Part shown: positions 1-64,000 of the stretch, piece by piece
How positions within the stretch are numbered: the first letter of the stretch is position 1
How the letters are laid out: each line of letters opens with the position of its first letter
Assembly (NCBI RefSeq): GCF_021190955.1
Contig: NZ_JAIOAO010000005.1
Coordinates: 62,001 to 126,000 of the forward strand
Source: Parachryseolinea silvisoli
GTDB taxonomy: Bacteria; Bacteroidota; Bacteroidia; Cytophagales; Cyclobacteriaceae
DNA length: 64,000 bases
Reading direction: 5' to 3'
Made by a program: the position numbers and the translations under genes
The notes under the pieces: model-generated
Told to the model about the DNA's origin: nothing
Databases searched by the model: none
What the model saw: only the letters and a program-made list of their open reading frames with translations

Positions 1-701
1 CCCACGTTGACCAGTGACAACAACAAGTATGGTACCGCCTTCGCCACGATCACCAGCACCGGCCGGAACGGCGATACCAACAGCACTTCCAGCGTACCCG
101 TTTCTTTCTCCCGCACAATCGAGACCGCCGTCATCATGACGCAAACCAGCATCAGCACCAGTGCCATGACACCCGGCACGTAATTCGGCGCACCTTCCAG
201 CTGCGGGTTATACAACATGCGCGTTTCGACGCGAATACCGTACGGAGGCGCCTGGACCCCGCGTTGCTCCGAGGCGTGGTCGTAGACGATGGCCGACACA
301 TATTGCGTCAGCGTGTTGGCGGTATTAGGATCGGACGCATCGGCTATGATTTGTACGGTCGCCTCCTGTCCGTGTTGCCACCGCTCGTAAAACCTGGCAG
401 GAAAGACCACAGCCACCTTGACGTCGCCGCGCCGGAAAGCAGCTTCCAGTGCTTTCGGCGACAACGCCACCTGGTCTACCTCGAAATACCGGCTGGCGTC
501 TAACCGCGCGATCAGCGCCGTCGTGGCGACATCGCGACCGTGGTCGACGACCACCAGCCGGGCATTCTTTACTTCATTGCTCAGCGCAAAACCAAAAATC
601 AGGATCTGCATGACAGGCATGCCAAACAGGATCAACAACGTGCGGCGGTCGCGCAGCACGTGTATAAATTCTTTCCGGATAAAAAGTGCCAGTTGTTGCA
701 T
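1..701 (-). CDS. ABC-2 type transporter permease, partial (C-terminus off the left edge)
   Basis: Inner-membrane permease of an ABC efflux system of the YbhS/YbhR type. Translating the minus strand from the ATG at 701 gives a start MQLALFIRKEFIHVLRDRRT, the usual cytoplasmic N-terminus (KEF, RDRRT) of ABC-2 permeases. A first membrane segment, a large extracytoplasmic domain and the family-typical stretch REKETGTLEVLLVSPFRP (about residues 195-215) follow. The protein runs off the window, so the later membrane helices are not seen. The start lies 17 bases after the stop of the ATPase at 719-1459, so the two are almost certainly co-transcribed. In the E. coli system two permeases are present; a second permease gene is expected just outside the window (inference). 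The substrate cannot be read from the sequence. Confidence 0.88.
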   Translation of the reverse strand, partial: MQQLALFIRKEFIHVLRDRRTLLILFGMPVMQILIFGFALSNEVKNARLVVVDHGRDVATTALIARLDASRYFEVDQVALSPKALEAAFRRGDVKVAVVFPARFYERWQHGQEATVQIIADASDPNTANTLTQYVSAIVYDHASEQRGVQAPPYGIRVETRMLYNPQLEGAPNYVPGVMALVLMLVCVMMTAVSIVREKETGTLEVLLVSPFRPVLVIVAKAVPYLLLSLVNV

Positions 702-718
702 GACAATAGTAGGTTGTG

Positions 719-1459
719 TTATTCCCCCCGTTGCGCACCGCGCGCCAGGGTATAAAAGACGTCGTCCATCGAGGCCGCCCCGTACAGTTCCTTGAGTCGG
801 CGGGGCGTATCGAGCGCGGCGAGCCGCCCATCCACCATGATCGAAACACGGTTACAATACTCCGCTTCGTCCATGTAGTGGGTCGTGACAAACACTGTGA
901 TGCCCTGGGCGGCCGCGTGGTACAACAAGTCCCAGAACTGCCGCCGGGTAAACGGATCGACGCCCCCGGTAGGCTCGTCCAGGAATACGATCTTCGGATC
1001 GTGTAAGATCGCCACCGAAAAGGCCAGCTTCTGTTTCCATCCCAACGGCAGCGACCCGACATGTTTACCCGCCACATCGTGCAATCCCAGCCGTGTGAGC
1101 AACTGCTCCCGCTTCTCGCGCAACACAGGATTGCGCAGCCCATAGATGCCGCCAAAGAACGTGATGTTCTCTGCCACCGTCAGGTTTTCGTACAGCGAAA
1201 ACTTCTGACTCATATACCCGATGTTTTGTTTGACGTCCTCCGGATGTGTGGCCACGTCAAATCCTGCTACCTGTGCATGCCCCGACGAAGGTGTGGACAA
1301 CCCACAGAGCATCCGCATGGCCGTCGTCTTGCCCGCCCCATTCGCCCCGAGAAAACCAAAGATCTCTCCGCGCGCCACGTCGAACGTAATCGCGTCGGTC
1401 GCCACAAAGTCGCCAAAACGTTTCGTCAGCTTATCGGCTTGTATGATCGGTTGCGCCAT
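719..1459 (-). CDS. ABC transporter ATP-binding protein (second half of a YbhF-like ATPase pair)
   Basis: Cytoplasmic ATPase that would drive the ABC-2 permease encoded next to it. The 246-residue product carries Walker A GANGAGKTT (about residue 40), Q-loop SQKF, Walker B IVFLDEPTGGVDP and H-loop TTHYMDEAEYC. Its signature motif is LPLGWKQK instead of the usual LSGGxKQ. This LPLGWKQ form is known from the C-terminal ATPase half of YbhF/RbbA-like proteins (recalled family knowledge). The gene starts one base after the stop of the other ATPase (1461-2375). The two genes therefore look like a split version of the fused double ATPase YbhF. Its role in efflux is inferred from the operon. Confidence 0.93.
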   Translation of the reverse strand: MAQPIIQADKLTKRFGDFVATDAITFDVARGEIFGFLGANGAGKTTAMRMLCGLSTPSSGHAQVAGFDVATHPEDVKQNIGYMSQKFSLYENLTVAENITFFGGIYGLRNPVLREKREQLLTRLGLHDVAGKHVGSLPLGWKQKLAFSVAILHDPKIVFLDEPTGGVDPFTRRQFWDLLYHAAAQGITVFVTTHYMDEAEYCNRVSIMVDGRLAALDTPRRLKELYGAASMDDVFYTLARGAQRGE

Positions 1460-1460
1460 A

Positions 1461-2375
1461 TTAGTTTCGCTTCATCAGGTCCATAAAACAATCTTCGATG
1501 GTTGCGTCCGTCGCTTGCACTATAGCCTCCGGTAAGCCTGCGTCGCGGAGATACGCTTGTAACACGCCTTCCCCCAGCGTAGTCGTACCCGCGGCATGAG
1601 CCCATTCGCCAAAAGCATAACTACTGACAACGTCCGGGTGACCGGCAAGCCTTTGTAGCAACGCCGGCATCGGCGCGCCGCCGACGGCGTAGAGCGGGTG
1701 CGGATAGCCCGCACGTAAACCCTGCGGTGTGTCGACCGACAGGATGTGCCCTTGTTGGATCAGGGCGATCCGGTCGCAACGGGCCGCTTCGTCCATATAG
1801 GGCGTCGACACCAGGATGGTAATTCCCTCCGATCGCAACCGTCCCAGCATATCCCAAAACTCCTTGCGCGATACCGGGTCGACCCCTGTCGTCGGCTCGT
1901 CCAGGAAAAGCACCGTGGGCCGGTGGATCAACGCGCAGCACAACGCGAGCTTCTGTTTCATCCCCCCCGACAGTTTACCGGCACGCCGGTCCTTAAAGGG
2001 CTTGATCTGTTCGTACAGATCGCGGATCAACGAATAATTATCCGACACCCGGGCATTAAACACGCTTGCAAAGAAATGCAGGTTCTCTTCGACGGTCAGG
2101 TCTGTATACAACGAGAACTTCCCGGGCATATACCCCACCGTACTGCGTATCTTTTGGTACTCCCGCACAATGTCTAACCCGCCGACAGTGGCATGCCCCG
2201 CATCCGGCAACAGGAGTGTGATCAGAATGCGGAACAGTGTCGTCTTCCCCGCACCGTCGGGGCCAATCAACCCGAACAGCTCCCCGGCGCCTACCGAGAA
2301 TGAAATCCCGTCTACCGCAGGCGACTGTCCTTTGCCATAGGCTTTGGTAATATTCTCTACGCAGATCGCGTCCAT
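1461..2375 (-). CDS. ABC transporter ATP-binding protein (first half of a YbhF-like ATPase pair)
   Basis: A 304-residue cytoplasmic ABC ATPase. Visible motifs are Walker A GPDGAGKTT (about residue 38), signature LSGGMKQKLA, Walker B VLFLDEPTTGVDP and an H-loop region in which the usual TTHYM is STPYMDEAARC, so the switch histidine is replaced by proline. About 70 residues after the nucleotide-binding fold form a C-terminal extension ending in DCFMDLMKRN, as seen in drug-efflux ABC ATPases. The gene lies 2 bases after the HlyD-type adaptor gene and one base before the second ATPase. The lost H-loop histidine suggests that one of the two ATP sites of the heterodimer may be degenerate (inference). 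Confidence 0.93.
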   Translation of the reverse strand: MDAICVENITKAYGKGQSPAVDGISFSVGAGELFGLIGPDGAGKTTLFRILITLLLPDAGHATVGGLDIVREYQKIRSTVGYMPGKFSLYTDLTVEENLHFFASVFNARVSDNYSLIRDLYEQIKPFKDRRAGKLSGGMKQKLALCCALIHRPTVLFLDEPTTGVDPVSRKEFWDMLGRLRSEGITILVSTPYMDEAARCDRIALIQQGHILSVDTPQGLRAGYPHPLYAVGGAPMPALLQRLAGHPDVVSSYAFGEWAHAAGTTTLGEGVLQAYLRDAGLPEAIVQATDATIEDCFMDLMKRN

Positions 2376-2377
2376 GA

Positions 2378-3268
2378 CTACAAGGTTACTTCACCGTACA
2401 TGCCGATCTTGAGATACCCGTCGTTCTTCACACGGATCTTCACCGCGTAGACCAGGTTGGCGCGTTCCGTTTTGGTCTGGATCGTCTTGGGGGTAAACTC
2501 TGCCTGATCGCTGATCCACGTCACCACGCCCGGGTACGTGCGCGTCGCGCCATCCGCCGCATCGACCGCGACGGTTACCGGCTGCTGCAGGCGAAGGGCC
2601 GTCAGTTGGTCGCCCGTAATATAGGCACGCAGCGTAAGCGTCGAGAGATCGGCAATCTTGTACAACGGCTTTCCGGCCGCCGCCATTTCGTGTGGCTCGG
2701 CATACGTTGTCAATACAGTACCTTTCACGGCGTTTACAATCCGGCAGCGCGCCAGCTGCTCTTCCACCTGCTGTACCTGCACGATCAGCGGCGCGGTCTG
2801 TGCGGCCAGGCTGGCATTCGTGATCCCCAGCGTGGACTGCTGCGCCTCCAACTGCCGGCGCAATACTTCGGCTTGCGCAGCCGCATCGTCGTATTGTTTC
2901 GGCGTCGCCGCGCCGGCCTGCACGAGTGATGCCAGCCGCTGCTGCTCGCGCTCGGCGTGCCGCAGCTGTTCCCGCGCGGCCGCCAGCTGGCGGGCTACAT
3001 CGGGGCGATTGGCCAACACCGATTGTACCTGCGCCTCGAGCTGTCGCTTCTTCAGGTATACTTGCACGCTGTCGATAACACCGACCAGCTCACCGGCCTG
3101 CAACGTATCCCCCTCGTCAGGTTTAAATAGTAGTAGCGTACCCGTTGCTTCGGCCGAAACAATAGTCTCCACAGCCTCGAATGTTCCCGAGGCATCGTAC
3201 GACGGTCCGCTACGCCGGCAAGCGCCCAATGCGACGAGGACAAGTAAACAATAAGCAAAGTGTTTCAT
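2378..3268 (-). CDS. HlyD/YbhG-type periplasmic adaptor lipoprotein
   Basis: Membrane fusion protein that would connect the ABC transporter with the TolC channel. The 296-residue product begins with a lipoprotein signal (MKHFAYCLLVLVALGAC, lipobox LGAC), so it should be anchored by lipid. A biotinyl-lipoyl-like segment near residues 40-70 (ATGTLLLFKPDEGDTLQAG) is followed by an Ala/Gln/Arg-rich alpha-helical hairpin at about 75-175, and then a beta-barrel domain (NAVKGTVLTTYAEPHEMAAAGKPLYKIADLSTL). The length is typical for YbhG. It sits between tolC (14 bases away) and the ATPases, which fixes its role as adaptor. The exported compound is unknown. Confidence 0.9.
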   Translation of the reverse strand: MKHFAYCLLVLVALGACRRSGPSYDASGTFEAVETIVSAEATGTLLLFKPDEGDTLQAGELVGVIDSVQVYLKKRQLEAQVQSVLANRPDVARQLAAAREQLRHAEREQQRLASLVQAGAATPKQYDDAAAQAEVLRRQLEAQQSTLGITNASLAAQTAPLIVQVQQVEEQLARCRIVNAVKGTVLTTYAEPHEMAAAGKPLYKIADLSTLTLRAYITGDQLTALRLQQPVTVAVDAADGATRTYPGVVTWISDQAEFTPKTIQTKTERANLVYAVKIRVKNDGYLKIGMYGEVTL

Positions 3269-3282
3269 GACAGTAGTTGTAA

Positions 3283-4566
3283 TTATGGTCTTCCGGTAGT
3301 GGTTTGTAATACATAGTGCGCCATCAACCCCTGCATGGCATGAAGGTTACGGGCCTGACGCGCCTGATCTTCGGCGTGTACCTCGCGCAGGTAGTCGTGT
3401 GCGTCCATCACGCCGTTGGCCAATTGCGCGGCGGCGGTTTCTTTCACCGACGTACGCAGGGCGATGATCGCATCGTCGGTTTCCAACAACGCCGCATATT
3501 TTTGCACATCCGCACGTTGTCGAGCCTGCGTAACGCGCGTTTGTAACAAAAAGGTCTCTTCTTGTACGGTCAACTGCTTTCGTGCTATACCGAGTAAGGC
3601 AGCATCGTTACGGGCGGTATACCAGCCGCTGAGCTGCCATTGCAGGCGTACCCCGCCGAGATAATAGCCGCGAACCTCGTTGCTCAGCATGTTTAACGCC
3701 GGGCGGCCCAGTCCGCCTTGAAAGAATAGACTTACTCTTGGCCGGTTCCGTACGGCCAATGACTTTTCCTGTACGTCGAATACGGCAGTTTGCAACCGAA
3801 ACTGTTGTAGCTCGGGACGGTATAGATCACCTCCCGAAGCGGTTGGCACCGGCGGTTCGACGAATACAGTCTGGGCTGCGATCGGCTGGCCGATGAACAA
3901 GGCGAGCATGGCAATGTAGCCATCACGCGTAGCGCGCAGCTCCACGGATTGCTGGCCGGCTTGTAGCAGCTCGGATCGTAGCACATCTACCTGGCTGCGT
4001 AACGCAGTGCCCAGGCGGACGGCGGCTTCCAGCTTGTCGAGTGCGGCCTGAATATCTTGTTGCCGCAACGCGTTTTGTACCTGTTGACGGTCGACGATCA
4101 GGATGCCGAAAAATAGTGGATTGATCCGCTCTTCGAGGGCATAGAGGGAAACTTCTACGCCTTGCTGGTCGACGCGGGTTTGTGTTTGGGTTAATGTACG
4201 TTGTTGGTGGATGGTGCCGCCGTCGTAGAGTGTTTGTTGGACTTCGCCGTAAAGTTTGTACTGATCTTTTGATAATACGGGAACGTCCTGGCCGGGGACG
4301 TTGATGGGTACTTGCGTGACTTCGGATTGGTACGTGGCCTGGCCGTAAAGCGCGAATTGAGGTAAGTAGCCGCGGGCGGCGTTTTCCAATGTATAGGTGG
4401 CGCTTTGTTGAAGTAATGCCTGCTGTTGCGCCTGGGGGGCGTGCCGGCGGGCGAGGGTGTAGCATTGTTGTAACGTGAGGCTGTCACCACTCGCGCCAGG
4501 TTTCGCCAGTAGCGGGACGCTTGTGAAAGTCAGCATCCATAGAGACAAATACAAAGTAAAACGCAT
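3283..4566 (-). CDS. TolC-family outer membrane efflux channel
   Basis: Outer-membrane exit duct for the neighbouring ABC efflux system. The 427-residue protein has a signal peptide (about 1-21, ending LLAK) and two Ala/Gln-rich helical regions typical of the outer membrane efflux protein repeats (starting LTLQQCYTLARRHAPQAQQQ and again in the C-terminal half). Polar beta segments such as YGQATYQSEV and GGLGRPALNMLSNEVRGYYLGGVRLQWQL match the barrel strands of the family. It is the first gene after tetR, with 59 bases between them. A 16-bp palindrome lies 27 bases in front of the ATG, so repression by the TetR protein upstream is likely (inference). Confidence 0.9.
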   Translation of the reverse strand: MRFTLYLSLWMLTFTSVPLLAKPGASGDSLTLQQCYTLARRHAPQAQQQALLQQSATYTLENAARGYLPQFALYGQATYQSEVTQVPINVPGQDVPVLSKDQYKLYGEVQQTLYDGGTIHQQRTLTQTQTRVDQQGVEVSLYALEERINPLFFGILIVDRQQVQNALRQQDIQAALDKLEAAVRLGTALRSQVDVLRSELLQAGQQSVELRATRDGYIAMLALFIGQPIAAQTVFVEPPVPTASGGDLYRPELQQFRLQTAVFDVQEKSLAVRNRPRVSLFFQGGLGRPALNMLSNEVRGYYLGGVRLQWQLSGWYTARNDAALLGIARKQLTVQEETFLLQTRVTQARQRADVQKYAALLETDDAIIALRTSVKETAAAQLANGVMDAHDYLREVHAEDQARQARNLHAMQGLMAHYVLQTTTGRP

Positions 4567-4592
4567 AATAGTATTTGTTTTAAATATTCGAT

Positions 4593-4608
4593 TTAATCAT
4601 TTGATTAA
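4593..4608. promoter_or_regulatory. candidate TetR operator in front of the efflux operon
   Basis: The sequence TTAATCATTTGATTAA is an inverted repeat of two 7-base arms (TTAATCA / TGATTAA) around TT. It lies in the 59-base gap between the tetR stop and the tolC start. Exactly the same 16 bases occur once more at 5307-5322 in front of tetR itself. Two identical palindromes in front of a TetR gene and its neighbour are the usual pattern of an autoregulated TetR operon. Binding itself is inferred. Confidence 0.75.
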
Positions 4609-4625
4609 CTGTAGGGTAAAAAATT

Positions 4626-5252
4626 TTAGCGTATGGATAAGATCGCTTCTGCCCATTTGGGAATTAGCTTTCTCCGTTCTTCCATCAGGGCTTCGAACTC
4701 TTTCTGGCTCAGGCCGGCGCCGTGTTGGAAGACAGGGCGTCCGATGAAGGGAAAGAGGGTCATGCCCAGTATATTCATTATAAAATGAATCGGATGTATG
4801 TTCTTTTTTCGTTCGCGTAGTTGTTGCACCAGCGCCGACTCACGCAACAGCTTGGCCACTCCCAGTTTGCGCGCAAACTCCTCCGGCTGGTATCGCAGTT
4901 CACCCAGCACAAACAAAGGAAGGTCCGGGTTGTTCGTCAGCATGTCCAGATAGGTATGTACGATGCGTTCCATTTTCTCTTGCAGTGTCGTGTCCGGGTC
5001 GTTTATGACCGGAGCGATGATGCCGAATAACGCCTGTACTTTCTCCATCATCACGATCTCGAAAAGCTTCTCTTTGCTACGGAAGTAGTAATTCAGCAAC
5101 GCCAGGTTCAGGCCGGCGGCTTCAGCGATGTCGCGCGTACGCGTGGCGGCATACCCCTTCTTTGTAAAAACCTCCCGGGCTGCTTCTTTTATCTTTTCTT
5201 CGGTCGATAGGTCTTTGGCTTCCGGATTCTCCTGCTTCTTTTTTGCCATCAT
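4626..5252 (-). CDS. TetR/AcrR family repressor of the efflux operon (CecR-like position)
   Basis: DNA-binding repressor. An N-terminal TetR helix-turn-helix is clear at about residues 15-65 (EKIKEAAREVFTKKGYAATR, then TRDIAEAAGLNLALLNYYFR and SKEKLFEIV). The remaining ~140 residues form the ligand and dimerisation domain, ending in WAEAILSIR. The open frame could start further upstream at 5273, but MMAKKKQ at 5252/5249 is more natural for a TetR protein; no ribosome-binding site decides this. The gene stands directly upstream of tolC-adaptor-ATPases-permease in the same direction, like cecR with ybhGFSR in E. coli. The palindromes at 4593 and 5307 are the likely binding sites. The inducing ligand is unknown. 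Confidence 0.9.
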   Translation of the reverse strand: MMAKKKQENPEAKDLSTEEKIKEAAREVFTKKGYAATRTRDIAEAAGLNLALLNYYFRSKEKLFEIVMMEKVQALFGIIAPVINDPDTTLQEKMERIVHTYLDMLTNNPDLPLFVLGELRYQPEEFARKLGVAKLLRESALVQQLRERKKNIHPIHFIMNILGMTLFPFIGRPVFQHGAGLSQKEFEALMEERRKLIPKWAEAILSIR

Positions 5253-5306
5253 GCACGTATGAGTACGGGGCAAAGATGGTGGATGTTTCAGATTTAGTCA
5301 AGTTTT

Positions 5307-5322
5307 TTAATCATTTGATTAA
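5307..5322. promoter_or_regulatory. candidate TetR operator in front of tetR
   Basis: A second exact copy of TTAATCATTTGATTAA, about 55 bases upstream of the likely tetR start. A partly similar GATTTAGTCAAG sequence lies beside it (5291-5302). It suggests that the TetR protein controls its own gene as well as the efflux genes. This rests on sequence identity and position only. Confidence 0.75.
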
Positions 5323-5362
5323 AATCACCGGATTCGCACGCCTGTTCGCCCCGCAATCACAC

Positions 5363-5803
5363 TCACACTGTTTCCTGGAGCCATGCCTGGGCTTCCGCCA
5401 AAGAATCGAAGATGCGGATTTGGACACTGGTTTGTTGGACGCGATACGATATGGACTCGACCGCCAAGGCATTGAAGTAGCTGCTGGGGCGCACCAGGGC
5501 AATGGCGCGAAAGCCGCGTTCGATGGCGCGGGGAAGGAAGTTGAACTTGACGTAGTTTTGGTCTTCCTGGCCAATCAGCGTCATGCTTTTTATATCGGCT
5601 AATACTTTATGGGCGCGGTGCTCCACCAGTAGTTTCAGCATGTATTCGGTGCCTTCGCGGAACTGGGCGCTGGTGGCGTAGCCATTCCAATCCATACGGA
5701 TGTGCCTTTGTTCGGCATCGTAGTATATGTTATAAACAGGAGTCGGAGCGGTGGCAGCCATGATGAGCGGGTTAACATCGCGAAGTTCCGAAAAAGAAGG
5801 CAT
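5363..5803 (-). CDS. STAS/SpoIIAA-like protein of unknown function
   Basis: Small soluble protein of about 146 residues with the alternating beta/alpha pattern of the STAS/SpoIIAA-like family that is common in Bacteroidota. Visible segments are YNIYYDAEQRHIRMDWNGYA, a helix with EGTEYMLKLLVEHRAHKVLA, then ADIKSMTLIGQED, RGFRAIALVRPSSY and a last helix DSLAEAQAWLQET. No signal peptide or membrane segment is seen. The open frame reaches up to 5839, but those codons overlap the terminator of the next gene (5821-5852), so I place the start at MPSFSELRD (5803) or later at MAATAPTP. It precedes tetR in the same direction, but a tetR operator lies between them, so a common transcript is not certain. 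Confidence 0.65.
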   Translation of the reverse strand: MPSFSELRDVNPLIMAATAPTPVYNIYYDAEQRHIRMDWNGYATSAQFREGTEYMLKLLVEHRAHKVLADIKSMTLIGQEDQNYVKFNFLPRAIERGFRAIALVRPSSYFNALAVESISYRVQQTSVQIRIFDSLAEAQAWLQETV

Positions 5804-5820
5804 GATACAACCGTCCGCAT

Positions 5821-5852
5821 AAAAAAAGTGAGCCGGCATTGGACCGGCTCAC
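5821..5852 (-). terminator. intrinsic terminator of the lipoprotein gene 5882-6886
   Basis: On the minus strand the arms GTGAGCCGG and CCGGCTCAC form a perfect stem (extendable by two A-T pairs) with a 7-base loop, followed by seven T residues. It lies 30 bases after the stop of the gene at 5882-6886, in the right orientation to end that transcript. Confidence 0.85.
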
Positions 5853-5881
5853 TTCGTATTGATTACAGGTGTAAGGGTTGC

Positions 5882-6886
5882 TTACGGCTGTACTTTGATG
5901 TCGATTTGGATGTAGCCGTCGCTGCCATTGGTGCCGCTTACTTCATCCACGTGGATCAGTCCTTTTTTACCGTACTGGGTCATGAAGGCAACTACATCGC
6001 CAGCCTCCAGGAACGATATGCTCTGGCTTGAGCCGGTGGTAACCGAGAGGCCCGCCAGATCAGAAGACGCATCCACCGCCGCAAATGCAGCAGCGTCCAT
6101 GTCAGTTTCAGCGAAGTAAGCTTTGTTAAGCTCGTCGGCAGTTGTGCCCGCTTTTTCTGGAATGTTTACCACGTTTGTGAGATAAGCAGACGTCGATGTG
6201 AGCGTAGCGTGCTTGTCCTCACCCATGAGGTATACATAACCAAAATCCCAGTAAGAAACGAATTCTACACCCTGGCTGATCTTGTAGATTTTGCCATCCA
6301 GCGCCGACACGAATGTGTTAGACGTACCGTCCAACAGCGGGGCGGCCAGTTTCAAATTGCTATAGCTCTTTACTTCAGCTGCTTCATTTTGGCCGCCGTA
6401 TACCAGTGTAATGGTAGAAGGGCCAACAGCCTTACGTTGCTCTACGTCGCGGAAGTCACCGTTGCCGGTAGTTGTCCAGAACTTGTATACTACGGTACCC
6501 GCTGTGATCCCGGAAGGTACAGGAAGCTCAAACTGGAATTCGAAATCCTTGTCGTTCTTGCCGGTAAGGTCAATCGAACCGTCTGCTTTGGTATCAACCT
6601 TCTCCTTCGTTACATATATTTCCTCACCTTGACCGCCCACGTTTTCTGTGATGTACAAACGCTTCATGCTTTTGTCTGTAGAGGTAAAATGTACTTTTGC
6701 CAAAATAGATCCCTGGCTGGAAGTCACATTAACATTCTCATTTGTTTCAGCAGGAGCATCCAGCACTACATCGAAGTCTGCGTTAGGGTCTACCGTAATC
6801 TCATCATTGTCATCGCAAGCAGTGGCTAACATTCCAACCACTGTCAGGGAGAGCAGCACTCTCCGGTAACTGTCGAATCTTCTCAT
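5882..6886 (-). CDS. lipoprotein of unknown function
   Basis: A 334-residue secreted lipoprotein that I do not recognise. It has a signal sequence with lipobox (LLSLTVVGMLATAC) followed by an acidic linker DDNDEITVDPNADFD. The rest reads as beta-rich domains: an Ig/FN3-like half (VHFTSTDKSMKRLYITENVGG, EFQFELPVPSGITAGTVVYKFW) and a second half with SKxYxLxxG-like strands up to residue 334. No catalytic motif is visible. It has its own terminator downstream, and the terminator of the GH36 gene lies upstream (7273-7306), so it is probably a separate transcription unit with a leader of up to about 380 bases. A surface structural or binding role is only a guess. Confidence 0.8.
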   Translation of the reverse strand: MRRFDSYRRVLLSLTVVGMLATACDDNDEITVDPNADFDVVLDAPAETNENVNVTSSQGSILAKVHFTSTDKSMKRLYITENVGGQGEEIYVTKEKVDTKADGSIDLTGKNDKDFEFQFELPVPSGITAGTVVYKFWTTTGNGDFRDVEQRKAVGPSTITLVYGGQNEAAEVKSYSNLKLAAPLLDGTSNTFVSALDGKIYKISQGVEFVSYWDFGYVYLMGEDKHATLTSTSAYLTNVVNIPEKAGTTADELNKAYFAETDMDAAAFAAVDASSDLAGLSVTTGSSQSISFLEAGDVVAFMTQYGKKGLIHVDEVSGTNGSDGYIQIDIKVQP

Positions 6887-7214
6887 ACCTTTTCGTCTAT
6901 TGTGTTTAAAAAAAAATATTCAACCGGGCGATATAGCCCGGCCGTGGAAAATTACAAAAACCACGCCACACCACACAAGCCTGGAATGGCACATGAGGTG
7001 AGGATAAAGCACTACGGATTGCTGATTTTCAGAACCATTTAATTTTCGTTACACCATCTTTTTAAAAAGTACATTCTAACACGAGTCAGGTTGGATATTT
7101 TCGATTTGCATATTGATGGATTTGCTACAACACTCACGCCCAACAACTTGCAGCATCCACGCACCATTTGTTTTTATACAAGGCATTACAGGTACTGGTT
7201 TCCCCGGAGGGCCT

Positions 7215-7260
7215 GACGGAAAATGGCTGTATGATTCAGCCGTTTAACGATTTTTCCGTC
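7215..7260. other. nested stem-loop in the 6887-7327 gene-free stretch
   Basis: This 441-base stretch between the lipoprotein gene and the GH36 gene holds no credible open frame. Besides the GH36 terminator it contains a nested inverted repeat: outer arms GACGGAAAA (7215-7223) and TTTTCCGTC (7252-7260), and inner arms GGCTG (7225-7229) and CAGCC (7237-7241). It would lie in the promoter or 5' leader zone of the lipoprotein gene 5882-6886. The remainder (about 6900-7210) is AT-richer and should contain that promoter, which I cannot place with confidence. Confidence 0.4.
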
Positions 7261-7272
7261 GGAACTTGCCAC

Positions 7273-7306
7273 AAAAAAGTACACCCGGGTGCAGCCCGGG
7301 TGTACT
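7273..7306 (-). terminator. intrinsic terminator after the GH36 gene (end of PUL 1)
   Basis: On the minus strand the 12-base arms AGTACACCCGGG and CCCGGGTGTACT enclose a 5-base loop and are followed by a run of six T residues. It is 22 bases after the GH36 stop and marks the end of the PUL 1 transcript. Confidence 0.88.
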
Positions 7307-7327
7307 ATGATAAAATATAAAAATATT

Positions 7328-9541
7328 TTATGGGGTTACCTTCGAAAACTGTAGCACAACGCTTGCCCTGTCTGTTGTGAGCTGTGGATTGATGCCTACC
7401 TTCATCAGGAAGTCGCCCGTGTACACGGCATCAGGGTTTACGGGGGACGTTGTACCCGGCAGCAGGTTGATCTCCCGTACGGTGTACCGCGCGGCCGGAT
7501 CCAGTCCCCTCAGCTTCACAGGCAAGGGGCTTCCTTCACCGTATCGGTTGTTTACCAGGTAGTTAAACATAACACCGGTGGCGCGTGTAGCGTCCACGTA
7601 CACCAGGGAAGCAAAGCTCCCCTGACGCGGGTCTGCCAGGCGATACAAGTCACCCTGCCAAATGACTTGCTTCAGATCATGGTAGTGGCGCAAGGCCTGC
7701 TGACAGAAGGTCAGCTCCTGCTCCTTCAACTCGCCGACAACAATGTCAAAGCCGAGCTTGCCCATCATGGCGACATCGACTTTAAACTTCAGCGGCTGTT
7801 TCCCCCACGCCGTCACGTGGTTTGACGTTGCCATCGCCGGGTAGAAATGTGAATACTCCCATTGCATAAAGATCCGCTCCAGCGGGTCCGTATTGTCGCT
7901 CGGCCAAAACTCTGTAAAGTATTGGAGCGCAGCATAGTCGACACGACCACCACCACCCGAGCACAACATCATCGGTACCTTCGGATACTTCTGGCGGATC
8001 TTCGCCAGCACATTATAGAGCCCGCGCACATACTCGATGTACAGGTGTGACTGTTGATTCTTCAGGTGCGCTGAATAAGCATTGAATATGACCGCATTGC
8101 AATCCCATTTAATATAAGCCAGCGACGGGTTTTCGGTAAACAGGTTGTCGACCACCTGGAAGACAAATTGTTGCACCGCAGGATTGCTCAGGTCCAGTAC
8201 CAACTGATTACGGAAGTAATGTTCCTCCCGCGCGGGTTGACGAATGACCCATTCCGGGTGCTTCTCATAGAGCTCACTTTTGGGGTTCACCATTTCGGGC
8301 TCGATCCAGATGCCAAACTTCACATCGTTGTTCGCGGCTTCTTTCACGAGTGAGCTGATGCCGTTGGGCAGCTTGGTGCGGTTCACGCCCCAGTCACCAA
8401 GACCTGCCGTGTCACCATTGCGGGGATATTTGTTCGCGAACCAGCCATCGTCGAGCAGGAACAGGTCCACGCCCAAACGCTTGGTATCTTTCAGCAGCCC
8501 AAACAGTTTCTGCTCGTTAAAATCAAAATAGGTGGCCTCCCAGTTGTTGAGCAACGTAAGGCGTGTGCCATGTCCATCGAGCAGCTTATAATTCCGCGCC
8601 CAGGTATGCAGCTTGCGGCTGGCGTCCCCTTTACCATGATGCGACAGCAGAAAGACAAATGCCGGCGTGGCAAATGTCTCCCGGGGCTTCAAAGTATAGG
8701 CCGACGCAAAGTTGTTCATCCCGGCCACGATGCGCAGGTTATCCTGGTAGTCCAGCTCGAGATCGATGCGGAAATTTCCGCTCCACTCCATCGCACCGTA
8801 CAATACTGTACCTTCTTCTTCCGTCGCCGGCTTGCCCGGATATATCATAAACACCGACGGCTGGAACAGGTTGGCGCGCGTGCCGAGCTTGGAGTCGAGT
8901 GTTTTGATACCATGCGTGATGCGGGACGTCTCCGGCTGCATTTCCTTGGCCCAGTCGCCGTGGTAATGTGTCAGCCAGAACTCGGATGCTTTCAGGTGCA
9001 GGTTCGCGGACGCAAACTTGTTCAGTACGACCGGGCCTTTTTCCTGGTGACTGATCTCGCTCCACTGTTCGATGACATCTTCCTGGGTATATACTTTGTA
9101 AAACAGCTTCACCGTAAACGGATATACCGGGTCTTGCAAAGTGACCGTGTACAACGCCACCTGGGGCGCTACTTCCTGTTTTGTATGCGTGACGTAGCGC
9201 AGGTCGAGCGACGTGTTGCCGTCGGCATGAGTAACGGCAATGGCAGGCTCGGCGAGATTACGCGATCCCGCAGGTGTATAGGCCGAAGCCAGGACACCGG
9301 TATACTCGGCGGTCTGGCGATAGGCCTGCGGCACTTGCGCATAGCCTGCCGCGTCGGCGAGCTTCTCGCCGTAGTACAGGATCTGCAGGTTCTTCTTGTC
9401 GTCGGCCTGCAACACCAACGCGGTATTGCGGGTCTCCATTGGAATGGTTTGGCCGGTGGCCTGCATACCGGGGTATGCCGTGCAGGCCCAGGCAGCCATG
9501 AGCCAGGCAGCGAGGGTCTTGCGTGTACAGGTTGTTATCAT
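7328..9541 (-). CDS. GH36 alpha-galactosidase, exported
   Basis: Hydrolyses terminal alpha-galactosyl residues (EC 3.2.1.22 expected). The 737-residue protein has a signal peptide (about 1-31, MITTCTRKTLAAWLMAAWAC). An N-terminal beta-sandwich precedes a (beta/alpha)8 barrel. GH36 hallmarks are LFLLDDGWFANKYPRNGDT, the nucleophile motif YIKWDCN (Asp about 480) and the acid/base motif PSDNTDPLERI (Asp about 550). The length matches bacterial GH36 enzymes of 700-750 residues. It is the last gene of PUL 1, 28 bases after the GH95 gene, and is followed by a terminator. A periplasmic site is likely because the signal is not a lipobox; the exact cleavage site is uncertain. Substrate context: galactosides that also carry alpha-fucose or L-galactose (inference from GH95). 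Confidence 0.93.
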   Translation of the reverse strand: MITTCTRKTLAAWLMAAWACTAYPGMQATGQTIPMETRNTALVLQADDKKNLQILYYGEKLADAAGYAQVPQAYRQTAEYTGVLASAYTPAGSRNLAEPAIAVTHADGNTSLDLRYVTHTKQEVAPQVALYTVTLQDPVYPFTVKLFYKVYTQEDVIEQWSEISHQEKGPVVLNKFASANLHLKASEFWLTHYHGDWAKEMQPETSRITHGIKTLDSKLGTRANLFQPSVFMIYPGKPATEEEGTVLYGAMEWSGNFRIDLELDYQDNLRIVAGMNNFASAYTLKPRETFATPAFVFLLSHHGKGDASRKLHTWARNYKLLDGHGTRLTLLNNWEATYFDFNEQKLFGLLKDTKRLGVDLFLLDDGWFANKYPRNGDTAGLGDWGVNRTKLPNGISSLVKEAANNDVKFGIWIEPEMVNPKSELYEKHPEWVIRQPAREEHYFRNQLVLDLSNPAVQQFVFQVVDNLFTENPSLAYIKWDCNAVIFNAYSAHLKNQQSHLYIEYVRGLYNVLAKIRQKYPKVPMMLCSGGGGRVDYAALQYFTEFWPSDNTDPLERIFMQWEYSHFYPAMATSNHVTAWGKQPLKFKVDVAMMGKLGFDIVVGELKEQELTFCQQALRHYHDLKQVIWQGDLYRLADPRQGSFASLVYVDATRATGVMFNYLVNNRYGEGSPLPVKLRGLDPAARYTVREINLLPGTTSPVNPDAVYTGDFLMKVGINPQLTTDRASVVLQFSKVTP

Positions 9542-9569
9542 GCGAACTAGTTATAAGTAAATCTACCGG

Positions 9570-11906
9570 TCAGTGCTTTTTTACGGGCACCTCGCGTATG
9601 ACCCCGTTTACGCGCGCGCGGGTCATCCCTCCCATCGGCGCGCGGACGGTAAACGCCGTTACTTTCCCGTCTTTCCAGGTGATGTCGACGGTATAATTAC
9701 CGCGTGCCTTCAACCCTTTGACCGTACCGCCTTGCTTCCATACGTCCGGCAGCGCGGGCAGTAAGTCAATAAAGCCATCGTGGCTTTGGATCAGCATCTC
9801 GGCGATGCCGGCGGTGGCCCCGAAGTTACCATCGATCTGGAACGGTGGGCCGGCCGACAACAGGTTGGGATACACGCCCCCACCCGCGCCGTAGTTGATA
9901 TGGGTTTGTACCGTAGGCTTGAGTATCTCCGACAATAATTTATACGAGCGGTTGCCATCTTGCAGGCGCGCCCAGAATAAGAGCTTATAGGCGATCGTCC
10001 AGCTGGGTCCGTCGTCACCACGCACGTCTAGCGTTTTACGGGCGGCGTCTGCGAGCGCGGGAGTAGCCGTCGGCGTGATCAGCGATGCCGGATACAGGCC
10101 ATAGAGGTGTGATATGTGGCGGTGGGTCGGCTCGGTCTCTTTATATTCTTGTAACCACTCCATGATGCGCCCATCGGACGCAATACGCCCGGCGGGCGGC
10201 ACGTTGGCGAGCTTCTCTTCCAGCTGCTTCCGAAATTCGGCATCGACGTTTAGCGTCTTTGTCGCCGTGATCACATTTGTAAAGAGCTCGCGCACGATCT
10301 GGTTATCGATGGTCGGGCCCATGCAAATGCTGGCATGCTTACCATTGGGCAGGTAGAATGTATTTTCCGGCGACACCGACGGCGCCGTCACCAGCCAACC
10401 CGTTGTCGGGTCGTGCATCAGCACGCTGCTGTAGAACTGCGCCGATCCTTTTAAGATCGGATAGATACTTTGGAGGTATTGGCGGTCACCCGTAAAGGCG
10501 TAGTGCTCCCACAGGTTATTACACAGCCAGCCGGAACCGGCGTTGGCCGCACCCCACGAAGCGCTTTCGCCCGGCTCGGTAAAGCCCCACACGTTAGTGA
10601 TGACGTGTGCCACCCAACCCTCGGCCTGGTAGTATGCTTTCGCGGTGCGTTGTCCCGGTTCCACCAGTCCCCGCACCAGCTCCGCCAGCGGCAAGTTCAG
10701 TTCGGACAGGTTTACTACCTCTACCGGCCAGTGGTTCATTTGTACGTTCACATCGAGGTGATAGTCGCCGTTCCAGGGCGTGCGGATATCTTTCGCCCAG
10801 AGGCCTTGCAGGTTCGGTGGCAGCAGGCCCACGCGCGTGCTGCAAATCGTGAGGTAACGACCGAACTGGAAAAACAATACCGGCAGCCCGTTGTCAGCCG
10901 TACGATCCTTTAAGAAATTCTCCAGGCGAACGTCGGTGGTCGCCGTGCTTTGCGGACCATCGAGGGCAAACGTGACACGGTTATAAAGCGCCTGATAGGC
11001 CACAATATGTTTTTTCTTTTGCTGTATATACGGACGCTTGGCCGCGGTCTCCAACTGTTGCTGTACACGCCATTCAAAGCCCGTATCGTGAAAATCCGTA
11101 CCCGCAGAGATAAACAGTGTGATTTCCGAAGCTCCTTCGATGCTCAAACCATTTCCCACTGCGCGTTGCTTCCCGCCTTTCGCCACGGCCTTTACCAGCG
11201 CTTTATAGCGCATGCCTTTGCCGTCGGTGCCATTGTCGAGCTGACCGGTCATCTGCAGTGTAGAAGCGTCCAGCGTCGTTGTTGCAGACCGTTCCGCACG
11301 GTTCAGACCAATCGTACACGACAACTGTCCAGGCTTACTCGCCGTCAGGTGTACCACGGCGACGTCGTCGCCAAAGCTGGTGAAATATTCGCGGGTATAG
11401 GTCACACCGTTGACCTGGAACGAGCAGTTGGCCACAGCATCTTGCAGCGACAACTGGCGGGTATAGGCCTGCGGTTGCGCCGAGGCCCCGGCCGTTGTAC
11501 CATACTGGAACTTCAGCACCAGGTCACCCAACGTCTGAAAACAACCGAAGGGCTCGGCGCCCGAGCCTTTGCCGGTACACACGAAGTCGCTGTTGACGAG
11601 TGCTTGCGCTTCGTCATTGCGTCCGGCGAGAATGAGGCGCCGGATCTCGGGCAGCTGTTTATGCGCCTGGTAGTTGTTGGCATCCTGGGGTGCGCCGGAC
11701 CACAGGGTGATGTCGTTCAATACGATCTTCTCTTCGGCCACGCCGCCGTCGGGCGTCATGCCCAGCCGCCCGTTGCCGAGGGGCAGAGTTTCCTCCCACT
11801 GGCGGGCCGGTTTGTCAAACCACAGGCGCAGGGGCGCTTGTTGCCCGAACGTTGTGATGTGGAGTGTCAATGCCAACAGGGTCGGCAAGAAAAGTCGCAA
11901 GAACAT
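9570..11906 (-). CDS. GH95 alpha-L-fucosidase / alpha-L-galactosidase, exported
   Basis: Inverting glycosidase releasing alpha-1,2-linked L-fucose or the chemically similar L-galactose. The frame opens at 12011, but the good start is MFLRLFLPTLLALTLHITTF at 11906, which gives a signal peptide and a 778-residue enzyme. GH95 features are the N-terminal LWFDKPARQWEETLPLGNGRLGM beta-domain, the (alpha/alpha)6 part with DVNVQMNHWPVE (active-site Asn), LWEHYAFTGDR (catalytic acid Glu) and FQIDGNFGATAGIAE (base-side Asp). All of these key residues are present. It lies between the lipoprotein and GH36 genes of PUL 1. Fucosidase and L-galactosidase activity cannot be separated by eye. Confidence 0.92.
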   Translation of the reverse strand: MFLRLFLPTLLALTLHITTFGQQAPLRLWFDKPARQWEETLPLGNGRLGMTPDGGVAEEKIVLNDITLWSGAPQDANNYQAHKQLPEIRRLILAGRNDEAQALVNSDFVCTGKGSGAEPFGCFQTLGDLVLKFQYGTTAGASAQPQAYTRQLSLQDAVANCSFQVNGVTYTREYFTSFGDDVAVVHLTASKPGQLSCTIGLNRAERSATTTLDASTLQMTGQLDNGTDGKGMRYKALVKAVAKGGKQRAVGNGLSIEGASEITLFISAGTDFHDTGFEWRVQQQLETAAKRPYIQQKKKHIVAYQALYNRVTFALDGPQSTATTDVRLENFLKDRTADNGLPVLFFQFGRYLTICSTRVGLLPPNLQGLWAKDIRTPWNGDYHLDVNVQMNHWPVEVVNLSELNLPLAELVRGLVEPGQRTAKAYYQAEGWVAHVITNVWGFTEPGESASWGAANAGSGWLCNNLWEHYAFTGDRQYLQSIYPILKGSAQFYSSVLMHDPTTGWLVTAPSVSPENTFYLPNGKHASICMGPTIDNQIVRELFTNVITATKTLNVDAEFRKQLEEKLANVPPAGRIASDGRIMEWLQEYKETEPTHRHISHLYGLYPASLITPTATPALADAARKTLDVRGDDGPSWTIAYKLLFWARLQDGNRSYKLLSEILKPTVQTHINYGAGGGVYPNLLSAGPPFQIDGNFGATAGIAEMLIQSHDGFIDLLPALPDVWKQGGTVKGLKARGNYTVDITWKDGKVTAFTVRAPMGGMTRARVNGVIREVPVKKH

Positions 11907-12020
11907 GGACAGGACAGTTTGTTTTGTACGAATAATAGGCGCTGGAATGATAATTCTACTCATTTCGGTTATGCAAATGTTTGCGGAAATCTGGAACATA
12001 CAGAAAGACAACGTTTTACG

Positions 12021-13223
12021 TTATTTACGCCAGAAGGTCAACTCACTCATATTGCTGTAGTAGCTGTCGTTGGTCGTAACATGGAGCACCCGGATGCGGA
12101 TATACCGTACCGGAGGAGCTCCCTCCAGCAAATCGACCTTGAAAGGAGCCTTGCCATCATCGTTACGGGTCACCTCTCTCAATAAGGTCCATCCTTTGGC
12201 TATTGCTTCATCCTTCCACCCCGGATCGTTCCCCGGCAGGGTTGTTTCGGCATCGGTCAGATCGTCAATTCCCCACACTTCGAAACGGTCGGGATTATTG
12301 CAGCAATCACGACCGGTTTCTTCCAGTTGCGCGAGGTTTTCAAAAACCTGTCCAAGGTCGAATGTGAAGTGATGTGGAATGGCGGAATTGCCATCGCTAT
12401 GGTAGATGTTGGGGTAACCCTGCGGTCCCACGCTACCATCCCACAGCTTGCTCACACTCGTGCCACTTTCATAGACATTCACATCGTTGGGCAAATGTAC
12501 CTCGCTAAACAACGCCTTGTTCAACGGCGTGAGAATGGGCGGGAATGTATCGTAACGCGTGACGTAAAAGGTGTCGATGGCATTGCTTACGGGAATGTAT
12601 GACGATCGGTAGCGAACGACCGTGCCCGGTTGGTAACCGTCTAACGTCACGGCGGTACCTTCACCCTGCAGCGACTGTTCGACGCGTACACCCGCCTGGT
12701 TGGTATACTCTACCACCGTTGCGACGTGAATTGTATCGCCTTGTACAAAATGCAATGTTGGGATATTGTTTCCGTCCATGGTATAGGCTTGGCCATCCGG
12801 CCGCCGGTTAAACAGGCTGGCCGCATACACCGGCCCGTAGGCACGGGCGTTCTCTACTTCCAGGGGAACGGACTTGTGTCCCTTCGCATCATACGCGTGA
12901 ACGGTAAAGTTGTATACATACTCCTGAAGTCCTGGAATGGATACGGTCATGGTATCTGCCGGATCGTGGCTGCTGGCCTCTACTTCGAGTGAGTCGCGGT
13001 GATTATTCCAATAAACCATATACTTCACAATACTGGGATCGGGGCTCGGCTGCCACGCCAGCGCCAGGCGCTGATTACCGGGGCGGTAAAAGACGTTGAT
13101 CGGCACCCCGGGGTATACAATTTCGCCGTCGTGCAGGAAGGACTCATAGTCCGTATCGAGCGACTCACAGGCCGCCAGACCGGCTACCAGCACTATGATA
13201 AAGATTTTTATACGTGTCGTCAT
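12021..13223 (-). CDS. DUF4998-like surface lipoprotein with C-terminal discoidin-like domain
   Basis: A 400-residue lipoprotein (IKIFIIVLVAGLAAC, lipobox LAAC) that probably binds glycan at the cell surface. The N-terminal half resembles DUF4998: an FN3-like unit with GNQRLALAWQPSPDPSIVKY and YVYNFTVHAYDAKGHKS. The C-terminal ~150 residues resemble an F5/8-type-C (discoidin/CBM32-like) domain: LWDGSVGPQGY, HHFTFDLGQVFENLAQLE, then RFEVWGIDD and PVRYIRIRVLHVT. It lies 26 bases after the DUF4959-type lipoprotein gene inside the PUL 1 operon, a common place for such proteins next to SusD. No enzyme motif is seen. Domain names come from recalled family patterns, not from a search. Confidence 0.8.
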   Translation of the reverse strand: MTTRIKIFIIVLVAGLAACESLDTDYESFLHDGEIVYPGVPINVFYRPGNQRLALAWQPSPDPSIVKYMVYWNNHRDSLEVEASSHDPADTMTVSIPGLQEYVYNFTVHAYDAKGHKSVPLEVENARAYGPVYAASLFNRRPDGQAYTMDGNNIPTLHFVQGDTIHVATVVEYTNQAGVRVEQSLQGEGTAVTLDGYQPGTVVRYRSSYIPVSNAIDTFYVTRYDTFPPILTPLNKALFSEVHLPNDVNVYESGTSVSKLWDGSVGPQGYPNIYHSDGNSAIPHHFTFDLGQVFENLAQLEETGRDCCNNPDRFEVWGIDDLTDAETTLPGNDPGWKDEAIAKGWTLLREVTRNDDGKAPFKVDLLEGAPPVRYIRIRVLHVTTNDSYYSNMSELTFWRK

Positions 13224-13249
13224 AATAGTAGTCTTCTAATCTTCAGGTA

Positions 13250-14476
13250 TTATTCAGGTTTACCAAAGAGGGTAATTTCCATGGCGTGCGCAAAGTCACC
13301 GTTTGACCACGTTTCCGAAACGGCGAGGCGTACGAATTTCACGGGCTGACTGTTAATGGGCACGTTGAAGTTTATACCCGCCAGCACAAAGGCGGCATCC
13401 TGTGCATTTGTCGCGCCGGGTGGCAGGCCTGACGGCGGCTCGGGAAACTTATAATTCGCGAGGTTCACCCAGTCCCCCACAACTGTCCCTATTTCAGAGG
13501 TAAGCGGTAACACAGCGTCTTGCGGCGAGCTCACCGATGATCCCCACAGCGTAAACGTACGGGGGTTGCCGTGACTATACGTAAACTCCGCGGTACGTTC
13601 GTAGAGGACAAAGCGGCTTAACTGAAAATTACCGCCCAATCCAAATGTGCAGACGATGGGCAGCGGCCCGCCAGGCGCAGTGTGCCATCCAGCGGAGTAT
13701 GCGTCCACCTTGTTGTCCCATAAATACGGAAGATCCCAGCCGTAGGCAATCTCGTTATCGCTGGGCAGTTTGTACGCAAAAAACTGTTGTTTGTCAAGTA
13801 CCTGCTCGAACAGCGGTGTGAGCTCCTGCCGCAATGTATCGGACACGTTACCAAACTCATCTGTTATATAGACACCGAAGGAACGTGGTATATCGCGAAA
13901 GCCGCGGACGGAATGATTAATCGAGTCGGTAGCGGTATACAGTTGGTCCACGATCTCCTGTTGTTGTGTGACCGAGTCATAGGTAATGACCACAATGCCG
14001 ACCGTTTCCTCCAATGGATTCCTGGCGATAATGTTCAAACCACCGAAATCGGGCGAGATCTCGAGTGTAGGACGTATCATGAGATAGGGTGGCGTATCCG
14101 GATGCACTTTTACGACGACAGGGTCGGACTTTACATTGGCGCGGCTTACGGCCCACAGGGTCACGTCGTAGTCCTGACTTTGCGCAAAGCCACGTACAGT
14201 GACCGTGTCGGAGTAATAGCTCGACTTGACCTGGCGTGTTTTTACGTCGTTGATCTTATACTCCGCCTGCACGTAGAGCAGGTTTTCAGAGGTTGGCAAT
14301 GTATAGGTGATGTGTGCGCCGCCGTGGAAGTTATGCACTTCCACGTTCGAGACCGGCAGCGGTTTTGACGTGTCGGTCGATACCGGGTCTACGTAACGGC
14401 CGCCTTCCTCGCAGGCTGTCAGCAGCGCCAGGAACAGGACCGGCAGCAAGAATATAAAATAAACATTCTGTTTCAT
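13250..14476 (-). CDS. DUF4959/DUF5000-like surface lipoprotein
   Basis: Glycan-binding-type lipoprotein of the SusE/SusF position. The frame extends into the SusD gene, but the signal MKQNVYFIFLLPVLFLALLT with lipobox LTAC starts at 14476 (an ATG two codons earlier at 14482 is also possible), giving about 408 residues. An N-terminal FN3-like domain (LPVSNVEVHNFHGGAHITYT) and a middle domain (RPTLEISPDFGGLNIIARN) are followed by a C-terminal discoidin-like domain (NFQLSRFVLYERTAEFTYSH, then RTFTLWGSS and PVKFVRLAVSETWSNGDF). This order fits the DUF4959-DUF5126-DUF5000 proteins often encoded after SusD. The start is 10 bases after the SusD stop. Its ligand is unknown, presumably the PUL 1 glycan. 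Confidence 0.82.
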   Translation of the reverse strand: MKQNVYFIFLLPVLFLALLTACEEGGRYVDPVSTDTSKPLPVSNVEVHNFHGGAHITYTLPTSENLLYVQAEYKINDVKTRQVKSSYYSDTVTVRGFAQSQDYDVTLWAVSRANVKSDPVVVKVHPDTPPYLMIRPTLEISPDFGGLNIIARNPLEETVGIVVITYDSVTQQQEIVDQLYTATDSINHSVRGFRDIPRSFGVYITDEFGNVSDTLRQELTPLFEQVLDKQQFFAYKLPSDNEIAYGWDLPYLWDNKVDAYSAGWHTAPGGPLPIVCTFGLGGNFQLSRFVLYERTAEFTYSHGNPRTFTLWGSSVSSPQDAVLPLTSEIGTVVGDWVNLANYKFPEPPSGLPPGATNAQDAAFVLAGINFNVPINSQPVKFVRLAVSETWSNGDFAHAMEITLFGKPE

Positions 14477-14486
14477 AAGCATGATG

Positions 14487-16397
14487 TTACCAGTAAGGAT
14501 TTTGAACCAGGTTGGGGTTAACCACCAGGGCGTTTTGTTTGATCGGCCATAAGTAGTCACGCAGGCCAAAGTTGGGAATGATCACGGTGGTCGGCTGATA
14601 ATACCGTGACGGTTCTTCTTCGTACACGCTCCATCCCTGCATGGGCCGGCTCAGCACTTGTTGCAGCTCTTTCCAGCGCCGGAGATCCCACCCGCTCTGG
14701 GCTTCAAAACACAGCTCGATGCGTCGTTCCTGGTGAATGATCTGACGCAAGCCATCCTGATTTTGATATTTGTTGGGATGGGTGGAATGCGCTGACCACG
14801 CAGCCTCCACAGTCGGCAGTCCGGCCCGCAGGCGTACGGCATTGAGATAGGTATATACTTCTTCGCCCGGGCCGTTGACCTCATTCAGGGCTTCTGCATA
14901 CAATAAATACAATCCGGCGAGCCGCATCATAGGCAACCGGAAATGCACGGGCTGAAAGCCGTCATCGTATACCGACAGATAGTGCACCAGTTTCTTCGGC
15001 CAGTAGCCTGTGATGTTAATGGTATTGCGATCTTTCGGTCCGGCGAGGCCCGATACACCCCGCGCCTGCACGTAGAACGATTTATCCGGATCCAACTGGC
15101 CGTTGCCATACCAGATGCCACCGTCAAACGCCAGGCTGGCATAGAAGCGTGGCTCCCGTCCAAAGTGTCCCCGGATTGTTTGATATCCTTGCTGGATGTA
15201 GTAACGTGTGTCGGGACCACCACTCTGTATGTCGTACCGGTTGGCGTAATCCCAATTCTTATCTTCCTGAATGGGCACACCATGTTCGGTATAAAACAGG
15301 TCGGTTGTCGACAGCGGCACGGCAAAGGTCGAGGGGTTCGAGAATATGTTGACGGCAGCCAATTTGGTCATCCGTGGAGTAGCATAGCCCTGGTGGTCAA
15401 ACGTGGGGTTAAGTGCCCAGATGAGCTCCGAATTCAAATCCCAACGCTCGGTCACAGCATTCTGGATGGTCAGCACCTGGCGCAAGGCCTCGGGCAGGTT
15501 GGAAATGTTGGCTGGCTGAATAAAGGTATATAACCGTAGGCCCTGTTCTTCACACGCCTGAATCGCCTCGCGGCAGGCGTCTGCCGCCCGCGCCCATTTA
15601 CCGGCATCGTACGCTTGCGGGAATAGTACCACGCCATCCTTGTCTTTATAGTCGGCGTAGTCAGGGTTGCCATTAAACAACGGGCTGGCCGCTGTCATCA
15701 ATACTTCCGCCTTCACCGAGAGCGCGATGAGGCGTGTGGCACGCCCCAGTTCACGTGCCTGGTTTGTAATGACCGGTGGCAGATCTACCGCAGCCTCGTC
15801 TAACAACCGCACGATATAGTGGAAGACCGAGTCCAGGGGCTCACGCTTCACGCGCACGTCTTCCACTTCTGCCGAGATAGGAATATTTTTATCGACAATC
15901 GGCACGGGACCATACTTGCGCACCAGCAAATAATGATAGTATGCTTTCAGGAACTTTACCTCGGCAATCCACCGCGTCTTTTCGGCGGGCGACAGATCGA
16001 TCGGCTGATCGATTCCTTCCAGCATGGTATTGCAGATGCGGATGGAGCGGAACATACTATAATTTCCGTTCTCGCCGTCCCAGCTGTTTAGCCCGGGTGA
16101 TCCTGCATTCTGCGTACCGCGGATCAGGTTAAACCCGGTCTCGTTGATGGGATGCTGCGACAAGTTGTTGGGATAGATAATCTCTGACGACGTCGTAAAG
16201 CCTGCGTTGGTCACGTTGTCCGCGCCGCGTTGCAGGTACGCATAACACGAGAAGAGATAGTTCTCGGCTTCGTTCCGGTTGTGAAAAGCATATTCCAGTG
16301 TTCCGACGTTCTCAGGCGTCACGTCGAGGTAATCGGAGCACGACACACCCAACAGCAGCGCTGCGAGCGTACAAATAAAGGCTGTTAATCGTTTCAT
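14487..16397 (-). CDS. SusD/RagB family glycan-binding lipoprotein (PUL 1)
   Basis: Outer-membrane lipoprotein that closes the SusC channel as a lid and binds the incoming oligosaccharide. The 636-residue protein has a lipobox (LAALLLGVSC) followed by SDYLDVTPENVGTLEYAF, the typical SusD start. Tetratricopeptide-like helices are visible (AEVKFLKAYYHYLLVRKYGPVPIVDKN), as are the C-terminal features MRLAGLYLLYAEALNEVNGP, YLNAVRLRAGLP and RRIELCFEAQSGWDLRRWKE. It is somewhat longer than the usual 500-600 residues. The start is 13 bases after the SusC stop, the conserved SusC-SusD order. Confidence 0.95.
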   Translation of the reverse strand: MKRLTAFICTLAALLLGVSCSDYLDVTPENVGTLEYAFHNRNEAENYLFSCYAYLQRGADNVTNAGFTTSSEIIYPNNLSQHPINETGFNLIRGTQNAGSPGLNSWDGENGNYSMFRSIRICNTMLEGIDQPIDLSPAEKTRWIAEVKFLKAYYHYLLVRKYGPVPIVDKNIPISAEVEDVRVKREPLDSVFHYIVRLLDEAAVDLPPVITNQARELGRATRLIALSVKAEVLMTAASPLFNGNPDYADYKDKDGVVLFPQAYDAGKWARAADACREAIQACEEQGLRLYTFIQPANISNLPEALRQVLTIQNAVTERWDLNSELIWALNPTFDHQGYATPRMTKLAAVNIFSNPSTFAVPLSTTDLFYTEHGVPIQEDKNWDYANRYDIQSGGPDTRYYIQQGYQTIRGHFGREPRFYASLAFDGGIWYGNGQLDPDKSFYVQARGVSGLAGPKDRNTINITGYWPKKLVHYLSVYDDGFQPVHFRLPMMRLAGLYLLYAEALNEVNGPGEEVYTYLNAVRLRAGLPTVEAAWSAHSTHPNKYQNQDGLRQIIHQERRIELCFEAQSGWDLRRWKELQQVLSRPMQGWSVYEEEPSRYYQPTTVIIPNFGLRDYLWPIKQNALVVNPNLVQNPYW

Positions 16398-16410
16398 AGG
16401 GATGATGCGA

Positions 16411-19400
16411 TCAGATATTGATGTTAATACCCGCGTTGTATACTTTTTGGATCGGGTAGTTGAAGCCCTGACCTGCTTGCTCCGGATCCCACATTTTGAA
16501 CTTGCTAAAGGTGAGCAGATTCAGGCCACTGAAGTAGATGCGACAGTTGGAGAGCTTATAGCGATTGACAAGCTGGCGGGGAAGCGTATAGCCCACTTCG
16601 ACTGATTTTAATCGCATGAAGCTACCATCACGCATCCACCACGTACTGTTCTGCAAATTGTTCTCGATCTCTTGTGTCGTCGTACCCAGGCGCGGATATA
16701 GTGCGTACAGATCCTGATTTTCTTCCGACCAATGGCTGTCGGCCCACGCCGTCAGCAATTGGGTGTTGCCGCCAATGTAGGGATCTGGGCTTGGAATGAA
16801 CGGGCTCGTGCGTCTGGGATCAACAAAGAACGAAACACGGGCCTGGCCCTGAAAGAAGGCTGATAAATCGAAGTTGTGATACCCCGCAGAAAAACCAAAA
16901 CCATATACCACCTGGGGTGTCGTCGGGAAACCGATGAAGGTTTGGTCTGCACCGTCGATGATCCCGTCGTTGTTGAGGTCGCGGTATTTAATATCACCTC
17001 CTTTTGGTGCAATACCATTGGTGGAGAAGATCTGCGACGGCGAGTTGGCCGCCTCCTTATCATCGACAAAAAGACGCTCGGCAATGTACCCGTACTCGCG
17101 GTTGATCGGCTGCCCCTTGCGGTAGCGGTAGGCCTCTTCATATTGAGGCTCCTCGTAGTTTACGTACTTATTTTGCGCATATGTGAGGTTGGCGCGCGCA
17201 CTCAGGAATCCGTTGCCGGCAAAGTTTTTCTTGTAATCGAGCGACAGGTCCAGTCCGCGTGAACGCGCGGTACCGATGTTGGCGCTGGGCCAGGCATCAT
17301 CCAGTACTTCCAGGCCCATGGTGCTGGGAATATCCGAACGCCGCATCAGGATGTTATACCGGTATTGATTATATACCTCGGCGATGACGGTCAGGTTTTG
17401 CAGAAATGTCGCTTCGAGCGCTACGTTTACCTGGCGGGAAGTCTCCCACGTTACATCGGGATTCTCGTAGTTGCGAATAAAGACACCGTCGCGTTGATAG
17501 CCATTGTTGAGACCAAACTGCGCGTAGTTACCACCCCCGTTCAGGTTGACGTCTGACAGGTAAAAGAACCGTTGGTTACCAATCGCATCGTTCCCCACCA
17601 GGCCATAGCTGGCGCGCAACTTGAGGTAGCTGACGATGTTCGTGGCGTCTTGAAAAAATTCTTCTCCCGAGATCACCCAACCCGCCCCGATAGTCGGGAA
17701 AAAGCCAAACCGATGATCGGACGAGAAGCGCTCAGACCCGTTGTAGCCAAAGTTAAATTCCGCGAAGTAGCGGGTCTTATACGAATAGGTGGCACGTCCC
17801 GCCAACGTCAGGTTGCGATACGGCAACGAATATTGCAGGCTGGGCTGCTTCGTCTTCGGATCGATGGCATTGGAGTTGAGGTTCTGCTGCCGCGTGCCAA
17901 TCAGCAAGCCGTTGAGGGTGTGGTCACCCAGCGTTTTGGTGTAGTCCAACGCACCCTGGAAATAGATATAGGTGCTGAGGTCCGGACGGCCGGGACTGTA
18001 ATTCAGGTATTCGGTGGCAACGTTGTTGCCGGTAGGGTTCGGGTTCAACCACAACAGGTTGTAGTCTCCGGAAGCTTTATCATACGTCGCGATATTATAA
18101 TAAAATGGCGAATAGGCCATCTGCGAATCGAAGTACGAATAGCGGTTGGTGCTGAACATGCCGCGGAAAGACAGCCCCTCTGTTATAAAATCAAAGTCCT
18201 GATGGACCTCCAGCTGTGCCGACATGCGCGACTCGGACGAGTTCTTGTGCCCGCGCAACATGGCCGCGTACGGATTATTATAGTCGATGTTGTTGTTATT
18301 CCCCGAGCGCGAAATGTTTCCAAACAAAATGTGTTTCGCATTGCGATTGGCTTCATCCGGCTCGTAGTATGCCGGGAACAATACCGGGCTGGTGTGCACG
18401 GCATAATTATACAAGTCCGTTGAGAATGAGCCGTCGGCGGAAAGCGGTCCGTTGTATTCGTTAAAGTTTCCGGACAGGCGCACAATCAGCTCCGTCGTCT
18501 TGGTTACATCGATGTTGATGTTGGAGCGTAATTGAAAATTCTGGAATTTGATATTGTTGTCGGCATTGTTGCGGGTGTCCTGCTGTAGAATGCCGTGGTC
18601 GACGTTATACGACGTACCGATATAATACCGGGCTACACCACCACCACCGCTGACGCTGAGGTTGGCGCGTTGTGTCGACGTGCGTTTTTTAAACAGCAGG
18701 TTGAGCCAGTCTACGGCGGGGTATACATACGGATTGCTGCCGGGAGCACCGCGCAGGGTCGCCTGGGTATTGATAATCTTGTTGTGATCGAACTCCGGGC
18801 TTTGCAGCGGGTTGCGCGTGGTCACTCCTTCGTTATACAAATTCATATAGGTGATCGGGTCGGCCAGTGCCAGCGTGCGGGCTGACTGCGAGAATGAATT
18901 CTCCAACCGGAAATTGATCTTGGCGGTGCCTTCTTTCCCTTGCTTGGTCGTGACGAGGATCACACCGTTCGCACCGCGTGCACCATACAAGGCCGTGGCG
19001 CTGGCGTCTTTTAGTATAGAGAAGCTCGCGATGTCATCTACCTGCAAGCGCGCCAGGTCGGAGGACGTGAGCTCTACGTTGTCAATCAGAATAAGCGGAT
19101 TCTGGCGATAGCCGAAAGTGGTTACGCCGCGAATAAAGAAGGTGGCGTTGTCCTGGCCCGGTTGGCCGCTACGCTGATAGGCAATAACACCCGCAATCTG
19201 TCCCGCCATGGCGGTGGTCAGGTTGCTGGACGGAATCTTGAGCTCCGACGGCTGCACGCTCGTCACCGAGCCTACTACGGCTTCCTTTCGTTGCTTTTCA
19301 CCGTAGGCGACAACAACCACTTCCGTGAGACTCGAGATGTCGGGCTCGATAACGACGTTCAGTGACTGGCGTGTGCCCACTACTTCTTCCCGTACTTTGT

Positions 19401-19641
19401 AGCCTACAAACGAGAACACCAGCACACTGTTGGCATCCGGCACCGCAAGGGTGAAGGCACCGTCAGCGTTCGTGGTAGTTCCTTCCGTCGTGCCTTTGAT
19501 GACGACGTTCACACCGGGCATCGTCTCGCCCGATTCATCGCGCACGACCCCTTTGACCGTTAGGGTCTGCCCCACCCCCGGCAGGCTCGTCAGCAGCCAC
19601 AACGCCGCTAAAAAGCCCAGTTTACAGTAGAATCTATTCAT
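16411..19641 (-). CDS. SusC/RagA TonB-dependent outer-membrane transporter (PUL 1)
   Basis: Energy-dependent importer of oligosaccharides across the outer membrane. The 1076-residue protein has a signal peptide (about 1-24). A carboxypeptidase-regulatory-like domain at about 27-110 (VKGVVRDESGETMPGVNVVI, VLVFSFVGYKVREEVVG) is followed by a TonB-box-like segment (LTEVVVVAYGEKQRKEAVVG). The plug domain (AMAGQIAGVIAYQRSGQPGQ, SFSILKDASATALYGARGAN) precedes a ~800-residue barrel ending in GINININ-type strands. It is the first gene of the PUL 1 operon; the 226-base region to the divergent TetR gene holds TAGGAC-type repeats that may control it. No sigma/anti-sigma gene or hybrid sensor adjoins this PUL, so TetR control is the best candidate (inference). 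Confidence 0.96.
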   Translation of the reverse strand: MNRFYCKLGFLAALWLLTSLPGVGQTLTVKGVVRDESGETMPGVNVVIKGTTEGTTTNADGAFTLAVPDANSVLVFSFVGYKVREEVVGTRQSLNVVIEPDISSLTEVVVVAYGEKQRKEAVVGSVTSVQPSELKIPSSNLTTAMAGQIAGVIAYQRSGQPGQDNATFFIRGVTTFGYRQNPLILIDNVELTSSDLARLQVDDIASFSILKDASATALYGARGANGVILVTTKQGKEGTAKINFRLENSFSQSARTLALADPITYMNLYNEGVTTRNPLQSPEFDHNKIINTQATLRGAPGSNPYVYPAVDWLNLLFKKRTSTQRANLSVSGGGGVARYYIGTSYNVDHGILQQDTRNNADNNIKFQNFQLRSNINIDVTKTTELIVRLSGNFNEYNGPLSADGSFSTDLYNYAVHTSPVLFPAYYEPDEANRNAKHILFGNISRSGNNNNIDYNNPYAAMLRGHKNSSESRMSAQLEVHQDFDFITEGLSFRGMFSTNRYSYFDSQMAYSPFYYNIATYDKASGDYNLLWLNPNPTGNNVATEYLNYSPGRPDLSTYIYFQGALDYTKTLGDHTLNGLLIGTRQQNLNSNAIDPKTKQPSLQYSLPYRNLTLAGRATYSYKTRYFAEFNFGYNGSERFSSDHRFGFFPTIGAGWVISGEEFFQDATNIVSYLKLRASYGLVGNDAIGNQRFFYLSDVNLNGGGNYAQFGLNNGYQRDGVFIRNYENPDVTWETSRQVNVALEATFLQNLTVIAEVYNQYRYNILMRRSDIPSTMGLEVLDDAWPSANIGTARSRGLDLSLDYKKNFAGNGFLSARANLTYAQNKYVNYEEPQYEEAYRYRKGQPINREYGYIAERLFVDDKEAANSPSQIFSTNGIAPKGGDIKYRDLNNDGIIDGADQTFIGFPTTPQVVYGFGFSAGYHNFDLSAFFQGQARVSFFVDPRRTSPFIPSPDPYIGGNTQLLTAWADSHWSEENQDLYALYPRLGTTTQEIENNLQNSTWWMRDGSFMRLKSVEVGYTLPRQLVNRYKLSNCRIYFSGLNLLTFSKFKMWDPEQAGQGFNYPIQKVYNAGININI

Positions 19642-19710
19642 ATGGTATTAGGTTAAGATTTGATCGGATTACCGTTCCCGCAACCGATTTCTTAACAATA
19701 ATAACACGAT

Positions 19711-19781
19711 TAGGGCTTATGTCCTAATTGTAGGACGGACTTTATTAATCAATGCTTTTCGGTTTTAGGACGACAATCCTA
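19711..19781. promoter_or_regulatory. TAGGAC half-site cluster between PUL 1 and its TetR gene
   Basis: The divergent promoter region holds several copies of a TAGGAC half-site in both orientations. They are TAGGGC (19711-19716), a 16-bp inverted repeat GTCCTAATTGTAGGAC (19721-19736), and a second inverted repeat TAGGA-CGACAA-TCCTA (19766-19781). They lie between SusC (start 19641) and tetR (start 19868), where an operator for both genes would be expected. Binding is inferred. Confidence 0.6.
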
Positions 19782-19867
19782 CCGGTTAAAAAAAGAGCGG
19801 ATGAATGGATCAATGAATTTTCTCTATTTTGCGTCATCCTCACGTTAGGGACACGTACTATTCAGTT

Positions 19868-20500
19868 ATGACAACCAAAGAAAAGATAATCTCCAAAGCG
19901 ATCGACCTCTATAACGAGCAGGGTTTTGCGAACATCACCAGCCGCGATATCGCCAAGGAATTGAAGATCAGTCACGGCAACCTCGAATATCATTATCAGA
20001 ATAAAGAAACGTTGCTTGCGGCCATATATATGTGTATGAAGGACGAAGTGTCTTCTTACTTTGCCGAAATTGACCAGTCACAGGACCCCTTTGTACAATT
20101 CGATACGTACCTGCGCCGGCTGGAGCCCTTTCAGACGAAGTATCTGTTTTTTAACCTGGACGTGTTGGAGATCTCGCGTAAGTATCCGGCGATTAAAGAA
20201 AAATTGGATGCGACTATTCTTTTGCGGAAGGAGCAGATGACTCACTTCTTTAATCTCTTTGACGAAAGTGGATATTTGCAGCCAGAGCCGAGTAAGGAGT
20301 ATTATACCCGACTGCAGCACAAGATCCGGGTGTTGATTACATTTTGGGTATCACAGGAAGCGGTGCTGCAGAATTTTCACCCGGGGCAACATATTTCAAT
20401 GACGATATCGATTTGGGATTTGCTGCTGCCTCACCTTACCGAAAAAGGCAAGCGACAATATAAAAATGTATCGCAGGCGTTGACGCCTGTTTTGAAATAG
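19868..20500 (+). CDS. TetR family transcriptional regulator next to PUL 1
   Basis: DNA-binding regulator of about 210 residues. The frame opens at 19829 but the TetR start MTTKEKIISKAIDLYNEQGF is at 19868. The helix-turn-helix is clear: ANITSRDIAKELKISHGNLE followed by YHYQNKETLLAAIYMCMKDE. The C-terminal ligand domain contains many aromatic residues (KYLFFNLDVLEISRKYPAIK, RVLITFWVSQEAVLQNFHPG), unlike the efflux TetR at 4626. A TATTTTG-like sequence at 19833-19839 could be the -7 element of a Bacteroidota promoter. The gene is divergent from the SusC gene and convergent with treZ (22-base gap). It may control PUL 1, itself, or both. Confidence 0.88.
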   Translation: MTTKEKIISKAIDLYNEQGFANITSRDIAKELKISHGNLEYHYQNKETLLAAIYMCMKDEVSSYFAEIDQSQDPFVQFDTYLRRLEPFQTKYLFFNLDVLEISRKYPAIKEKLDATILLRKEQMTHFFNLFDESGYLQPEPSKEYYTRLQHKIRVLITFWVSQEAVLQNFHPGQHISMTISIWDLLLPHLTEKGKRQYKNVSQALTPVLK

Positions 20501-20522
20501 AAACGGCTGAGCGGCACCAGTT

Positions 20523-22379
20523 CTACACCACGCTGGCATACCCGCGGTACACTGTTACGCTCAATGGTCCGACGGTAATAGACTCCGTCGACAACGCTGC
20601 CACAGGCGCCCGCACGCTCTCCTCGGCTGCATCCTGCCACTCCGGGTCGTTTGAGTCCAGGAGCTTTCGCCATGCGCTTCCTTCGCCGGGCATGTATATC
20701 GTGGCCGGCTGGGGTGAAAAGTTAAGCATGCATAGCCACGACATATTCTGCCCCACTCCCCCTATATATAAGGCGATACCGGCTTTGCCGAAGGTTATTA
20801 CTTGCATGTTGCCGCGTATGAAACTGCGGGCGGTGATGCACTGACGCCGTAAGGCAAGCAACGCTTTATGCCAGCCGAGCATGATGGCATGTAGGCCTTC
20901 GTTGCGTTGATGCCACTGTAATACCGAATGGCGGAAGGTATCTTCCGCGGCAGGGTCTTCGGGTTCTCCACCTGCTAAAAAACGGCCGAGCTCTTCTTTT
21001 CGTCCGCGTCGGACGGCCTGTATCAGTGCGGGGTCGCTAAAGCTTACAAAATAGTGGAACGGTGTTTCGTCGGCATACTCTTCGCCCATAAACAACATCG
21101 GGATATAAGGCGCGAGCAGGATGGCCGCCGCCGCGAGCTTCAGGCGGCTAAAGTCCAGCAGTACGCTCAGGCGCTCGCCGTGCACGCGATTACCTACCTG
21201 GTCGTGGTTCATCGTAAACACGACAAAACGATTGCCCGGTATACCCGCAGACGACGCACCATACCGCCGCTTGCGAAAGGCTACGTAATCGCCCGTCAGG
21301 ACAAATCCCTCGGCATATGCTTTTGCCAGCGGTGCGATGCCACCGCTATAATCTTCGTAGCGTATTTTGCCTTCGTCGTGTAATAGTGCATAGAGCGCGT
21401 GGTGAAAGTCGTCTAGCCACTGGCCGTCAAAGCCATACCCACCGGCGGCCGGTGACGTTACTACCTTAGGATTGTTCAGGTCACTTTCGGCCACGAGGTG
21501 CAACGGCCTACCGATCTGTTGTGACAGGTTCTTCACCTCACGGTGCAACGCTTGCCATAGATGATCAGCATTCGTATCAAATACCATATGAATAGCATCA
21601 AGCCGCAGGCCGTCGAGATGAAAGTGCCGGAACCAATACGCGGCATTGTTGATAAAAAAGTCGCGGACGCCGTCGGACCATGCCTGATCGAAATTGACTG
21701 CGGCCCCCCAGGGCACCTGGTGTGCGTTGGTAAAATACGGCGCGTACGCACGGAAGTAATTACCTTCGGGCCCCACGTGATTATATACTACATCGAGAAA
21801 GACCGCGATGCCGCGCTGGTGACAAGCATTCACCAGACGTTTTAATCCTTCGGGCCCTCCATACGAATGTTGTACGGCATACGGAAATACACCGTCATAT
21901 CCCCAGTTTCGTGCCCCAGGAAACTGTGCCAGGGGCATCAGCTGCAACGCATTGATCCCCACTTCAGCCAACGCCTCAAGTCGTGGAATGATGGCATCGA
22001 ATGTTCCCTCGGGCGTAAAAGTACCGACGTGCAGCTCATACAACACCAATGCTTCCAGGGGCCACCCGCGCCAGTCTTTATCGTCCCACACAAACGCATC
22101 GTGATCCACTACCGCCGATGCGCCATGAACGTCGTCCGGCTGGTGGTGCGACGCAACGTCCGGTACATCCGCCCCGCCATCGGGCCGAAAGAAATAACGC
22201 GTGCCGGGCATAACATCGGGTACCGTAATGTGAAAGTATCCGGTTATATCCCGCTCCATTTCCACTTCCCGTTCCCCGGGTGCCACGAGGTGCAGCACCA
22301 TGCGTTTCTTTTCGGGTGCCCAAACAGTGAACCGGCAACGGCCTTGTGCGTACTCCGCGCCCGGTAGAGGTGTCATCAT
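20523..22379 (-). CDS. treZ: malto-oligosyltrehalose trehalohydrolase (GH13, TreZ)
   Basis: Cleaves the bond next to the trehalose end of maltooligosyl-trehalose and sets trehalose free (EC 3.2.1.141). The 618-residue protein begins with an E-set/CBM48-like domain (RCRFTVWAPEKKRMVLHLVA), then the GH13 barrel. Visible hallmarks are YELHVGTFTPEGTFDAIIPR, AQFPGARNWGYDGVFPYAVQ, FLDVVYNHVGPEGNYF, the nucleophile GLRLDAIH, the acid HLVAESDLNNP and the third acidic residue MNHDQVGNR. Together these are specific for TreZ. No signal peptide: cytoplasmic. The gene starts 7 bases after the alpha-glucosidase gene (22387-24000), so both form an operon. The partner treY (maltooligosyl-trehalose synthase) is not in this window. 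Confidence 0.93.
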   Translation of the reverse strand: MMTPLPGAEYAQGRCRFTVWAPEKKRMVLHLVAPGEREVEMERDITGYFHITVPDVMPGTRYFFRPDGGADVPDVASHHQPDDVHGASAVVDHDAFVWDDKDWRGWPLEALVLYELHVGTFTPEGTFDAIIPRLEALAEVGINALQLMPLAQFPGARNWGYDGVFPYAVQHSYGGPEGLKRLVNACHQRGIAVFLDVVYNHVGPEGNYFRAYAPYFTNAHQVPWGAAVNFDQAWSDGVRDFFINNAAYWFRHFHLDGLRLDAIHMVFDTNADHLWQALHREVKNLSQQIGRPLHLVAESDLNNPKVVTSPAAGGYGFDGQWLDDFHHALYALLHDEGKIRYEDYSGGIAPLAKAYAEGFVLTGDYVAFRKRRYGASSAGIPGNRFVVFTMNHDQVGNRVHGERLSVLLDFSRLKLAAAAILLAPYIPMLFMGEEYADETPFHYFVSFSDPALIQAVRRGRKEELGRFLAGGEPEDPAAEDTFRHSVLQWHQRNEGLHAIMLGWHKALLALRRQCITARSFIRGNMQVITFGKAGIALYIGGVGQNMSWLCMLNFSPQPATIYMPGEGSAWRKLLDSNDPEWQDAAEESVRAPVAALSTESITVGPLSVTVYRGYASVV

Positions 22380-22386
22380 AACAGCA

Positions 22387-24000
22387 TTACGAGTCTAATT
22401 TTACTACAATGCCCTCGTCACCTTCCAGCGGCATTAACGCTTCAAGGTCGCGATCGTCGGCCCCCACGACCGTGGATAAGACCACGGTGCCTTTTAGCCC
22501 ACGCTCGCCGGCGCGGAAGAGCGCCGTGCGGTGTGTCAGGTTTAACACGATCAGGAACCGCTTGCCGCCGATCTCTTCGCGGATATACGATATCAGCTGA
22601 TGGTCCCCATACACAGGGGTATAATTTCCTATGGTAAAGGCCCGCTCCGCATGGCGTAATTGCAATAACCGGCGATATAAAGAAAGCATCGACCCTGGGT
22701 CGTTGCGCTGCAGGGCAACATTGCGTTGCCCGGCGTGGCGCTCAAGGGGTAACCAGGGGCGCACCGCGGAGAATCCGGCATGGACCATCGCGTCCCACTG
22801 CATGGGTGTGCGCGCCGGGTCGCGGCTTAGATTTTTGTCGGGCATGTTTAATCCCTGTGGATCCTGGATCTGATTCCACGGTATGGGTACATCGCGCATA
22901 CCGATCTCGTCGCCATAGTACAACGTTGGCGTGCCCCGTAGCGTCAACAGTAACATCGCCGCGACGCGGGCCTGGTCGGAGCCGATACGGCTGGCGATGC
23001 GCGGTTGGTCGTGGTTGCTCAACACCCAGTTCGGCCACCCCTCCAGGGGCAATGCCCCCTCGTATTCGTTTATCGCGGCCGCTATCGTGGCCGCATTCCA
23101 GGGTAGCGTGATCAGTTGAAAATTGAACGGCAGGTGCGCACCGGTGTTATCTACGCCATAATAGGTCACCAGTTTGTGAATCGGCAGGTATATCTCGCCG
23201 ATCATCACCCGCTCGGTATACCGATCCAACAGCGCCCGCATGCGCCGCACGAGGTCGTGCACTTCTGGTTGATCCGTAGAGTACACCGGCAACAATTGAT
23301 CGTAGGTACCCATATGAGGCTTGTAGTCCGGATTGGGTGGATTGTCTCGCCATTGTCCGTCTTTGATCATGTGCCACATGACATCCACCCGGAAACCATC
23401 CACACCGCGGTCGAGCCAGAACTGCATAACTTTTAGCATTGCCTCCTGCACCTCGGGATTGCGCCAATTCAAATCCGGCTGCTCCTTCAGAAATGCATGA
23501 TAATAATATTGCTGTGTGACTTCATCCCACTCCCATGCCGGACCACCAAAGGCCGCCAGCCAATTGTTCGGTACGCTGCCGTCTTCTTTCGCATCGCGCC
23601 ACAAATACCAGTTGCGTTTTGGATTATCCTTTGACGAACGTGATTCGAGAAACCACGGATGTTTATCGGAGGTATGGTTGGGCACCAGGTCGAGGATGAG
23701 CTTCAGGCCGCGCGCGTGTATGTCTGCCAGCAAGGCATCAAAGTCTGCCAGGGTGCCGAAGAGTGGATGGATATCGGTGTAATCAGAAATGTCGTAGCCG
23801 AAGTCTGCCATCGGCGAGGGATAGATCGGCGAAATCCATACGGCTTTCACGCCGAGCCATTGCAGATAATCCAGGCGCTGTTGTATGCCGCGGAGGTCGC
23901 CAACGCCGTCGCCGTTGGCATCTTGAAAGGAACGGGGGTATAGTTGGTAGATTACACCGCTTTTCCACCAGAGTGGTGTTTGTGTGGGAGCTTCTTTCAT
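22387..24000 (-). CDS. GH13 alpha-glucosidase (oligo-1,6-glucosidase type)
   Basis: Cytoplasmic alpha-glucosidase acting on short alpha-glucosides. The 537-residue protein has the complete GH13 motif set: GVIYQLYPRSFQDANGDGVG, LILDLVPNHTSDKHPWF, the nucleophile in DGFRVDVMWHMIKD, the acid in MIGEIYL and the transition-state residue in SNHDQPR, plus the QPDLNWRNPEVQ stretch typical of the oligo-1,6-glucosidase/alpha-glucosidase group. No signal peptide. It is the first gene of a two-gene unit with treZ and is divergent from the AI-2E family gene. Trehalose synthase (TreS) was considered, but the visible motifs fit a hydrolase better. Linkage preference cannot be read. Confidence 0.88.
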   Translation of the reverse strand: MKEAPTQTPLWWKSGVIYQLYPRSFQDANGDGVGDLRGIQQRLDYLQWLGVKAVWISPIYPSPMADFGYDISDYTDIHPLFGTLADFDALLADIHARGLKLILDLVPNHTSDKHPWFLESRSSKDNPKRNWYLWRDAKEDGSVPNNWLAAFGGPAWEWDEVTQQYYYHAFLKEQPDLNWRNPEVQEAMLKVMQFWLDRGVDGFRVDVMWHMIKDGQWRDNPPNPDYKPHMGTYDQLLPVYSTDQPEVHDLVRRMRALLDRYTERVMIGEIYLPIHKLVTYYGVDNTGAHLPFNFQLITLPWNAATIAAAINEYEGALPLEGWPNWVLSNHDQPRIASRIGSDQARVAAMLLLTLRGTPTLYYGDEIGMRDVPIPWNQIQDPQGLNMPDKNLSRDPARTPMQWDAMVHAGFSAVRPWLPLERHAGQRNVALQRNDPGSMLSLYRRLLQLRHAERAFTIGNYTPVYGDHQLISYIREEIGGKRFLIVLNLTHRTALFRAGERGLKGTVVLSTVVGADDRDLEALMPLEGDEGIVVKLDS

Positions 24001-24097
24001 GGTTTTCCAGTGGGGAAAAAAGTATGCCGCTGGCGATGTTTCTCTACAGGTGGCTGCGGTGCAGTTTTTGTATCCATCTTTCTACAACCCGACCTGT

Positions 24098-25204
24098 ATG
24101 AAAGAAATCATTTCCCGCATTAATCAATACCTTTTGCTCGCTATTTTAACGACCATCGTACTGTTCTATGGCAAAGTAGTGCTGGTTCCCGTACTGTTTG
24201 CGGCGTTGCTCGCCATGTTAATGGCGCCTGTCTGTCGCTGGCTCGATTCCAAAGGGCTGTCGCGTCCACTCTCTACCGCGGTGTGCATTCTGATCCTGCT
24301 CGTGTCGCTGCTGGCGGTTCTGGGTGTTGTGGCCGCGGAGATCTCGACGTTTGTGGGCGAGTCGGAGGCAATTGAGAAAAAAGCAAATGAGCTGTTGGCA
24401 AACCTGCAGGGCTTTATCGAGGAGACTTTTGGTGTCGCGCCGGAAAAGCAAATGACAGTGGTGAAGGAGCAGGTAAAGAATATGGGCAAGTCGGCAGGAT
24501 CTTTTGCCGGGGCATTTATCGGCGGTATTACCGGTACCATTGCCGGGTTGCTGATCACGCTGGTGTTCACCTTTCTTTTTCTGTTCAACAAAGAACGGTA
24601 CGAGTCCTTTTTCCTGAAGCTATATAAAGACGAAGAGCCGGCTAAAGTAAAGACGATCGTTAACAAGATTACAACCGTCGCACAGAAATATCTTACGGGG
24701 CGCGTGATGTCCATCCTGACACTGGCTACACTTTACTCCATCGGCCTGTTGATCGTCGGTATTAAAAATGCGATACTGTTAGCCGGTATCGCAGCGTTGC
24801 TGACCGTGGTACCATATGTAGGCTCGGTGCTTGGCGGGCTGTTTCCGTTTATGATAGCGCTGGTAACGGAAGATTCTGTGCAGCCTGCTCTGATGGTAGT
24901 CGTCGTGATTGTAGCGATCCAGACCATTGATAACTATTTTATCGAGCCGAACATGGTAGGTGGTGAGGTGAACCTGAGTGCATTTGCGTCCATTCTGGCG
25001 ATTCTGGTAGGTGGTCTTGTCTGGGGTGTGGCGGGAATGGTGCTGTTTATTCCGATGGTTGGGATTATTAAGATTGTGTGTGATCATGTGGAACCGTTGA
25101 AACCCGTCGGCTATGTGCTGGGAGATCCGGATGGGAATAAACCTTCAAAAGTGAAGGAGTGGGTACGGGAGAAGCTGCATTTGACGAAAAAGAAGCGTGG
25201 GTAG
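24098..25204 (+). CDS. AI-2E family transporter (PF01594-type membrane protein)
   Basis: Polytopic inner-membrane protein of the AI-2E/YdiK/TqsA superfamily, whose members export small molecules or ions; the actual substrate is unknown. The frame is open from 23984, but the N-terminus matches the family only from MKEIISRINQYLLLAILTTI (24098), giving 368 residues. Paired N-terminal helices (VLVPVLFAALLAMLMAPVCR, TAVCILILLVSLLAVLGVVA) lead to a cytoplasmic helical part (FVGESEAIEKKANELLANLQ). The conserved C-terminal helices include ALLTVVPYVGSVLGGLFPFM, NYFIEPNMVGGEVNLSAFAS and GGLVWGVAGMVLFIPMVGII. A basic tail (REKLHLTKKKRG) ends the protein. It is divergent from the alpha-glucosidase gene. 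Confidence 0.9.
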   Translation: MKEIISRINQYLLLAILTTIVLFYGKVVLVPVLFAALLAMLMAPVCRWLDSKGLSRPLSTAVCILILLVSLLAVLGVVAAEISTFVGESEAIEKKANELLANLQGFIEETFGVAPEKQMTVVKEQVKNMGKSAGSFAGAFIGGITGTIAGLLITLVFTFLFLFNKERYESFFLKLYKDEEPAKVKTIVNKITTVAQKYLTGRVMSILTLATLYSIGLLIVGIKNAILLAGIAALLTVVPYVGSVLGGLFPFMIALVTEDSVQPALMVVVVIVAIQTIDNYFIEPNMVGGEVNLSAFASILAILVGGLVWGVAGMVLFIPMVGIIKIVCDHVEPLKPVGYVLGDPDGNKPSKVKEWVREKLHLTKKKRG

Positions 25205-25207
25205 TCA

Positions 25208-25286
25208 AAACAGTGTGAGTGTGAGCGTGAGAGCGAAGAAAAACAGCGCGAGTATGTTCGCTCCCGCTCTCACACTCACGCTGTTT
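25208..25286. repeat. inverted repeat of a CTCACAC...CTGTTT element (possible terminator)
   Basis: Directly after the AI-2E gene the left arm AAACAGTGTGAGTGTGAGCG (continuing to 25235) and the right arm CGCTCTCACACTCACGCTGT (25265-25284, ending TT) are imperfect reverse complements separated by about 29 bases. They could fold into a long hairpin. Related copies of one arm lie at 5355-5373 and 31971-31997, each near the 3' end of a gene. No perfect U-tract follows, so termination is uncertain. Confidence 0.55.
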
Positions 25287-25357
25287 TACAGGTAGGTACC
25301 CGACACCTGAATACTGAATTATCTCTATTTTCGCCCGTTCACCTAAGTCAACCGACT

Positions 25358-28042
25358 ATGTTAAATGCTGTTTTCTCACGTCGCGCCATCGCGGCTGTAT
25401 GGTTATTGCTGACAAGCCTTTCGTCTGCCGGGGCTCAGCAGATTTTTTATGCTACGGCGCTTAAAACTGAGCATCTTCAAAATCCTATTGGGCTGGATGC
25501 AGCGGCGCCGCGGTTTTCGTGGCGGTTGGAGGATGCGCGGCCGGGTGCACGGCAAACGGCGTATCGCATCCTGGTCGACACGGACTCGGTGGCCGTGGCC
25601 AGTGGGCGGGGTACTGTGTGGAATTCTGATTGGACGGCTTCGGACGAAACGCTCGTGACCTTCGGTGGATCTGCGTTGAAACCCTTTACCCGGTATTACT
25701 GGCGTGTAGACCTGGCGGATTACCGCAAGAAGCGTACTGTTACCGGTAGCATCGCGCACTTTGAGACGGGGATGATGCGCCAGCAGAACTGGAAGGGAAC
25801 ATGGATCACCGATGTCGACGACATCGCATTGAAACCGGCGCCTTATTTCCGGCGGGTGTTTCAGGCCTCTAAGAAAATTGTATCCGCCAGGGTATACGTT
25901 GCGGCGGCGGGGCTTTTTGAGGTCTACGTCAACGGGCAAAAGGTGGGCAATCACCGGCTCGACCCAATGTATACACGCTTCGATAAACGCAACCTGTATG
26001 TGACGCATGATGTGACAGCCCTGTTGCAGTCCGGTGCAAATGCCGTCGGCGTGCTGCTGGGGAACGGTTGGTATAATCACCAGTCGACTGCCGTGTGGGA
26101 TTTTCATAAGGCACACTGGCGCGCGCGTCCTGCTTTTTGTCTCGACCTGCGCGTTACTTATGCCGACGGTACGACGGACACCATCAGCTCGGACACTACC
26201 TGGAAAACGTCGCTTAGCCCGGTCGTTTTCAACAGCATCTATACAGCCGAGCATTACGACGCACGCCGCGAGCAACCCGGCTGGAGCACGGTCCGCTTTG
26301 ACGATGCGGCCTGGGCCAACGCGATTGCACGCAAGGCTCCGTCGAACAACGTTGTCGCACAGGTGCTCCACCCTATCCGGAACGTGGAGGAGCTTGCGGC
26401 AGCGTATATGCGCAAGCTGAATGACACCACTTATGTGTTCGACCTGGGGCGCAACATTGCCGGTGTCAGCAAACTTACCGTAACGGGGCCGGCGGGTACA
26501 GTGGTGCGGCTCAAGCACGGTGAACGTCTCTATGCCAACGGGCATGTCGATCTTTCCAACATCGATGTGCATTATCGCCCAAAAGATAATTCCGATCCGT
26601 TTCAGACGGACATCGTCATTCTGAGCGGCAAACCGGATGAAACATTTATGCCCCACTTCAACTACAAAGGTTTTCAATATGTGGAGGTGACAAGCTCCGT
26701 ACCGCTGACGCTGAACGTGAAAAGCCTGGTGGGTTATTTTATGCACAGCGACGTACCCAGCGTCGGCAGCCTGACAACCTCGGAGCCGCTGGTGAACACG
26801 ATGCTGCAAGCTACCAACAACTCTTATCTGTCGAACCTCTTCGGCTATCCCACGGACTGCCCGCAACGGGAAAAGAACGGCTGGACAGGTGACGCCCAGA
26901 TCGCTATCGAAACGGGCCTGTATAGCTTCGACGGCTTTACCGTATACGAGAAGTGGCTCGCAGATCACCGCGACGAGCAACGGGCTAACGGGGTACTCCC
27001 GTCGATCATTCCCACGGACGGCTGGGGATATGAATGGGGCAACGGTCCCGACTGGACCAGTACGATTGCGATCATTCCCTGGAATTTATACCTGTTCTAC
27101 GGCGACAGCAAGCCGCTGGCCGATTGTTACCCCAACATCAAGCGCTATGTCGATCACATCGACAGCATCAGCCCTACGGGACTGACAACATGGGGACTCG
27201 GCGACTGGGTGCCGGTAAAATCGAAGGCTCCGGTCGAGCTGACGTCTACCTGCTATTATTATGCAGACGCGGTGATCCTGGCGAAGGCTGCCCGGTTGTT
27301 CGGGCACGCGGATGATCATGCAAAGTATACTGCGCTGGCGGGAAAGATCCGCGATGCGTTCAACGCAAAATATCTGAATCGCCAAACAGGTATTTATGGC
27401 AGTGGCTTGCAAACCGAGCTGAGTGCTCCTCTTTTCTGGGGCTTAGTGCCCGACGCTATAAAGCCTATGGTGGCGGCGAAGCTGGCCAAACGCGTCGAGG
27501 CGGATGGCTTTCACCTGGACGTGGGGCTGCTCGGACAAAAGGCTATTCTGAATGCCTTAAGTGAAAACGGCTACCCCGAAGTTGCCTATAAAGTTGCCGC
27601 GCAAAGGACGTATCCTTCGTGGGGCTGGTGGGTCGTCAACGGTGCCACTACGCTGTACGAGAATTGGAATATTCAGGCAGCCAATGACATTTCGCTCAAT
27701 CATATCATGTTTGGGGAGATTGGTGCGTGGTTGTATAAATCGCTGGGCGGTATAAAACCAGACCCCGCGAAACCGGGGTTCAGGCATGTATTGTTACAGC
27801 CGCATCCAGTGCCAGAGCTTACGCAGGCAGATGTGACGCATACAGGGCCGCAGGGCATGATCCGGTCGCATTGGTGGCGTGAAGCGGGGACACTGCATTA
27901 TACTGTTGTTGTGCCGGCGAATGCCACGGCGACGATTACACTGCCGGTGGTGGCGGGGTTGCGGGTCTACCGGGGGAAGAAGGTGGTTGCCACAAAAGAG
28001 GTGACAGTTGAGGCGGGAACACATTTGTTTGAGTGGCGGTAA
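25358..28042 (+). CDS. GH78 alpha-L-rhamnosidase, exported
   Basis: Releases terminal alpha-L-rhamnose (EC 3.2.1.40 expected). The 894-residue protein has a signal peptide (about 1-26, ending SSAGAQ). The usual GH78 build follows: an N-terminal FN3-like domain (LKTEHLQNPIGLDAAAPRFS), a beta-domain (VYVAAAGLFEVYVNGQKVGN), the (alpha/alpha)6 catalytic domain and a C-terminal beta-sandwich. The family motif GYPTDCPQREKNGWTGDAQI stands near residues 493-513 and includes catalytic acidic residues. Downstream YENWNIQAANDISLNHIMFG fits GH78. The gene starts behind the repeat at 25208 and ends 43 bases before the histidine kinase gene. A TATTTTCG sequence at about 25325 could be the -7 element. It may be a one-gene unit; no SusC/D gene is beside it. 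Confidence 0.94.
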   Translation: MLNAVFSRRAIAAVWLLLTSLSSAGAQQIFYATALKTEHLQNPIGLDAAAPRFSWRLEDARPGARQTAYRILVDTDSVAVASGRGTVWNSDWTASDETLVTFGGSALKPFTRYYWRVDLADYRKKRTVTGSIAHFETGMMRQQNWKGTWITDVDDIALKPAPYFRRVFQASKKIVSARVYVAAAGLFEVYVNGQKVGNHRLDPMYTRFDKRNLYVTHDVTALLQSGANAVGVLLGNGWYNHQSTAVWDFHKAHWRARPAFCLDLRVTYADGTTDTISSDTTWKTSLSPVVFNSIYTAEHYDARREQPGWSTVRFDDAAWANAIARKAPSNNVVAQVLHPIRNVEELAAAYMRKLNDTTYVFDLGRNIAGVSKLTVTGPAGTVVRLKHGERLYANGHVDLSNIDVHYRPKDNSDPFQTDIVILSGKPDETFMPHFNYKGFQYVEVTSSVPLTLNVKSLVGYFMHSDVPSVGSLTTSEPLVNTMLQATNNSYLSNLFGYPTDCPQREKNGWTGDAQIAIETGLYSFDGFTVYEKWLADHRDEQRANGVLPSIIPTDGWGYEWGNGPDWTSTIAIIPWNLYLFYGDSKPLADCYPNIKRYVDHIDSISPTGLTTWGLGDWVPVKSKAPVELTSTCYYYADAVILAKAARLFGHADDHAKYTALAGKIRDAFNAKYLNRQTGIYGSGLQTELSAPLFWGLVPDAIKPMVAAKLAKRVEADGFHLDVGLLGQKAILNALSENGYPEVAYKVAAQRTYPSWGWWVVNGATTLYENWNIQAANDISLNHIMFGEIGAWLYKSLGGIKPDPAKPGFRHVLLQPHPVPELTQADVTHTGPQGMIRSHWWREAGTLHYTVVVPANATATITLPVVAGLRVYRGKKVVATKEVTVEAGTHLFEWR

Positions 28043-28085
28043 AATGCGATACGCGTATTTGTGACGCGATTCGTATATTTAACGT

Positions 28086-31000
28086 ATGCTACGGTCCCCC
28101 CTCGCCCGATGCGCTTCGCTGTGTTTGTTCTTCGTGCTTACGGGCATGGGGGGCTCTACGACGTACGGGCAGTTGCCGGCGATTACGTTTGAGACAATCT
28201 CGTCGAAGGACGGATTGCCGGGGAATACAGTGCTGTCGGCAGTACGGGATAAGGCGGGGTTTATGTGGTTTGGGACGCGGCAGCATGTGGTACGATATGA
28301 TGGCGCGTCGTTCAAAAGCCTTACCGATCCGGAGACCAGTTTTGTGACCGGGCTTGCCGCCGATGCCAACAATGACGTTTGGCTGTCGTCTGACCGGAAT
28401 GGCCTTTGCGTGATTCGCCACGATACACAGGCACTGGAGTGTTTTCCGCAAACACCGCAGCCTACTGACCTGGAGACTACCGGTTACTTTTTTCTCGATC
28501 GTCACCGCCAGGGTTGGTATAGCGACCGCGATGGGGTAAACCGCATCGACCTGGCTACGGGTAAACGCTTTCATTATCCCTTGCGCAAAACCACCTATGT
28601 GTGGATGAAGGCGGTGTTTACCGAGGACACCGATGGTAATCTCTGGGTGGTAGGCCGTGACAACGGCTTGTTCCGTTTTGACCGCGAGCGTGATACACTG
28701 CAATGCGTGCTGGGTGCCGATTGCACCCAGGGCCCGGGGGAAGAGCCGATGCTGTTCGCCACCGCCTGTGCCGGCGCGGACGCAACCGTGTGGCTCGGCT
28801 CCTACAATTATGGCCTGATACGCTACGACACCCGTCGCCATACCTGGCATCAATACGCTACCGGCCGCCGCAGCAACCAGGTGAATAGCCTCGCCCTCGG
28901 CAATGACGAGAACGGCCACCCCATCGTGTGGGTCGGCGATAACCAGGGACTGGGTGTCTTCCGTCCCGAGCAAGAGAAATTTTATTTCTTTCCGGATCTG
29001 CTACCCAATGTATATGAGGTGAACTTCATCTACCGCGACCCTGAAAACGGCATCGTGTGGACATGTACGTCAGAAGGTATTATCAAATACAACCCCGAGA
29101 GCAACCTCATCCGCACCCTCCTGCTGCCAACGGGACTGGTCTCTTTTCCCGTGATGGTGAACACGGTTGTGACCGATTTGCAAGACAGTACCCTCGTATA
29201 CCTGGGGCTTTCACACACGGGCATGGTCCGCTGGAACCGGCGACGAAACGAGTTCACCCTGATTCGCTATCCGAATGAGTCTGCCGACACCCGCTGGATG
29301 ATCGCCCGGGAAGATGGCACGCTCTGGATCGGCACCAATTGCTGGAATTATGTACGGCCGGGCATCCTGGTCTACGATACGCACCGCGAAAAATTTGTCA
29401 CCCCCCCACTGAGCCAGCAGGCCAACCGTTATTACTCCGTGCCGTTTTTTATGTATGGGCAATTTGATGCCCGGGACCGCCTGTGGGTTGGCAACTCAGA
29501 CGAAGGTGTGCACGGTGTCGACGACGGTACGCTTCGGGAGATCACGCCCTGGGATACCGCCCGGCAGCGTGCGTTGCTGCACAATAACAACCTCATCAAC
29601 GACATGCGTGTTGGCCCCGACGGCCGCCTCTGGTTGGGCACTATGCGCGGTGTATACTATGGCGACACGGCGACCCAGACCTTTGTACACGCCGATCCCG
29701 TGGGTACGGCGACACGCATACACGACCTTTCCGTCAACACCCTGTTGCACGACCGGCAAGGCAACCTGTGGGCTGCGCGCTGGGGCAGCCTGACCTGTAT
29801 GAACCCCGCGGGGGAACTGATGATGGTGCTGACGACCCGCGATGGATTTGTCGACCGTCAAATCCAGGGTCTTGCGGAAGATGATGCTGGCAATATCTGG
29901 GCTGGCAACTATGAAGGTTTATACTGCTATCACGCGGCGTCGGGGAATCTCAAACGCTTCACCCTGAACGATGGATTGATCAACAACAACACGCTGGGAC
30001 GCATATTCACAAACCTCCGCGGTAACGAGCTCTATATCGGTCAGCAGAATGGCATAAACGTGATCGACGTCGACCGTTTGTTCCGCCCAACGGCGGAAGC
30101 CACCGTCGGCATCAGCAGTTTCAAGGTCCACGAGCAGGAACGTACGATCGATCCTCGAAAGGTCATTCAGCTCTCGCCCGAAGACAATGCCTTCAGCATC
30201 GATTTCATTGCCCTGAACTATCGCAAAAAACACGACAACGTTTACGCGTACTACCTGGAGGGGTTTGAAAAAGACTGGAACCACAGCGGTTCGCAGCACC
30301 GGGCCTACTATACCAACCTCAGCCCTGGACGCTATACCTTACACCTCAAGGCCGGCGACGCCCTGGGGCATTGGAGTACGGAGGCGGCGATCGTTCAGCT
30401 CGAAGTGCTGCCCGCCTACTACGAAACAGCCTGGTTTCGCACGTTGGTATTCCTGGCGATCTGTGGTTTGCTGTATGCGTTGTACCGGTATCGGATCAAC
30501 CAGCTGCTCCGCCTGCAGCATGTACGCAACCGCATCTCGGCCGACTTGCACGATGAACTCGGCTCGTCGCTCAGCGGTATCAGCATCATGGGTGCGCTCG
30601 CGAAAAAAGACCTGCCGGAGACACATCCTTCGGCCTCCTTTGTCGACCGTATGGTGGAAGAAGTACAGCAGATCAGCAGCTCACTGGACGACATCGTCTG
30701 GAACATCAGTCCCCGCAACGACGCGCTGTCCAGCCTGGTGGCGCGTATGACGCGCTATGCCTCCGAGCTGTTCGAGGCGCGGCAAATACACTACACCATC
30801 ACCGTGCCGGAGCATTTTGAGCACCTTCGCCTGTCAATGGAGCAGCGGCGCAATTTCTACCTGATCTTCAAAGAGTCGGTCAACAACCTGATCAAGTACG
30901 CGCAATGCCAGCATGCCACCGTGCACATCGCCGTGGAGCGAAGAAAGCTCTGCCTGACCATTGCCGATGATGGCGTGGGTTTTGATCCGGGTGCTCCGCA

Positions 31001-31118
31001 CGGCCGGAATGGCTTGCTCAACCTGCGCCAACGGGCGAATAGTCTAAAAGGTACACTTCAAATCTTCTCCACCCGCGGAAAGGGCACTTCGTTACAGCTG
31101 GAGTTTCCGATCGGCTGA
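28086..31118 (+). CDS. propeller-type two-component sensor histidine kinase (HisKA_3)
   Basis: Transmembrane sensor of 1010 residues. A signal peptide (about 1-28) leads to a long periplasmic region with two-component-regulator-propeller repeats (DKAGFMWFGTRQHVVRYDGA, DTDGNLWVVGRDNGLFRFDR, DDAGNIWAGNYEGLYCYHAA). A Y_Y_Y domain follows (IDFIALNYRKKHDNVYAYYL) and one membrane helix at about 783-803 (LVFLAICGLLYALYRYR). The kinase part begins with NRISADLHDELGSSLSGIS, where His822 is the phosphorylation site. The ATPase part has FKESVNNLIKYAQC and TIADDGVGFDPG. No receiver or DNA-binding domain is present, so it is not a hybrid sensor. The partner is the response regulator 138 bases downstream. 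The ligand is unknown; the nearby GH78 and GH5 suggest a glycan (inference). Confidence 0.95.
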   Translation: MLRSPLARCASLCLFFVLTGMGGSTTYGQLPAITFETISSKDGLPGNTVLSAVRDKAGFMWFGTRQHVVRYDGASFKSLTDPETSFVTGLAADANNDVWLSSDRNGLCVIRHDTQALECFPQTPQPTDLETTGYFFLDRHRQGWYSDRDGVNRIDLATGKRFHYPLRKTTYVWMKAVFTEDTDGNLWVVGRDNGLFRFDRERDTLQCVLGADCTQGPGEEPMLFATACAGADATVWLGSYNYGLIRYDTRRHTWHQYATGRRSNQVNSLALGNDENGHPIVWVGDNQGLGVFRPEQEKFYFFPDLLPNVYEVNFIYRDPENGIVWTCTSEGIIKYNPESNLIRTLLLPTGLVSFPVMVNTVVTDLQDSTLVYLGLSHTGMVRWNRRRNEFTLIRYPNESADTRWMIAREDGTLWIGTNCWNYVRPGILVYDTHREKFVTPPLSQQANRYYSVPFFMYGQFDARDRLWVGNSDEGVHGVDDGTLREITPWDTARQRALLHNNNLINDMRVGPDGRLWLGTMRGVYYGDTATQTFVHADPVGTATRIHDLSVNTLLHDRQGNLWAARWGSLTCMNPAGELMMVLTTRDGFVDRQIQGLAEDDAGNIWAGNYEGLYCYHAASGNLKRFTLNDGLINNNTLGRIFTNLRGNELYIGQQNGINVIDVDRLFRPTAEATVGISSFKVHEQERTIDPRKVIQLSPEDNAFSIDFIALNYRKKHDNVYAYYLEGFEKDWNHSGSQHRAYYTNLSPGRYTLHLKAGDALGHWSTEAAIVQLEVLPAYYETAWFRTLVFLAICGLLYALYRYRINQLLRLQHVRNRISADLHDELGSSLSGISIMGALAKKDLPETHPSASFVDRMVEEVQQISSSLDDIVWNISPRNDALSSLVARMTRYASELFEARQIHYTITVPEHFEHLRLSMEQRRNFYLIFKESVNNLIKYAQCQHATVHIAVERRKLCLTIADDGVGFDPGAPHGRNGLLNLRQRANSLKGTLQIFSTRGKGTSLQLEFPIG

Positions 31119-31149
31119 TCTAAACCAGTGCGAGGGTAAAGAAGAAGAA

Positions 31150-31190
31150 CTACCCAAAGGGGTTATTGTAAACCTGGCGCCAACGTTTTT
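31150..31190 (+). promoter_or_regulatory. conserved upstream element, copy 1 (response regulator)
   Basis: CTACCCAAAGGGGTTATTGT (31150-31169) is repeated exactly at 31999-32018. About 10 variable bases further on, a second similar block follows: GCCAACGTTTTTGCTTTGTT here and GCCAAACGTTTTGTTTTGTG in the other copy. The element ends about 67 bases before the response regulator ATG. Position and conservation point to a promoter with an activator or autoregulation site. Confidence 0.65.
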
Positions 31191-31256
31191 GCTTTGTTCT
31201 ATAAAAGGTGTGACAACCTTCTGCTATTTCCCTGAACGCCACGACTAAACCGGTAT

Positions 31257-31895
31257 ATGCAATTGATCCGCGTTTCTATTTACGAAGACAATGCCAAGCT
31301 GCGCGACCTGCTCGAGCTGCTCATTACGAATGCCGAAGGGTTTGTGCTGGTGGGCTCTCATCCCGATTGCCGGTCGGTCGAAAGCGAGATTCGCCCGGAT
31401 GCGCCCGATGTCGTGATCATGGATATCGACATGCCCGGCCGCAGTGGTTTGGAAGGTGTGCGCATTGTCAAGGAATCCAATGTCAACATTCGCGTCATCA
31501 TGCACACCGTCTTCGACGACGACGACAAGCTGTTTACCTGTCTTAGTAACGGTGCCGACGGATACCTGCTGAAGAAAGATTCGTCGGCGCAGCTCGTCCG
31601 GGCGATCAAGGAGGTGTATGATGGGGGCGCGCCGATGTCGCCGGGGATTGCGCACCGGGTGTTACAGGCATTCCGTCAGCCAAAGGCTACGGCGAAAAAA
31701 GAGTATAATATTACGGATCGCGAGCAGCAGGTGCTGGAATTGCTGTCGCGGGGGTTTTCCTATCGGATGATCGGGCTGGAGATCAGCATTTCGCCGGAGA
31801 CAGTGAAGAAACATCTTAAGAATATCTATCAGAAACTGCATGTGCAGTGTGGGCCGGAGGCGGTGGCAAAGGCTATTCGTGAGCGGATTATTTGA
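31257..31895 (+). CDS. LuxR/NarL-type response regulator
   Basis: Cytoplasmic response regulator of 212 residues and likely partner of the sensor kinase encoded upstream. The receiver domain (about 1-120) has the acidic pocket SIYEDN, the phosphoacceptor Asp56 in VVIMDIDMPGRSG, and the conserved Lys in GYLLKKDSSAQL. The C-terminal LuxR helix-turn-helix (about 145-210) reads ITDREQQVLELLSRGFSYRM, then IGLEISISPETVKKHLKNIY and QKLHV. The gene has its own upstream region with the 20-bp element that recurs before the GH5 gene, so it may bind that element and control itself and the surface-protein operon (inference). Confidence 0.95.
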   Translation: MQLIRVSIYEDNAKLRDLLELLITNAEGFVLVGSHPDCRSVESEIRPDAPDVVIMDIDMPGRSGLEGVRIVKESNVNIRVIMHTVFDDDDKLFTCLSNGADGYLLKKDSSAQLVRAIKEVYDGGAPMSPGIAHRVLQAFRQPKATAKKEYNITDREQQVLELLSRGFSYRMIGLEISISPETVKKHLKNIYQKLHVQCGPEAVAKAIRERII

Positions 31896-31944
31896 GCACT
31901 GCACGGTTACAGTTCAATCCTTAGATACTCGTATAGTGCAGAGC

Positions 31945-31964
31945 TGGCGCAAGTTTAAGCGCCA
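31945..31964 (+). terminator. weak hairpin after the response regulator gene
   Basis: TGGCGC (31945-31950) and GCGCCA (31959-31964) form a short stem with an 8-base loop 50 bases after the response regulator stop. Only AAATTTC follows, not a real U-tract, so it is a weak terminator candidate. Confidence 0.35.
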
Positions 31965-31970
31965 AATTTC

Positions 31971-31997
31971 ACTCCCGCTCTCACACGCACACTGTTT
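31971..31997. repeat. single copy of the CTCACAC...CTGTTT repeat
   Basis: The bases ACTCCCGCTCTCACACGCAC followed by ACTGTTT closely match the right arm of the repeat at 25265-25286 (CTCCCGCTCTCACACTCACG, CTGTTT). A third related copy overlaps the stop of the gene at 5363 (5355-5373). All three stand at gene ends. The function is unknown. Confidence 0.5.
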
Positions 31998-31998
31998 C

Positions 31999-32041
31999 CT
32001 ACCCAAAGGGGTTATTGTCTGATGCCTGCCAAACGTTTTGT
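31999..32041 (+). promoter_or_regulatory. conserved upstream element, copy 2 (GH5 / surface-protein operon)
   Basis: Exact second copy of CTACCCAAAGGGGTTATTGT at 31999-32018, followed by the block GCCAAACGTTTTGTTTTGTG from 32028. It stands 65-84 bases in front of the GH5 start. The same spacing between the two blocks in both copies (within one base) indicates a functional promoter/operator rather than chance. Confidence 0.65.
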
Positions 32042-32082
32042 TTTGTGTTACCAAAACAACATTCCGAAGATTGAAACTGTGT

Positions 32083-33249
32083 ATGAAAAAATTCCCTCGT
32101 AAAAAGATTCTCTCTCTTTTAGGACATGCTTGCACCCTGGCCGTCTTGTTGACGGTCGTCGGCTGCGGCAGTGATGATGACACCGACAACGGTGGTGACA
32201 ACAACGATGACCCGAAGGCAACGTTTTATGTCGATGGTACGACACTGAAAGATCCCTGTGGCGACGCGGTGATCTTGCGGGGCGTGAACAAAATGAGCGT
32301 GTTCGATGAAGCGGATCCGAACGGAGACACGTACTTGCCGGAAATTGCTAAGTCGAACAGCAACTGTGTCCGCATTGTTTGGCAGGCTACCTATAGCAAT
32401 GGGCAGGCGGCGCAGATCTCCCAGCTCGAGACGTTGATCCAAAAGTGCATGGCGTTGAAGATGATCCCGATGGTTGAAATGCACGACGCTACGTGCAATC
32501 TGGGCGGCCTGTCCGCCGTAGTCGATTATTGGACGCGTGCCGAGATGGTCACGCTGGTACAAAAATATGAGCATGCCCTGCTGGTCAATATCGCCAACGA
32601 AGCGGGCGACTACGCGGTGACCACCGCGCCGTTTGTGGCCGCCTATAAAACAGCGATTACGCGTCTGCGCGACGCGGGCATCCGCACACCGCTCTTTATC
32701 GACGCGCCGGATTGCGGCAAGAACCTGGAAGTGCTGATACCCGCGGCGGCAACGCTGCAAGCCCATGACCCCGACCACAACCTGATGTTCTCGGTGCACA
32801 CGTATTGGTCAAAACTCGCGGTGTCCAACGTACAGCCTACCTTCATTAAGGACCAGCTGGATGCGGCCGCGGCGGCCAACGTGCCGCTCATCATCGGCGA
32901 GCTTTGTGCCTTCGGTGGCTGGGCGGGCAACGACTCGCCCGACTATGCTGCCTGCGGCGACGAAGGCGCCGTGGACTATAAGACTGTATTGCAAGAGGCA
33001 TCCCGTCACAACATGGGCTACCTCGTGTGGGAATGGGGACCCGGTAACGGTTACTATAATTATGATCCGCCGGTGCTTTGTCCGGGGATGGACATGACCA
33101 CGAATGGTACGTATCAATCCATTGTCAACATCGCGGCCGGCGATGCCACAAAGGGATGGATCCGCGACGTCGTCATCGACCATGCGAATGGGCTTCGCAA
33201 GAGCGCCACCAAGACGGCGTATATCGAAGGCGGTTTCTCCTGCGATTAA
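32083..33249 (+). CDS. GH5 family glycosidase lipoprotein, beta-mannanase-like
   Basis: Surface or periplasmic endo-glycosidase, probably acting on beta-mannan. The start MKKFPRKKILSLLGHACTLA (32083; an earlier in-frame codon at 32038 overlaps the promoter element) gives a 388-residue lipoprotein with lipobox VVGC and an acidic linker (GSDDDTDNGGDNNDD). GH5 features are ILRGVNKMSVFDEADPNGDT, NCVRIVWQATYSNGQA, EMHDATCNLGGLSAVVDYW, the acid/base Glu173 in VNIANEAGD, FSVHTYWSKLA, the nucleophile Glu273 in LIIGELCAFGGW and LVWEWGPGNGYY. The HDAT and NIANE forms resemble the GH5_8-type mannanases (recalled). It is followed 32 bases later by the outer-membrane barrel gene and probably heads that operon. 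Confidence 0.87.
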   Translation: MKKFPRKKILSLLGHACTLAVLLTVVGCGSDDDTDNGGDNNDDPKATFYVDGTTLKDPCGDAVILRGVNKMSVFDEADPNGDTYLPEIAKSNSNCVRIVWQATYSNGQAAQISQLETLIQKCMALKMIPMVEMHDATCNLGGLSAVVDYWTRAEMVTLVQKYEHALLVNIANEAGDYAVTTAPFVAAYKTAITRLRDAGIRTPLFIDAPDCGKNLEVLIPAAATLQAHDPDHNLMFSVHTYWSKLAVSNVQPTFIKDQLDAAAAANVPLIIGELCAFGGWAGNDSPDYAACGDEGAVDYKTVLQEASRHNMGYLVWEWGPGNGYYNYDPPVLCPGMDMTTNGTYQSIVNIAAGDATKGWIRDVVIDHANGLRKSATKTAYIEGGFSCD

Positions 33250-33281
33250 CACGCTCTTCAAAAAGACTCAACCTCTCCCCC

Positions 33282-35021
33282 ATGCTGTTTGTATCAATAT
33301 TATCCGGCCACCGGCCGGACAGGGTATGGCTTTGCCTTTTCGCGCTGCTGATGGCTGCCCAGTCAGGTCAGACACAGGATCTCGCCCAGCTCGACCAGGT
33401 CAAGCCGTTCGACATCCAGGGCAACATCGAGGCCCGCGCTGTATTCTACGATGCTAACGGCATCCCTGCGCGCTACTTACCCTTCAACTATTTAATTTCC
33501 GGCACGCCGGTGCTGTCGGTATATTCTGTACAGATACCGGTATACTTCAGCTTTAGTCGTCAGCAAAGCTCGTTTACGCAACCCTTCAACCAATTTGGTC
33601 TCAGCCCCCAGTATAAATGGATTACGGTGCACGGTGGCTATCGCAACCTGCACTACTCGCCGTTTACCCTCGCGGGCCACACCTTCCTGGGCGGTGGTGT
33701 GGACTTGCGTCCGGGAAAGTGGCGGTTCAGCGGTATGTACGGCCGCTTTAACAAGGCCACGGTGCTGGATACGCTGCAAGGAGTATACATCGAAAACTTT
33801 TCTTACAAACGCACCGGTTATGCAGCGCGCGTCGGCTATGGTACGGATGCCAGTTATTTCGACCTGATCGCGTTGCATGCGCAGGATGAACCCGGCAGCG
33901 CCCCGGTGGAGCGCACGGCCCTGTTCGACTCGCTCAAGATCACGCCCGCCGAAAACTGGGTGACGGGCTACCAGACACGCCTGACTTTCCTGCAAGGGAA
34001 GCTCATCTTCGAGAGCGACGGAGCGGTCAGCATCTACACGGCAGACCAGCGCCTGCCGGCGATCGAAGACAGTACGCTGCGGGACGATCTTTCGTTCGTT
34101 GAGCGTTTTGTCCATGTGAACTATAGCACCGAAATCTATAGTGCCTTCCAGGCGAGCCTGGCCTACCGCGTCAAGCGTATGGGGGTTAAACTTCAATATC
34201 GCCGCATCGACCCGGGCTATCGCTCGATGGGCGCATACTTTCTCAACAACGATCTTGAAAACTGGACGGTCAACCCTACTCTTACGCTCTGGCAAGGCAG
34301 GATCCGGTTTGTCGGTAGCCTGGGCTTTCAGCGGGACAACCTACAGGACAAAAAACGGGCAACGTCGCACCGCGTGATCGGCGCGGCGAACCTTACGGCC
34401 GACCTGACCGAACGGTGGGGTATCGACCTCTCGTATACCAATTTCAGTAACACCCAACGCGCCGGCACCGTACGTTTCGCCGACTCCCTGCGAGTAGCCC
34501 AGTCTACGCAGAACCTGTCGATATCACCGCGTTATATGAAGCTTACGGCGCTGCATAGCCATTCGGTCTTGCTGTCGTTTAACCTCAATACATTTCGTGA
34601 GCTGAACGACCAGCGTACCCTGGAAGGCACCGGTAACGACATTACCACGCAGACCTACTTTGCCACATATCAGCTGGGCTTCACGGCCGCGCGTGCATCG
34701 CTCTTTCTCACCGCCAACTATGCCCGCCTGGGCAACGATCAGCTACAAGACCGCAACAGCGGGCTGACCCTTGGCGCATCAAAGCCCTTTGCGGCGGGCA
34801 AGGTCGTCCTGACCGGTTCCACGGGGTATATACTCAGTGACCGCAACGGCGAGCAGGGTTACATGCTGAACGAGTCCTTGCAAGTGCGGTATACTCTCCA
34901 TCCCAAACACAGCGTGCAGGCCATGGTCGTTTTCCTCGGCAATTATCCCGACCAGGTCTCGGAGATCCAACGGCGGTTCACCGAGCTGCGCGCAGAAATA
35001 GGCTACAACTTTAACTTCTGA
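33282..35021 (+). CDS. outer-membrane beta-barrel protein of unknown function
   Basis: A 579-residue exported protein that I assign to the outer membrane by its pattern only. It has a signal peptide (about 1-32, CLFALLMAAQSGQTQ). Many amphipathic strands of 9-12 residues with aromatic ends follow (VHGGYRNLHYSPFTLAGHTF, WRFSGMYGRFNKATVLDT, TGYAARVGYGTDASYFDLIA, RIRFVGSLGFQRDNL), and the protein closes with RRFTELRAEIGYNFNF, a C-terminal Phe as in outer-membrane barrels. No TonB box, plug or enzyme motif is seen. It ends 2 bases before the 1995-residue protein gene, so the products probably work together. The start at 33282 is preferred over upstream in-frame codons that overlap the GH5 gene. 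Confidence 0.8.
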   Translation: MLFVSILSGHRPDRVWLCLFALLMAAQSGQTQDLAQLDQVKPFDIQGNIEARAVFYDANGIPARYLPFNYLISGTPVLSVYSVQIPVYFSFSRQQSSFTQPFNQFGLSPQYKWITVHGGYRNLHYSPFTLAGHTFLGGGVDLRPGKWRFSGMYGRFNKATVLDTLQGVYIENFSYKRTGYAARVGYGTDASYFDLIALHAQDEPGSAPVERTALFDSLKITPAENWVTGYQTRLTFLQGKLIFESDGAVSIYTADQRLPAIEDSTLRDDLSFVERFVHVNYSTEIYSAFQASLAYRVKRMGVKLQYRRIDPGYRSMGAYFLNNDLENWTVNPTLTLWQGRIRFVGSLGFQRDNLQDKKRATSHRVIGAANLTADLTERWGIDLSYTNFSNTQRAGTVRFADSLRVAQSTQNLSISPRYMKLTALHSHSVLLSFNLNTFRELNDQRTLEGTGNDITTQTYFATYQLGFTAARASLFLTANYARLGNDQLQDRNSGLTLGASKPFAAGKVVLTGSTGYILSDRNGEQGYMLNESLQVRYTLHPKHSVQAMVVFLGNYPDQVSEIQRRFTELRAEIGYNFNF

Positions 35022-35023
35022 TC

Positions 35024-38000
35024 ATGAAATCGCTCCCTGTTCTTATGCTCTCGTGCTTTCTCGCCCTGTTCGCCACGCTGCCGGGGCGGGCACAAAGTCC
35101 CCTGCGTATTCAGGTACAGGTAGCCAAACCGTACCCCAACAAGATCAACGACTTTCAAAGCAACCCTAACCAGGTGGTGATCGTCATTACCAACGCGTCG
35201 CGTGTGTCGTATGACATTCAGTTATTGGGCTCGGTGACGGGCGACAATAATATTGCGGTGCGCACAGCGGCCGGCTATCGCAGTGCCCGCCCCATTACAG
35301 TGGCGCCGATGGGCATGACGCGTGTTACCGCGGAGGAAGTCGGCGAGCTCTTCAACCCCAACCACCTGGTCTTTGCGGGCATCACCCGCGAGGCGGCCAT
35401 CCGCATGAATGGATTGCCCGAAGGTATATACCAGGTATGCGCCCACGCCATCGACTATACCACACGCACACCCCTGTCGGAAGAAGAGCCCCTGGGTTGC
35501 AGCAATTTGTTTATGGTTTCCAACCTGGAGCCACCGGTAATTATCCGGCCGTTCGCCGACGACTCACTGCGCGCGTATAGCCCGCAGAACATGGTCTTTA
35601 GCTGGTCGTTGCCACCGGGGGCACCCCCGACCACGCAGTATACCGTGCGACTGGTCGAAGTTCCCGACATGCACCGGAATCCCTTCGACGTCATGCGGTC
35701 GTCGCGTCAGCCCTATTATGAAACTACGGTGACGGGTGCGCCGACATTACTCTACGGACCTGCCGAGCCGCCACTTACGCCCGGCAGGCGCTATGCTTTG
35801 ATGGTCACGGCGATCGATCCCTTTACAAATGTTGTATTTCGAAACGGCGGACGCAGCGAGGTCGTCGCCTTTACATACGGCACGCCTGCACGCCGTAATA
35901 CCACCGGTAGCACGCTGGTCCGGGCCACGACCACGATTCCCCTGGCGATCCCCCGCACGACAATCAAGGGCAAGATCAACTGGTACTTTAAAGCAACGGA
36001 GGAAAAACAGTCACCCCTGGTAAGCGCCGTGGTCGTCAATCACTTTGTGGAAACATCGTTGATCAACGCCATGCTCGACCCTTCCGCCGGCACAAGCAGT
36101 ACAACCCAGTTAAACCAGGTTATGCATATGACGGCTATTACCAACGCGCCGGTGACGCCCACGACGCCGGCCAACACACCGCAACAAAATACAACCTACC
36201 GTCCGACCCAACCCCTGGTTGCCACGCCGCGCAGCACCATCAGCAACGCGCAGGCGGCCGCCGTCGGCATCTATGGCGGCGGTACGGTCAACACGGTTAC
36301 ATCCACCCCCTTAAGCGCCGCGGCCAGCCTGGTGGATCGTGTCGCCGATCTGGTGGAAATAGGAAATAACCCCTACCCGCTCCAACGTGTACCTGTCAAA
36401 GTCTATGCCGTCCATCCCTCTGGCGGAGAGTCACTGCTGACATCGACCGTAACGGACGGGGAAGGGGTTTTTAACGTCTCGTTTATCAATACTGCCTTTT
36501 ACAATCCCGCCCTGGGCGACAAAATAAAGGTATATATCAACCACCCCGATTTCCTGCTGCAGCGAAACGTACTGTCGTTGCCGCGGCCCGACTCGGTGGG
36601 CCACTTCGACCTCGGCACGCTGTCGGCCCTCGCGCGCACATTTCGGTTTAAGCCTCATGTGGTCGACGAAGAAGGGCAACCGGTGTCCGCCGCCGTCGTG
36701 GAAGTATACCGCCCCTCGTCGTATTATTGGCAGGAGCCTAACCACCGTAAAGAAGGCAACGGTGGCGGCGATGGCGCCCTCGTCAACGGACAGCTGTGTA
36801 CAAAGGTGGCGTCTATTCGCTCAGGCAGCGCCGGCCCCCGATTATTTTATAGCGACGATCCCCTGGACCGCTATATAGTCAAGGTGGTGCATTCGAAGCT
36901 ATACCCCCTCGTCACCACACTACAAGTCACTGCCGACGGCAGCGCACGCGAGTCCATTCTCACGATTGAGAAAACATTCACGGCCAATACACGCATGCCC
37001 ACGCTGAAAGGACAAGTGGCCAAACGTCTGCAGCCCGTGGTCGATGTGAAAGGTGCCATTGTTACCGTATACTTTAACGACGACGCGGTGTTTGGCAAGA
37101 ACCCCGGCAATACAGTAGAAAGCCTCGGTAATCACCTACTCCAGGGTACAGTCATGAGCGCCTTGCCAAAACCCGCTTCAAACCTCCAAACGACCCAGCC
37201 TGTAAACAGCGTGAGTGCAAAGAGTGAAAGCGGAATTAAAGTGGCTGGCAATGCGAATCTCCTGGCACCGGCGTCCACCACGAGTAGTACGATAGCATTG
37301 CAAAGTTATGTGGGCAGCACCGCGACTAGTGTAGCAGCGGCCACACAGCTTGGCAAAAGCAGGTCCACCACCACGGATTCCTCCGGCAATTTCCTGTTTA
37401 CCGAGCTGCCCATCAGCCAAACGCCCACCCGCATCACGATCCGCATACCTGGATCGGAGCGCGTATACGAGTACACCGCACTCATCAATGTGAAAGGACA
37501 GGAAATCGACATGGGCAAAATCCTGTTAGACATGAAAGTATTGACACTGGCCGGTGTGGTGAAAGATGAGCAGCAACAACCGGTCGCGCGACCGGTCCTG
37601 CGGTGGGCGTCCGGCGGTTCGCCGTTCGAGGGCGATGCGCAGGGGCGCTTTGTCACGACCAATACAGAAGGCACCGACACACTCGTCATTACCAAACTTG
37701 GATTTGAGACAAAACGTGTTCCGGTGAAGTTAACGGAAACAACGGCCTCCACTGGAAATAGTAGTCAACCGTCCGCTTCCGCGGTGATTCAATCGGTCGG
37801 TCAATGGCCGCGCGTGGTAACACAGCTACCTTCGCTGGTTCCCGTGACGGCGCAGGCACCGGCCTTCACGTCCCAGGGGCTCGGACTGTATGCGGTACAC
37901 ACGGCCAACCTCCCGCTGACCAGCCCGACAGAGAAAAAGGGCTCGTCGAAAAAGAAAGTCAACGCCGCCAACGCGATGATACAAGCGGATCTGGCATTCG

Positions 38001-41000
38001 CTCCCTTATATTCTTCGCTGTTTACCGCCGAGCAGATTCCGTCCAATGCTGTCGACCTGGGGACCATCATTGTACGAAAAAAAATCGGCCGCCTGCGGGT
38101 AAAGGTTGTTAAAGATGCTGACAAGACACCGGTATTGGGTGCGCGCATCACCATCGTCGACACACCCCTGACCGGACAAACCGATGCCCAGGGAACGTGG
38201 TATTCGGAAGTACCGGGCGGTGACATTGTGGTCGAGGTCAGCGGCCCGGCGGGTAGCGCGCTCGTTACGACGCAGAAACAAGTAACACCCCATGACACCG
38301 AAGTGACGGTATTGGAAGTCGCCTTAAAAAGCGGCGTCACCATTCGGGGTACCGTGACGGCGGCGGGGCAACCCGTGGGGGAAGCCGCGGTGCGCGTCGA
38401 TGGATTCGATTATTTGCACGCTACGACGGCTACCAATGGCCACTATACCCTGGTTGTTCCGGCGGGTGATTATACTTTACAGGTTACCAAAACCGGATAT
38501 GTCGGTGCAGAAAAGCAGCAAACGTTCAGCGGTACGCAGGCTACCGTAGACTTCGTGCTAACCAGGCCCTCGTTTGATATCAGTACGCTCCTCGGCTTCC
38601 CGGTAGAAATCGAACGACTCGAAGGTACGGGTAACACCCGCACGTTGTCGGGTGCTTTTATCAACCTGCCGGGCAACGCGCTGTTCCAGGTAAAACCCGG
38701 CATGCGCATTCCGTTCGACGACGTTGTCATGTCTATTGCCGGCGGTGTCGCCGTGCCCCAGGGGGGACAGGTGAACCTGTCGGTTACCAGCCTGGAGGCA
38801 AAAGCTTTCGGTTATCTCCCCGTTCGGATCAAGAATGGCGAGGCCGCCCTGGCGATTCGCCAGGTTCCGGGTCAACCTACACAAGGTCAACTGGTCGGTA
38901 TACCGGAGATCGACTACGGTAAGTTTATGCCGATCCCCCTGGGGCTCACGCTGCCAGCGGGCGCTAAACATACTTTGGGTACAACGCCGACTGTAATCTT
39001 ACAGTCGGGCAATGCACTGCCCGTACCGGATGCGTTGGACATCTCGTTCGCGAGTGGCCAGTCCGTCGAGCTCTATGCCTTTGCCTGCACGTTGGGGACC
39101 CCCGGATGCCAGGTAAAAGCCGACGGTTTGCATTTGCAAGGCGAGCTTAGTTTATCCGGTGTGCCGTTGCTCAACAACAGCAAGTTCAAGATCCGGGAGC
39201 TCCTGATCGGTACAGATGGCTCGGTACGCACCGTCACGGCGGATATAGGGGATGGTCTCAACTTCAGCCTCGCCGGATGGGCTGCGGGTATACAAGCTTT
39301 GTCGATCAATGAAAATGGACTCAAGCTTACCGGTGATCTTACCGTGCGTGTGCCGGCATCGACACCGTCGAAGATCGGGTTTAACAATCTTACCATCAGC
39401 AAAACGGCGCTCTATGGTGGCGACTTCTCGCTGCCTGCAGCGGGGCTTGACATCTTCGGCATCGTGCAGATGAAGCCCGGGAGCCGGCCGTTGTCCTTTG
39501 GACGCATCGGCAACACCAGCGTGCACTTCATCGGTGGCTCGGGCGAGTTCCGGCTGCCGAAGTTTATCGACAAGACGCTTTCCGTCGAGTTCTTCCAGAT
39601 CCAAACCGATGGCAACTTCCAGGCCGTTGTGCCGACGAACTTCAATGTGCCCCTGCTGGGCGTGGCGGACATCTCGGTGCGCAGCATCGGTTTTAATACC
39701 AAAGGCAGTATCGGTATTGACGTGATGGGTGATTTTAACCTGCATGCCATTCCGTTCTTCCAGGCTTCGGTGGGAGGTGTACATTTTGGTCCCAACGGAT
39801 CGGTATCAATCGATGAGCTGGGGGTGGGCTTTGATTTAGTAGGTATTGCCCGGCTCAATGCCCGCGCGCGTTTTATCGACCAGCCGGAACGCAAAGGCTT
39901 TGAAGGCAGCGGCAATATTAAGCTCACCGGTCTGCCGCTCGAGCTCGGCCTCGGGTTTAAGTACTACAAATTGCCCAACGGCATTGAAGTAGGTGGATTG
40001 CTTCGCGCGGGTGTGATGATCCCGGTGGGGGCTGTTACCATTACTCAGGTCGAGGGTGAGTTCTCGCTCAATACCCAGGATAAAAAGTGGATGGGCCGGC
40101 TCGGCGGCGCTGTTAGTATTGGCGGTATGAACGCTGTGCTGGCGATCAAGCCGCTCTCCATTACAGTCGAGAACGGCCCGGTGTTTAAGCTCGACGGTGG
40201 TTTGGCGGTGCTCGATCAAACCATCGCCACGGCCCACGGCATTCTCGACTTTCCACGGTCGTACTTCAGCTTTACGTTTGAGCAGAATCTGGATTTCCTG
40301 CCGGAGCTCTTTACCGTGGGCGGCGGCGGCGCGTTTGTTGTCTCCACAGCGCAGAACAACACGTACTGGCTAATGGGCGTACACTATCACGCCAGCATGC
40401 TGGGCGGCCTGGTACGCGGCAATGCCAACATTACCGCCGGCTGGGGAATGAATGTCGACGCCCACCCCGAGCACCGCGACTATACCAGCTTTATCGATCG
40501 GAATTACCTCGACAACGGTGCCCTGAAAGGCATCCATGTAGCCACGTATGCGGGCATCAACTTCGACACCGGTGAACGTGGCTTTGCCGGCGTGGCTTCA
40601 GGCCGCGCCTGGTATAACAACTACGGCGCTGTGAACCTGGACATGGGCTTTGGTCGCGGACGCTATGGCTTCCGCGTGGCGGCCGGGTGGGAAGCCGGTG
40701 CGTACCTGAAGATCGCCGACATCAACATCGCAGGTCTCGAGGCGGGTATAAACGGTGAGCTGAAGGGCTTCTACGACTACCCCGCCCGTTACCTGTCGTT
40801 CGAAGGCTCGCTGCGGGCCAAGCTCATTGCGTGGATCGGTGCATGCGACCAGCAGTGCTCGAACAAGATCTGCTGGGGTGGCTGCTTCAACGCGTGCATC
40901 TTCGGATGTGAGCTCTGCCCGATCCCCGTCGGCGGCAAGCTCTGTCTTCGGCCGGGCGTAAACGCACGCTATAATTCTGCAGACGGGTTCGGATTGTCCA

Positions 41001-41011
41001 TTGACTTCTAA
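35024..41011 (+). CDS. giant modular surface protein (TANFOR-like N-terminus, carboxypeptidase-regulatory-like repeats)
   Basis: A 1995-residue exported protein without known function. A signal peptide (about 1-24, FATLPGRAQ) is followed by an N-terminal part to about 290 (KPYPNKINDFQSNPNQVVIV, GLPEGIYQVCAHAIDYTTRT, GCSNLFMVSNLEPPVIIRPF) that resembles the TANFOR-type domains of Bacteroidota surface proteins (recalled, moderate certainty). Thr/Ser/Pro-rich linkers lead to several beta-sandwich modules of the carboxypeptidase-regulatory type, the clearest at about 1024-1060 (LGARITIVDTPLTGQTDAQG) and 1105-1185 (GTVTAAGQPVGEAAVRVDGF). From about 1190 a very long Gly/hydrophobic beta-rich region follows. 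A cluster of eight cysteines stands at about 1940-1970 (CDQQCSNKICWGGCFNACIF onward). The end is FGLSIDF. It shares the A of TAATG with the next gene, so translation is coupled. Confidence 0.85.
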   Translation: MKSLPVLMLSCFLALFATLPGRAQSPLRIQVQVAKPYPNKINDFQSNPNQVVIVITNASRVSYDIQLLGSVTGDNNIAVRTAAGYRSARPITVAPMGMTRVTAEEVGELFNPNHLVFAGITREAAIRMNGLPEGIYQVCAHAIDYTTRTPLSEEEPLGCSNLFMVSNLEPPVIIRPFADDSLRAYSPQNMVFSWSLPPGAPPTTQYTVRLVEVPDMHRNPFDVMRSSRQPYYETTVTGAPTLLYGPAEPPLTPGRRYALMVTAIDPFTNVVFRNGGRSEVVAFTYGTPARRNTTGSTLVRATTTIPLAIPRTTIKGKINWYFKATEEKQSPLVSAVVVNHFVETSLINAMLDPSAGTSSTTQLNQVMHMTAITNAPVTPTTPANTPQQNTTYRPTQPLVATPRSTISNAQAAAVGIYGGGTVNTVTSTPLSAAASLVDRVADLVEIGNNPYPLQRVPVKVYAVHPSGGESLLTSTVTDGEGVFNVSFINTAFYNPALGDKIKVYINHPDFLLQRNVLSLPRPDSVGHFDLGTLSALARTFRFKPHVVDEEGQPVSAAVVEVYRPSSYYWQEPNHRKEGNGGGDGALVNGQLCTKVASIRSGSAGPRLFYSDDPLDRYIVKVVHSKLYPLVTTLQVTADGSARESILTIEKTFTANTRMPTLKGQVAKRLQPVVDVKGAIVTVYFNDDAVFGKNPGNTVESLGNHLLQGTVMSALPKPASNLQTTQPVNSVSAKSESGIKVAGNANLLAPASTTSSTIALQSYVGSTATSVAAATQLGKSRSTTTDSSGNFLFTELPISQTPTRITIRIPGSERVYEYTALINVKGQEIDMGKILLDMKVLTLAGVVKDEQQQPVARPVLRWASGGSPFEGDAQGRFVTTNTEGTDTLVITKLGFETKRVPVKLTETTASTGNSSQPSASAVIQSVGQWPRVVTQLPSLVPVTAQAPAFTSQGLGLYAVHTANLPLTSPTEKKGSSKKKVNAANAMIQADLAFAPLYSSLFTAEQIPSNAVDLGTIIVRKKIGRLRVKVVKDADKTPVLGARITIVDTPLTGQTDAQGTWYSEVPGGDIVVEVSGPAGSALVTTQKQVTPHDTEVTVLEVALKSGVTIRGTVTAAGQPVGEAAVRVDGFDYLHATTATNGHYTLVVPAGDYTLQVTKTGYVGAEKQQTFSGTQATVDFVLTRPSFDISTLLGFPVEIERLEGTGNTRTLSGAFINLPGNALFQVKPGMRIPFDDVVMSIAGGVAVPQGGQVNLSVTSLEAKAFGYLPVRIKNGEAALAIRQVPGQPTQGQLVGIPEIDYGKFMPIPLGLTLPAGAKHTLGTTPTVILQSGNALPVPDALDISFASGQSVELYAFACTLGTPGCQVKADGLHLQGELSLSGVPLLNNSKFKIRELLIGTDGSVRTVTADIGDGLNFSLAGWAAGIQALSINENGLKLTGDLTVRVPASTPSKIGFNNLTISKTALYGGDFSLPAAGLDIFGIVQMKPGSRPLSFGRIGNTSVHFIGGSGEFRLPKFIDKTLSVEFFQIQTDGNFQAVVPTNFNVPLLGVADISVRSIGFNTKGSIGIDVMGDFNLHAIPFFQASVGGVHFGPNGSVSIDELGVGFDLVGIARLNARARFIDQPERKGFEGSGNIKLTGLPLELGLGFKYYKLPNGIEVGGLLRAGVMIPVGAVTITQVEGEFSLNTQDKKWMGRLGGAVSIGGMNAVLAIKPLSITVENGPVFKLDGGLAVLDQTIATAHGILDFPRSYFSFTFEQNLDFLPELFTVGGGGAFVVSTAQNNTYWLMGVHYHASMLGGLVRGNANITAGWGMNVDAHPEHRDYTSFIDRNYLDNGALKGIHVATYAGINFDTGERGFAGVASGRAWYNNYGAVNLDMGFGRGRYGFRVAAGWEAGAYLKIADINIAGLEAGINGELKGFYDYPARYLSFEGSLRAKLIAWIGACDQQCSNKICWGGCFNACIFGCELCPIPVGGKLCLRPGVNARYNSADGFGLSIDF

Positions 41012-43068
41012 TGCTTACGCTCATGAAACGCATGTATTGTTTATCACTTTTATTGATGCTGGTTGTCGTTGGCGCGTCGGCCCAGGAGGCTACCCTGCCT
41101 GTGCGATACTCCTTCCGCGACGGCACCTATCTATACTTTGCCGACCGTGCGCTCGGACCCGATGCGCCGTATGAAAAGATCACCGCGGTACGCATCAGCC
41201 GCAACAGCGGCAAAGGCCCTGCGCGGCTCGTGACGGTAGGCCGCCCCACTTCGGCCAGCGCCTTCCGGCAGATATGCGGCGAATCGGCCTGGTCGCAGCT
41301 GAAGCTGATCAAAACCCTGCGCGACGACAACGCCGCCTGGGAGTATATACGTGCCCATGTCCTATTGAGCGATTATGGCACACTGTCGTTCGACATGGCC
41401 TTCCGTCAGGCGATGGGCAGCGCATACCTGGATAAGGAAGCGGCGGGTCTTGCCGCCGGGAAATCGTGGACTTACCAGGCCGAGCTGCTCGACGCGACAG
41501 GACTCGTAGTCAAAACCGTTACGGGCACGATTGCCGGTGGACAAACGCCGCTTGCTATAGGCCGCGCACACCGGCACCGTACGTTTGCCACAGACTCGGC
41601 GGTTTCAGCCCAGTGGTATATTTTGCCCGGCAAGCCTTACACCGGATTGCTGATGGCCGATGTATACCGGCAAGACGCCGGCAAGGGTCCCTATAAAAAA
41701 CTGGCGTCTCCCCTGTTTGCCGTCGCGAAGGGCGACTCCATGCTATTTTACGTGCATGAATCGGTACGACCCGGTGCGCTGTACCGGTATTACATTCGGC
41801 CTACGGACGACCTGGGCAATGCCGCGCAGCCCTCCGATACCATCAGCTTGCTGGCCGTGGACTTTGCCAGCCTGCCTTTACTGCGCAACGTGCAGGCGCG
41901 TGACACGGCAAACGGCATTGCCTTGCAATGGGCTCCGATCGGCGACCTGCCCTACGTGGTCGGCGTGGAGATCCAACGATCGCGCGATGCACGGGGTGAC
42001 TACGTCGTGATCGACACCGTGGAAGCGTCCCGTCATACATACTTCGACAAACAGGTGTTTCCGGATATTCCTTATTACTATCGCTTCCGCACGTTGGCGC
42101 TCAAAGGCCGCGAACGCAACGCGGGCTATACCGGCTACGCTACGGCCTCCGTGAAAAACACCAATCGAAATCCTGATCCCCCGTACGGCTTGCGTGGCAC
42201 GCTGGTCAAAGGTAAGGTACACTTGCGTTGGCAGCCCGTGCCCGATACCGATGTCTACGGCTACTATGTTTACCGCAGCGTTTCGGGGAGTGACCGGCTC
42301 GAAGTCCTCTCGAACGGATTACAAACAACCGAATATACAGACACGTCGTCCATTGGAGGACGCACCCAATACGTCTATGGCGTGAAGGCCGTGAACCGGA
42401 ACAGTCTCGAAAGCGACTTCTCCAACCTGGTCACGATGCGCCAAAGTGTGCTGCAGCTGCCGCAGGAACCTGCCGGGGTCAACGCGTGGTTGAACAACCG
42501 CACGGTGGTACTGGACTGGCCTTCGGCGGCCCGCGCAGATTATGCCGTTGCCGGCTATACGGTATACCGCCGCGAAGCACAGCCTGCCAACACGTTTGAT
42601 AGGCGTCAGTCGGCCGCTGCACAGGCGGTTGCGCTCAAGTTTGTGTTGCTGAACCGCGCATTGCTGACCACCACACATTTTGAAGATGCCGGCGTACAGC
42701 CCGCCAAGACCTATGAGTATGCGATCGCTTCGGTCGACGCATTTGGCGCGGAAAGTACCTTCTCCCCTTTTGCACGCATTGCAACTACGGTACCGGTACG
42801 CGTCGTATCGACGTGTACCGTACGCAAAGTGACCGCGGGCGTCGAGGTCGCCTGGGAGCCATCGTTCACCACCGGTGCGGCGACGGTCACGATCTATCGA
42901 AAAAAGGCGGGCGAGGTCTCGTATCAAAAGACCGCGAGCGTGGCCCGACAGGTCACCTCCTATGTCGACAAGACCACCCGGAAAGGCACCTTATACAGCT
43001 ATGTTATCAGCGCCGAAGTCGGCGTACAAACACTTGCCCGCAGTGAAGAAAAAAACATCCGCTACTAA
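41011..43068 (+). CDS. exported protein with fibronectin type III-like domains
   Basis: A 685-residue secreted protein with a signal peptide (MKRMYCLSLLLMLVVVGASA; this Met is codon 5, at 41023). I keep the ATG at 41011 because it overlaps the stop of the giant gene as TAATG, but 41023 is equally possible. An N-terminal region of its own type (residues ~25-300) is followed by at least three FN3-like repeats with the pattern W-x-P...Y-x-V-Y-R (GLRGTLVKGKVHLRWQPVPD, YGYYVYRSVSGSDRLEVLSN; WLNNRTVVLDWPSAARADYA, VAGYTVYRRE; GVEVAWEPSFTTGAATVTIY). It has no lipobox, no membrane helix and no enzyme motif. The role is probably adhesion or scaffolding in the same complex as the giant protein (inference from the tight operon). 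Confidence 0.85.
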   Translation: MLTLMKRMYCLSLLLMLVVVGASAQEATLPVRYSFRDGTYLYFADRALGPDAPYEKITAVRISRNSGKGPARLVTVGRPTSASAFRQICGESAWSQLKLIKTLRDDNAAWEYIRAHVLLSDYGTLSFDMAFRQAMGSAYLDKEAAGLAAGKSWTYQAELLDATGLVVKTVTGTIAGGQTPLAIGRAHRHRTFATDSAVSAQWYILPGKPYTGLLMADVYRQDAGKGPYKKLASPLFAVAKGDSMLFYVHESVRPGALYRYYIRPTDDLGNAAQPSDTISLLAVDFASLPLLRNVQARDTANGIALQWAPIGDLPYVVGVEIQRSRDARGDYVVIDTVEASRHTYFDKQVFPDIPYYYRFRTLALKGRERNAGYTGYATASVKNTNRNPDPPYGLRGTLVKGKVHLRWQPVPDTDVYGYYVYRSVSGSDRLEVLSNGLQTTEYTDTSSIGGRTQYVYGVKAVNRNSLESDFSNLVTMRQSVLQLPQEPAGVNAWLNNRTVVLDWPSAARADYAVAGYTVYRREAQPANTFDRRQSAAAQAVALKFVLLNRALLTTTHFEDAGVQPAKTYEYAIASVDAFGAESTFSPFARIATTVPVRVVSTCTVRKVTAGVEVAWEPSFTTGAATVTIYRKKAGEVSYQKTASVARQVTSYVDKTTRKGTLYSYVISAEVGVQTLARSEEKNIRY

Positions 43069-43069
43069 C

Positions 43070-43972
43070 ATGCAACGTTTACACCGAGCTCCGCTCGTGG
43101 CGATCGCCACCGTCTTGCGCACACTTCCGTTTCTCGCCTTGTATGCGCTGGCGGGCTGTGCCGAAGATTATACCGGCCGCGATGGCAATGGGATCGTGAT
43201 CGATAGCATCCGGCCCACCGAGGGATATCCGGGCACGGTCTTCCGGCTCTATGGCCGTGGCTTCTCCCCCATTGCCGACAGCAACCATGTGTTTATCAAC
43301 GGCACAGCGGCATCAGTAGGCGATCCCGCTTCGCTGTCGACGCTGTTGGTAACCGTGCCGTATGAGGCTACAACGGGTACTGTAATGATCAAGGCCGCGG
43401 GCCTGCGCGGCAGCGGTCCGGCCTTTACCGTATTGGATATACCGCGCATCGATCTGGCGGATACCTATACGGAAGGAAAAACATTAACCATAATCGGTGA
43501 CCATTTTGCTACCGACATACGTCTGCTCGAAGTATACTTCAACGGCGAAAAGATGAGCATCTACAACGCGGGCAAGACCAACGACGGCAGGCAGTACCTG
43601 GAGACACCATACCCGCCCTCTGGTGGTGACAATCCTATTTCCATTGTCGTTGTCTCGGAAGGGATCAAGAGCTTGCCATATACATACACTGTCAAGCCTC
43701 AGCTAAACGAACTGGAGTATTTTAACAATATCGACGGTAACACATATGTATCCACAACCATCTCGCTGTACGGTCAATATTTCGGTCTCGATGCGCCGGG
43801 CAACGAGATTCAGTTAGCCGACGGCTCCGGGCCGTTTACCGGCGACATGAAGATTGTCAGGTGGTCGCCGTACAGAATCGATCTTGAAGCGGTCGCGACG
43901 AATAGCGCCTTTTCCACGATTGCGGTGGTTGTTCACGGCGTTACCTCGGATACGCTATTCTTCCGTTATTAA
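43070..43972 (+). CDS. IPT/TIG-domain lipoprotein
   Basis: A 300-residue lipoprotein, last gene of the surface-protein operon. The start at 43070 follows the previous stop by one base and gives a signal with lipobox (LPFLALYALAGC). Three IPT/TIG-type Ig folds follow: IDSIRPTEGYPGTVFRLYGR GF (about 40-115), RIDLADTYTEGKTLTIIGDH (about 125-210) and NELEYFNNIDGNTYVSTTIS (about 215-300). Such domains are frequent in surface glycan-binding and SusE/F-like proteins. No catalytic residues are seen. Its stop overlaps head-on with the stop of the convergent DUF3748 gene (43969-43972). Confidence 0.85.
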   Translation: MQRLHRAPLVAIATVLRTLPFLALYALAGCAEDYTGRDGNGIVIDSIRPTEGYPGTVFRLYGRGFSPIADSNHVFINGTAASVGDPASLSTLLVTVPYEATTGTVMIKAAGLRGSGPAFTVLDIPRIDLADTYTEGKTLTIIGDHFATDIRLLEVYFNGEKMSIYNAGKTNDGRQYLETPYPPSGGDNPISIVVVSEGIKSLPYTYTVKPQLNELEYFNNIDGNTYVSTTISLYGQYFGLDAPGNEIQLADGSGPFTGDMKIVRWSPYRIDLEAVATNSAFSTIAVVVHGVTSDTLFFRY

Positions 43973-45240
43973 AACGCGTGAATGCTATAGATCTGCAGGA
44001 AGCCTTCGGCATCGTAACGATTATATACGAGGCGGTCGCCGCGGTGATTCCACAGGGCACCCCCTACGGGAGCCTGAGCGTCGTGGGTGCGTGCGGTGAG
44101 GCGGCGGGGGGTGCCACCGGTGGCATCGGTTACCCAGACGCTGTTGTCGGCCAGAAACGAGACCCAACGGCCATCGGGGCTTATGTTGCATTGTCCCTGG
44201 ATGGAATACGCTAACCAGGTCAGCGGAACGATGTTCCCGCCAGCGGTCGGGACGCGGTATAGTTGTACGAGGTCGGCATCGTCCTTCATAAGGAAATAGA
44301 TCTCTGCGCCATCGGGGGACGTACGCAGCCGGAAGCGAGGCCCCTGTAGCCCGGGATGTTTCCGTTGGCCGGTGTATGTTACGCGGCGCTGACGCACGCC
44401 ACGCGGCACCTGGGGGCGTACCTGCCCGGTGCCGGCCAGTGGCAGACCATTTTCCTGCAGGGTGACGTCGTCCGGGAGATCGGCTACAAAGACTTCCGTT
44501 ACAACTGTCCCCTCTTCGCTACGCACATTACCCTGAAAAGCGATTGCGCGTGTGTGATGTTGACCGGCATCATCCAGGTATCCATCCTGTCCGATCCAGC
44601 ATTCGTCAAACGCTTTCCCAATGTCGTCGCTTCCCGGACGTTGATGCTCGGTTACGGTAGCCACGACCACAGTAAAATATTCGCCGGCAAAGCTCTCACA
44701 GTCCGTCACCGGCACCGCTACGTGCTGTCCGGGCGCCATGACGCCGACGGTACGAAGGTCTTGCCCCACCAATACGTCGTTATAGGTAAAGCTGATCCAG
44801 GCGCCGTCGCCACTCCACGTATGGGCATGGGTACCGCCACGCAAGGCACCCGCGACAAAAGGTTCCTGTACAACACGCGCCTCGGCGTGACGGATCACAC
44901 GGTCAGTATGGGGGTTTAACAGCGCGCCAAAGCGACGGGTCATGCTATAGGGCCTGGACGCATCGGCATTCTCCAGGCCATGAATAAAGATGATCTCGTC
45001 GCGGCGCGGATTCCAGGCCACGGCGCCCACACCGGGTCCATGCAACGTTTGCTGTGCGGTGGTATAAAGACGTACTACTTCGCCGGTGGTGACGTTTACC
45101 ATTTCGATGCCTTCCGTCCGGCCGATGTGGGTATCATCGTTGCGGGTATCGTATACAACCCGCTGGTCGTCGGGAGAAAAAACCTGGGTCGCGTTTAACG
45201 TATGACCGTATTTACCGGACGTTAGCTGTTGTTCGGGCAT
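43969..45240 (-). CDS. DUF3748/TolB-like beta-propeller protein
   Basis: A protein of about 423 residues with TolB/WD40-like propeller repeats. The frame is open to a TTG at 45258, but the first ATG, MPEQQLTSGKYGHTL, at 45240 is the better start. Repeats visible are QVFSPDDQRVVYDTRNDDTH, VAWNPRRDEIIFIHGLENAD, THAHTWSGDGAWISFTYNDV, LRTSPDGAEIYFLMKDD, CNISPDGRWVSFLADNSVWV and ALWNHRGDRLVYNRYDAEGF. The order VYDTRND, IFIHG, GALRGGTHAHTWS resembles the DUF3748 family (E. coli YidR type), of unknown function. No signal peptide. The gene converges with the surface-protein operon, the two stop codons sharing three bases. Confidence 0.78.
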   Translation of the reverse strand: MPEQQLTSGKYGHTLNATQVFSPDDQRVVYDTRNDDTHIGRTEGIEMVNVTTGEVVRLYTTAQQTLHGPGVGAVAWNPRRDEIIFIHGLENADASRPYSMTRRFGALLNPHTDRVIRHAEARVVQEPFVAGALRGGTHAHTWSGDGAWISFTYNDVLVGQDLRTVGVMAPGQHVAVPVTDCESFAGEYFTVVVATVTEHQRPGSDDIGKAFDECWIGQDGYLDDAGQHHTRAIAFQGNVRSEEGTVVTEVFVADLPDDVTLQENGLPLAGTGQVRPQVPRGVRQRRVTYTGQRKHPGLQGPRFRLRTSPDGAEIYFLMKDDADLVQLYRVPTAGGNIVPLTWLAYSIQGQCNISPDGRWVSFLADNSVWVTDATGGTPRRLTARTHDAQAPVGGALWNHRGDRLVYNRYDAEGFLQIYSIHAF

Positions 45241-45297
45241 AGGAGTATTCGGCCGCAAGCTATCAAAATTTAATAAAACGATTCAGCGCAAGGTAGC

Positions 45298-46593
45298 TTA
45301 GCGCCGTTCGTCGACCGGTGGTATTTTGTTTATCAATGTATTAAGTTTTCCGGCGGATTTTTGAAGGTCGAAGGCATCGTACAATGTACCGGTCGCCGTA
45401 AAGGCCTCGTACGAAAGCACATCGCCTTCGATGTGAATAACCTGGAACAACTGCGTGTTGGCGGCGCGTCGTTCCATCCAGGGGTTGTCGGAGAGGCCGT
45501 ACATCTTGGGGCCACTGACCGACACGACATACATCGTACCCGACGAGCGGTCATTATAGGTCGTGCCCGTCGGTACATTGCCTACCCGGCCGCGTCCATA
45601 GGAATGATCGTGTCCCTGCAACACCAGGTCGACGTGGTGTTTGTCCAGCAGTGGCTTGAGGCGTTCGCGGAGCTTTTCATGGTCGCGGCCTTCTGCCGTC
45701 GAGAACACGGGATAGTGCAAGGTCACCACAGTCCACTTGCGCGGGTCGTTTGTCAATACCGAGTCCAACCACTCCAACTGACGCTTGTGGCGGCCCAGTG
45801 GGTGCTCGATCTGTATGGCGTCCAGCGAAATCACTTTCAGGTCGGAATAGTTGACGGCATAGCATGTCTCCTGTACCCCTCGCGGACCGTTTTGCGGCAG
45901 GTTGAACTGCGGCCGCCACTGCGGCGACAACTTGCCGTGGTTATATTCATGATTGCCCGGTGTGGCCAGGCTGGGCACCATGGCGTGCAGAAAGTTACCG
46001 GCATAAAACCATTCGCCCCATTCTGCATCGTTGTCATAATTGTGAATGAGGTCCCCGGCGTGCAACATAAAATCTACCTGGGGTGCGGTTTTGAAGGCCT
46101 CCCGAATCACGCGCGACCACATGGACTTGATCTCGTTCTGCGCGTCGCCGAAGTATAGGAACGACAACTTTTTGTGCTGCATGTCGGGGAGCCGCAGCTG
46201 GTACCATTCACTCCACGCATCCATGTTGCCCACGCGGTATACATATTGCTGCCCGGGAGTCAGCCCTTCGACCTGCCCAGAGAAATAGTGGGCGATCACT
46301 TTTAGTCCGTCGTCTTGCCTGACTTTTAGGAACTCGCGTTGGGCGGCGACGCGGTTCACTTGTTTGGTGTACTCGGGGCCATCGGTCGCCACCGTCCATT
46401 CGAGGGTGCCGGCGGTCATGGTGGTGTCGGTGCGCCAATTGACGGCGAAGGAGGTTTCAGGGGAGTCCGTGATGTTTAGTATGACGCGGTCGGGTGTACG
46501 CGTGGGCAGCTGGGGTTTGGCGGGTTGGGATAGCACCAGGGGCGAGCTTGCGACCAGGCTTAGGAATAGAAAAAATCGTAGGGTGGCGATCAT
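45298..46593 (-). CDS. purple acid phosphatase-like metallophosphoesterase, exported
   Basis: Secreted two-metal phosphoesterase of 431 residues. The frame starts at 46626, but MIATLRFFLFLSLVASSPLV (46593) gives a correct signal peptide. An N-terminal FN3-like domain (RVILNITDSPETSFAVNWRT, GLTPGQQYVYRVGNMDAWSE) is followed by the metallophosphatase domain with the metal ligand motifs FLYFGDAQNEI, MLHAGDLIHNYDNDAEWGEW, ATPGNHEYNHG, VTLHYPVFS and LQGHDHSYGRG. All ligand positions of the purple acid phosphatase family are present. Substrate unknown: phosphate esters or nucleotides are possible. It is divergent from the MscS gene and shares a 170-base promoter region with it. Confidence 0.9.
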   Translation of the reverse strand: MIATLRFFLFLSLVASSPLVLSQPAKPQLPTRTPDRVILNITDSPETSFAVNWRTDTTMTAGTLEWTVATDGPEYTKQVNRVAAQREFLKVRQDDGLKVIAHYFSGQVEGLTPGQQYVYRVGNMDAWSEWYQLRLPDMQHKKLSFLYFGDAQNEIKSMWSRVIREAFKTAPQVDFMLHAGDLIHNYDNDAEWGEWFYAGNFLHAMVPSLATPGNHEYNHGKLSPQWRPQFNLPQNGPRGVQETCYAVNYSDLKVISLDAIQIEHPLGRHKRQLEWLDSVLTNDPRKWTVVTLHYPVFSTAEGRDHEKLRERLKPLLDKHHVDLVLQGHDHSYGRGRVGNVPTGTTYNDRSSGTMYVVSVSGPKMYGLSDNPWMERRAANTQLFQVIHIEGDVLSYEAFTATGTLYDAFDLQKSAGKLNTLINKIPPVDERR

Positions 46594-46701
46594 GTTACAA
46601 TATAGTGTTTTGGAGGTTTGTGGCAATTTCGCAAGTGCGGGGACGTTTTAGGCGCCGGCAACGGTACCGGGCGGTAGGAACTGCATGTAATATTTAGGGA
46701 T

Positions 46702-46739
46702 AAATCGCGCCGTCATACACCGGCGATTTGCCTTACCTT
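46702..46739. promoter_or_regulatory. inverted repeat in the divergent promoter region
   Basis: AAATCGC (46702-46708) and GCGATTT (46733-46739), with further G-C pairing inside, form an inverted repeat in the 170-base region between the phosphatase and the MscS genes, 25 bases before the MscS start. It could be an operator or an RNA hairpin in the mscS leader. No function can be assigned. Confidence 0.35.
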
Positions 46740-46763
46740 TCCGACGTTTTTTATTCAACCTGC

Positions 46764-49112
46764 ATGAAGACCGTTAAATTTTTGGGTTTGCTGATGGTGT
46801 TGTCTGTTGTCAGCGTTTCGCTGTCGGCACAGGATACATTGAAGCACAGACGCCGTAGTTTTCAGAACCTTTTTACCGACGCGGATAAGCCCACGTCGGG
46901 TGAGTATATGTTGCGCATCGGCGAGGTTCACCAGGCGCTGCATGGCCTGGAGAACGAAATTCCCCTACGACCCGACGTGCTGATGTTGGAAGGCAAACTG
47001 CGGGAGTGCGACACGGCGCTCGTGCTGGTGGAGCATAACCTGGAGAAATACAGCGCGGCGCTAAACCTGCGCAACCTGCAGATGTTCAGCGTGCTGCTGC
47101 AAAATGTGCAGCACGACCTCGCACGCTACAGTACGCGCATCCAGGCAGCGGATACGACCCTGCAAGGGTTGCGCAAAGAATTGCGAACCCTGCGCCGCGA
47201 TTCGCTGCTGCGCCAGTTATACAAAGACTCTGTCAACCGCAAGCTGTTGCTGCCCCACCTGCGTGAGCTACGCACTGCCTGGCGCGCAACGGACAGCCTG
47301 CTGCAATACAACCTCAACATCGTCAACACGCTCAAGACCAGTGTATCCGAAAAGTCGATCCGGGCGGACGATCTTTTTAACCAGATCGAAGAGCGGCTCA
47401 CCCGCTCGGGTATACAGGCCTTTAGCAAAGAGTATAATTTTTTGTGGGAGCCCGCGCCCACCGTCACCACCGAGTTCAAGGAAGAGCTCGACAATTCGTA
47501 CCGGTCCGGCCGGAAGGCATTGGATTTTTACTTCCGGGATTCGTCGGGGCAGCGCGCCCTCATGTGGCTGCTGGGCATCGCTTTCTATCTCTGGGTGTTG
47601 GCAAACCTGCGCACGCTTAAGCGCAATAACAAACGCGAGACCCTGGCGGCCTACGGCGTAACCTATCTTACCACGCAACCCCTGGCGGCCTCACTGGCAG
47701 TGATGCTCAGCCTCGCGCCGCTGTTCGATCTGAATGCACCGGCGGCGTATGTCGAGGGCGTCCAGTTCCTGTTAATGGTCGTCGTTACCCTCGTACTACG
47801 CAAGCACTGGCCGCGTTCCTTGTTTCACTACTGGCTGGCAGCCATCGTGCTCTTCTTGCTATTCTCGTTTACAAACCTCATCCTGTCGCCCGGCACGCTG
47901 CAGCGTTGCTGGATGATCGGCCTCAACATCGCAGCCATTGCCTTCGGGGTCCTGTTCCGTTCACGGGTGCCGGAGCACATCCAGCTGCGCCGCTTTATAC
48001 GCGTCGTGATCGTTCTCTTTATCGTGCTCAACGCACTGGCCATCGTTTTCAACGTCTTTGGCCGATTCTCGCTGGCGCGCATCCTGGGTACGGCCGGAAT
48101 CTTTGCCCTCACACAGGTGATGGGACTCTCTGTGTTGGTGAAGACGATCATCGAATCCATTCTGCTGCAAATCCAGACGATCCGGGTGAAAGAGAATATC
48201 GAGCAGCCGTTCGAGCCGCAGGGTATCATCAGCGACTTCCGGAAACCGATGATCGTTGTTGCGCTCTTAATGTGGCTAACGGTGTTGAGCATCAACCTCA
48301 ACATCTTTGATCCGCTCTTCAATGCGTTCCACGGTGTCGTGAATGAACCGCATAAAATCGGCAGCACATCGTTTACACTGAGCAGCGTCGGATTGTTCTT
48401 TGCTATCATCTGGCTGGCGCACCTCATACAACGTTACCTGGGCTACTTCTTTGGCGACACTGGCGACCACGACTTTGGCGATAGCCCCGCGAACCGGTCT
48501 AAGCTGGTGGTGACGCGATTGGTGTTGTTGGGCGCGGGCTACTTGCTGGCGATCGCTGCTTCCGGCCTTCCGATTGATAAGATCACGATTGTGCTCGGTG
48601 CTTTGGGTGTTGGTATTGGTTTAGGCTTGCAGAATATTGTTAACAACTTTGTGTCGGGCATCATTCTTATCTTTGACCGGCCATTGAAGATTGGTGACTC
48701 GATCGAGGTTGGGAGTAAGTCCGGGCGGGTGAAAGAGATTGGGTTGCGGTCGAGTACGTTGTTTACGGCGGATGGCGCCGAGGTGATCATTCCCAATGGA
48801 GATATGCTGTCGCAGCAGATCACGAACTGGACGCTCAGTAACAACCATAGACGGATCGAGTTAAAGGCAACCGTGGAGACGACGGAGAGCAAGGATGCGG
48901 TTATAGCGGAGGTAGCCGCGATTGTCAAGTCGGGTGCGTATATACTGAAGAAGCGCGAACCGGTGGTATTGGTGGAAGGAATTTCGGACAAGGAGATTAA
49001 GCTACTTATTCGATTCTGGTGTGATGACGTGTTTAAAGCGGATCTCGCGGAGAGTGAAGTAAAGTATCTGCTTTATAGTAAGTTTAAGGAGAGGGGGATT
49101 GTTGTGAAGTAG
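46764..49112 (+). CDS. MscS-family mechanosensitive channel with large periplasmic domain
   Basis: Inner-membrane channel that opens under osmotic downshock. The start MKTVKFLGLLMVLSVVSVSL (46764) gives a signal peptide and a 782-residue protein, of the larger MscK/YbiO/YjeP-like type. Residues ~25-260 form a coiled helical periplasmic region (VEHNLEKYSAALNLRNLQMF). About ten membrane helices follow. The MscS core is clear: LGALGVGIGLGLQNIVNNFV (pore-lining helix with Gly/Ala packing), SGIILIFDRPLKIGDSIEVG, GRVKEIGLRSSTLFTADGAE and VIIPNGDMLSQQITNWTLSN. The C-terminal alpha/beta domain ends in KYLLYSKFKERGIVVK. It is divergent from the phosphatase gene. Confidence 0.94.
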   Translation: MKTVKFLGLLMVLSVVSVSLSAQDTLKHRRRSFQNLFTDADKPTSGEYMLRIGEVHQALHGLENEIPLRPDVLMLEGKLRECDTALVLVEHNLEKYSAALNLRNLQMFSVLLQNVQHDLARYSTRIQAADTTLQGLRKELRTLRRDSLLRQLYKDSVNRKLLLPHLRELRTAWRATDSLLQYNLNIVNTLKTSVSEKSIRADDLFNQIEERLTRSGIQAFSKEYNFLWEPAPTVTTEFKEELDNSYRSGRKALDFYFRDSSGQRALMWLLGIAFYLWVLANLRTLKRNNKRETLAAYGVTYLTTQPLAASLAVMLSLAPLFDLNAPAAYVEGVQFLLMVVVTLVLRKHWPRSLFHYWLAAIVLFLLFSFTNLILSPGTLQRCWMIGLNIAAIAFGVLFRSRVPEHIQLRRFIRVVIVLFIVLNALAIVFNVFGRFSLARILGTAGIFALTQVMGLSVLVKTIIESILLQIQTIRVKENIEQPFEPQGIISDFRKPMIVVALLMWLTVLSINLNIFDPLFNAFHGVVNEPHKIGSTSFTLSSVGLFFAIIWLAHLIQRYLGYFFGDTGDHDFGDSPANRSKLVVTRLVLLGAGYLLAIAASGLPIDKITIVLGALGVGIGLGLQNIVNNFVSGIILIFDRPLKIGDSIEVGSKSGRVKEIGLRSSTLFTADGAEVIIPNGDMLSQQITNWTLSNNHRRIELKATVETTESKDAVIAEVAAIVKSGAYILKKREPVVLVEGISDKEIKLLIRFWCDDVFKADLAESEVKYLLYSKFKERGIVVK

Positions 49113-49147
49113 TGGCAGAAAAGCGGTTTAGGCCCCGACCGGCGTCT

Positions 49148-49195
49148 GGCGCAAGAGTTAGCACCGAGCGTTAGCGGAGGTGCGGCTCTTGTGCC
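49148..49195. terminator. large hairpin after the MscS gene
   Basis: GGCGCAAGAG (49148-49157) pairs with CTCTTGTGCC (49186-49195), and the inner GCACC (49161-49165) pairs with GGTGC (49179-49183). It stands 36 bases after the MscS stop, where a terminator is expected, but only TTAAAC follows, so it may instead be a repeat element of the genome. Confidence 0.5.
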
Positions 49196-49199
49196 TTAA

Positions 49200-49230
49200 A
49201 CTGTTGCCAGTCTTCAGACTGGCGGGCAGT
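49200..49230. repeat. perfect short palindrome next to the hairpin
   Basis: GCCAGTCTTCAGACTGGC (49206-49223) is an inverted repeat of two 8-base arms around TC, flanked by ACTG (49200-49203) and CAGT (49227-49230). Together with the hairpin just before it, the 220-base gap between the MscS gene and the convergent LamG/T9SS gene is mostly folded sequence. The remaining part (49231-49332) shows nothing clear. Confidence 0.45.
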
Positions 49231-49332
49231 CCCCGATTACCATTCTGCTCGCATCACCTTCATAAAAAGCCTGTACACAAAACACGAATGTTTCGCGCAC
49301 AGGCAGGATGCATCGACGAGGGCTCCGTCGCG

Positions 49333-52300
49333 CTATTGGTAAATTATAAATCTCTTATAGAATATTATTGTCGTTGTTTGGACGCGGAGGATGGCTATGC
49401 CTTGCGGGCTCGTGGGGATATCGATGCGTATGGCGTCTACGTCAGTGGCCCAGCGGCTGTCGATTCGGCGGCCGGTTAAATCGTATACTTGTACAGATGC
49501 TATTTCTTGTGATCGTATGCCCGAAAGGTATATGCGGTTCTGGTGTGTGGGGTTGGGGTATACGGTGAATTGATTGCCTGGGTCTTCGGAAAGGCCGGTT
49601 ATGACTGCGCTATTCCAGCGGGTGGGAAGCATTGCAATTTCTTCGGGGTCCAGGGCGGCGTGGTAAAGGCGTACTTCGTCGAGCGTGCCTTGTAGAAAGT
49701 ACTCACGTTCTTCTGTGGACTTCTGGCCGAATGTCAGAGCTTTGCCGGTGGTTTGGATCAGGCCGGTGTGTGCCAGGAACGTATCGAGTGTGCCGTCGGT
49801 GTAGAGCTCCAGGGAATAGCCGGTGTACAGGGCAGTGACATGATAGAACTTGTTTAGGCTGATGGGAAATGAGCTATCGAGGTCGCGGGTGCCGGCGGCT
49901 GTGCGGACGGTCCAGCGAATGCGGCGGTCGGGGGTGATGGAGAGTTTCCAGCGTTCTTCCCAGCTTCCGTGTGAGAGAATGAAGGATTCCTGCCCTACTG
50001 CGTCGATCTTTATCCAGCATGCAATCGAAATAACATCCTGTACGTTTAGGGACGCGCGGTTTGATACGGAGATGATGTCGTCACCGGAGGCAAAGTGGTA
50101 GGCGCTGGCGGCGCTGCCGCGGGCATCCGCAGTGGGTGTTGTGCCGGATGCTTCTCCGTGGTAGGCATTGCCGCTATAGTCTTGTGCGTCGTCGTCCAGC
50201 GGGTAATAGGCAAGAGGGGTTGTCGGACCATTGCGGATGACTTTGACCAACACGGGATAAGTAGCGGATTTTGTCAGGTCGTAGCGATTGGATACAGTGC
50301 ACGTGAGGGTATAAATGCCTTCGGTCGGTGGCAGGCTCCACACCAACAGGGAGTCGTTGGGCTGGGCCGTGCCCGCGGGTATGTCCCAGGTGTAGTGTAA
50401 TTTTTCGGTACCCGCTTGTGTTACCCGGCAAATGATGCGGGCATCCTCACCCCCTTCGTAATATCGTTTGTCTGCGACAAATGCTTCGATGACGGGTATA
50501 GTAGGTACATGTTCGTATACCTGTACGATCACGCTATCCTTTACAGTCTTCCCGTCTTGCGTAATCGATAATACGATCTTATAACTACCTTCTTCGTCGG
50601 GCGATGTCCAGGTAAAAGTTCCTGCGGAAGTACTTACCTGCTCGTCGTTTACAAACCACTGCCACGATGCACCATTTCCGATGGGATTTTCTAACGTAAC
50701 GTATACCGGAACCGCCTTATTAAAGCCTACTTTATCTTCGGCAACGGCCAATGACTTAATTTGCAGTGAGGGTGTGTAGTCATAACCATAGTGATAATCC
50801 ACCACGACCTCGCCGGCAAATAATTTGCCGGCGCGCGCGGCCGTTACGGTGCCGGCCGGAAGGTAGGTGAGTAACACCGCCTCATTGGCCGGTATTGATA
50901 TCGTTGTATTCCCGGTTGCGTCGTGAACGACGACTGCTTCACGGATCGCGTCGTATACGTCGTAGTGACCGCTGCCGAGTGCCAGTGTTACGGCGCGGGA
51001 ATTCTGGTGTGGATTAAAAAGCAGGTAGGACGAAAATGGGTGGCTATGGGTAAAGTCAGTCTTGTTCAAGTCGAGTGCCAGGATGCCTTCGACGTCCGTG
51101 AGGGCCACCACCGATGCCAGATAGCCTACGTGTGAAGAACCGTAGAGCCCCAGGTTGGTCTGTGCCCAGCCATTGCGTTTGGCATCGCCGGTGCCGTACA
51201 GGGCAGTGCCCTGCCAGTTCTCTTTAAGCGCCTCGTAGGCAATGACCGACTGTGGGTCATGGGTATTGCTCCAGGTATAATCGTCTTGTTGATTGGCGGG
51301 AAGGTAGGCGGGATACAGCAGCCGGCTGGCGTTGGCCAGGTTCAGAACCCATTTGCCAATGGCCCGGGCGTAGCGTTTATCGTAACGCGTGAGCGGCACC
51401 AGGGCTGCAGCCTGCTGATAGCCGTTCATGAGAAAGGCATAGTCGTTGCCCTGGTCGTTGGCTTCGCCGATCAGGCCCGAGACGTCCTGTCCATTCCATT
51501 TGCCCACGATCGTGCCCCACCCCCGCAGCGGGCCGCGGTCAAAACACCAGGTCAACATTTTGCCGAGATCGTATGAAGCGCCCTCGCTGGCGTTGATCTC
51601 CGCGGCCGCCTGTACGCCATACGGCAGTTGCAGCTCGTAGGAAGGATTTGACGAAAGGTTTGCCAGAAAGTCCAGTGCCTGGCGGGCGCCGTGTAGATAT
51701 CGCTTGTCCTGCGTGGTTTGATACGCATGGTATAAAAGCCAGGCGATGGCACCTGCGGCTTCCGGTTCTTTTACACCCTCGGTGTTACCACGGCCTTCCG
51801 CCAGGTACCAGCCGCGGTAGTTCATGTGTGGTACCGTCCACGGCGCAGCCTTGCCGCCCATCTGTTGTACGGCCTCCAGCCAGCGGTCGGCGATGCGGGT
51901 ATACTGCTCGGCAAAGCCGGGTGTGTTGGGATATAGCGTATAGAGCTGGTAAAAGAATACGTTGGGCATCAGGTCGTACCACCAGTCGTTGCCGCTCAGG
52001 CCGGAGTAACTATTGAGGTATACATCCTGGCCATTCCGCGTATTGTAAAAATCTTTGATCTTTTCTACCCAGTTGATGCCATCCTGGTGCGCCTTGTCGA
52101 TACCGACGAGTGATGCGCCGACCACGGCGGGCAGGATGTTGATGGCTTCCGCCTGTCCATTGTTGTTCGTACCAACATAAGTATCCAGCAAGATCGGTTG
52201 GAGCGCGGGATAGTTCACACCGGCGGGCGCAAAGCCAACCAGGGGCAAATGTGTACCGGTTTTGGTTTGTGAGAATACGAAGGCGTCATACTGACGGGCA

Positions 52301-52455
52301 ACATCTTTCCAGTCGCGCATGACATAGGGCGCAGGCAGGTTGGGCATTTGCTCTACCCGGGATACAGCTAGCTGTCCCGTTTGGCCGGCTGCGCCGCGGG
52401 CCAGTAACGCGAAAGCGAAAAGAAAAAAGAGACTGCGGATCAGGACAGTATGCAT
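49333..52455 (-). CDS. (alpha/alpha)6-like protein with PKD-like, LamG and T9SS sorting domains
   Basis: A 1040-residue secreted protein. After a signal peptide (about 1-24), residues ~35-530 form a helical domain of unknown family (GNDWWYDLMPNVFFYQLYTL, AIAWLLYHAYQTTQDKRYLH, GASYDLGKMLTWCFDRGPLR, MNGYQQAAALVPLTRYDKRY), clearly related to the protein at 58238-59971. Next come a bacterial Ig/PKD-like part (about 550-740, TFTWTSPDEEGSYKIVLSIT), a LamG/concanavalin-like domain (about 745-950, LAYYPLDDDAQDYSGNAYHG, LDEVRLYHAALDPEEI) and a type-A T9SS sorting domain at the end (FTVYPNPTHQNRIYL, SVQVYDLTGRRIDS). It should leave the cell by T9SS and stay on the surface or in the medium. A strong terminator lies 24 bases upstream, so it is expressed less than the PUL genes or from its own promoter. 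Glycosidase or lyase activity is likely but not shown. Confidence 0.85.
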   Translation of the reverse strand: MHTVLIRSLFFLFAFALLARGAAGQTGQLAVSRVEQMPNLPAPYVMRDWKDVARQYDAFVFSQTKTGTHLPLVGFAPAGVNYPALQPILLDTYVGTNNNGQAEAINILPAVVGASLVGIDKAHQDGINWVEKIKDFYNTRNGQDVYLNSYSGLSGNDWWYDLMPNVFFYQLYTLYPNTPGFAEQYTRIADRWLEAVQQMGGKAAPWTVPHMNYRGWYLAEGRGNTEGVKEPEAAGAIAWLLYHAYQTTQDKRYLHGARQALDFLANLSSNPSYELQLPYGVQAAAEINASEGASYDLGKMLTWCFDRGPLRGWGTIVGKWNGQDVSGLIGEANDQGNDYAFLMNGYQQAAALVPLTRYDKRYARAIGKWVLNLANASRLLYPAYLPANQQDDYTWSNTHDPQSVIAYEALKENWQGTALYGTGDAKRNGWAQTNLGLYGSSHVGYLASVVALTDVEGILALDLNKTDFTHSHPFSSYLLFNPHQNSRAVTLALGSGHYDVYDAIREAVVVHDATGNTTISIPANEAVLLTYLPAGTVTAARAGKLFAGEVVVDYHYGYDYTPSLQIKSLAVAEDKVGFNKAVPVYVTLENPIGNGASWQWFVNDEQVSTSAGTFTWTSPDEEGSYKIVLSITQDGKTVKDSVIVQVYEHVPTIPVIEAFVADKRYYEGGEDARIICRVTQAGTEKLHYTWDIPAGTAQPNDSLLVWSLPPTEGIYTLTCTVSNRYDLTKSATYPVLVKVIRNGPTTPLAYYPLDDDAQDYSGNAYHGEASGTTPTADARGSAASAYHFASGDDIISVSNRASLNVQDVISIACWIKIDAVGQESFILSHGSWEERWKLSITPDRRIRWTVRTAAGTRDLDSSFPISLNKFYHVTALYTGYSLELYTDGTLDTFLAHTGLIQTTGKALTFGQKSTEEREYFLQGTLDEVRLYHAALDPEEIAMLPTRWNSAVITGLSEDPGNQFTVYPNPTHQNRIYLSGIRSQEIASVQVYDLTGRRIDSRWATDVDAIRIDIPTSPQGIAILRVQTTTIIFYKRFIIYQ

Positions 52456-52478
52456 ACGCGGTATCGGTCTATAGATTC

Positions 52479-52510
52479 AAAAAAAGGCGTGCAGCCTTCC
52501 GGCTGCACGC
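52479..52510 (-). terminator. strong intrinsic terminator inside PUL 2, after the LamG lipoprotein gene
   Basis: On the minus strand the arms GCGTGCAGCC and GGCTGCACGC form a perfect 10-bp stem with a GGAA loop, followed by CTTTTTTT. It is 21 bases after the stop of the LamG lipoprotein gene and 24 bases before the ATG of the LamG/T9SS gene, separating the main PUL 2 transcript from its last gene. Confidence 0.88.
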
Positions 52511-52531
52511 TGCACACCAAACTTACCTTAC

Positions 52532-53611
52532 CTATGGTTTCTCGCGATTGTAAATGCTTTCGATCTGCGGACCTGACAGTGCGGTTTTGTAGATGCGCAC
52601 CTCATCGAGGTAGCCACGGAAATAACCACCCCACTCCACCGGAATGATGTGATCTTCGTCATAGTTTTCGTCCGTCGCGGCATACTTGTCGGTCGGGAAG
52701 TCTTGTCCGATGACCAGGTTGTACGGTTCACCGGCAATTGATTTGGCATCACCGGGCGTGTTGTTCCATTCTTTGATCTTTACACCGTCTACGTAAAAGA
52801 TCATGTTACCGTCGCCGAAGGTGGCGGCCACGTGGTGCCACTCGTTAATCGGCAGGTTTTGCTCGGAGTCACGATCGTATATATCGGTGGCGGTTGACAC
52901 GGTCATGAACGGACGGTTAGCCTCTTGCAATTGGAATTTATACCCGAGCCATGAGTGAAGGCCCAGAAAGCGGTTGCCTGCGTTGATCTCGTCGGCGTTA
53001 AGCCACAAGGCAATGGTCAATTTCTTGGGATTCAAGGCTGTGTTATAGGGTACCTCGATGTTAGCCCCCTCGTTGAAATGGACGGCTTTTTTTGCATTAC
53101 CATACCGGTCTTCCGCCCACTCCGGGAAACCTGCGCCTTTCGTGACGGGCCCCGTCTTAAAGGTGCCGTTAAAGTTGTGGCCGCTTTCATCGCCTGCGGT
53201 TGTACCGGTGCCCTCGTCAAACGACCAGTGCCCTACCAGGTCCTCGGCGGCTACCGGCAGAATCACTTTGCCGCGATACGTGTCCATTGCCTGGTGCAAC
53301 GACACAGTAGCGTTGGCCACTTGTGTGGCTGTAGACGCCGTGTTATCATATACGCCTTGCGCGGCGTCAATCGCATCTTGCAGCGCATCTTTTGAGCCAT
53401 TGGTATATTGGCCGTCTTGTACACCTTCTTCGGTGCTGCTCAGGAGGTCTTCGGCGATGTTAATGGAGTCGGCCAGAATAGCCTTCTTTGCCATTACATC
53501 CGCATTGTTTCCGTCGCCGCTGTCATCGTCCGAGCACGAGCTGACGGCAAATCCTGCAACGACCGCTGCAGCGATAAGAAACGCAAAGGGTTTTCTTAAT
53601 AGTGTCCTCAT
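52532..53611 (-). CDS. LamG-domain surface lipoprotein (PUL 2)
   Basis: A 359-residue lipoprotein with lipobox VSSC and an acidic linker SDDDSGDGNNADV, likely on the cell surface. Residues ~40-115 form a FIVAR-like helical segment (DSINIAEDLLSSTEEGVQDG, KDALQDAIDAAQGVYDNTAS). A LamG/concanavalin-A-like domain (about 125-355) follows: LVGHWSFDEGTGTTAGDESG, TIALWLNADEINAGNRFLGL, PINEWHHVAATFGDGNMIFY and GYLDEVRIYKTALSGPQIES. This is the usual build of a surface glycan-binding protein in the SusE/F position after SusD. It has no catalytic motif of a LamG-fold enzyme that I can recognise. It closes the main PUL 2 transcript. Confidence 0.87.
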   Translation of the reverse strand: MRTLLRKPFAFLIAAAVVAGFAVSSCSDDDSGDGNNADVMAKKAILADSINIAEDLLSSTEEGVQDGQYTNGSKDALQDAIDAAQGVYDNTASTATQVANATVSLHQAMDTYRGKVILPVAAEDLVGHWSFDEGTGTTAGDESGHNFNGTFKTGPVTKGAGFPEWAEDRYGNAKKAVHFNEGANIEVPYNTALNPKKLTIALWLNADEINAGNRFLGLHSWLGYKFQLQEANRPFMTVSTATDIYDRDSEQNLPINEWHHVAATFGDGNMIFYVDGVKIKEWNNTPGDAKSIAGEPYNLVIGQDFPTDKYAATDENYDEDHIIPVEWGGYFRGYLDEVRIYKTALSGPQIESIYNREKP

Positions 53612-53652
53612 AGTTGTTCTGTAATTTATTTTGTATTAGGAATATATTTTAG

Positions 53653-55131
53653 TCATAAGGCCGTATTGGTGTCCCGTTCCGACTGGGGGATCGGGAAGTA
53701 CCGGTGTGTCGCGTAGGAGAAGCCGGTGCCGTCCAGCGCGGCTTCCGCGACAAACCTGCCGTAGCGCATGAGGTCGAAGTAGCGGTGGAATTCAAAGCCC
53801 AGCTCTACCCGGCGCTCGTGCTGAATGGCTTCGCGCACGGCCTGCTGGCCGGTGGCCGTTACGTCAGGCAACAGCCCGTCGGGAATGGCGCCATAGCCAG
53901 GCAGGCCCACATCATACAGGTAGCTTTCGCGTGCGCGCTTGCGCACGGCGTTCAGCGGATCCAAGGCCTCGGTCGGACGCGAAAGCTCGTTAAGCGCTTC
54001 GGCCTTCATCAGAAGAATGTCTGCATAGCGCAGGTATACATAGTTCAGCCCGGCATCCCCCACGAGGTTCTGCGCAATGGACTGGCGGTGTTTGCGCACC
54101 AGGTACCCGGTGGCGGACCATTCCGGGTCAAAGGTTTCACCCAATACCCACGGATGCCCCTCCCGCCCCACCGTATAGTCCAGCCGTGGATCGGCCACAT
54201 CGGCTTCGGTGCGCTCAAACGCGTTGACAAATCCCGGCATGGGAACATTAAAGCCGTAACCATTACCGGGCAACTCGGCAAACCATTGGTTGAGGTGGCT
54301 GCCCAGCTTGGGCGTTTGCAGGCTGAGGTGTTGCAGCTCGAACAGCGACTCGCTGTTGTTTTGCGTGGAATCGAGAAAATTGTTCTTATAGACCGGCTGC
54401 AGGCTGTACAGTCCCAATGCATCTACCTGATCAATAGCATCCAGTGTTGCCTGCCATTCCCCGCGGTACAGGTGTACTTTCGCCAGCATGCCATAGGCGG
54501 CACCCTTTGTGGCACGGCCTACATTGGCACCGATATACTTATCGTCCAGTACCGGCACGGCCTCTTCCAGGTCTTTGACGATCTGCGTATATACCACATC
54601 GACGGAAGACAACGGTTTGTTGATCTCGTCGCTGTTGATCGGCGGCATGAGCTTGAGGGGAATCTCACCAAAGACATTGACCAGGTTGAAATAGAAATAA
54701 GCGCGTAGGAATTTTGCCTCCCCCAGTACACGGTTTCGCAGGTCAACGTCCATGTCGATGTTGTTGCCGTAGTATAACAGGTAGTTCGCCCGGGAGATGC
54801 CTTCGTAATAATGTTTCCAAAACTTCTCGAGGTAGCTGTTGTTGCGCTGGTAGGTGAAGTCGTCGACGTATTGAATGTCAGTCTGGTCGCCTGCCTGTCC
54901 GCCTTTGGCGGCATCGTCGGAGGCAACGTCACCAAACACCCAAAGGTCGTTGTTGGTGGAGACAAATGAGGCGACGTTGTAGATGGCGTTCACGGCCAGC
55001 AACGCGTGCGCTTCTGTTTTGTAGAAGGTTGCATTGGAGTATGTGCCCTGCAGCTGTTCGTCCAGAAAATCAGAGCAGGCAGTCGGCAGCAGCGCTGCCA
55101 CGGTGAGGAAAATGATATATACTCGTTTCAT
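53653..55131 (-). CDS. SusD/RagB family glycan-binding lipoprotein (PUL 2)
   Basis: Surface lipoprotein partner of the SusC transporter. The 492-residue product has a signal with lipobox (FLTVAALLPTAC) followed by SDFLDEQLQGTYSNATFYKT, a typical SusD N-terminus. Helical repeat segments are LGEAKFLRAYFYFNLVNVFG, GAAYGMLAKVHLYRGEWQAT and YVYLRYADILLMKAEALNEL, and the C-terminus shows NAVRKRARESYLYDVGLPGY, HERRVELGFEFHRYFDLMRY and HRYFPIPQSERDTNTAL. The length is standard. It lies 12 bases after the SusC stop and 41 bases before the LamG lipoprotein gene. Confidence 0.95.
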   Translation of the reverse strand: MKRVYIIFLTVAALLPTACSDFLDEQLQGTYSNATFYKTEAHALLAVNAIYNVASFVSTNNDLWVFGDVASDDAAKGGQAGDQTDIQYVDDFTYQRNNSYLEKFWKHYYEGISRANYLLYYGNNIDMDVDLRNRVLGEAKFLRAYFYFNLVNVFGEIPLKLMPPINSDEINKPLSSVDVVYTQIVKDLEEAVPVLDDKYIGANVGRATKGAAYGMLAKVHLYRGEWQATLDAIDQVDALGLYSLQPVYKNNFLDSTQNNSESLFELQHLSLQTPKLGSHLNQWFAELPGNGYGFNVPMPGFVNAFERTEADVADPRLDYTVGREGHPWVLGETFDPEWSATGYLVRKHRQSIAQNLVGDAGLNYVYLRYADILLMKAEALNELSRPTEALDPLNAVRKRARESYLYDVGLPGYGAIPDGLLPDVTATGQQAVREAIQHERRVELGFEFHRYFDLMRYGRFVAEAALDGTGFSYATHRYFPIPQSERDTNTAL

Positions 55132-55143
55132 AGGATACAGCGG

Positions 55144-58100
55144 TTAGAATGAAAGTTTGACACCGAGGTTATAGGAACGTGCCGAGGGATAGGTGCCCCA
55201 GTCCATACCGGCCGAGCTGTCGCCCTGGCCTTTGGCGTTGTCGCTCGTGGTCATTTCAGGATCGAGCCCCTGGTAGCCGGTAAAGGTGAGCAGGTTCGTA
55301 CCCGAGACATAGATGCGCACGGACGATAAGCCAATCTTGCCCGCCACGGCGGCCGGCACCGTATAGCCCAGCTGCAGATTCTTCAACCGTGTATACGAGC
55401 CGTCTTCCAGGAATCGGTCGGAGAAAACCGACGCGTTGTTTCCGGACGCATCCCACGACGCCCGCGGGTATTCATTCGTAGAGCCGGGCCCCGTCCAGCG
55501 ATGATCGACGTACCGCTGTGTCACATTGAAGGCGCGATAGAACCCTTCGATATCGCGATTCAATACCGAATAGATCTTTTGGCCGTAGGCGCCCTGGAAG
55601 AACAGCGAGAAATCCCATTGTTTGTAGTTAAGCGCTACGTTGAGGCCCGCTGTTACTTGGGGGATCGCGCTGCCGGCATGACGACGATCATCCGGATCAA
55701 TGGTATTGCTGCCATCCTGGTCCTTATACATGACGTCGCCTGGCTGGATGGTTGCTCCCTGGTAGGCGTGAGTAAAGATCTGGGTCTTGTCCTGGAAGAT
55801 GCCTTCCGTTTGGTAGAGATAGAAAGACCCCACGGAGTGCCCCACTTCGTTGTAGATCAAATAGTCAGACCCGATCTGTCCGCGGCGGATGGGCGGATCC
55901 ATGGCCAGGATCTCATTGTATAACGTGGCCGCATTGGCCGAGATACTATAGTGCAGGCCGCCCACAGAATTACGATAGCTCACCGCCAATTCGAAGCCGC
56001 GATTCAAAATCTTACCATTGTTGACGACCGGCGCCGACGCCGTGCCGGCAGAAGAGGCAATGGGCTGTGACACCAGCAGGTCAGATGTGATTTTGCGGAA
56101 GTAGTCCAGCGACACCGCCAGTTCACCTTCCCAGATCTCTACATCTACCCCGGCGTTGAGCTGCTCGCTCGCCTCCCACTTCACGCCACTGTTGCCCAGT
56201 ACGGATGTGGCATAGCCATTTTGGTATACATTGCCAAAGGGATAATTATAGCCCGACGTAATCATGTCGGTAAAGGGATAGTCGTTGATCTCCTGGTTGC
56301 CTACTTTGCCATAGCTCACGCGCCACAGCAAGCGATCGATCAGGTCGCTGTTTTCCAGAAAAGACTCTTTGTCCATACGCCAGCCAAGCGAGCCTGCATA
56401 GAAATTGCCCCAGCGGTTATCGGGACCGAAGCGCGAGGAGCCGTCACGACGGAGCGTCACACTCGCGAGGTACTTGTCTGCATAGTCATAGTTTACCTTG
56501 CCAAAAAATGATTGCAGCGCGCTGCCGGTTTGCCCTTCACTGTTCACCCGTTGGCCGAGACCGTTGCCCAGGTATACCAGGTTAGAATTCTGGTCGGGAA
56601 AGTCTTTCTCGCTGGCATTGAGGTAATAGTTATCGCGCTTGATCGACTCGGCGCCCAACAGAATGCTGAGGTTATGTATACCGAGGGTGCGTGAATACGT
56701 CAGGAAGTTGCTATAGGTCATCGTCTGATTGCGCTGATCGGATACCGACAGCTGGTTGATCCCGTTGATGCGGTCGCCGGTGCCCCACGTACGGTCGAAG
56801 CGCCGTTGGTTCTGCTTGCTATAGTCGACGCCGACGTTCGAGGTAAACTTCAGATCTTTCAGCAGGTCGATCTCTACAAAGAACTTTCCGAAGAGGCGAT
56901 TGATGAGGCGCTCGTTATTGTTATAGGCCACCATGCCCACGGGGTTGTAGCCGTCGCCAAAGAACTGAAAGTCGTCAGGCTTGTCGACAAAGTCGCCGTT
57001 TGCATCATAGATCGAAATGGCCGGTGTGCGGAAGAAGGCATAGCGGATGACGCTACCACCATTACCGCCGGCACCATCGCCCGAGCTGCCAATGATATCA
57101 GTCTTCTCTTTAGACAGATTTATGTTCACCCCTGTACGCAGCCAGGACTTCACCTCGGTATTCAGGTTGATGCGGCCGGAAATGCGGTCATAGTCGCTTC
57201 CTTTAATGATGCCCTCCTGGCCGAAGTAGTTGCCGGATAGGAAGTAGCTTGTCTTTCCATCTTTGCCCGAAGCGGAAATGCTGTGCGACTGGATTACGCC
57301 TTTGCGCATGATGGCATCGACCTGGTCTACATCCGGCAAGGTCGCGACCATTTCCTCCGGTATCAGCTTCCGGAAGAAGAGCGGGTTTGTTTTGGTGGCG
57401 TTGTCGTTGGTAGCCGCCTCGTTGTACAGGGTGACGTAATCACGTGTGTTGGCCATGTCGATCAGGCGGCTGGGCTCCTGGAAGCCCACCTGGCTACTGA
57501 CCTGGATGCGGGCATCTTTAGACGTTCCGGCTTTGGTGGTAATGATCACCACCCCGTTGGTGGCACGCGACCCATATACGGACGCAGCGCCGGCATCTTT
57601 CAGTACCGAGATGTTTTCGACATCTTGAGACGACAACGCACTGATGTCCATTGTCGGTACACCGTCTACGATATACAGCGGCGAATTGCTGCTATTGATC
57701 GAGCCGGTACCCCGAATGCGTACAGACACGCCTTCGCCGGGCGCGCCGGTATTCTGCGAAACCACAACGCCGGGCGCACGTCCCTGCAAGGCTTGGTCTA
57801 TCCCGGGTACCGGCAGCCTGCCGATCAGATCGCCGGCAACTGTATTTACGGCGCCGGTGATCTTCTGGCGTTCTTCGACCATATAGCCCGTCACGACCAC
57901 TTCCGAAAGCGTCCTCGTGTCGTCGGCCAGGACCACCTCGAATTGTGTGCGGCTGCCGATAACCACTTCGTTGGTGGCATATCCCACGAGTGAGAACACC
58001 AGTGTAGAATCTTGCAGCCCTGCCGGTAACGCTATTACAAACGCGCCCGTGGCGTCGGTAAAGGTGCCGGTGCTGGTACCGCGTATATAGACACTGACAC

Positions 58101-58215
58101 CGGCCAGTGACTCATTTTGTTCGCTCCGCACTGTTCCGCGAAGGGTCGTCTGCGCGTAGCTACAGACTATACCCGTAAACGTTGCCAGAAAAAGTAACCA
58201 ATATTTATTCCGCAT
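55144..58215 (-). CDS. SusC/RagA TonB-dependent outer-membrane transporter (PUL 2)
   Basis: Outer-membrane importer of the PUL 2 glycan. The frame is open from 58371, but these codons overlap the upstream gene; the real start is MRNKYWLLFLATFTGIVCSY at 58215, with a signal peptide, giving 1023 residues. A carboxypeptidase-regulatory-like domain (TLRGTVRSEQNESLAGVSVY, VFSLVGYATNEVVIG) is followed by a TonB-box-like segment (TLSEVVVTGYMVEERQKITG), the plug (QALQGRAPGVVVSQNTGAPG, ISVLKDAGAASVYGSRATNG) and the barrel ending PSARSYNLGVKLSF. The start is 22 bases after the stop of the (alpha/alpha)6-like gene. It probably belongs to the long GH130-led operon. Confidence 0.95.
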   Translation of the reverse strand: MRNKYWLLFLATFTGIVCSYAQTTLRGTVRSEQNESLAGVSVYIRGTSTGTFTDATGAFVIALPAGLQDSTLVFSLVGYATNEVVIGSRTQFEVVLADDTRTLSEVVVTGYMVEERQKITGAVNTVAGDLIGRLPVPGIDQALQGRAPGVVVSQNTGAPGEGVSVRIRGTGSINSSNSPLYIVDGVPTMDISALSSQDVENISVLKDAGAASVYGSRATNGVVIITTKAGTSKDARIQVSSQVGFQEPSRLIDMANTRDYVTLYNEAATNDNATKTNPLFFRKLIPEEMVATLPDVDQVDAIMRKGVIQSHSISASGKDGKTSYFLSGNYFGQEGIIKGSDYDRISGRINLNTEVKSWLRTGVNINLSKEKTDIIGSSGDGAGGNGGSVIRYAFFRTPAISIYDANGDFVDKPDDFQFFGDGYNPVGMVAYNNNERLINRLFGKFFVEIDLLKDLKFTSNVGVDYSKQNQRRFDRTWGTGDRINGINQLSVSDQRNQTMTYSNFLTYSRTLGIHNLSILLGAESIKRDNYYLNASEKDFPDQNSNLVYLGNGLGQRVNSEGQTGSALQSFFGKVNYDYADKYLASVTLRRDGSSRFGPDNRWGNFYAGSLGWRMDKESFLENSDLIDRLLWRVSYGKVGNQEINDYPFTDMITSGYNYPFGNVYQNGYATSVLGNSGVKWEASEQLNAGVDVEIWEGELAVSLDYFRKITSDLLVSQPIASSAGTASAPVVNNGKILNRGFELAVSYRNSVGGLHYSISANAATLYNEILAMDPPIRRGQIGSDYLIYNEVGHSVGSFYLYQTEGIFQDKTQIFTHAYQGATIQPGDVMYKDQDGSNTIDPDDRRHAGSAIPQVTAGLNVALNYKQWDFSLFFQGAYGQKIYSVLNRDIEGFYRAFNVTQRYVDHRWTGPGSTNEYPRASWDASGNNASVFSDRFLEDGSYTRLKNLQLGYTVPAAVAGKIGLSSVRIYVSGTNLLTFTGYQGLDPEMTTSDNAKGQGDSSAGMDWGTYPSARSYNLGVKLSF

Positions 58216-58237
58216 AAAAGTAAAGAGTAAGCATGGG

Positions 58238-59971
58238 TTAAGGTTGTTGAAGATCGGGGGCCGCGTACGCGACAGGCTGTTTGCCCACCGAGTATACACT
58301 TCCCTCCTGCTGTACTTTGCTACCCGCTGGCAGGACCACAATGAGCCGGGCGGCTTTCGGTGGTATAGCAAAGGTTTGGTCTGCCTGTATATTGGCCGCC
58401 AGCACCTGTTGTGTCAGCGCGTCATACAGGTCTACCGCTTCGCGTTTGTCGTAATAAAACACGACGTCTTTTGCCGAGTCGTACGGATTGTAGTACAGGT
58501 ATGTGGGATAGCCCTCTTGTTGGTAAAAATCCGTAGCGTTGCAATCCAATTGTAAAATACCATCCACGTTCGTTTTGCGGATGATGGCGCCGTAGATGCC
58601 CACCTGCGCGGAGCTATACAGGCTCAGCATCGATACCTCAGGCTGTCCTTTTATCCACTTGGGACCGTCGCCGAGTGCTACGGGCTGTACACCTTTGAGG
58701 CGCTCGTTGCCATAGTCGTCGGCTTTGCGAATGCCTTCGTAGGCAATGACATTTTTTGATATATCTTTTTGGCCGGGCAGCCACTGGTGGGCGTCGTCGA
58801 TCTCGTACGGATAGCACAGGCGCGCGGCGTTGGCGGTGTTGAGCATCCATTTGCCGATGGCGGTGGCATAGCGGCTGTCATACTTTGTCAGCGGCACCAA
58901 CGGCCAGGCCATGGCAAAGGAGTTCATCAGGAACGCATAACCGCCGCCATCGATGATATTTCCTTGCAATCCGTGCACATCATAGTTCCCCCAACGTTCG
59001 GCCACGACACCCCAGCCTTTTCGACCGTTGTCGGCTGTACAACCGTCGAAAGTCCAGTCGAGTATTTTGCCGACGTCATACTGCGTGCCGTGCTCGGCAT
59101 TGAGCCTGGCCGCAACGTAGGCCCCAAACGGCATAAAAATTTCGTAGAAGCGGCTCTCGGGCAGCTTCACCAGCGCGTCCATGGCCGACTTCGCGCCTGC
59201 CAGGTAGCGCGGGTCTCCGAACTTTTGATAGGCACAGTATAGTACATAGGCATGGCCCGCGGCAGCGTCCTGCTGGTACGGTATATGATTGCGCATGCCC
59301 GTCATCTTTGCATAGTCGAAGTACGAGTAGTCATAGTTGCCATGCAGGACAGAGTCGGCCTTGTAAAATTGTTCGGCAATGATGTGTTGCAGGCTGTCCG
59401 CGCGGGGTACGTTGGGAAACTGGTCACACACGGCATAGTACAGCACGTTGGGAAATACATCGTACCACCAATCGCGGCCGTATCCCCCACCCAGCATGGC
59501 CACGGCGGGGTTGGTATTGTTCATCATGATGTTCCAGCCGTTGTCGTTGTTAAAGTAGGCCTGCAACATTCGCACATAGTTCGTACCGTCTTGCTTTGTC
59601 TTATCGATCCCCACCAGGCCGGCGCCGAGAATGGCGCCCATAGTGTTGAGGGCCTCGTGAAACTCGGCGTTACCACGGGGGCCCTGGCGTACGTCGCCGA
59701 TCACGGTAAACATGCCAAAGGCCGTCTGATGCAGGTTGTGGCGCGCGCTGTCGATCCAGATAAAGGGCAGATGCGGGCCTTGCAGCGTACGGTTAAAAAC
59801 GTACTGGTCGAAGTTATGAGCCTTCTCGTACCAGTTCAGCATTTTATAGGGCTCCGGGCGGTCGGGCATGGCGGCAATGCGCGCCACGGACTGTTGCGGA
59901 ACAGGTGTATGCCTGGGGCCGCACGCAGCCAGAAGCAGGGTAATAGCAAAAAGCAGGGTATAACGGATCAT
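58238..59971 (-). CDS. (alpha/alpha)6-like lipoprotein of unknown family (PUL 2)
   Basis: A 577-residue lipoprotein (MIRYTLLFAITLLLAAC) without a family I can name. Its whole length is related to the N-terminal domain of the protein at 49333-52455. Shared blocks are DWWYDVFPNVLYYA, AAAGHAYVLYCAYQKFGDPR, GTQYDVGKILDWTFDG, GYAFLMNSFAMAWPLVPLTK, YDSRYATAIGKWMLNTANAA and NVDGILQLDCNATDFYQQEG. The spacing of the helices suggests an (alpha/alpha)6 toroid, a fold used by many glycosidases and lyases. The C-terminal ~100 residues look like a beta-sandwich (VDLYDALTQQVLAANIQADQ). It lies between the MFS transporter gene (4-base ATGA overlap) and SusC. A carbohydrate-active enzyme is the best guess; no catalytic residue can be named. 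Confidence 0.75.
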   Translation of the reverse strand: MIRYTLLFAITLLLAACGPRHTPVPQQSVARIAAMPDRPEPYKMLNWYEKAHNFDQYVFNRTLQGPHLPFIWIDSARHNLHQTAFGMFTVIGDVRQGPRGNAEFHEALNTMGAILGAGLVGIDKTKQDGTNYVRMLQAYFNNDNGWNIMMNNTNPAVAMLGGGYGRDWWYDVFPNVLYYAVCDQFPNVPRADSLQHIIAEQFYKADSVLHGNYDYSYFDYAKMTGMRNHIPYQQDAAAGHAYVLYCAYQKFGDPRYLAGAKSAMDALVKLPESRFYEIFMPFGAYVAARLNAEHGTQYDVGKILDWTFDGCTADNGRKGWGVVAERWGNYDVHGLQGNIIDGGGYAFLMNSFAMAWPLVPLTKYDSRYATAIGKWMLNTANAARLCYPYEIDDAHQWLPGQKDISKNVIAYEGIRKADDYGNERLKGVQPVALGDGPKWIKGQPEVSMLSLYSSAQVGIYGAIIRKTNVDGILQLDCNATDFYQQEGYPTYLYYNPYDSAKDVVFYYDKREAVDLYDALTQQVLAANIQADQTFAIPPKAARLIVVLPAGSKVQQEGSVYSVGKQPVAYAAPDLQQP

Positions 59972-61290
59972 TTGTCTAAACGATTACATTCACGAATTAT
60001 ATGGCGCGCCACCGGTATGGAGGCCAGCTGCATGACGGCGATGACGATGAGCGAGTATTTCAGTGCAAATTCTTCGGAGACGTACGCCGCCAGCACGATG
60101 AACAGCCCCAGGCCGAAGAGACGCCCCAGGAAAAGACCGAACTCATGATTAAAAATGTAGGCAAACTCGTTGCGCCCTTCGATCTTCGACACGACGTCGA
60201 TGACGCGCATCTGGATGGGGAAATAGGCGATGTCGTGCAACGGCTGAAACAATACCTTGCACAGCACAAAGACGATCACACCCAGGGCGGAGAAGAGCAG
60301 GCCGTTGGTCAGTGTACCCACGAAAAATATGGCCAGCCCGATGGTCAGTATCAGGATGCGATGTTTTGGACTGGTAAAGCGACCGAGGAAATACAGCATA
60401 AACGCTGTCACCACACCGCTGACAGCCTGCACAGTGCCGAGCGAGCCTTCGTTGCCGACGAGCCGCATGACCAGGATAGCGGGTGCTGTGACCAGGTACC
60501 CTTGTACCAGGCCCTTCAGGCTCGCGAGGCCCAGCATCTTCTTCCAAAGCAGGTGAAAGCGAAAGTATAAAAAGCGCGGCTGCGTCGGGGTGCGAAATTT
60601 CTCCCGCTGAATGACGGCGCTGGAAAGGATCGTGAGCATAAATACCACGATCGTTACAACCTGGTAGGCGCGGGTCATGTCACCATGGAACCAGGCTGCA
60701 CTTTCGGCGTGAGCAATGTATGCGCCGACAGCAAGGGGTACCAGGATGAAAGTGAGCGTGTAAAAGAACGTCTCCAGTCCATAGTAATAATTACGGTTGC
60801 CATCATTCGTCGTGGCGAGCGCGAGGTAGTCGCGGTTGGCCCAGAAGAAACCGAAGGAGCAGCCCATCAGGATTCCGGCCACGCCTACGCCGGCGGGCGA
60901 CAGGTTTTCCAGCGTCATCATGACAAGCATCGACAATCCGCTTAGCAACATGCCGAAGCTGTACAGGTAGGCGATCTTTACGCGGCTCAACAGAAAGCCG
61001 TTGACGAGAAAGGTGAGCGGGATGCCGGCGTATACCGTGAGCTGGTACAACGCCACGATAGTGGGGTCGTTGGAGCTCCGCATGATATAGGCGCCGACAA
61101 AGATCTCGATGACCGGCAGCACAAAGGCATAGATCATGTTGGTCACCAGCAGCACGCGCATGTCACGGGGCATGCTGAGGAAGAACCGATATTCGTTGCC
61201 GGGGTGCCGGATCAGCTCTATCAGGCTTACGCGGCGTTGTACCGGCGCCGCGACGCCGGGCAGCGCTATCTCAGAGGATATTTTTTCCAT
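59968..61290 (-). CDS. MFS transporter (PUL 2)
   Basis: Inner-membrane carrier of 440 residues with about 12 hydrophobic helices, e.g. VLLVTNMIYAFVLPVIEIFV, IVALYQLTVYAGIPLTFLVN, VGVAGILMGCSFGFFWANRD, FFYTLTFILVPLAVGAYIAH and LIVIAVMQLASIPVARHIIR. The sequence is of the major-facilitator type, though not of a subfamily I can name. It lies between GH130 (20-base overlap) and the (alpha/alpha)6-like gene (4-base overlap). It would carry the mono- or oligosaccharide produced in the periplasm to the cytoplasmic GH130 enzyme (inference). Sugar and coupling ion are unknown. Confidence 0.85.
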   Translation of the reverse strand: MEKISSEIALPGVAAPVQRRVSLIELIRHPGNEYRFFLSMPRDMRVLLVTNMIYAFVLPVIEIFVGAYIMRSSNDPTIVALYQLTVYAGIPLTFLVNGFLLSRVKIAYLYSFGMLLSGLSMLVMMTLENLSPAGVGVAGILMGCSFGFFWANRDYLALATTNDGNRNYYYGLETFFYTLTFILVPLAVGAYIAHAESAAWFHGDMTRAYQVVTIVVFMLTILSSAVIQREKFRTPTQPRFLYFRFHLLWKKMLGLASLKGLVQGYLVTAPAILVMRLVGNEGSLGTVQAVSGVVTAFMLYFLGRFTSPKHRILILTIGLAIFFVGTLTNGLLFSALGVIVFVLCKVLFQPLHDIAYFPIQMRVIDVVSKIEGRNEFAYIFNHEFGLFLGRLFGLGLFIVLAAYVSEEFALKYSLIVIAVMQLASIPVARHIIRECNRLDK

Positions 61291-62344
61291 GATAAGTCGT
61301 TTGTTTTAGCGTGTCCAGAATCTCGCTTATCGACAGCGTGGCACCGCAGATCACTTCATCGCTGGCGCCATAGTATAAATAGAGGGTATCGCCTTCCACG
61401 TGGTGGCCATTGGTAAATACCACATTGCCAAAGAAGCCTGTGCGCTCATAGGGGGCCGTCGGCTCCACCAGCGGCTGTTCACTTCGGGCCAGCACGCGCG
61501 AGGGATCTTCCAGGTCCAGCAGCAGTGCCCCCAGGCAATAGCGATGCTCGCTGTTGGCACCATGGTATATTTCCAGCCAACCATCTTCGGTTTTGATCGG
61601 CGCGGCGCCCGCGCCTACCCGCGCACTATCCCACAGGCTCGGACGAGTTGTGGCAATACACCGGTGGTTGCCCCAGTGAATGAGATCGGGCGACTCTGCC
61701 AGCCAGATATAATTGCCGCCAAGTTGCGGACTGCTGGGGCGGTGCAGGGCGTAATACTTGTCGCCGATCTTGTCTTCGAAAATGGCGCAGTCTTTATTGT
61801 GCGGCGGGAAGATCATACCCCGCCGGTCGAAGTGTTTCCAGTCCTGTGTCTGCATCAGACCAACCCCTACGCCCACCGAAGAGACTTCGGTATAGGTAAG
61901 ATGATAGGTCTGGCCGATGCGCGTTACACGACAGTCTTCAATGCCATACGCTTCCAGGGGGCCTTCGCCGAAGATCGGCGCATAGCCTTCGGGCTCGTAG
62001 AACCGCACGCCGTCGTCGCTGCACATCAGGCGCAGATGTGACAGTGTAGTGAGATAGTCCTTGCCCTGGTAGTGAATGACACGGGGGTCTGAAAAATCCA
62101 GCGCCGGGTCAGCCTTGTCGAACGTGCGGATTTCGATACGCCCTTCTGCATTGTACACCGGGAAGCTCACTTTGCCCAATTCTTGTACAGGCATTTCCGC
62201 CACCCGCAACAACAGCCATAATTTGCCTTCGTACGTAAATACGCCGGGATTAAGCAGGCATTCTATCTTCATTCCCGCCATGCTGGGTTTCAGGTCCTGG
62301 GGGCGGAGCAACGGATTTTGTGAAAGTCTCTTCGCGATGTCCAT
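61271..62344 (-). CDS. GH130 family beta-mannoside phosphorylase or hydrolase
   Basis: Cytoplasmic enzyme of the five-bladed propeller family GH130, which acts on beta-mannosides, either by phosphorolysis to mannose 1-phosphate or by hydrolysis of beta-1,2-mannosides. A GTG at 62353 opens the frame, but the ATG at 62344 (MDIAKRLSQNPLLRPQDLKP) fits the family better. The 357-residue protein shows CLLNPGVFTYEGKLWLLLRV, DFSDPRVIHYQGKDYLTTLS, the proton-donor motif YGIEDCRVT, YIWLAESPDLIHWGNHR, AGAAPIKTEDGWLEIYHG and TGFFGNVVFTNGHHVEGDTL. No signal peptide. Phosphorylase or hydrolase cannot be decided by eye. It is the first gene of PUL 2, divergent from the sensor at 62589. Confidence 0.9.
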   Translation of the reverse strand: MDIAKRLSQNPLLRPQDLKPSMAGMKIECLLNPGVFTYEGKLWLLLRVAEMPVQELGKVSFPVYNAEGRIEIRTFDKADPALDFSDPRVIHYQGKDYLTTLSHLRLMCSDDGVRFYEPEGYAPIFGEGPLEAYGIEDCRVTRIGQTYHLTYTEVSSVGVGVGLMQTQDWKHFDRRGMIFPPHNKDCAIFEDKIGDKYYALHRPSSPQLGGNYIWLAESPDLIHWGNHRCIATTRPSLWDSARVGAGAAPIKTEDGWLEIYHGANSEHRYCLGALLLDLEDPSRVLARSEQPLVEPTAPYERTGFFGNVVFTNGHHVEGDTLYLYYGASDEVICGATLSISEILDTLKQTTYHGKNIL

Positions 62345-62391
62345 CTTCTGCACGTGTTATGGTTGGTCGCTCCCGATCCGCGGATGCAGGA

Positions 62392-62407
62392 AACGTTTGC
62401 AAATGTT
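62392..62407. promoter_or_regulatory. palindrome AACGTTTGCAAATGTT in front of GH130
   Basis: A near-perfect 16-bp inverted repeat 48 bases upstream of the GH130 start. Its core GTTTGCAAA is repeated as the perfect palindrome GTTTGCAAAC at 62553-62562. The type recalls LacI-family operators, but no LacI gene is in the window. Confidence 0.5.
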
Positions 62408-62483
62408 CCCAGAAATCGTGTGCAGGGCGTCCACTATCTTTTTTATTCCGTACGTCAGGTTGGAAAAAAAGCGTGTTCCGAGA

Positions 62484-62515
62484 ACCGGGTGGACAAAAAA
62501 GTACCGGGTGGACAA
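62484..62515. promoter_or_regulatory. direct repeat ACCGGGTGGACAA (two copies)
   Basis: The 13-bp sequence occurs at 62484-62496 and 62503-62515, 19 bases apart, about two helical turns. GGACAACTTTGTCC (62510-62523) adds an imperfect inverted repeat. Such spaced direct repeats in a promoter region are typical of activator binding, here possibly the divergent sensor-regulator. Confidence 0.5.
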
Positions 62516-62552
62516 CTTTGTCCGGTTTGTGATCGCGGGATTGCTTAGGTTT

Positions 62553-62562
62553 GTTTGCAAAC
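62553..62562. promoter_or_regulatory. palindrome GTTTGCAAAC in front of the sensor gene
   Basis: Perfect 10-bp palindrome 27 bases upstream of the sensor start, sharing its core with the palindrome at 62392-62407. The two sites flank the divergent promoter region. Confidence 0.45.
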
Positions 62563-62588
62563 GATTGATCGACGAGGGATCGCGGATT

Positions 62589-64000
62589 ATGATCAAGTAC
62601 CTGGCTTTTGCATTTCTCTCGCTGGCCGCGGCGACCGGCTATGCCAACCCCTGGCCCTACCAGCACATCGATAAGCGCGATGGTCTTTCCAACAGCGCCA
62701 TCACCTCTATTTATATGGACCGGAACGATTACGTCTGGTTCGGCACCTGGGATGGCCTAAACCGCTACGACGGCACCACCATTAAGATCTACAAGCCCGA
62801 TTCCTTTAATAAGGGCACGATCAGTAACAATATTGTCCGGGATTTCCTGGAGGACAAGGACGGAAACCTGTGGGTGGTTACGCACAAGGGCATTAATAAG
62901 TACAACGCTGATACCGATACCTTCGAATCCTATCAAACCAGCCTGAACGGGTTGCCCTTTCAGGAATACAGCCTGCGCGCGTGCTTGGGTCCCGATTCGG
63001 CAGTGTGGACGACTTTTATCGGCCAGGGCATCAGCCGGTATAACGCCGCGCAAAATACCTTTGTGCCGGTAGCCTTCCGTGATATCGACACCGCGTGGTT
63101 GAAAAATGTTGCGGGCATGGGCAGCCATCAGGGGCTACTGTATTTACTGGGTACCGATGGGAAACTCATCTGTACGCTTAACAACAAACCTGTCTTTACG
63201 AAAACGCTGGCGGCTTCCGGCGCGATTCGCTTGCACCGCTTCTTCCGTCTGCACAATACATTTTACCTCGGGTTGTCTACACGCGAAGGTGGCGTATTCC
63301 TGATCAATCTGTCTGACCTGGCGAGCGAACCGCGCGCGCTGCCACTTTCGGCTTTTCCTGTTTCGTCCATTTCCGAAAACAAAGACCATACGGCAGTGTG
63401 GATCGGCACAGAGGCAGGTGATGTTTACCGCGTCACGGCCTCTCCTACCGGTGACTTTACCACCGAGAATATGGCGGCCTACTTTTCGCAGTTTGCACAA
63501 GCCCAGCGCAAGATCCTGACGATTACAGAAACGCGCCAGGATCTTCTCTGGATCGGGACGGACGGCGACGGTCTGTTCAAGTTTCTGACGCGCAACAATC
63601 CCTTCCGGTCTATTGTAGCCGGCCCCGCCGGTAGTGGCAATCTTTCCAACAGTATTGTGCGCTCGGTATTTCACGATACCGACGGCACGTTGTATGTCGG
63701 CACACGCAGTGGTGGGCTCAACATCCTTCGTCCCGACCAAAAAGAAACGACCGTGTTGAACACGGCACGCGGGCTCAGCAACAACACGGTATTGTCGTTG
63801 CGCAAGGATCGCACTGGTAACCTATGGATTGGCACGGACGGCGAGGGCATCGACATGCTGGAAAAACGCACCGGCCGCATTCGCCATTTTCCGCGGGACT
63901 TCGAGAACAACACCGGGCTGACCTTTGGCAACGTCTACGCTATCTGCATCGACGCGTACGGTGCGCTTTGGCTCGGCACCAGTGGCCACGGCGTCATCCA
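62589..64000 (+). CDS. propeller-type sensor, probably hybrid two-component system, partial
   Basis: The first ~470 residues of a sensor whose C-terminus lies beyond the right edge. A signal peptide (about 1-20, YLAFAFLSLAAATGYA) is followed by two-component-regulator-propeller repeats: ITSIYMDRNDYVWFGTWDGL, VRDFLEDKDGNLWVVTHKGI, TRQDLLWIGTDGDGLFKFLT, VRSVFHDTDGTLYVGTRSGG and VLSLRKDRTGNLWIGTDGEG. This is the periplasmic sensor part of hybrid two-component systems (HTCS) and of simple propeller kinases. The gene is divergent from the GH130-led PUL 2, the classic place of an HTCS that senses the PUL glycan. Kinase, receiver and AraC domains are not visible here, so the hybrid type is inferred. 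Confidence 0.88.
   Translation, partial: MIKYLAFAFLSLAAATGYANPWPYQHIDKRDGLSNSAITSIYMDRNDYVWFGTWDGLNRYDGTTIKIYKPDSFNKGTISNNIVRDFLEDKDGNLWVVTHKGINKYNADTDTFESYQTSLNGLPFQEYSLRACLGPDSAVWTTFIGQGISRYNAAQNTFVPVAFRDIDTAWLKNVAGMGSHQGLLYLLGTDGKLICTLNNKPVFTKTLAASGAIRLHRFFRLHNTFYLGLSTREGGVFLINLSDLASEPRALPLSAFPVSSISENKDHTAVWIGTEAGDVYRVTASPTGDFTTENMAAYFSQFAQAQRKILTITETRQDLLWIGTDGDGLFKFLTRNNPFRSIVAGPAGSGNLSNSIVRSVFHDTDGTLYVGTRSGGLNILRPDQKETTVLNTARGLSNNTVLSLRKDRTGNLWIGTDGEGIDMLEKRTGRIRHFPRDFENNTGLTFGNVYAICIDAYGALWLGTSGHGVI

Follow-up and report, generated by a model that had tools for sequence, protein, structure and literature searches.

We find that the TANFOR domain is accompanied by a dedicated, unnamed barrel family, an association that is new and that is present in the window (the whole stretch of 64,000 nucleotides analysed here). 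Besides the window, 52 places with a TANFOR domain were available, of which 40 were examined (the remaining 12 are located on contigs that are short or incomplete, except for a seventh place in genome G019). Of these 40 loci, 32 had a barrel gene on the same strand, compared to none of 20 random regions, and six of the eight TANFOR loci lacking it belong to G019. Seen from the barrel, 31 of 40 loci had a TANFOR domain with it: strong barrels, chosen by score, were followed directly 3' by a TANFOR-like giant in 19/20 cases, and weaker barrels, sampled among the matches listed, had the domain adjacent, one gene away or fused in 12/20. Six of the 40 barrel loci (L112, L139, L140, L142, L143 and L144) showed no TANFOR domain in the stretch examined. 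In two ORFs both parts are fused, and two stand-alone TANFOR proteins each lie directly 3' of a barrel. Barrel and TANFOR distances are strongly correlated (r: 0.94; 57 loci), also within genomes (r: 0.84; 35 pairs; a value not reached in any of 1000 permutations), a co-divergence that could come from linkage alone. Trees and distances leave out six G019 loci, L112, L124 and the 20 weaker-barrel loci.

Seven ORFs make up the locus, all on the + strand and all confirmed where the initial annotation had placed them (Table 1). Their order, and the gaps of 32, 2, -1 and 1 bases claimed for the final five genes (GH5 to TIG lipoprotein), are borne out by the ORF positions, and the claimed absence of SusC/SusD holds among the seven proteins (Pfam, NCBIfam). 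The initial annotation had also proposed to check conservation, and the block proved to be kept far beyond the genus. In the 11 loci bearing the C-terminal domain of the giant protein (hereafter C-domain loci), the conserved core consists of the barrel, the giant and the FN3-like gene. The barrel is directly 5' of the giant in 10 of them, with the contig ending at the eleventh, and the FN3-like gene is directly 3' in all 11. We define a Barrel-TANFOR module as a barrel, an adjacent TANFOR-type N-terminal domain and an FN3-like gene, which is the gene order found in the window. No published description of the whole gene set was found.

Table 1. Features of the locus, with their coordinates in the window.
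Feature	Coordinates	Strand	Basis	Remark
Propeller sensor histidine kinase, 1010 aa	28086..31118	+	ORF, Pfam	Outside conserved core; putative local regulation
Box 1, TACCCAAAGGGGTTATTGT	31151..31169	+		87 bases 5' of regulator ATG; candidate regulator binding site
LuxR/NarL-type response regulator, 212 aa	31257..31895	+	ORF, Pfam, NCBIfam	
Box 2, same 19 bases as box 1	32000..32018	+		64 bases 5' of GH5 ATG
GH5 beta-mannanase-like lipoprotein, 388 aa	32083..33249	+	PF00150	
Putative barrel, 579 aa	33282..35021	+	ORF, locus comparisons	Proposed chassis, part 1
Giant protein, 1995 aa	35024..41011	+		
TANFOR-type N-domain (giant residues 1-300)	35024..35923	+		Proposed chassis, part 2
Linker with CarboxypepD_reg domains (giant residues 301-1190)	35924..38593	+		Four stretches, best 1106-1180
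C-domain, ~805 residues (giant residues 1191-1995)	38594..41008	+		Conserved; proposed payload
FN3-like secreted protein, 685 aa	41011..43068	+	Locus comparisons, FN3 tree	Proposed payload partner
IPT/TIG lipoprotein, 300 aa	43070..43972	+	TIG in two stretches (Pfam); lipoprotein signal by eye	

The unnamed protein is predicted to be an outer-membrane beta-barrel. A signal peptide is present (by eye), and in aligned members of the family the C-terminal residue, or one close to it, is aromatic. Strand alternation is mild (mean z of 2.9 over 19 members, 2.7 for the barrel of the window) and is weak evidence for a barrel, because one enzyme control reached 2.5. At E 0.01 neither Pfam nor NCBIfam assigns the protein to a family, POTRA/Omp85-type and PorP/SprF families included, and a profile comparison with the PDB gave no match at E 1; over the 19 members, Pfam gave single-member matches only, at E 0.024 or worse.

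The giant carries at residues 30-165 a match to the TANFOR family (TIGR02542; 43.2 bits, E 3.6e-11) that falls under the curated cut-off of 67, a domain absent from its initial description. Its Pfam content at E 0.01 is limited to two CarboxypepD_reg families. The C-domain, for which no Pfam family was found in the window at E up to 5, is conserved across distant families (21-69% identity to the window) and shows a marked strand alternation: z is 6.7 in the window, and 9 of 10 members reach 4.6 or more (L099: 2.6). This equals pieces of the two TamB proteins of the genome (4.8 and 6.7) and, at a window size of 9, is above five beta-helix proteins, two TonB-type barrels and SprA. One of the 10 members matched DUF6603 at E 0.005. 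Judged from these profiles, the payload of the window is a domain of ~805 residues whose strand alternation resembles that of TamB and in which no toxin is recognised.

Trees indicate that the giant behind its TANFOR domain and the FN3-like gene move separately from the barrel and the TANFOR domain. C-domain loci need five changes in the barrel tree and six in the TANFOR tree, where a single clade is rejected (AU p: 3.9e-5 and p: 5e-37, respectively), and one change in the FN3 tree, where they form one clade (support 95). The trees are quick ones, without a mixture model, and for the FN3 tree the program warned of long branches, one of them within the C-domain side. Of the 62 loci used, the barrel, TANFOR and FN3 trees contain 59, 60 and 39 (loci absent from the last had no FN3-family match of 350 residues), including 10, 9 and 11 of the 11 C-domain loci, respectively. 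As an example, in the cleanest mosaic pair, L099 and L115, from one genus, identity is 66% for the barrel and 74% for the TANFOR domain, compared to 17% for the FN3-like protein and no similarity (E 0.43) for the giant beyond TANFOR. FN3 and barrel distances correlate more weakly (r: 0.59), and not significantly within genomes (9 pairs, permutation share 0.6). FN3-family genes adjoin other payload types too; the FN3-like label itself is not confirmed by any Pfam or NCBIfam family at E 0.01, and the protein carries a signal peptide (by eye). The idea that very long giants contain a fused FN3 part was dropped: seven such ORFs extend past the end of the examined stretch, so that any FN3 gene behind them would lie outside it.

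On balance we favour the view that the operon encodes a modular system for display or export at the outer membrane, that its payload is not a toxin and that glycan handling is a local add-on. The chassis of this system would consist of the dedicated beta-barrel and the TANFOR-type domain of the giant, and the latter would dock onto the barrel, probably from within the periplasm. The payload, i.e.: the giant beyond TANFOR plus the FN3-like gene, would be swapped as one 3' cassette among chassis lineages, toxin tips being one payload class. In the window, the amphipathic beta domain of ~805 residues and its FN3-like partner would be retained at the outer membrane or be passed across it; the GH5 and TIG lipoproteins, possibly surface-exposed, would be local passengers, and transcription probably begins behind the boxes 5' of the regulator and 5' of GH5. 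The dedicated barrel, which varies in step with the TANFOR domain and is at times fused to it, is a direct candidate partner for TANFOR export, making this question testable by a single gene deletion. That the 3' part is exchanged whole, along with the gene that follows, suggests a platform for displaying interchangeable payloads. It is possible, though short of probable, that Bacteroidota and their relatives have here a two-partner route at the outer membrane that has not been described before, in which giant payloads can be interchanged and are delivered or held by a barrel lacking POTRA domains together with a TANFOR docking domain. If so, toxins would be one payload class and amphipathic beta proteins like that of the window others, and the polymorphic toxins known to date would represent one use of a general surface chassis.

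Export of the giant by the T9SS seems rather unlikely to us. Large surface proteins such as SprB and other type B CTD cargo are described as having a cognate PorP/SprF barrel shuttle, often encoded by a neighbouring gene (PMC9143113, PMC12618676), an arrangement similar to ours, and a type A CTD protein adjoins the TANFOR gene in L049. Unlike in these pairs, none of the seven proteins has a T9SS C-terminal sorting domain family of type A or B (Pfam, NCBIfam, E 0.01), the barrel is not of the PorP/SprF family, and the conserved, potentially recognised domain of the giant is N-terminal. The marker SprA is present in the genome of the window (G000) and in 27/27 genomes chosen for barrel or C-domain; we dropped this co-occurrence as evidence because SprA is found in 117/148 background genomes and 19/20 of the negatives listed fall in one family.

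The initial annotation had read the operon as a glycan-binding or glycan-degrading apparatus under the two-component pair. The association of barrel and giant on which it drew is supported, while the glycan reading fits the edges of the block only, and we consider it unlikely. The GH5 protein (PF00150, E 1.2e-16; best PDB matches, beta-mannanases) has, judged by eye, both expected catalytic glutamates and a lipoprotein signal. As in polysaccharide utilisation loci, this hydrolase adjoins an outer-membrane protein and a two-component system, and a SusC-like/SusD pair, not noted initially, lies elsewhere in the window (14487-19641, opposite strand, about 8.4 kb upstream of the kinase), as do further glycoside hydrolases. 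Unlike in such loci, the core occurs elsewhere without a hydrolase: among the nine C-domain loci where the sequence reaches 5' beyond the barrel, GH5 is present in two, both of one family, the window and G120 (60% identity, directly 5' of the barrel in both). Of the 10 other C-domain loci, two (G120 and G697) hold a relative of the TIG lipoprotein. No carbohydrate-binding family was found on the giant (Pfam), and one of its paralogues in the same genome, L032, ends in an AHH nuclease domain (E 2.9e-6).

Control by the two-component pair is supported in part. The kinase (Reg_prop, Y_Y_Y, HisKA_3 and HATPase_c domains) and the regulator (receiver and GerE domains; all Pfam) are accompanied by two identical boxes, absent from the initial description and the only perfect copies in the genome sequence examined (matches expected by chance in the window at up to 3 mismatches: 0.03), and their location upstream of the regulator and GH5 fits the two-component control proposed earlier. 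Four more genome matches, at 3 mismatches, have neighbouring genes without a common function, and the reversed control pattern also had one match. A weaker box in G120 (5 mismatches) was set aside, being near chance level by estimate. Against such control as a general property, a pair like that of the window occurs in 1/11 C-domain loci, no similar kinase was found at E 1e-5 in the examined stretches of the 10 others, and kinase-plus-regulator pairs of this kind are not enriched in three sets of loci (1/40, 0/9 and 1/40, versus 1/20 random regions). G697 has a kinase of a different type 5' of its block. We reject a glycan core as the general function because of the scarcity of GH5 (2/9) and of the pair (1/11) and the lack of enrichment over random regions; any glycan handling would be no more than a local adaptation.

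The C-domain could instead form a periplasmic bridge, a TamB/AsmA-like groove carrying lipids or hydrophobic molecules to the barrel with nothing displayed outside. It shares with TamB/AsmA a long amphipathic strand alternation of similar density, matching the TamB pieces of the genome, and the TANFOR-barrel fusions suggest a periplasmic TANFOR domain. We hold the bridge to be quite unlikely: homology was rejected by Pfam and by hhalign against single sequences (probability <=0.4%), leaving the physical signature alone, no inner-membrane anchor was seen in the giant (by eye), and the nuclease-type tip of L032 sits on the same kind of chassis. That the C-domain is an unrecognised toxin and the FN3-like gene its immunity factor is very improbable: the TANFOR N-terminus, the size of the giant and a single downstream gene travelling with the payload would fit, but the C-domain is long, kept across distant families and without a toxin family (Pfam), and the FN3-like protein is large, bears a signal peptide and belongs to a family that also adjoins other payloads.

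Jana, Salomon and Bosis (2020, PMC7073777) described the TANFOR domain at the N-terminus of polymorphic toxins, whose export route they give as unknown, with the T9SS as a hypothesis. The window resembles these toxins in its TANFOR domain behind a signal peptide, giant size, polymorphic C-terminus and T9SS genome, and differs from them in having no recognised toxin or immunity gene, the next genes encoding the FN3-like protein without a family and the TIG lipoprotein (Pfam, NCBIfam). The main text of PMC7073777 does not contain the word 'barrel', and we found there no description of a dedicated barrel partner, of TANFOR-barrel fusions or of a joint exchange of the giant behind residue ~300 and the downstream gene.

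The window can also be set beside two-partner secretion, although it lacks matches to TPS (Pfam, E 0.01, at the N-terminus of the giant), POTRA and Omp85-type families (Pfam, NCBIfam). Type V secretion is considered scarce in Bacteroidota. In two-partner secretion, including CdiB/CdiA, a barrel gene lies beside a giant gene with a conserved N-terminal domain of ~300 residues, and the 3' part is swappable together with the next gene. The barrel/giant gene pair of the window, its ~300-residue N-terminal domain and its swappable 3' part follow the same plan, a resemblance that would be at most one of way of working and not of family membership.

An ORF check confirmed the seven genes at the positions of the initial annotation. 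All lie on the plus strand, and the last five are separated by gaps of 32, 2, -1 and 1 bases. Pfam recognised Reg_prop, Y_Y_Y, HisKA_3 and HATPase_c in the kinase, a receiver and GerE in the regulator, and PF00150 in the GH5 enzyme (1.2e-16), whose closest PDB relatives are beta-mannanases; it also names a family for the TIG protein. From signal motifs judged by eye, we take the GH5 and TIG proteins to be lipoproteins. The sole Pfam result for the giant was CarboxypepD_reg domains. Because Pfam gives no family for the remaining two proteins, "barrel" and "FN3-like" are retained as labels and stand as readings only. Strand alternation in the barrel is mild (mean z 2.9 over 19 members; one enzyme control reached 2.5). 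One cysteine of a cluster near the end of the giant is invariant in all 10 members, and the cysteines there may be disulphide-bonded.

The C-terminal part of the giant, residues 1191-1995 (C-domain), matched one further genome of 295 in the family (G120) and eight further of 395 in the phylum, all in open frames of 1908-2117 aa. With G443, joined by profile search, this gave 11 C-domain loci, window included. At 1e-5, the C-domain profile matched 9 of 277 genomes, counting the own genome; for G580 the match is confined to the first 122 positions. Short profile matches also fell in ORFs of about 3720 aa at L170-L173 (G329, G443, G350), possible distant payload relatives. The barrel is directly upstream of the giant in 10 of the 11 loci (at L098 the contig ends about 0.9 kb before the giant), and an FN3-like gene directly downstream in all. 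GH5 was present in two of nine assessable loci (window and G120; the stretches of L098 and L099 could not show it), TIG in three of 11 (window, G120 and G697), and the window's two-component pair in one of 11. The proposed block, a glycan adhesion or degradation machine under two-component control, is conserved for barrel, giant and FN3-like gene and not for GH5 and TIG. The G697 block is preceded by a receiver-like ORF and by a sensor kinase whose type differs from that of the window kinase. Ser/Thr protein kinases with TPR repeats adjoin two C-domain blocks, and ORFs of comparable length occupy that position in L095, L097, L101 and L111.

Coordinates of features in the window and in compared loci
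Location	Feature	Strand or orientation	Remark
window 7328-12011	GH95 and GH36 enzymes	minus
window 14487-19641	SusD and SusC-like plug protein	minus
window 25358-28042	alpha-L-rhamnosidase gene	that of the kinase	ends 43 bases before the kinase
window 33282-35021	barrel	plus
window 35024-41011	giant	plus	1995 aa
window 40844-40945	cysteine cluster of the giant	plus	giant residues 1941-1974
window 49333-52455	laminin-G protein		T9SS sorting domain (Por_Secre_tail, 1.2e-6)
L094:2307-5233 (G697)	receiver-like ORF and sensor kinase	same as block	kinase: best NCBIfam match FimS
L096:13006-15639	Ser/Thr kinase with TPR repeats	divergent	adjoins block
L100:14684-17479	Ser/Thr kinase with TPR repeats	same as block	directly upstream
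L113:9539-11998	barrel ORF		about 257 additional C-terminal residues
L145:10700-13543	fusion ORF, 947 aa		TANFOR 17-250, barrel 360-896
L147:6711-9302	fusion ORF, 863 aa		TANFOR 6-263, barrel 318-795

Residues 30-165 of the giant correspond to the TANFOR domain TIGR02542 (NCBIfam, E 3.6e-11; 43.2 bits, below the cut-off of 67); TIGR02542 itself matched 13 of 395 phylum genomes, none above cut-off. The giant found matches in 25 of 59 genomes, own included, and outside the window these spanned residues 1 to about 312 or short pieces of the CarboxypepD region. Four further TANFOR places lie in the own genome. We examined 40 of the 52 TANFOR places besides the window, each in a stretch of at most 20 kb. 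The window barrel had a homologue on the same strand in 32, and an FN3-family gene was present in 21, once on the opposite strand. The eight places lacking a barrel comprise L045, L059 (contig end) and, all from genome G019, the six loci L060-L063, L066 and L068, which may represent either a diverged branch or an orphan class. In 20 random regions of 20 kb, picked blind to content from five of the TANFOR genomes, the barrel and TANFOR profiles gave no match and the FN3 profile one.

The association also holds when approached from the barrel, whose profile (alignment A4, 19 sequences) has hits at 1e-10 in 149 of the 395 genomes of the phylum. Directly behind 19 of 20 selected strong, full-length barrels, on the same strand, lies a giant ORF whose N-terminus matches TANFOR at 3e-27 to 7e-90 (profile built from the earlier TANFOR loci; L124 judged by hand); L112 is the exception. 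Twelve of these giants are complete, at 1351-3462 aa (the longest at L126), and seven reach the edge of the examined stretch (L110, L118, L119, L120, L121, L124 and L127, at least 2854-3453 aa). Of the 11 loci whose stretch extends well past the giant, 10 have an FN3-family gene behind it. In a separate sample of 20 weaker barrels, the TANFOR domain was adjacent, one gene away or fused in 12; three had a long ORF cut by the stretch edge before its start, and five showed no TANFOR domain in the examined stretch. Bare TANFOR proteins of 289 or 317 aa directly follow the barrel at L134 and L136. The barrel parts of the two fusions score in the weaker range (2e-48 and 1e-43). Since barrel N-termini normally face the periplasm, the TANFOR domain of the fusions should be periplasmic, unless threaded through. 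The barrel ORF of L113 carries a C-terminal extension; family f25 contains more open frames of comparable length.

Barrel and TANFOR domain are strongly correlated in their tree distances (r 0.94; 57 loci, 1596 pairs), also within single genomes (r 0.84, 35 pairs; none of 1000 label permutations as high). This co-divergence proves a unit but not an interface, because linked genes can co-diverge without contact. FN3 and barrel distances gave r 0.59 (37 loci), with no significant correlation within genomes (9 pairs). In quick trees without the mixture model, tested after a first tree had been inspected, the C-domain loci need five state changes on the barrel tree (10 of 59 rows; AU p 3.9e-5), six on the TANFOR tree (9 of 60 rows; p 5e-37) and one on the FN3 tree (11 of 39 rows; support 95), for which the program warns of long branches, with one join inside the C-domain side. 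Pairwise identities follow the same division. The window and L095 share 22% in the barrel, 26% in TANFOR, 32% in FN3 and 32% in the remaining giant; against L108 the values are 49%, 40%, 18% and almost nil (E 0.007). L099 and L115, from one genus, share 66%, 74% and 17%, and nothing in the remaining giant (E 0.43). These comparisons put the boundary near giant residue 300. Given such distances, trees and identities, barrel and TANFOR domain are inherited as one unit; the remainder of the giant, together with the FN3 gene, makes up a second one, at least for the C-domain payload.

Payloads differ among the own-genome paralogues: in L032 the giant has an AHH nuclease domain at its end (2.9e-6), in L033 an ADP-ribosyltransferase domain (2.8e-7) is found on the protein encoded after the TANFOR gene, and L031 and L034 gave fn3-type domains and weak matches only. 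No toxin family was found in four giants from other genomes. The window C-domain drew no hit from Pfam at E up to 5, and its profile none from the PDB at E 1. Its alternation is strong (35 segments vs about 14 in shuffles, z 6.7) and reaches at least 4.6 in nine of 10 members (L099, 2.6). On this home-made statistic, which has few controls and reports long amphipathic strands, not a fold, the values were 4.8 and 6.7 for pieces of the own genome's two TamB proteins, 3.0 for three AsmA pieces, -1.7 to 2.4 for five beta-helix proteins, 2.1 and 2.4 for two TonB-type barrels, 1.7 for SprA (4.1 at window 13) and -0.7 to 2.5 for four other proteins; hhalign found no homology between the C-domain and TamB or AsmA. 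Display or export is the mechanism we favour, with a periplasmic bridge as its main structural rival. Under display or export, the barrel and TANFOR domain would form an outer-membrane dock at which the payload is held, or through which it is sent, and the FN3-like protein would serve the payload; in the window's family, GH5 and TIG may work beside this apparatus. T9SS may assist; SprA is present in all 27 genomes chosen for barrel or C-domain, but the background is already 117 of 148.

TACCCAAAGGGGTTATTGT has two mismatch-free copies in the genome: one lies 87 bases ahead of the regulator, the other 64 bases ahead of GH5; allowing up to 3 mismatches adds four genome places (window expectation 0.03). 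The boxes fit candidate sites for the regulator acting on its own gene and the GH5 operon. Scans for sigma-70-type promoters (14 vs 9.5, sd 2.9) and terminators (19 vs 16.1, sd 3.6) hardly exceeded shuffles. The rhamnosidase gene and the kinase may share a transcript. The SusD/SusC-like and GH95/GH36 genes form an ordinary PUL-like cluster, some 8.4 kb upstream from the kinase gene. The window also encodes a laminin-G protein that bears a T9SS sorting domain.

A published study presents TANFOR proteins as polymorphic toxins from Bacteroidetes and hypothesises that T9SS exports them (PMC7073777). The neighbours reported there as enriched are SprB, Fn3, PKD and CTD domains, and the word "barrel" is absent from the main text. 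The literature searched, which left most subscription journals and bioRxiv preprints outside, gave no description of the barrel and TANFOR pair. Because the toxin and immunity features of the TANFOR kind were looked for at the window locus and did not appear there, we regard the locus as a variant of that kind.
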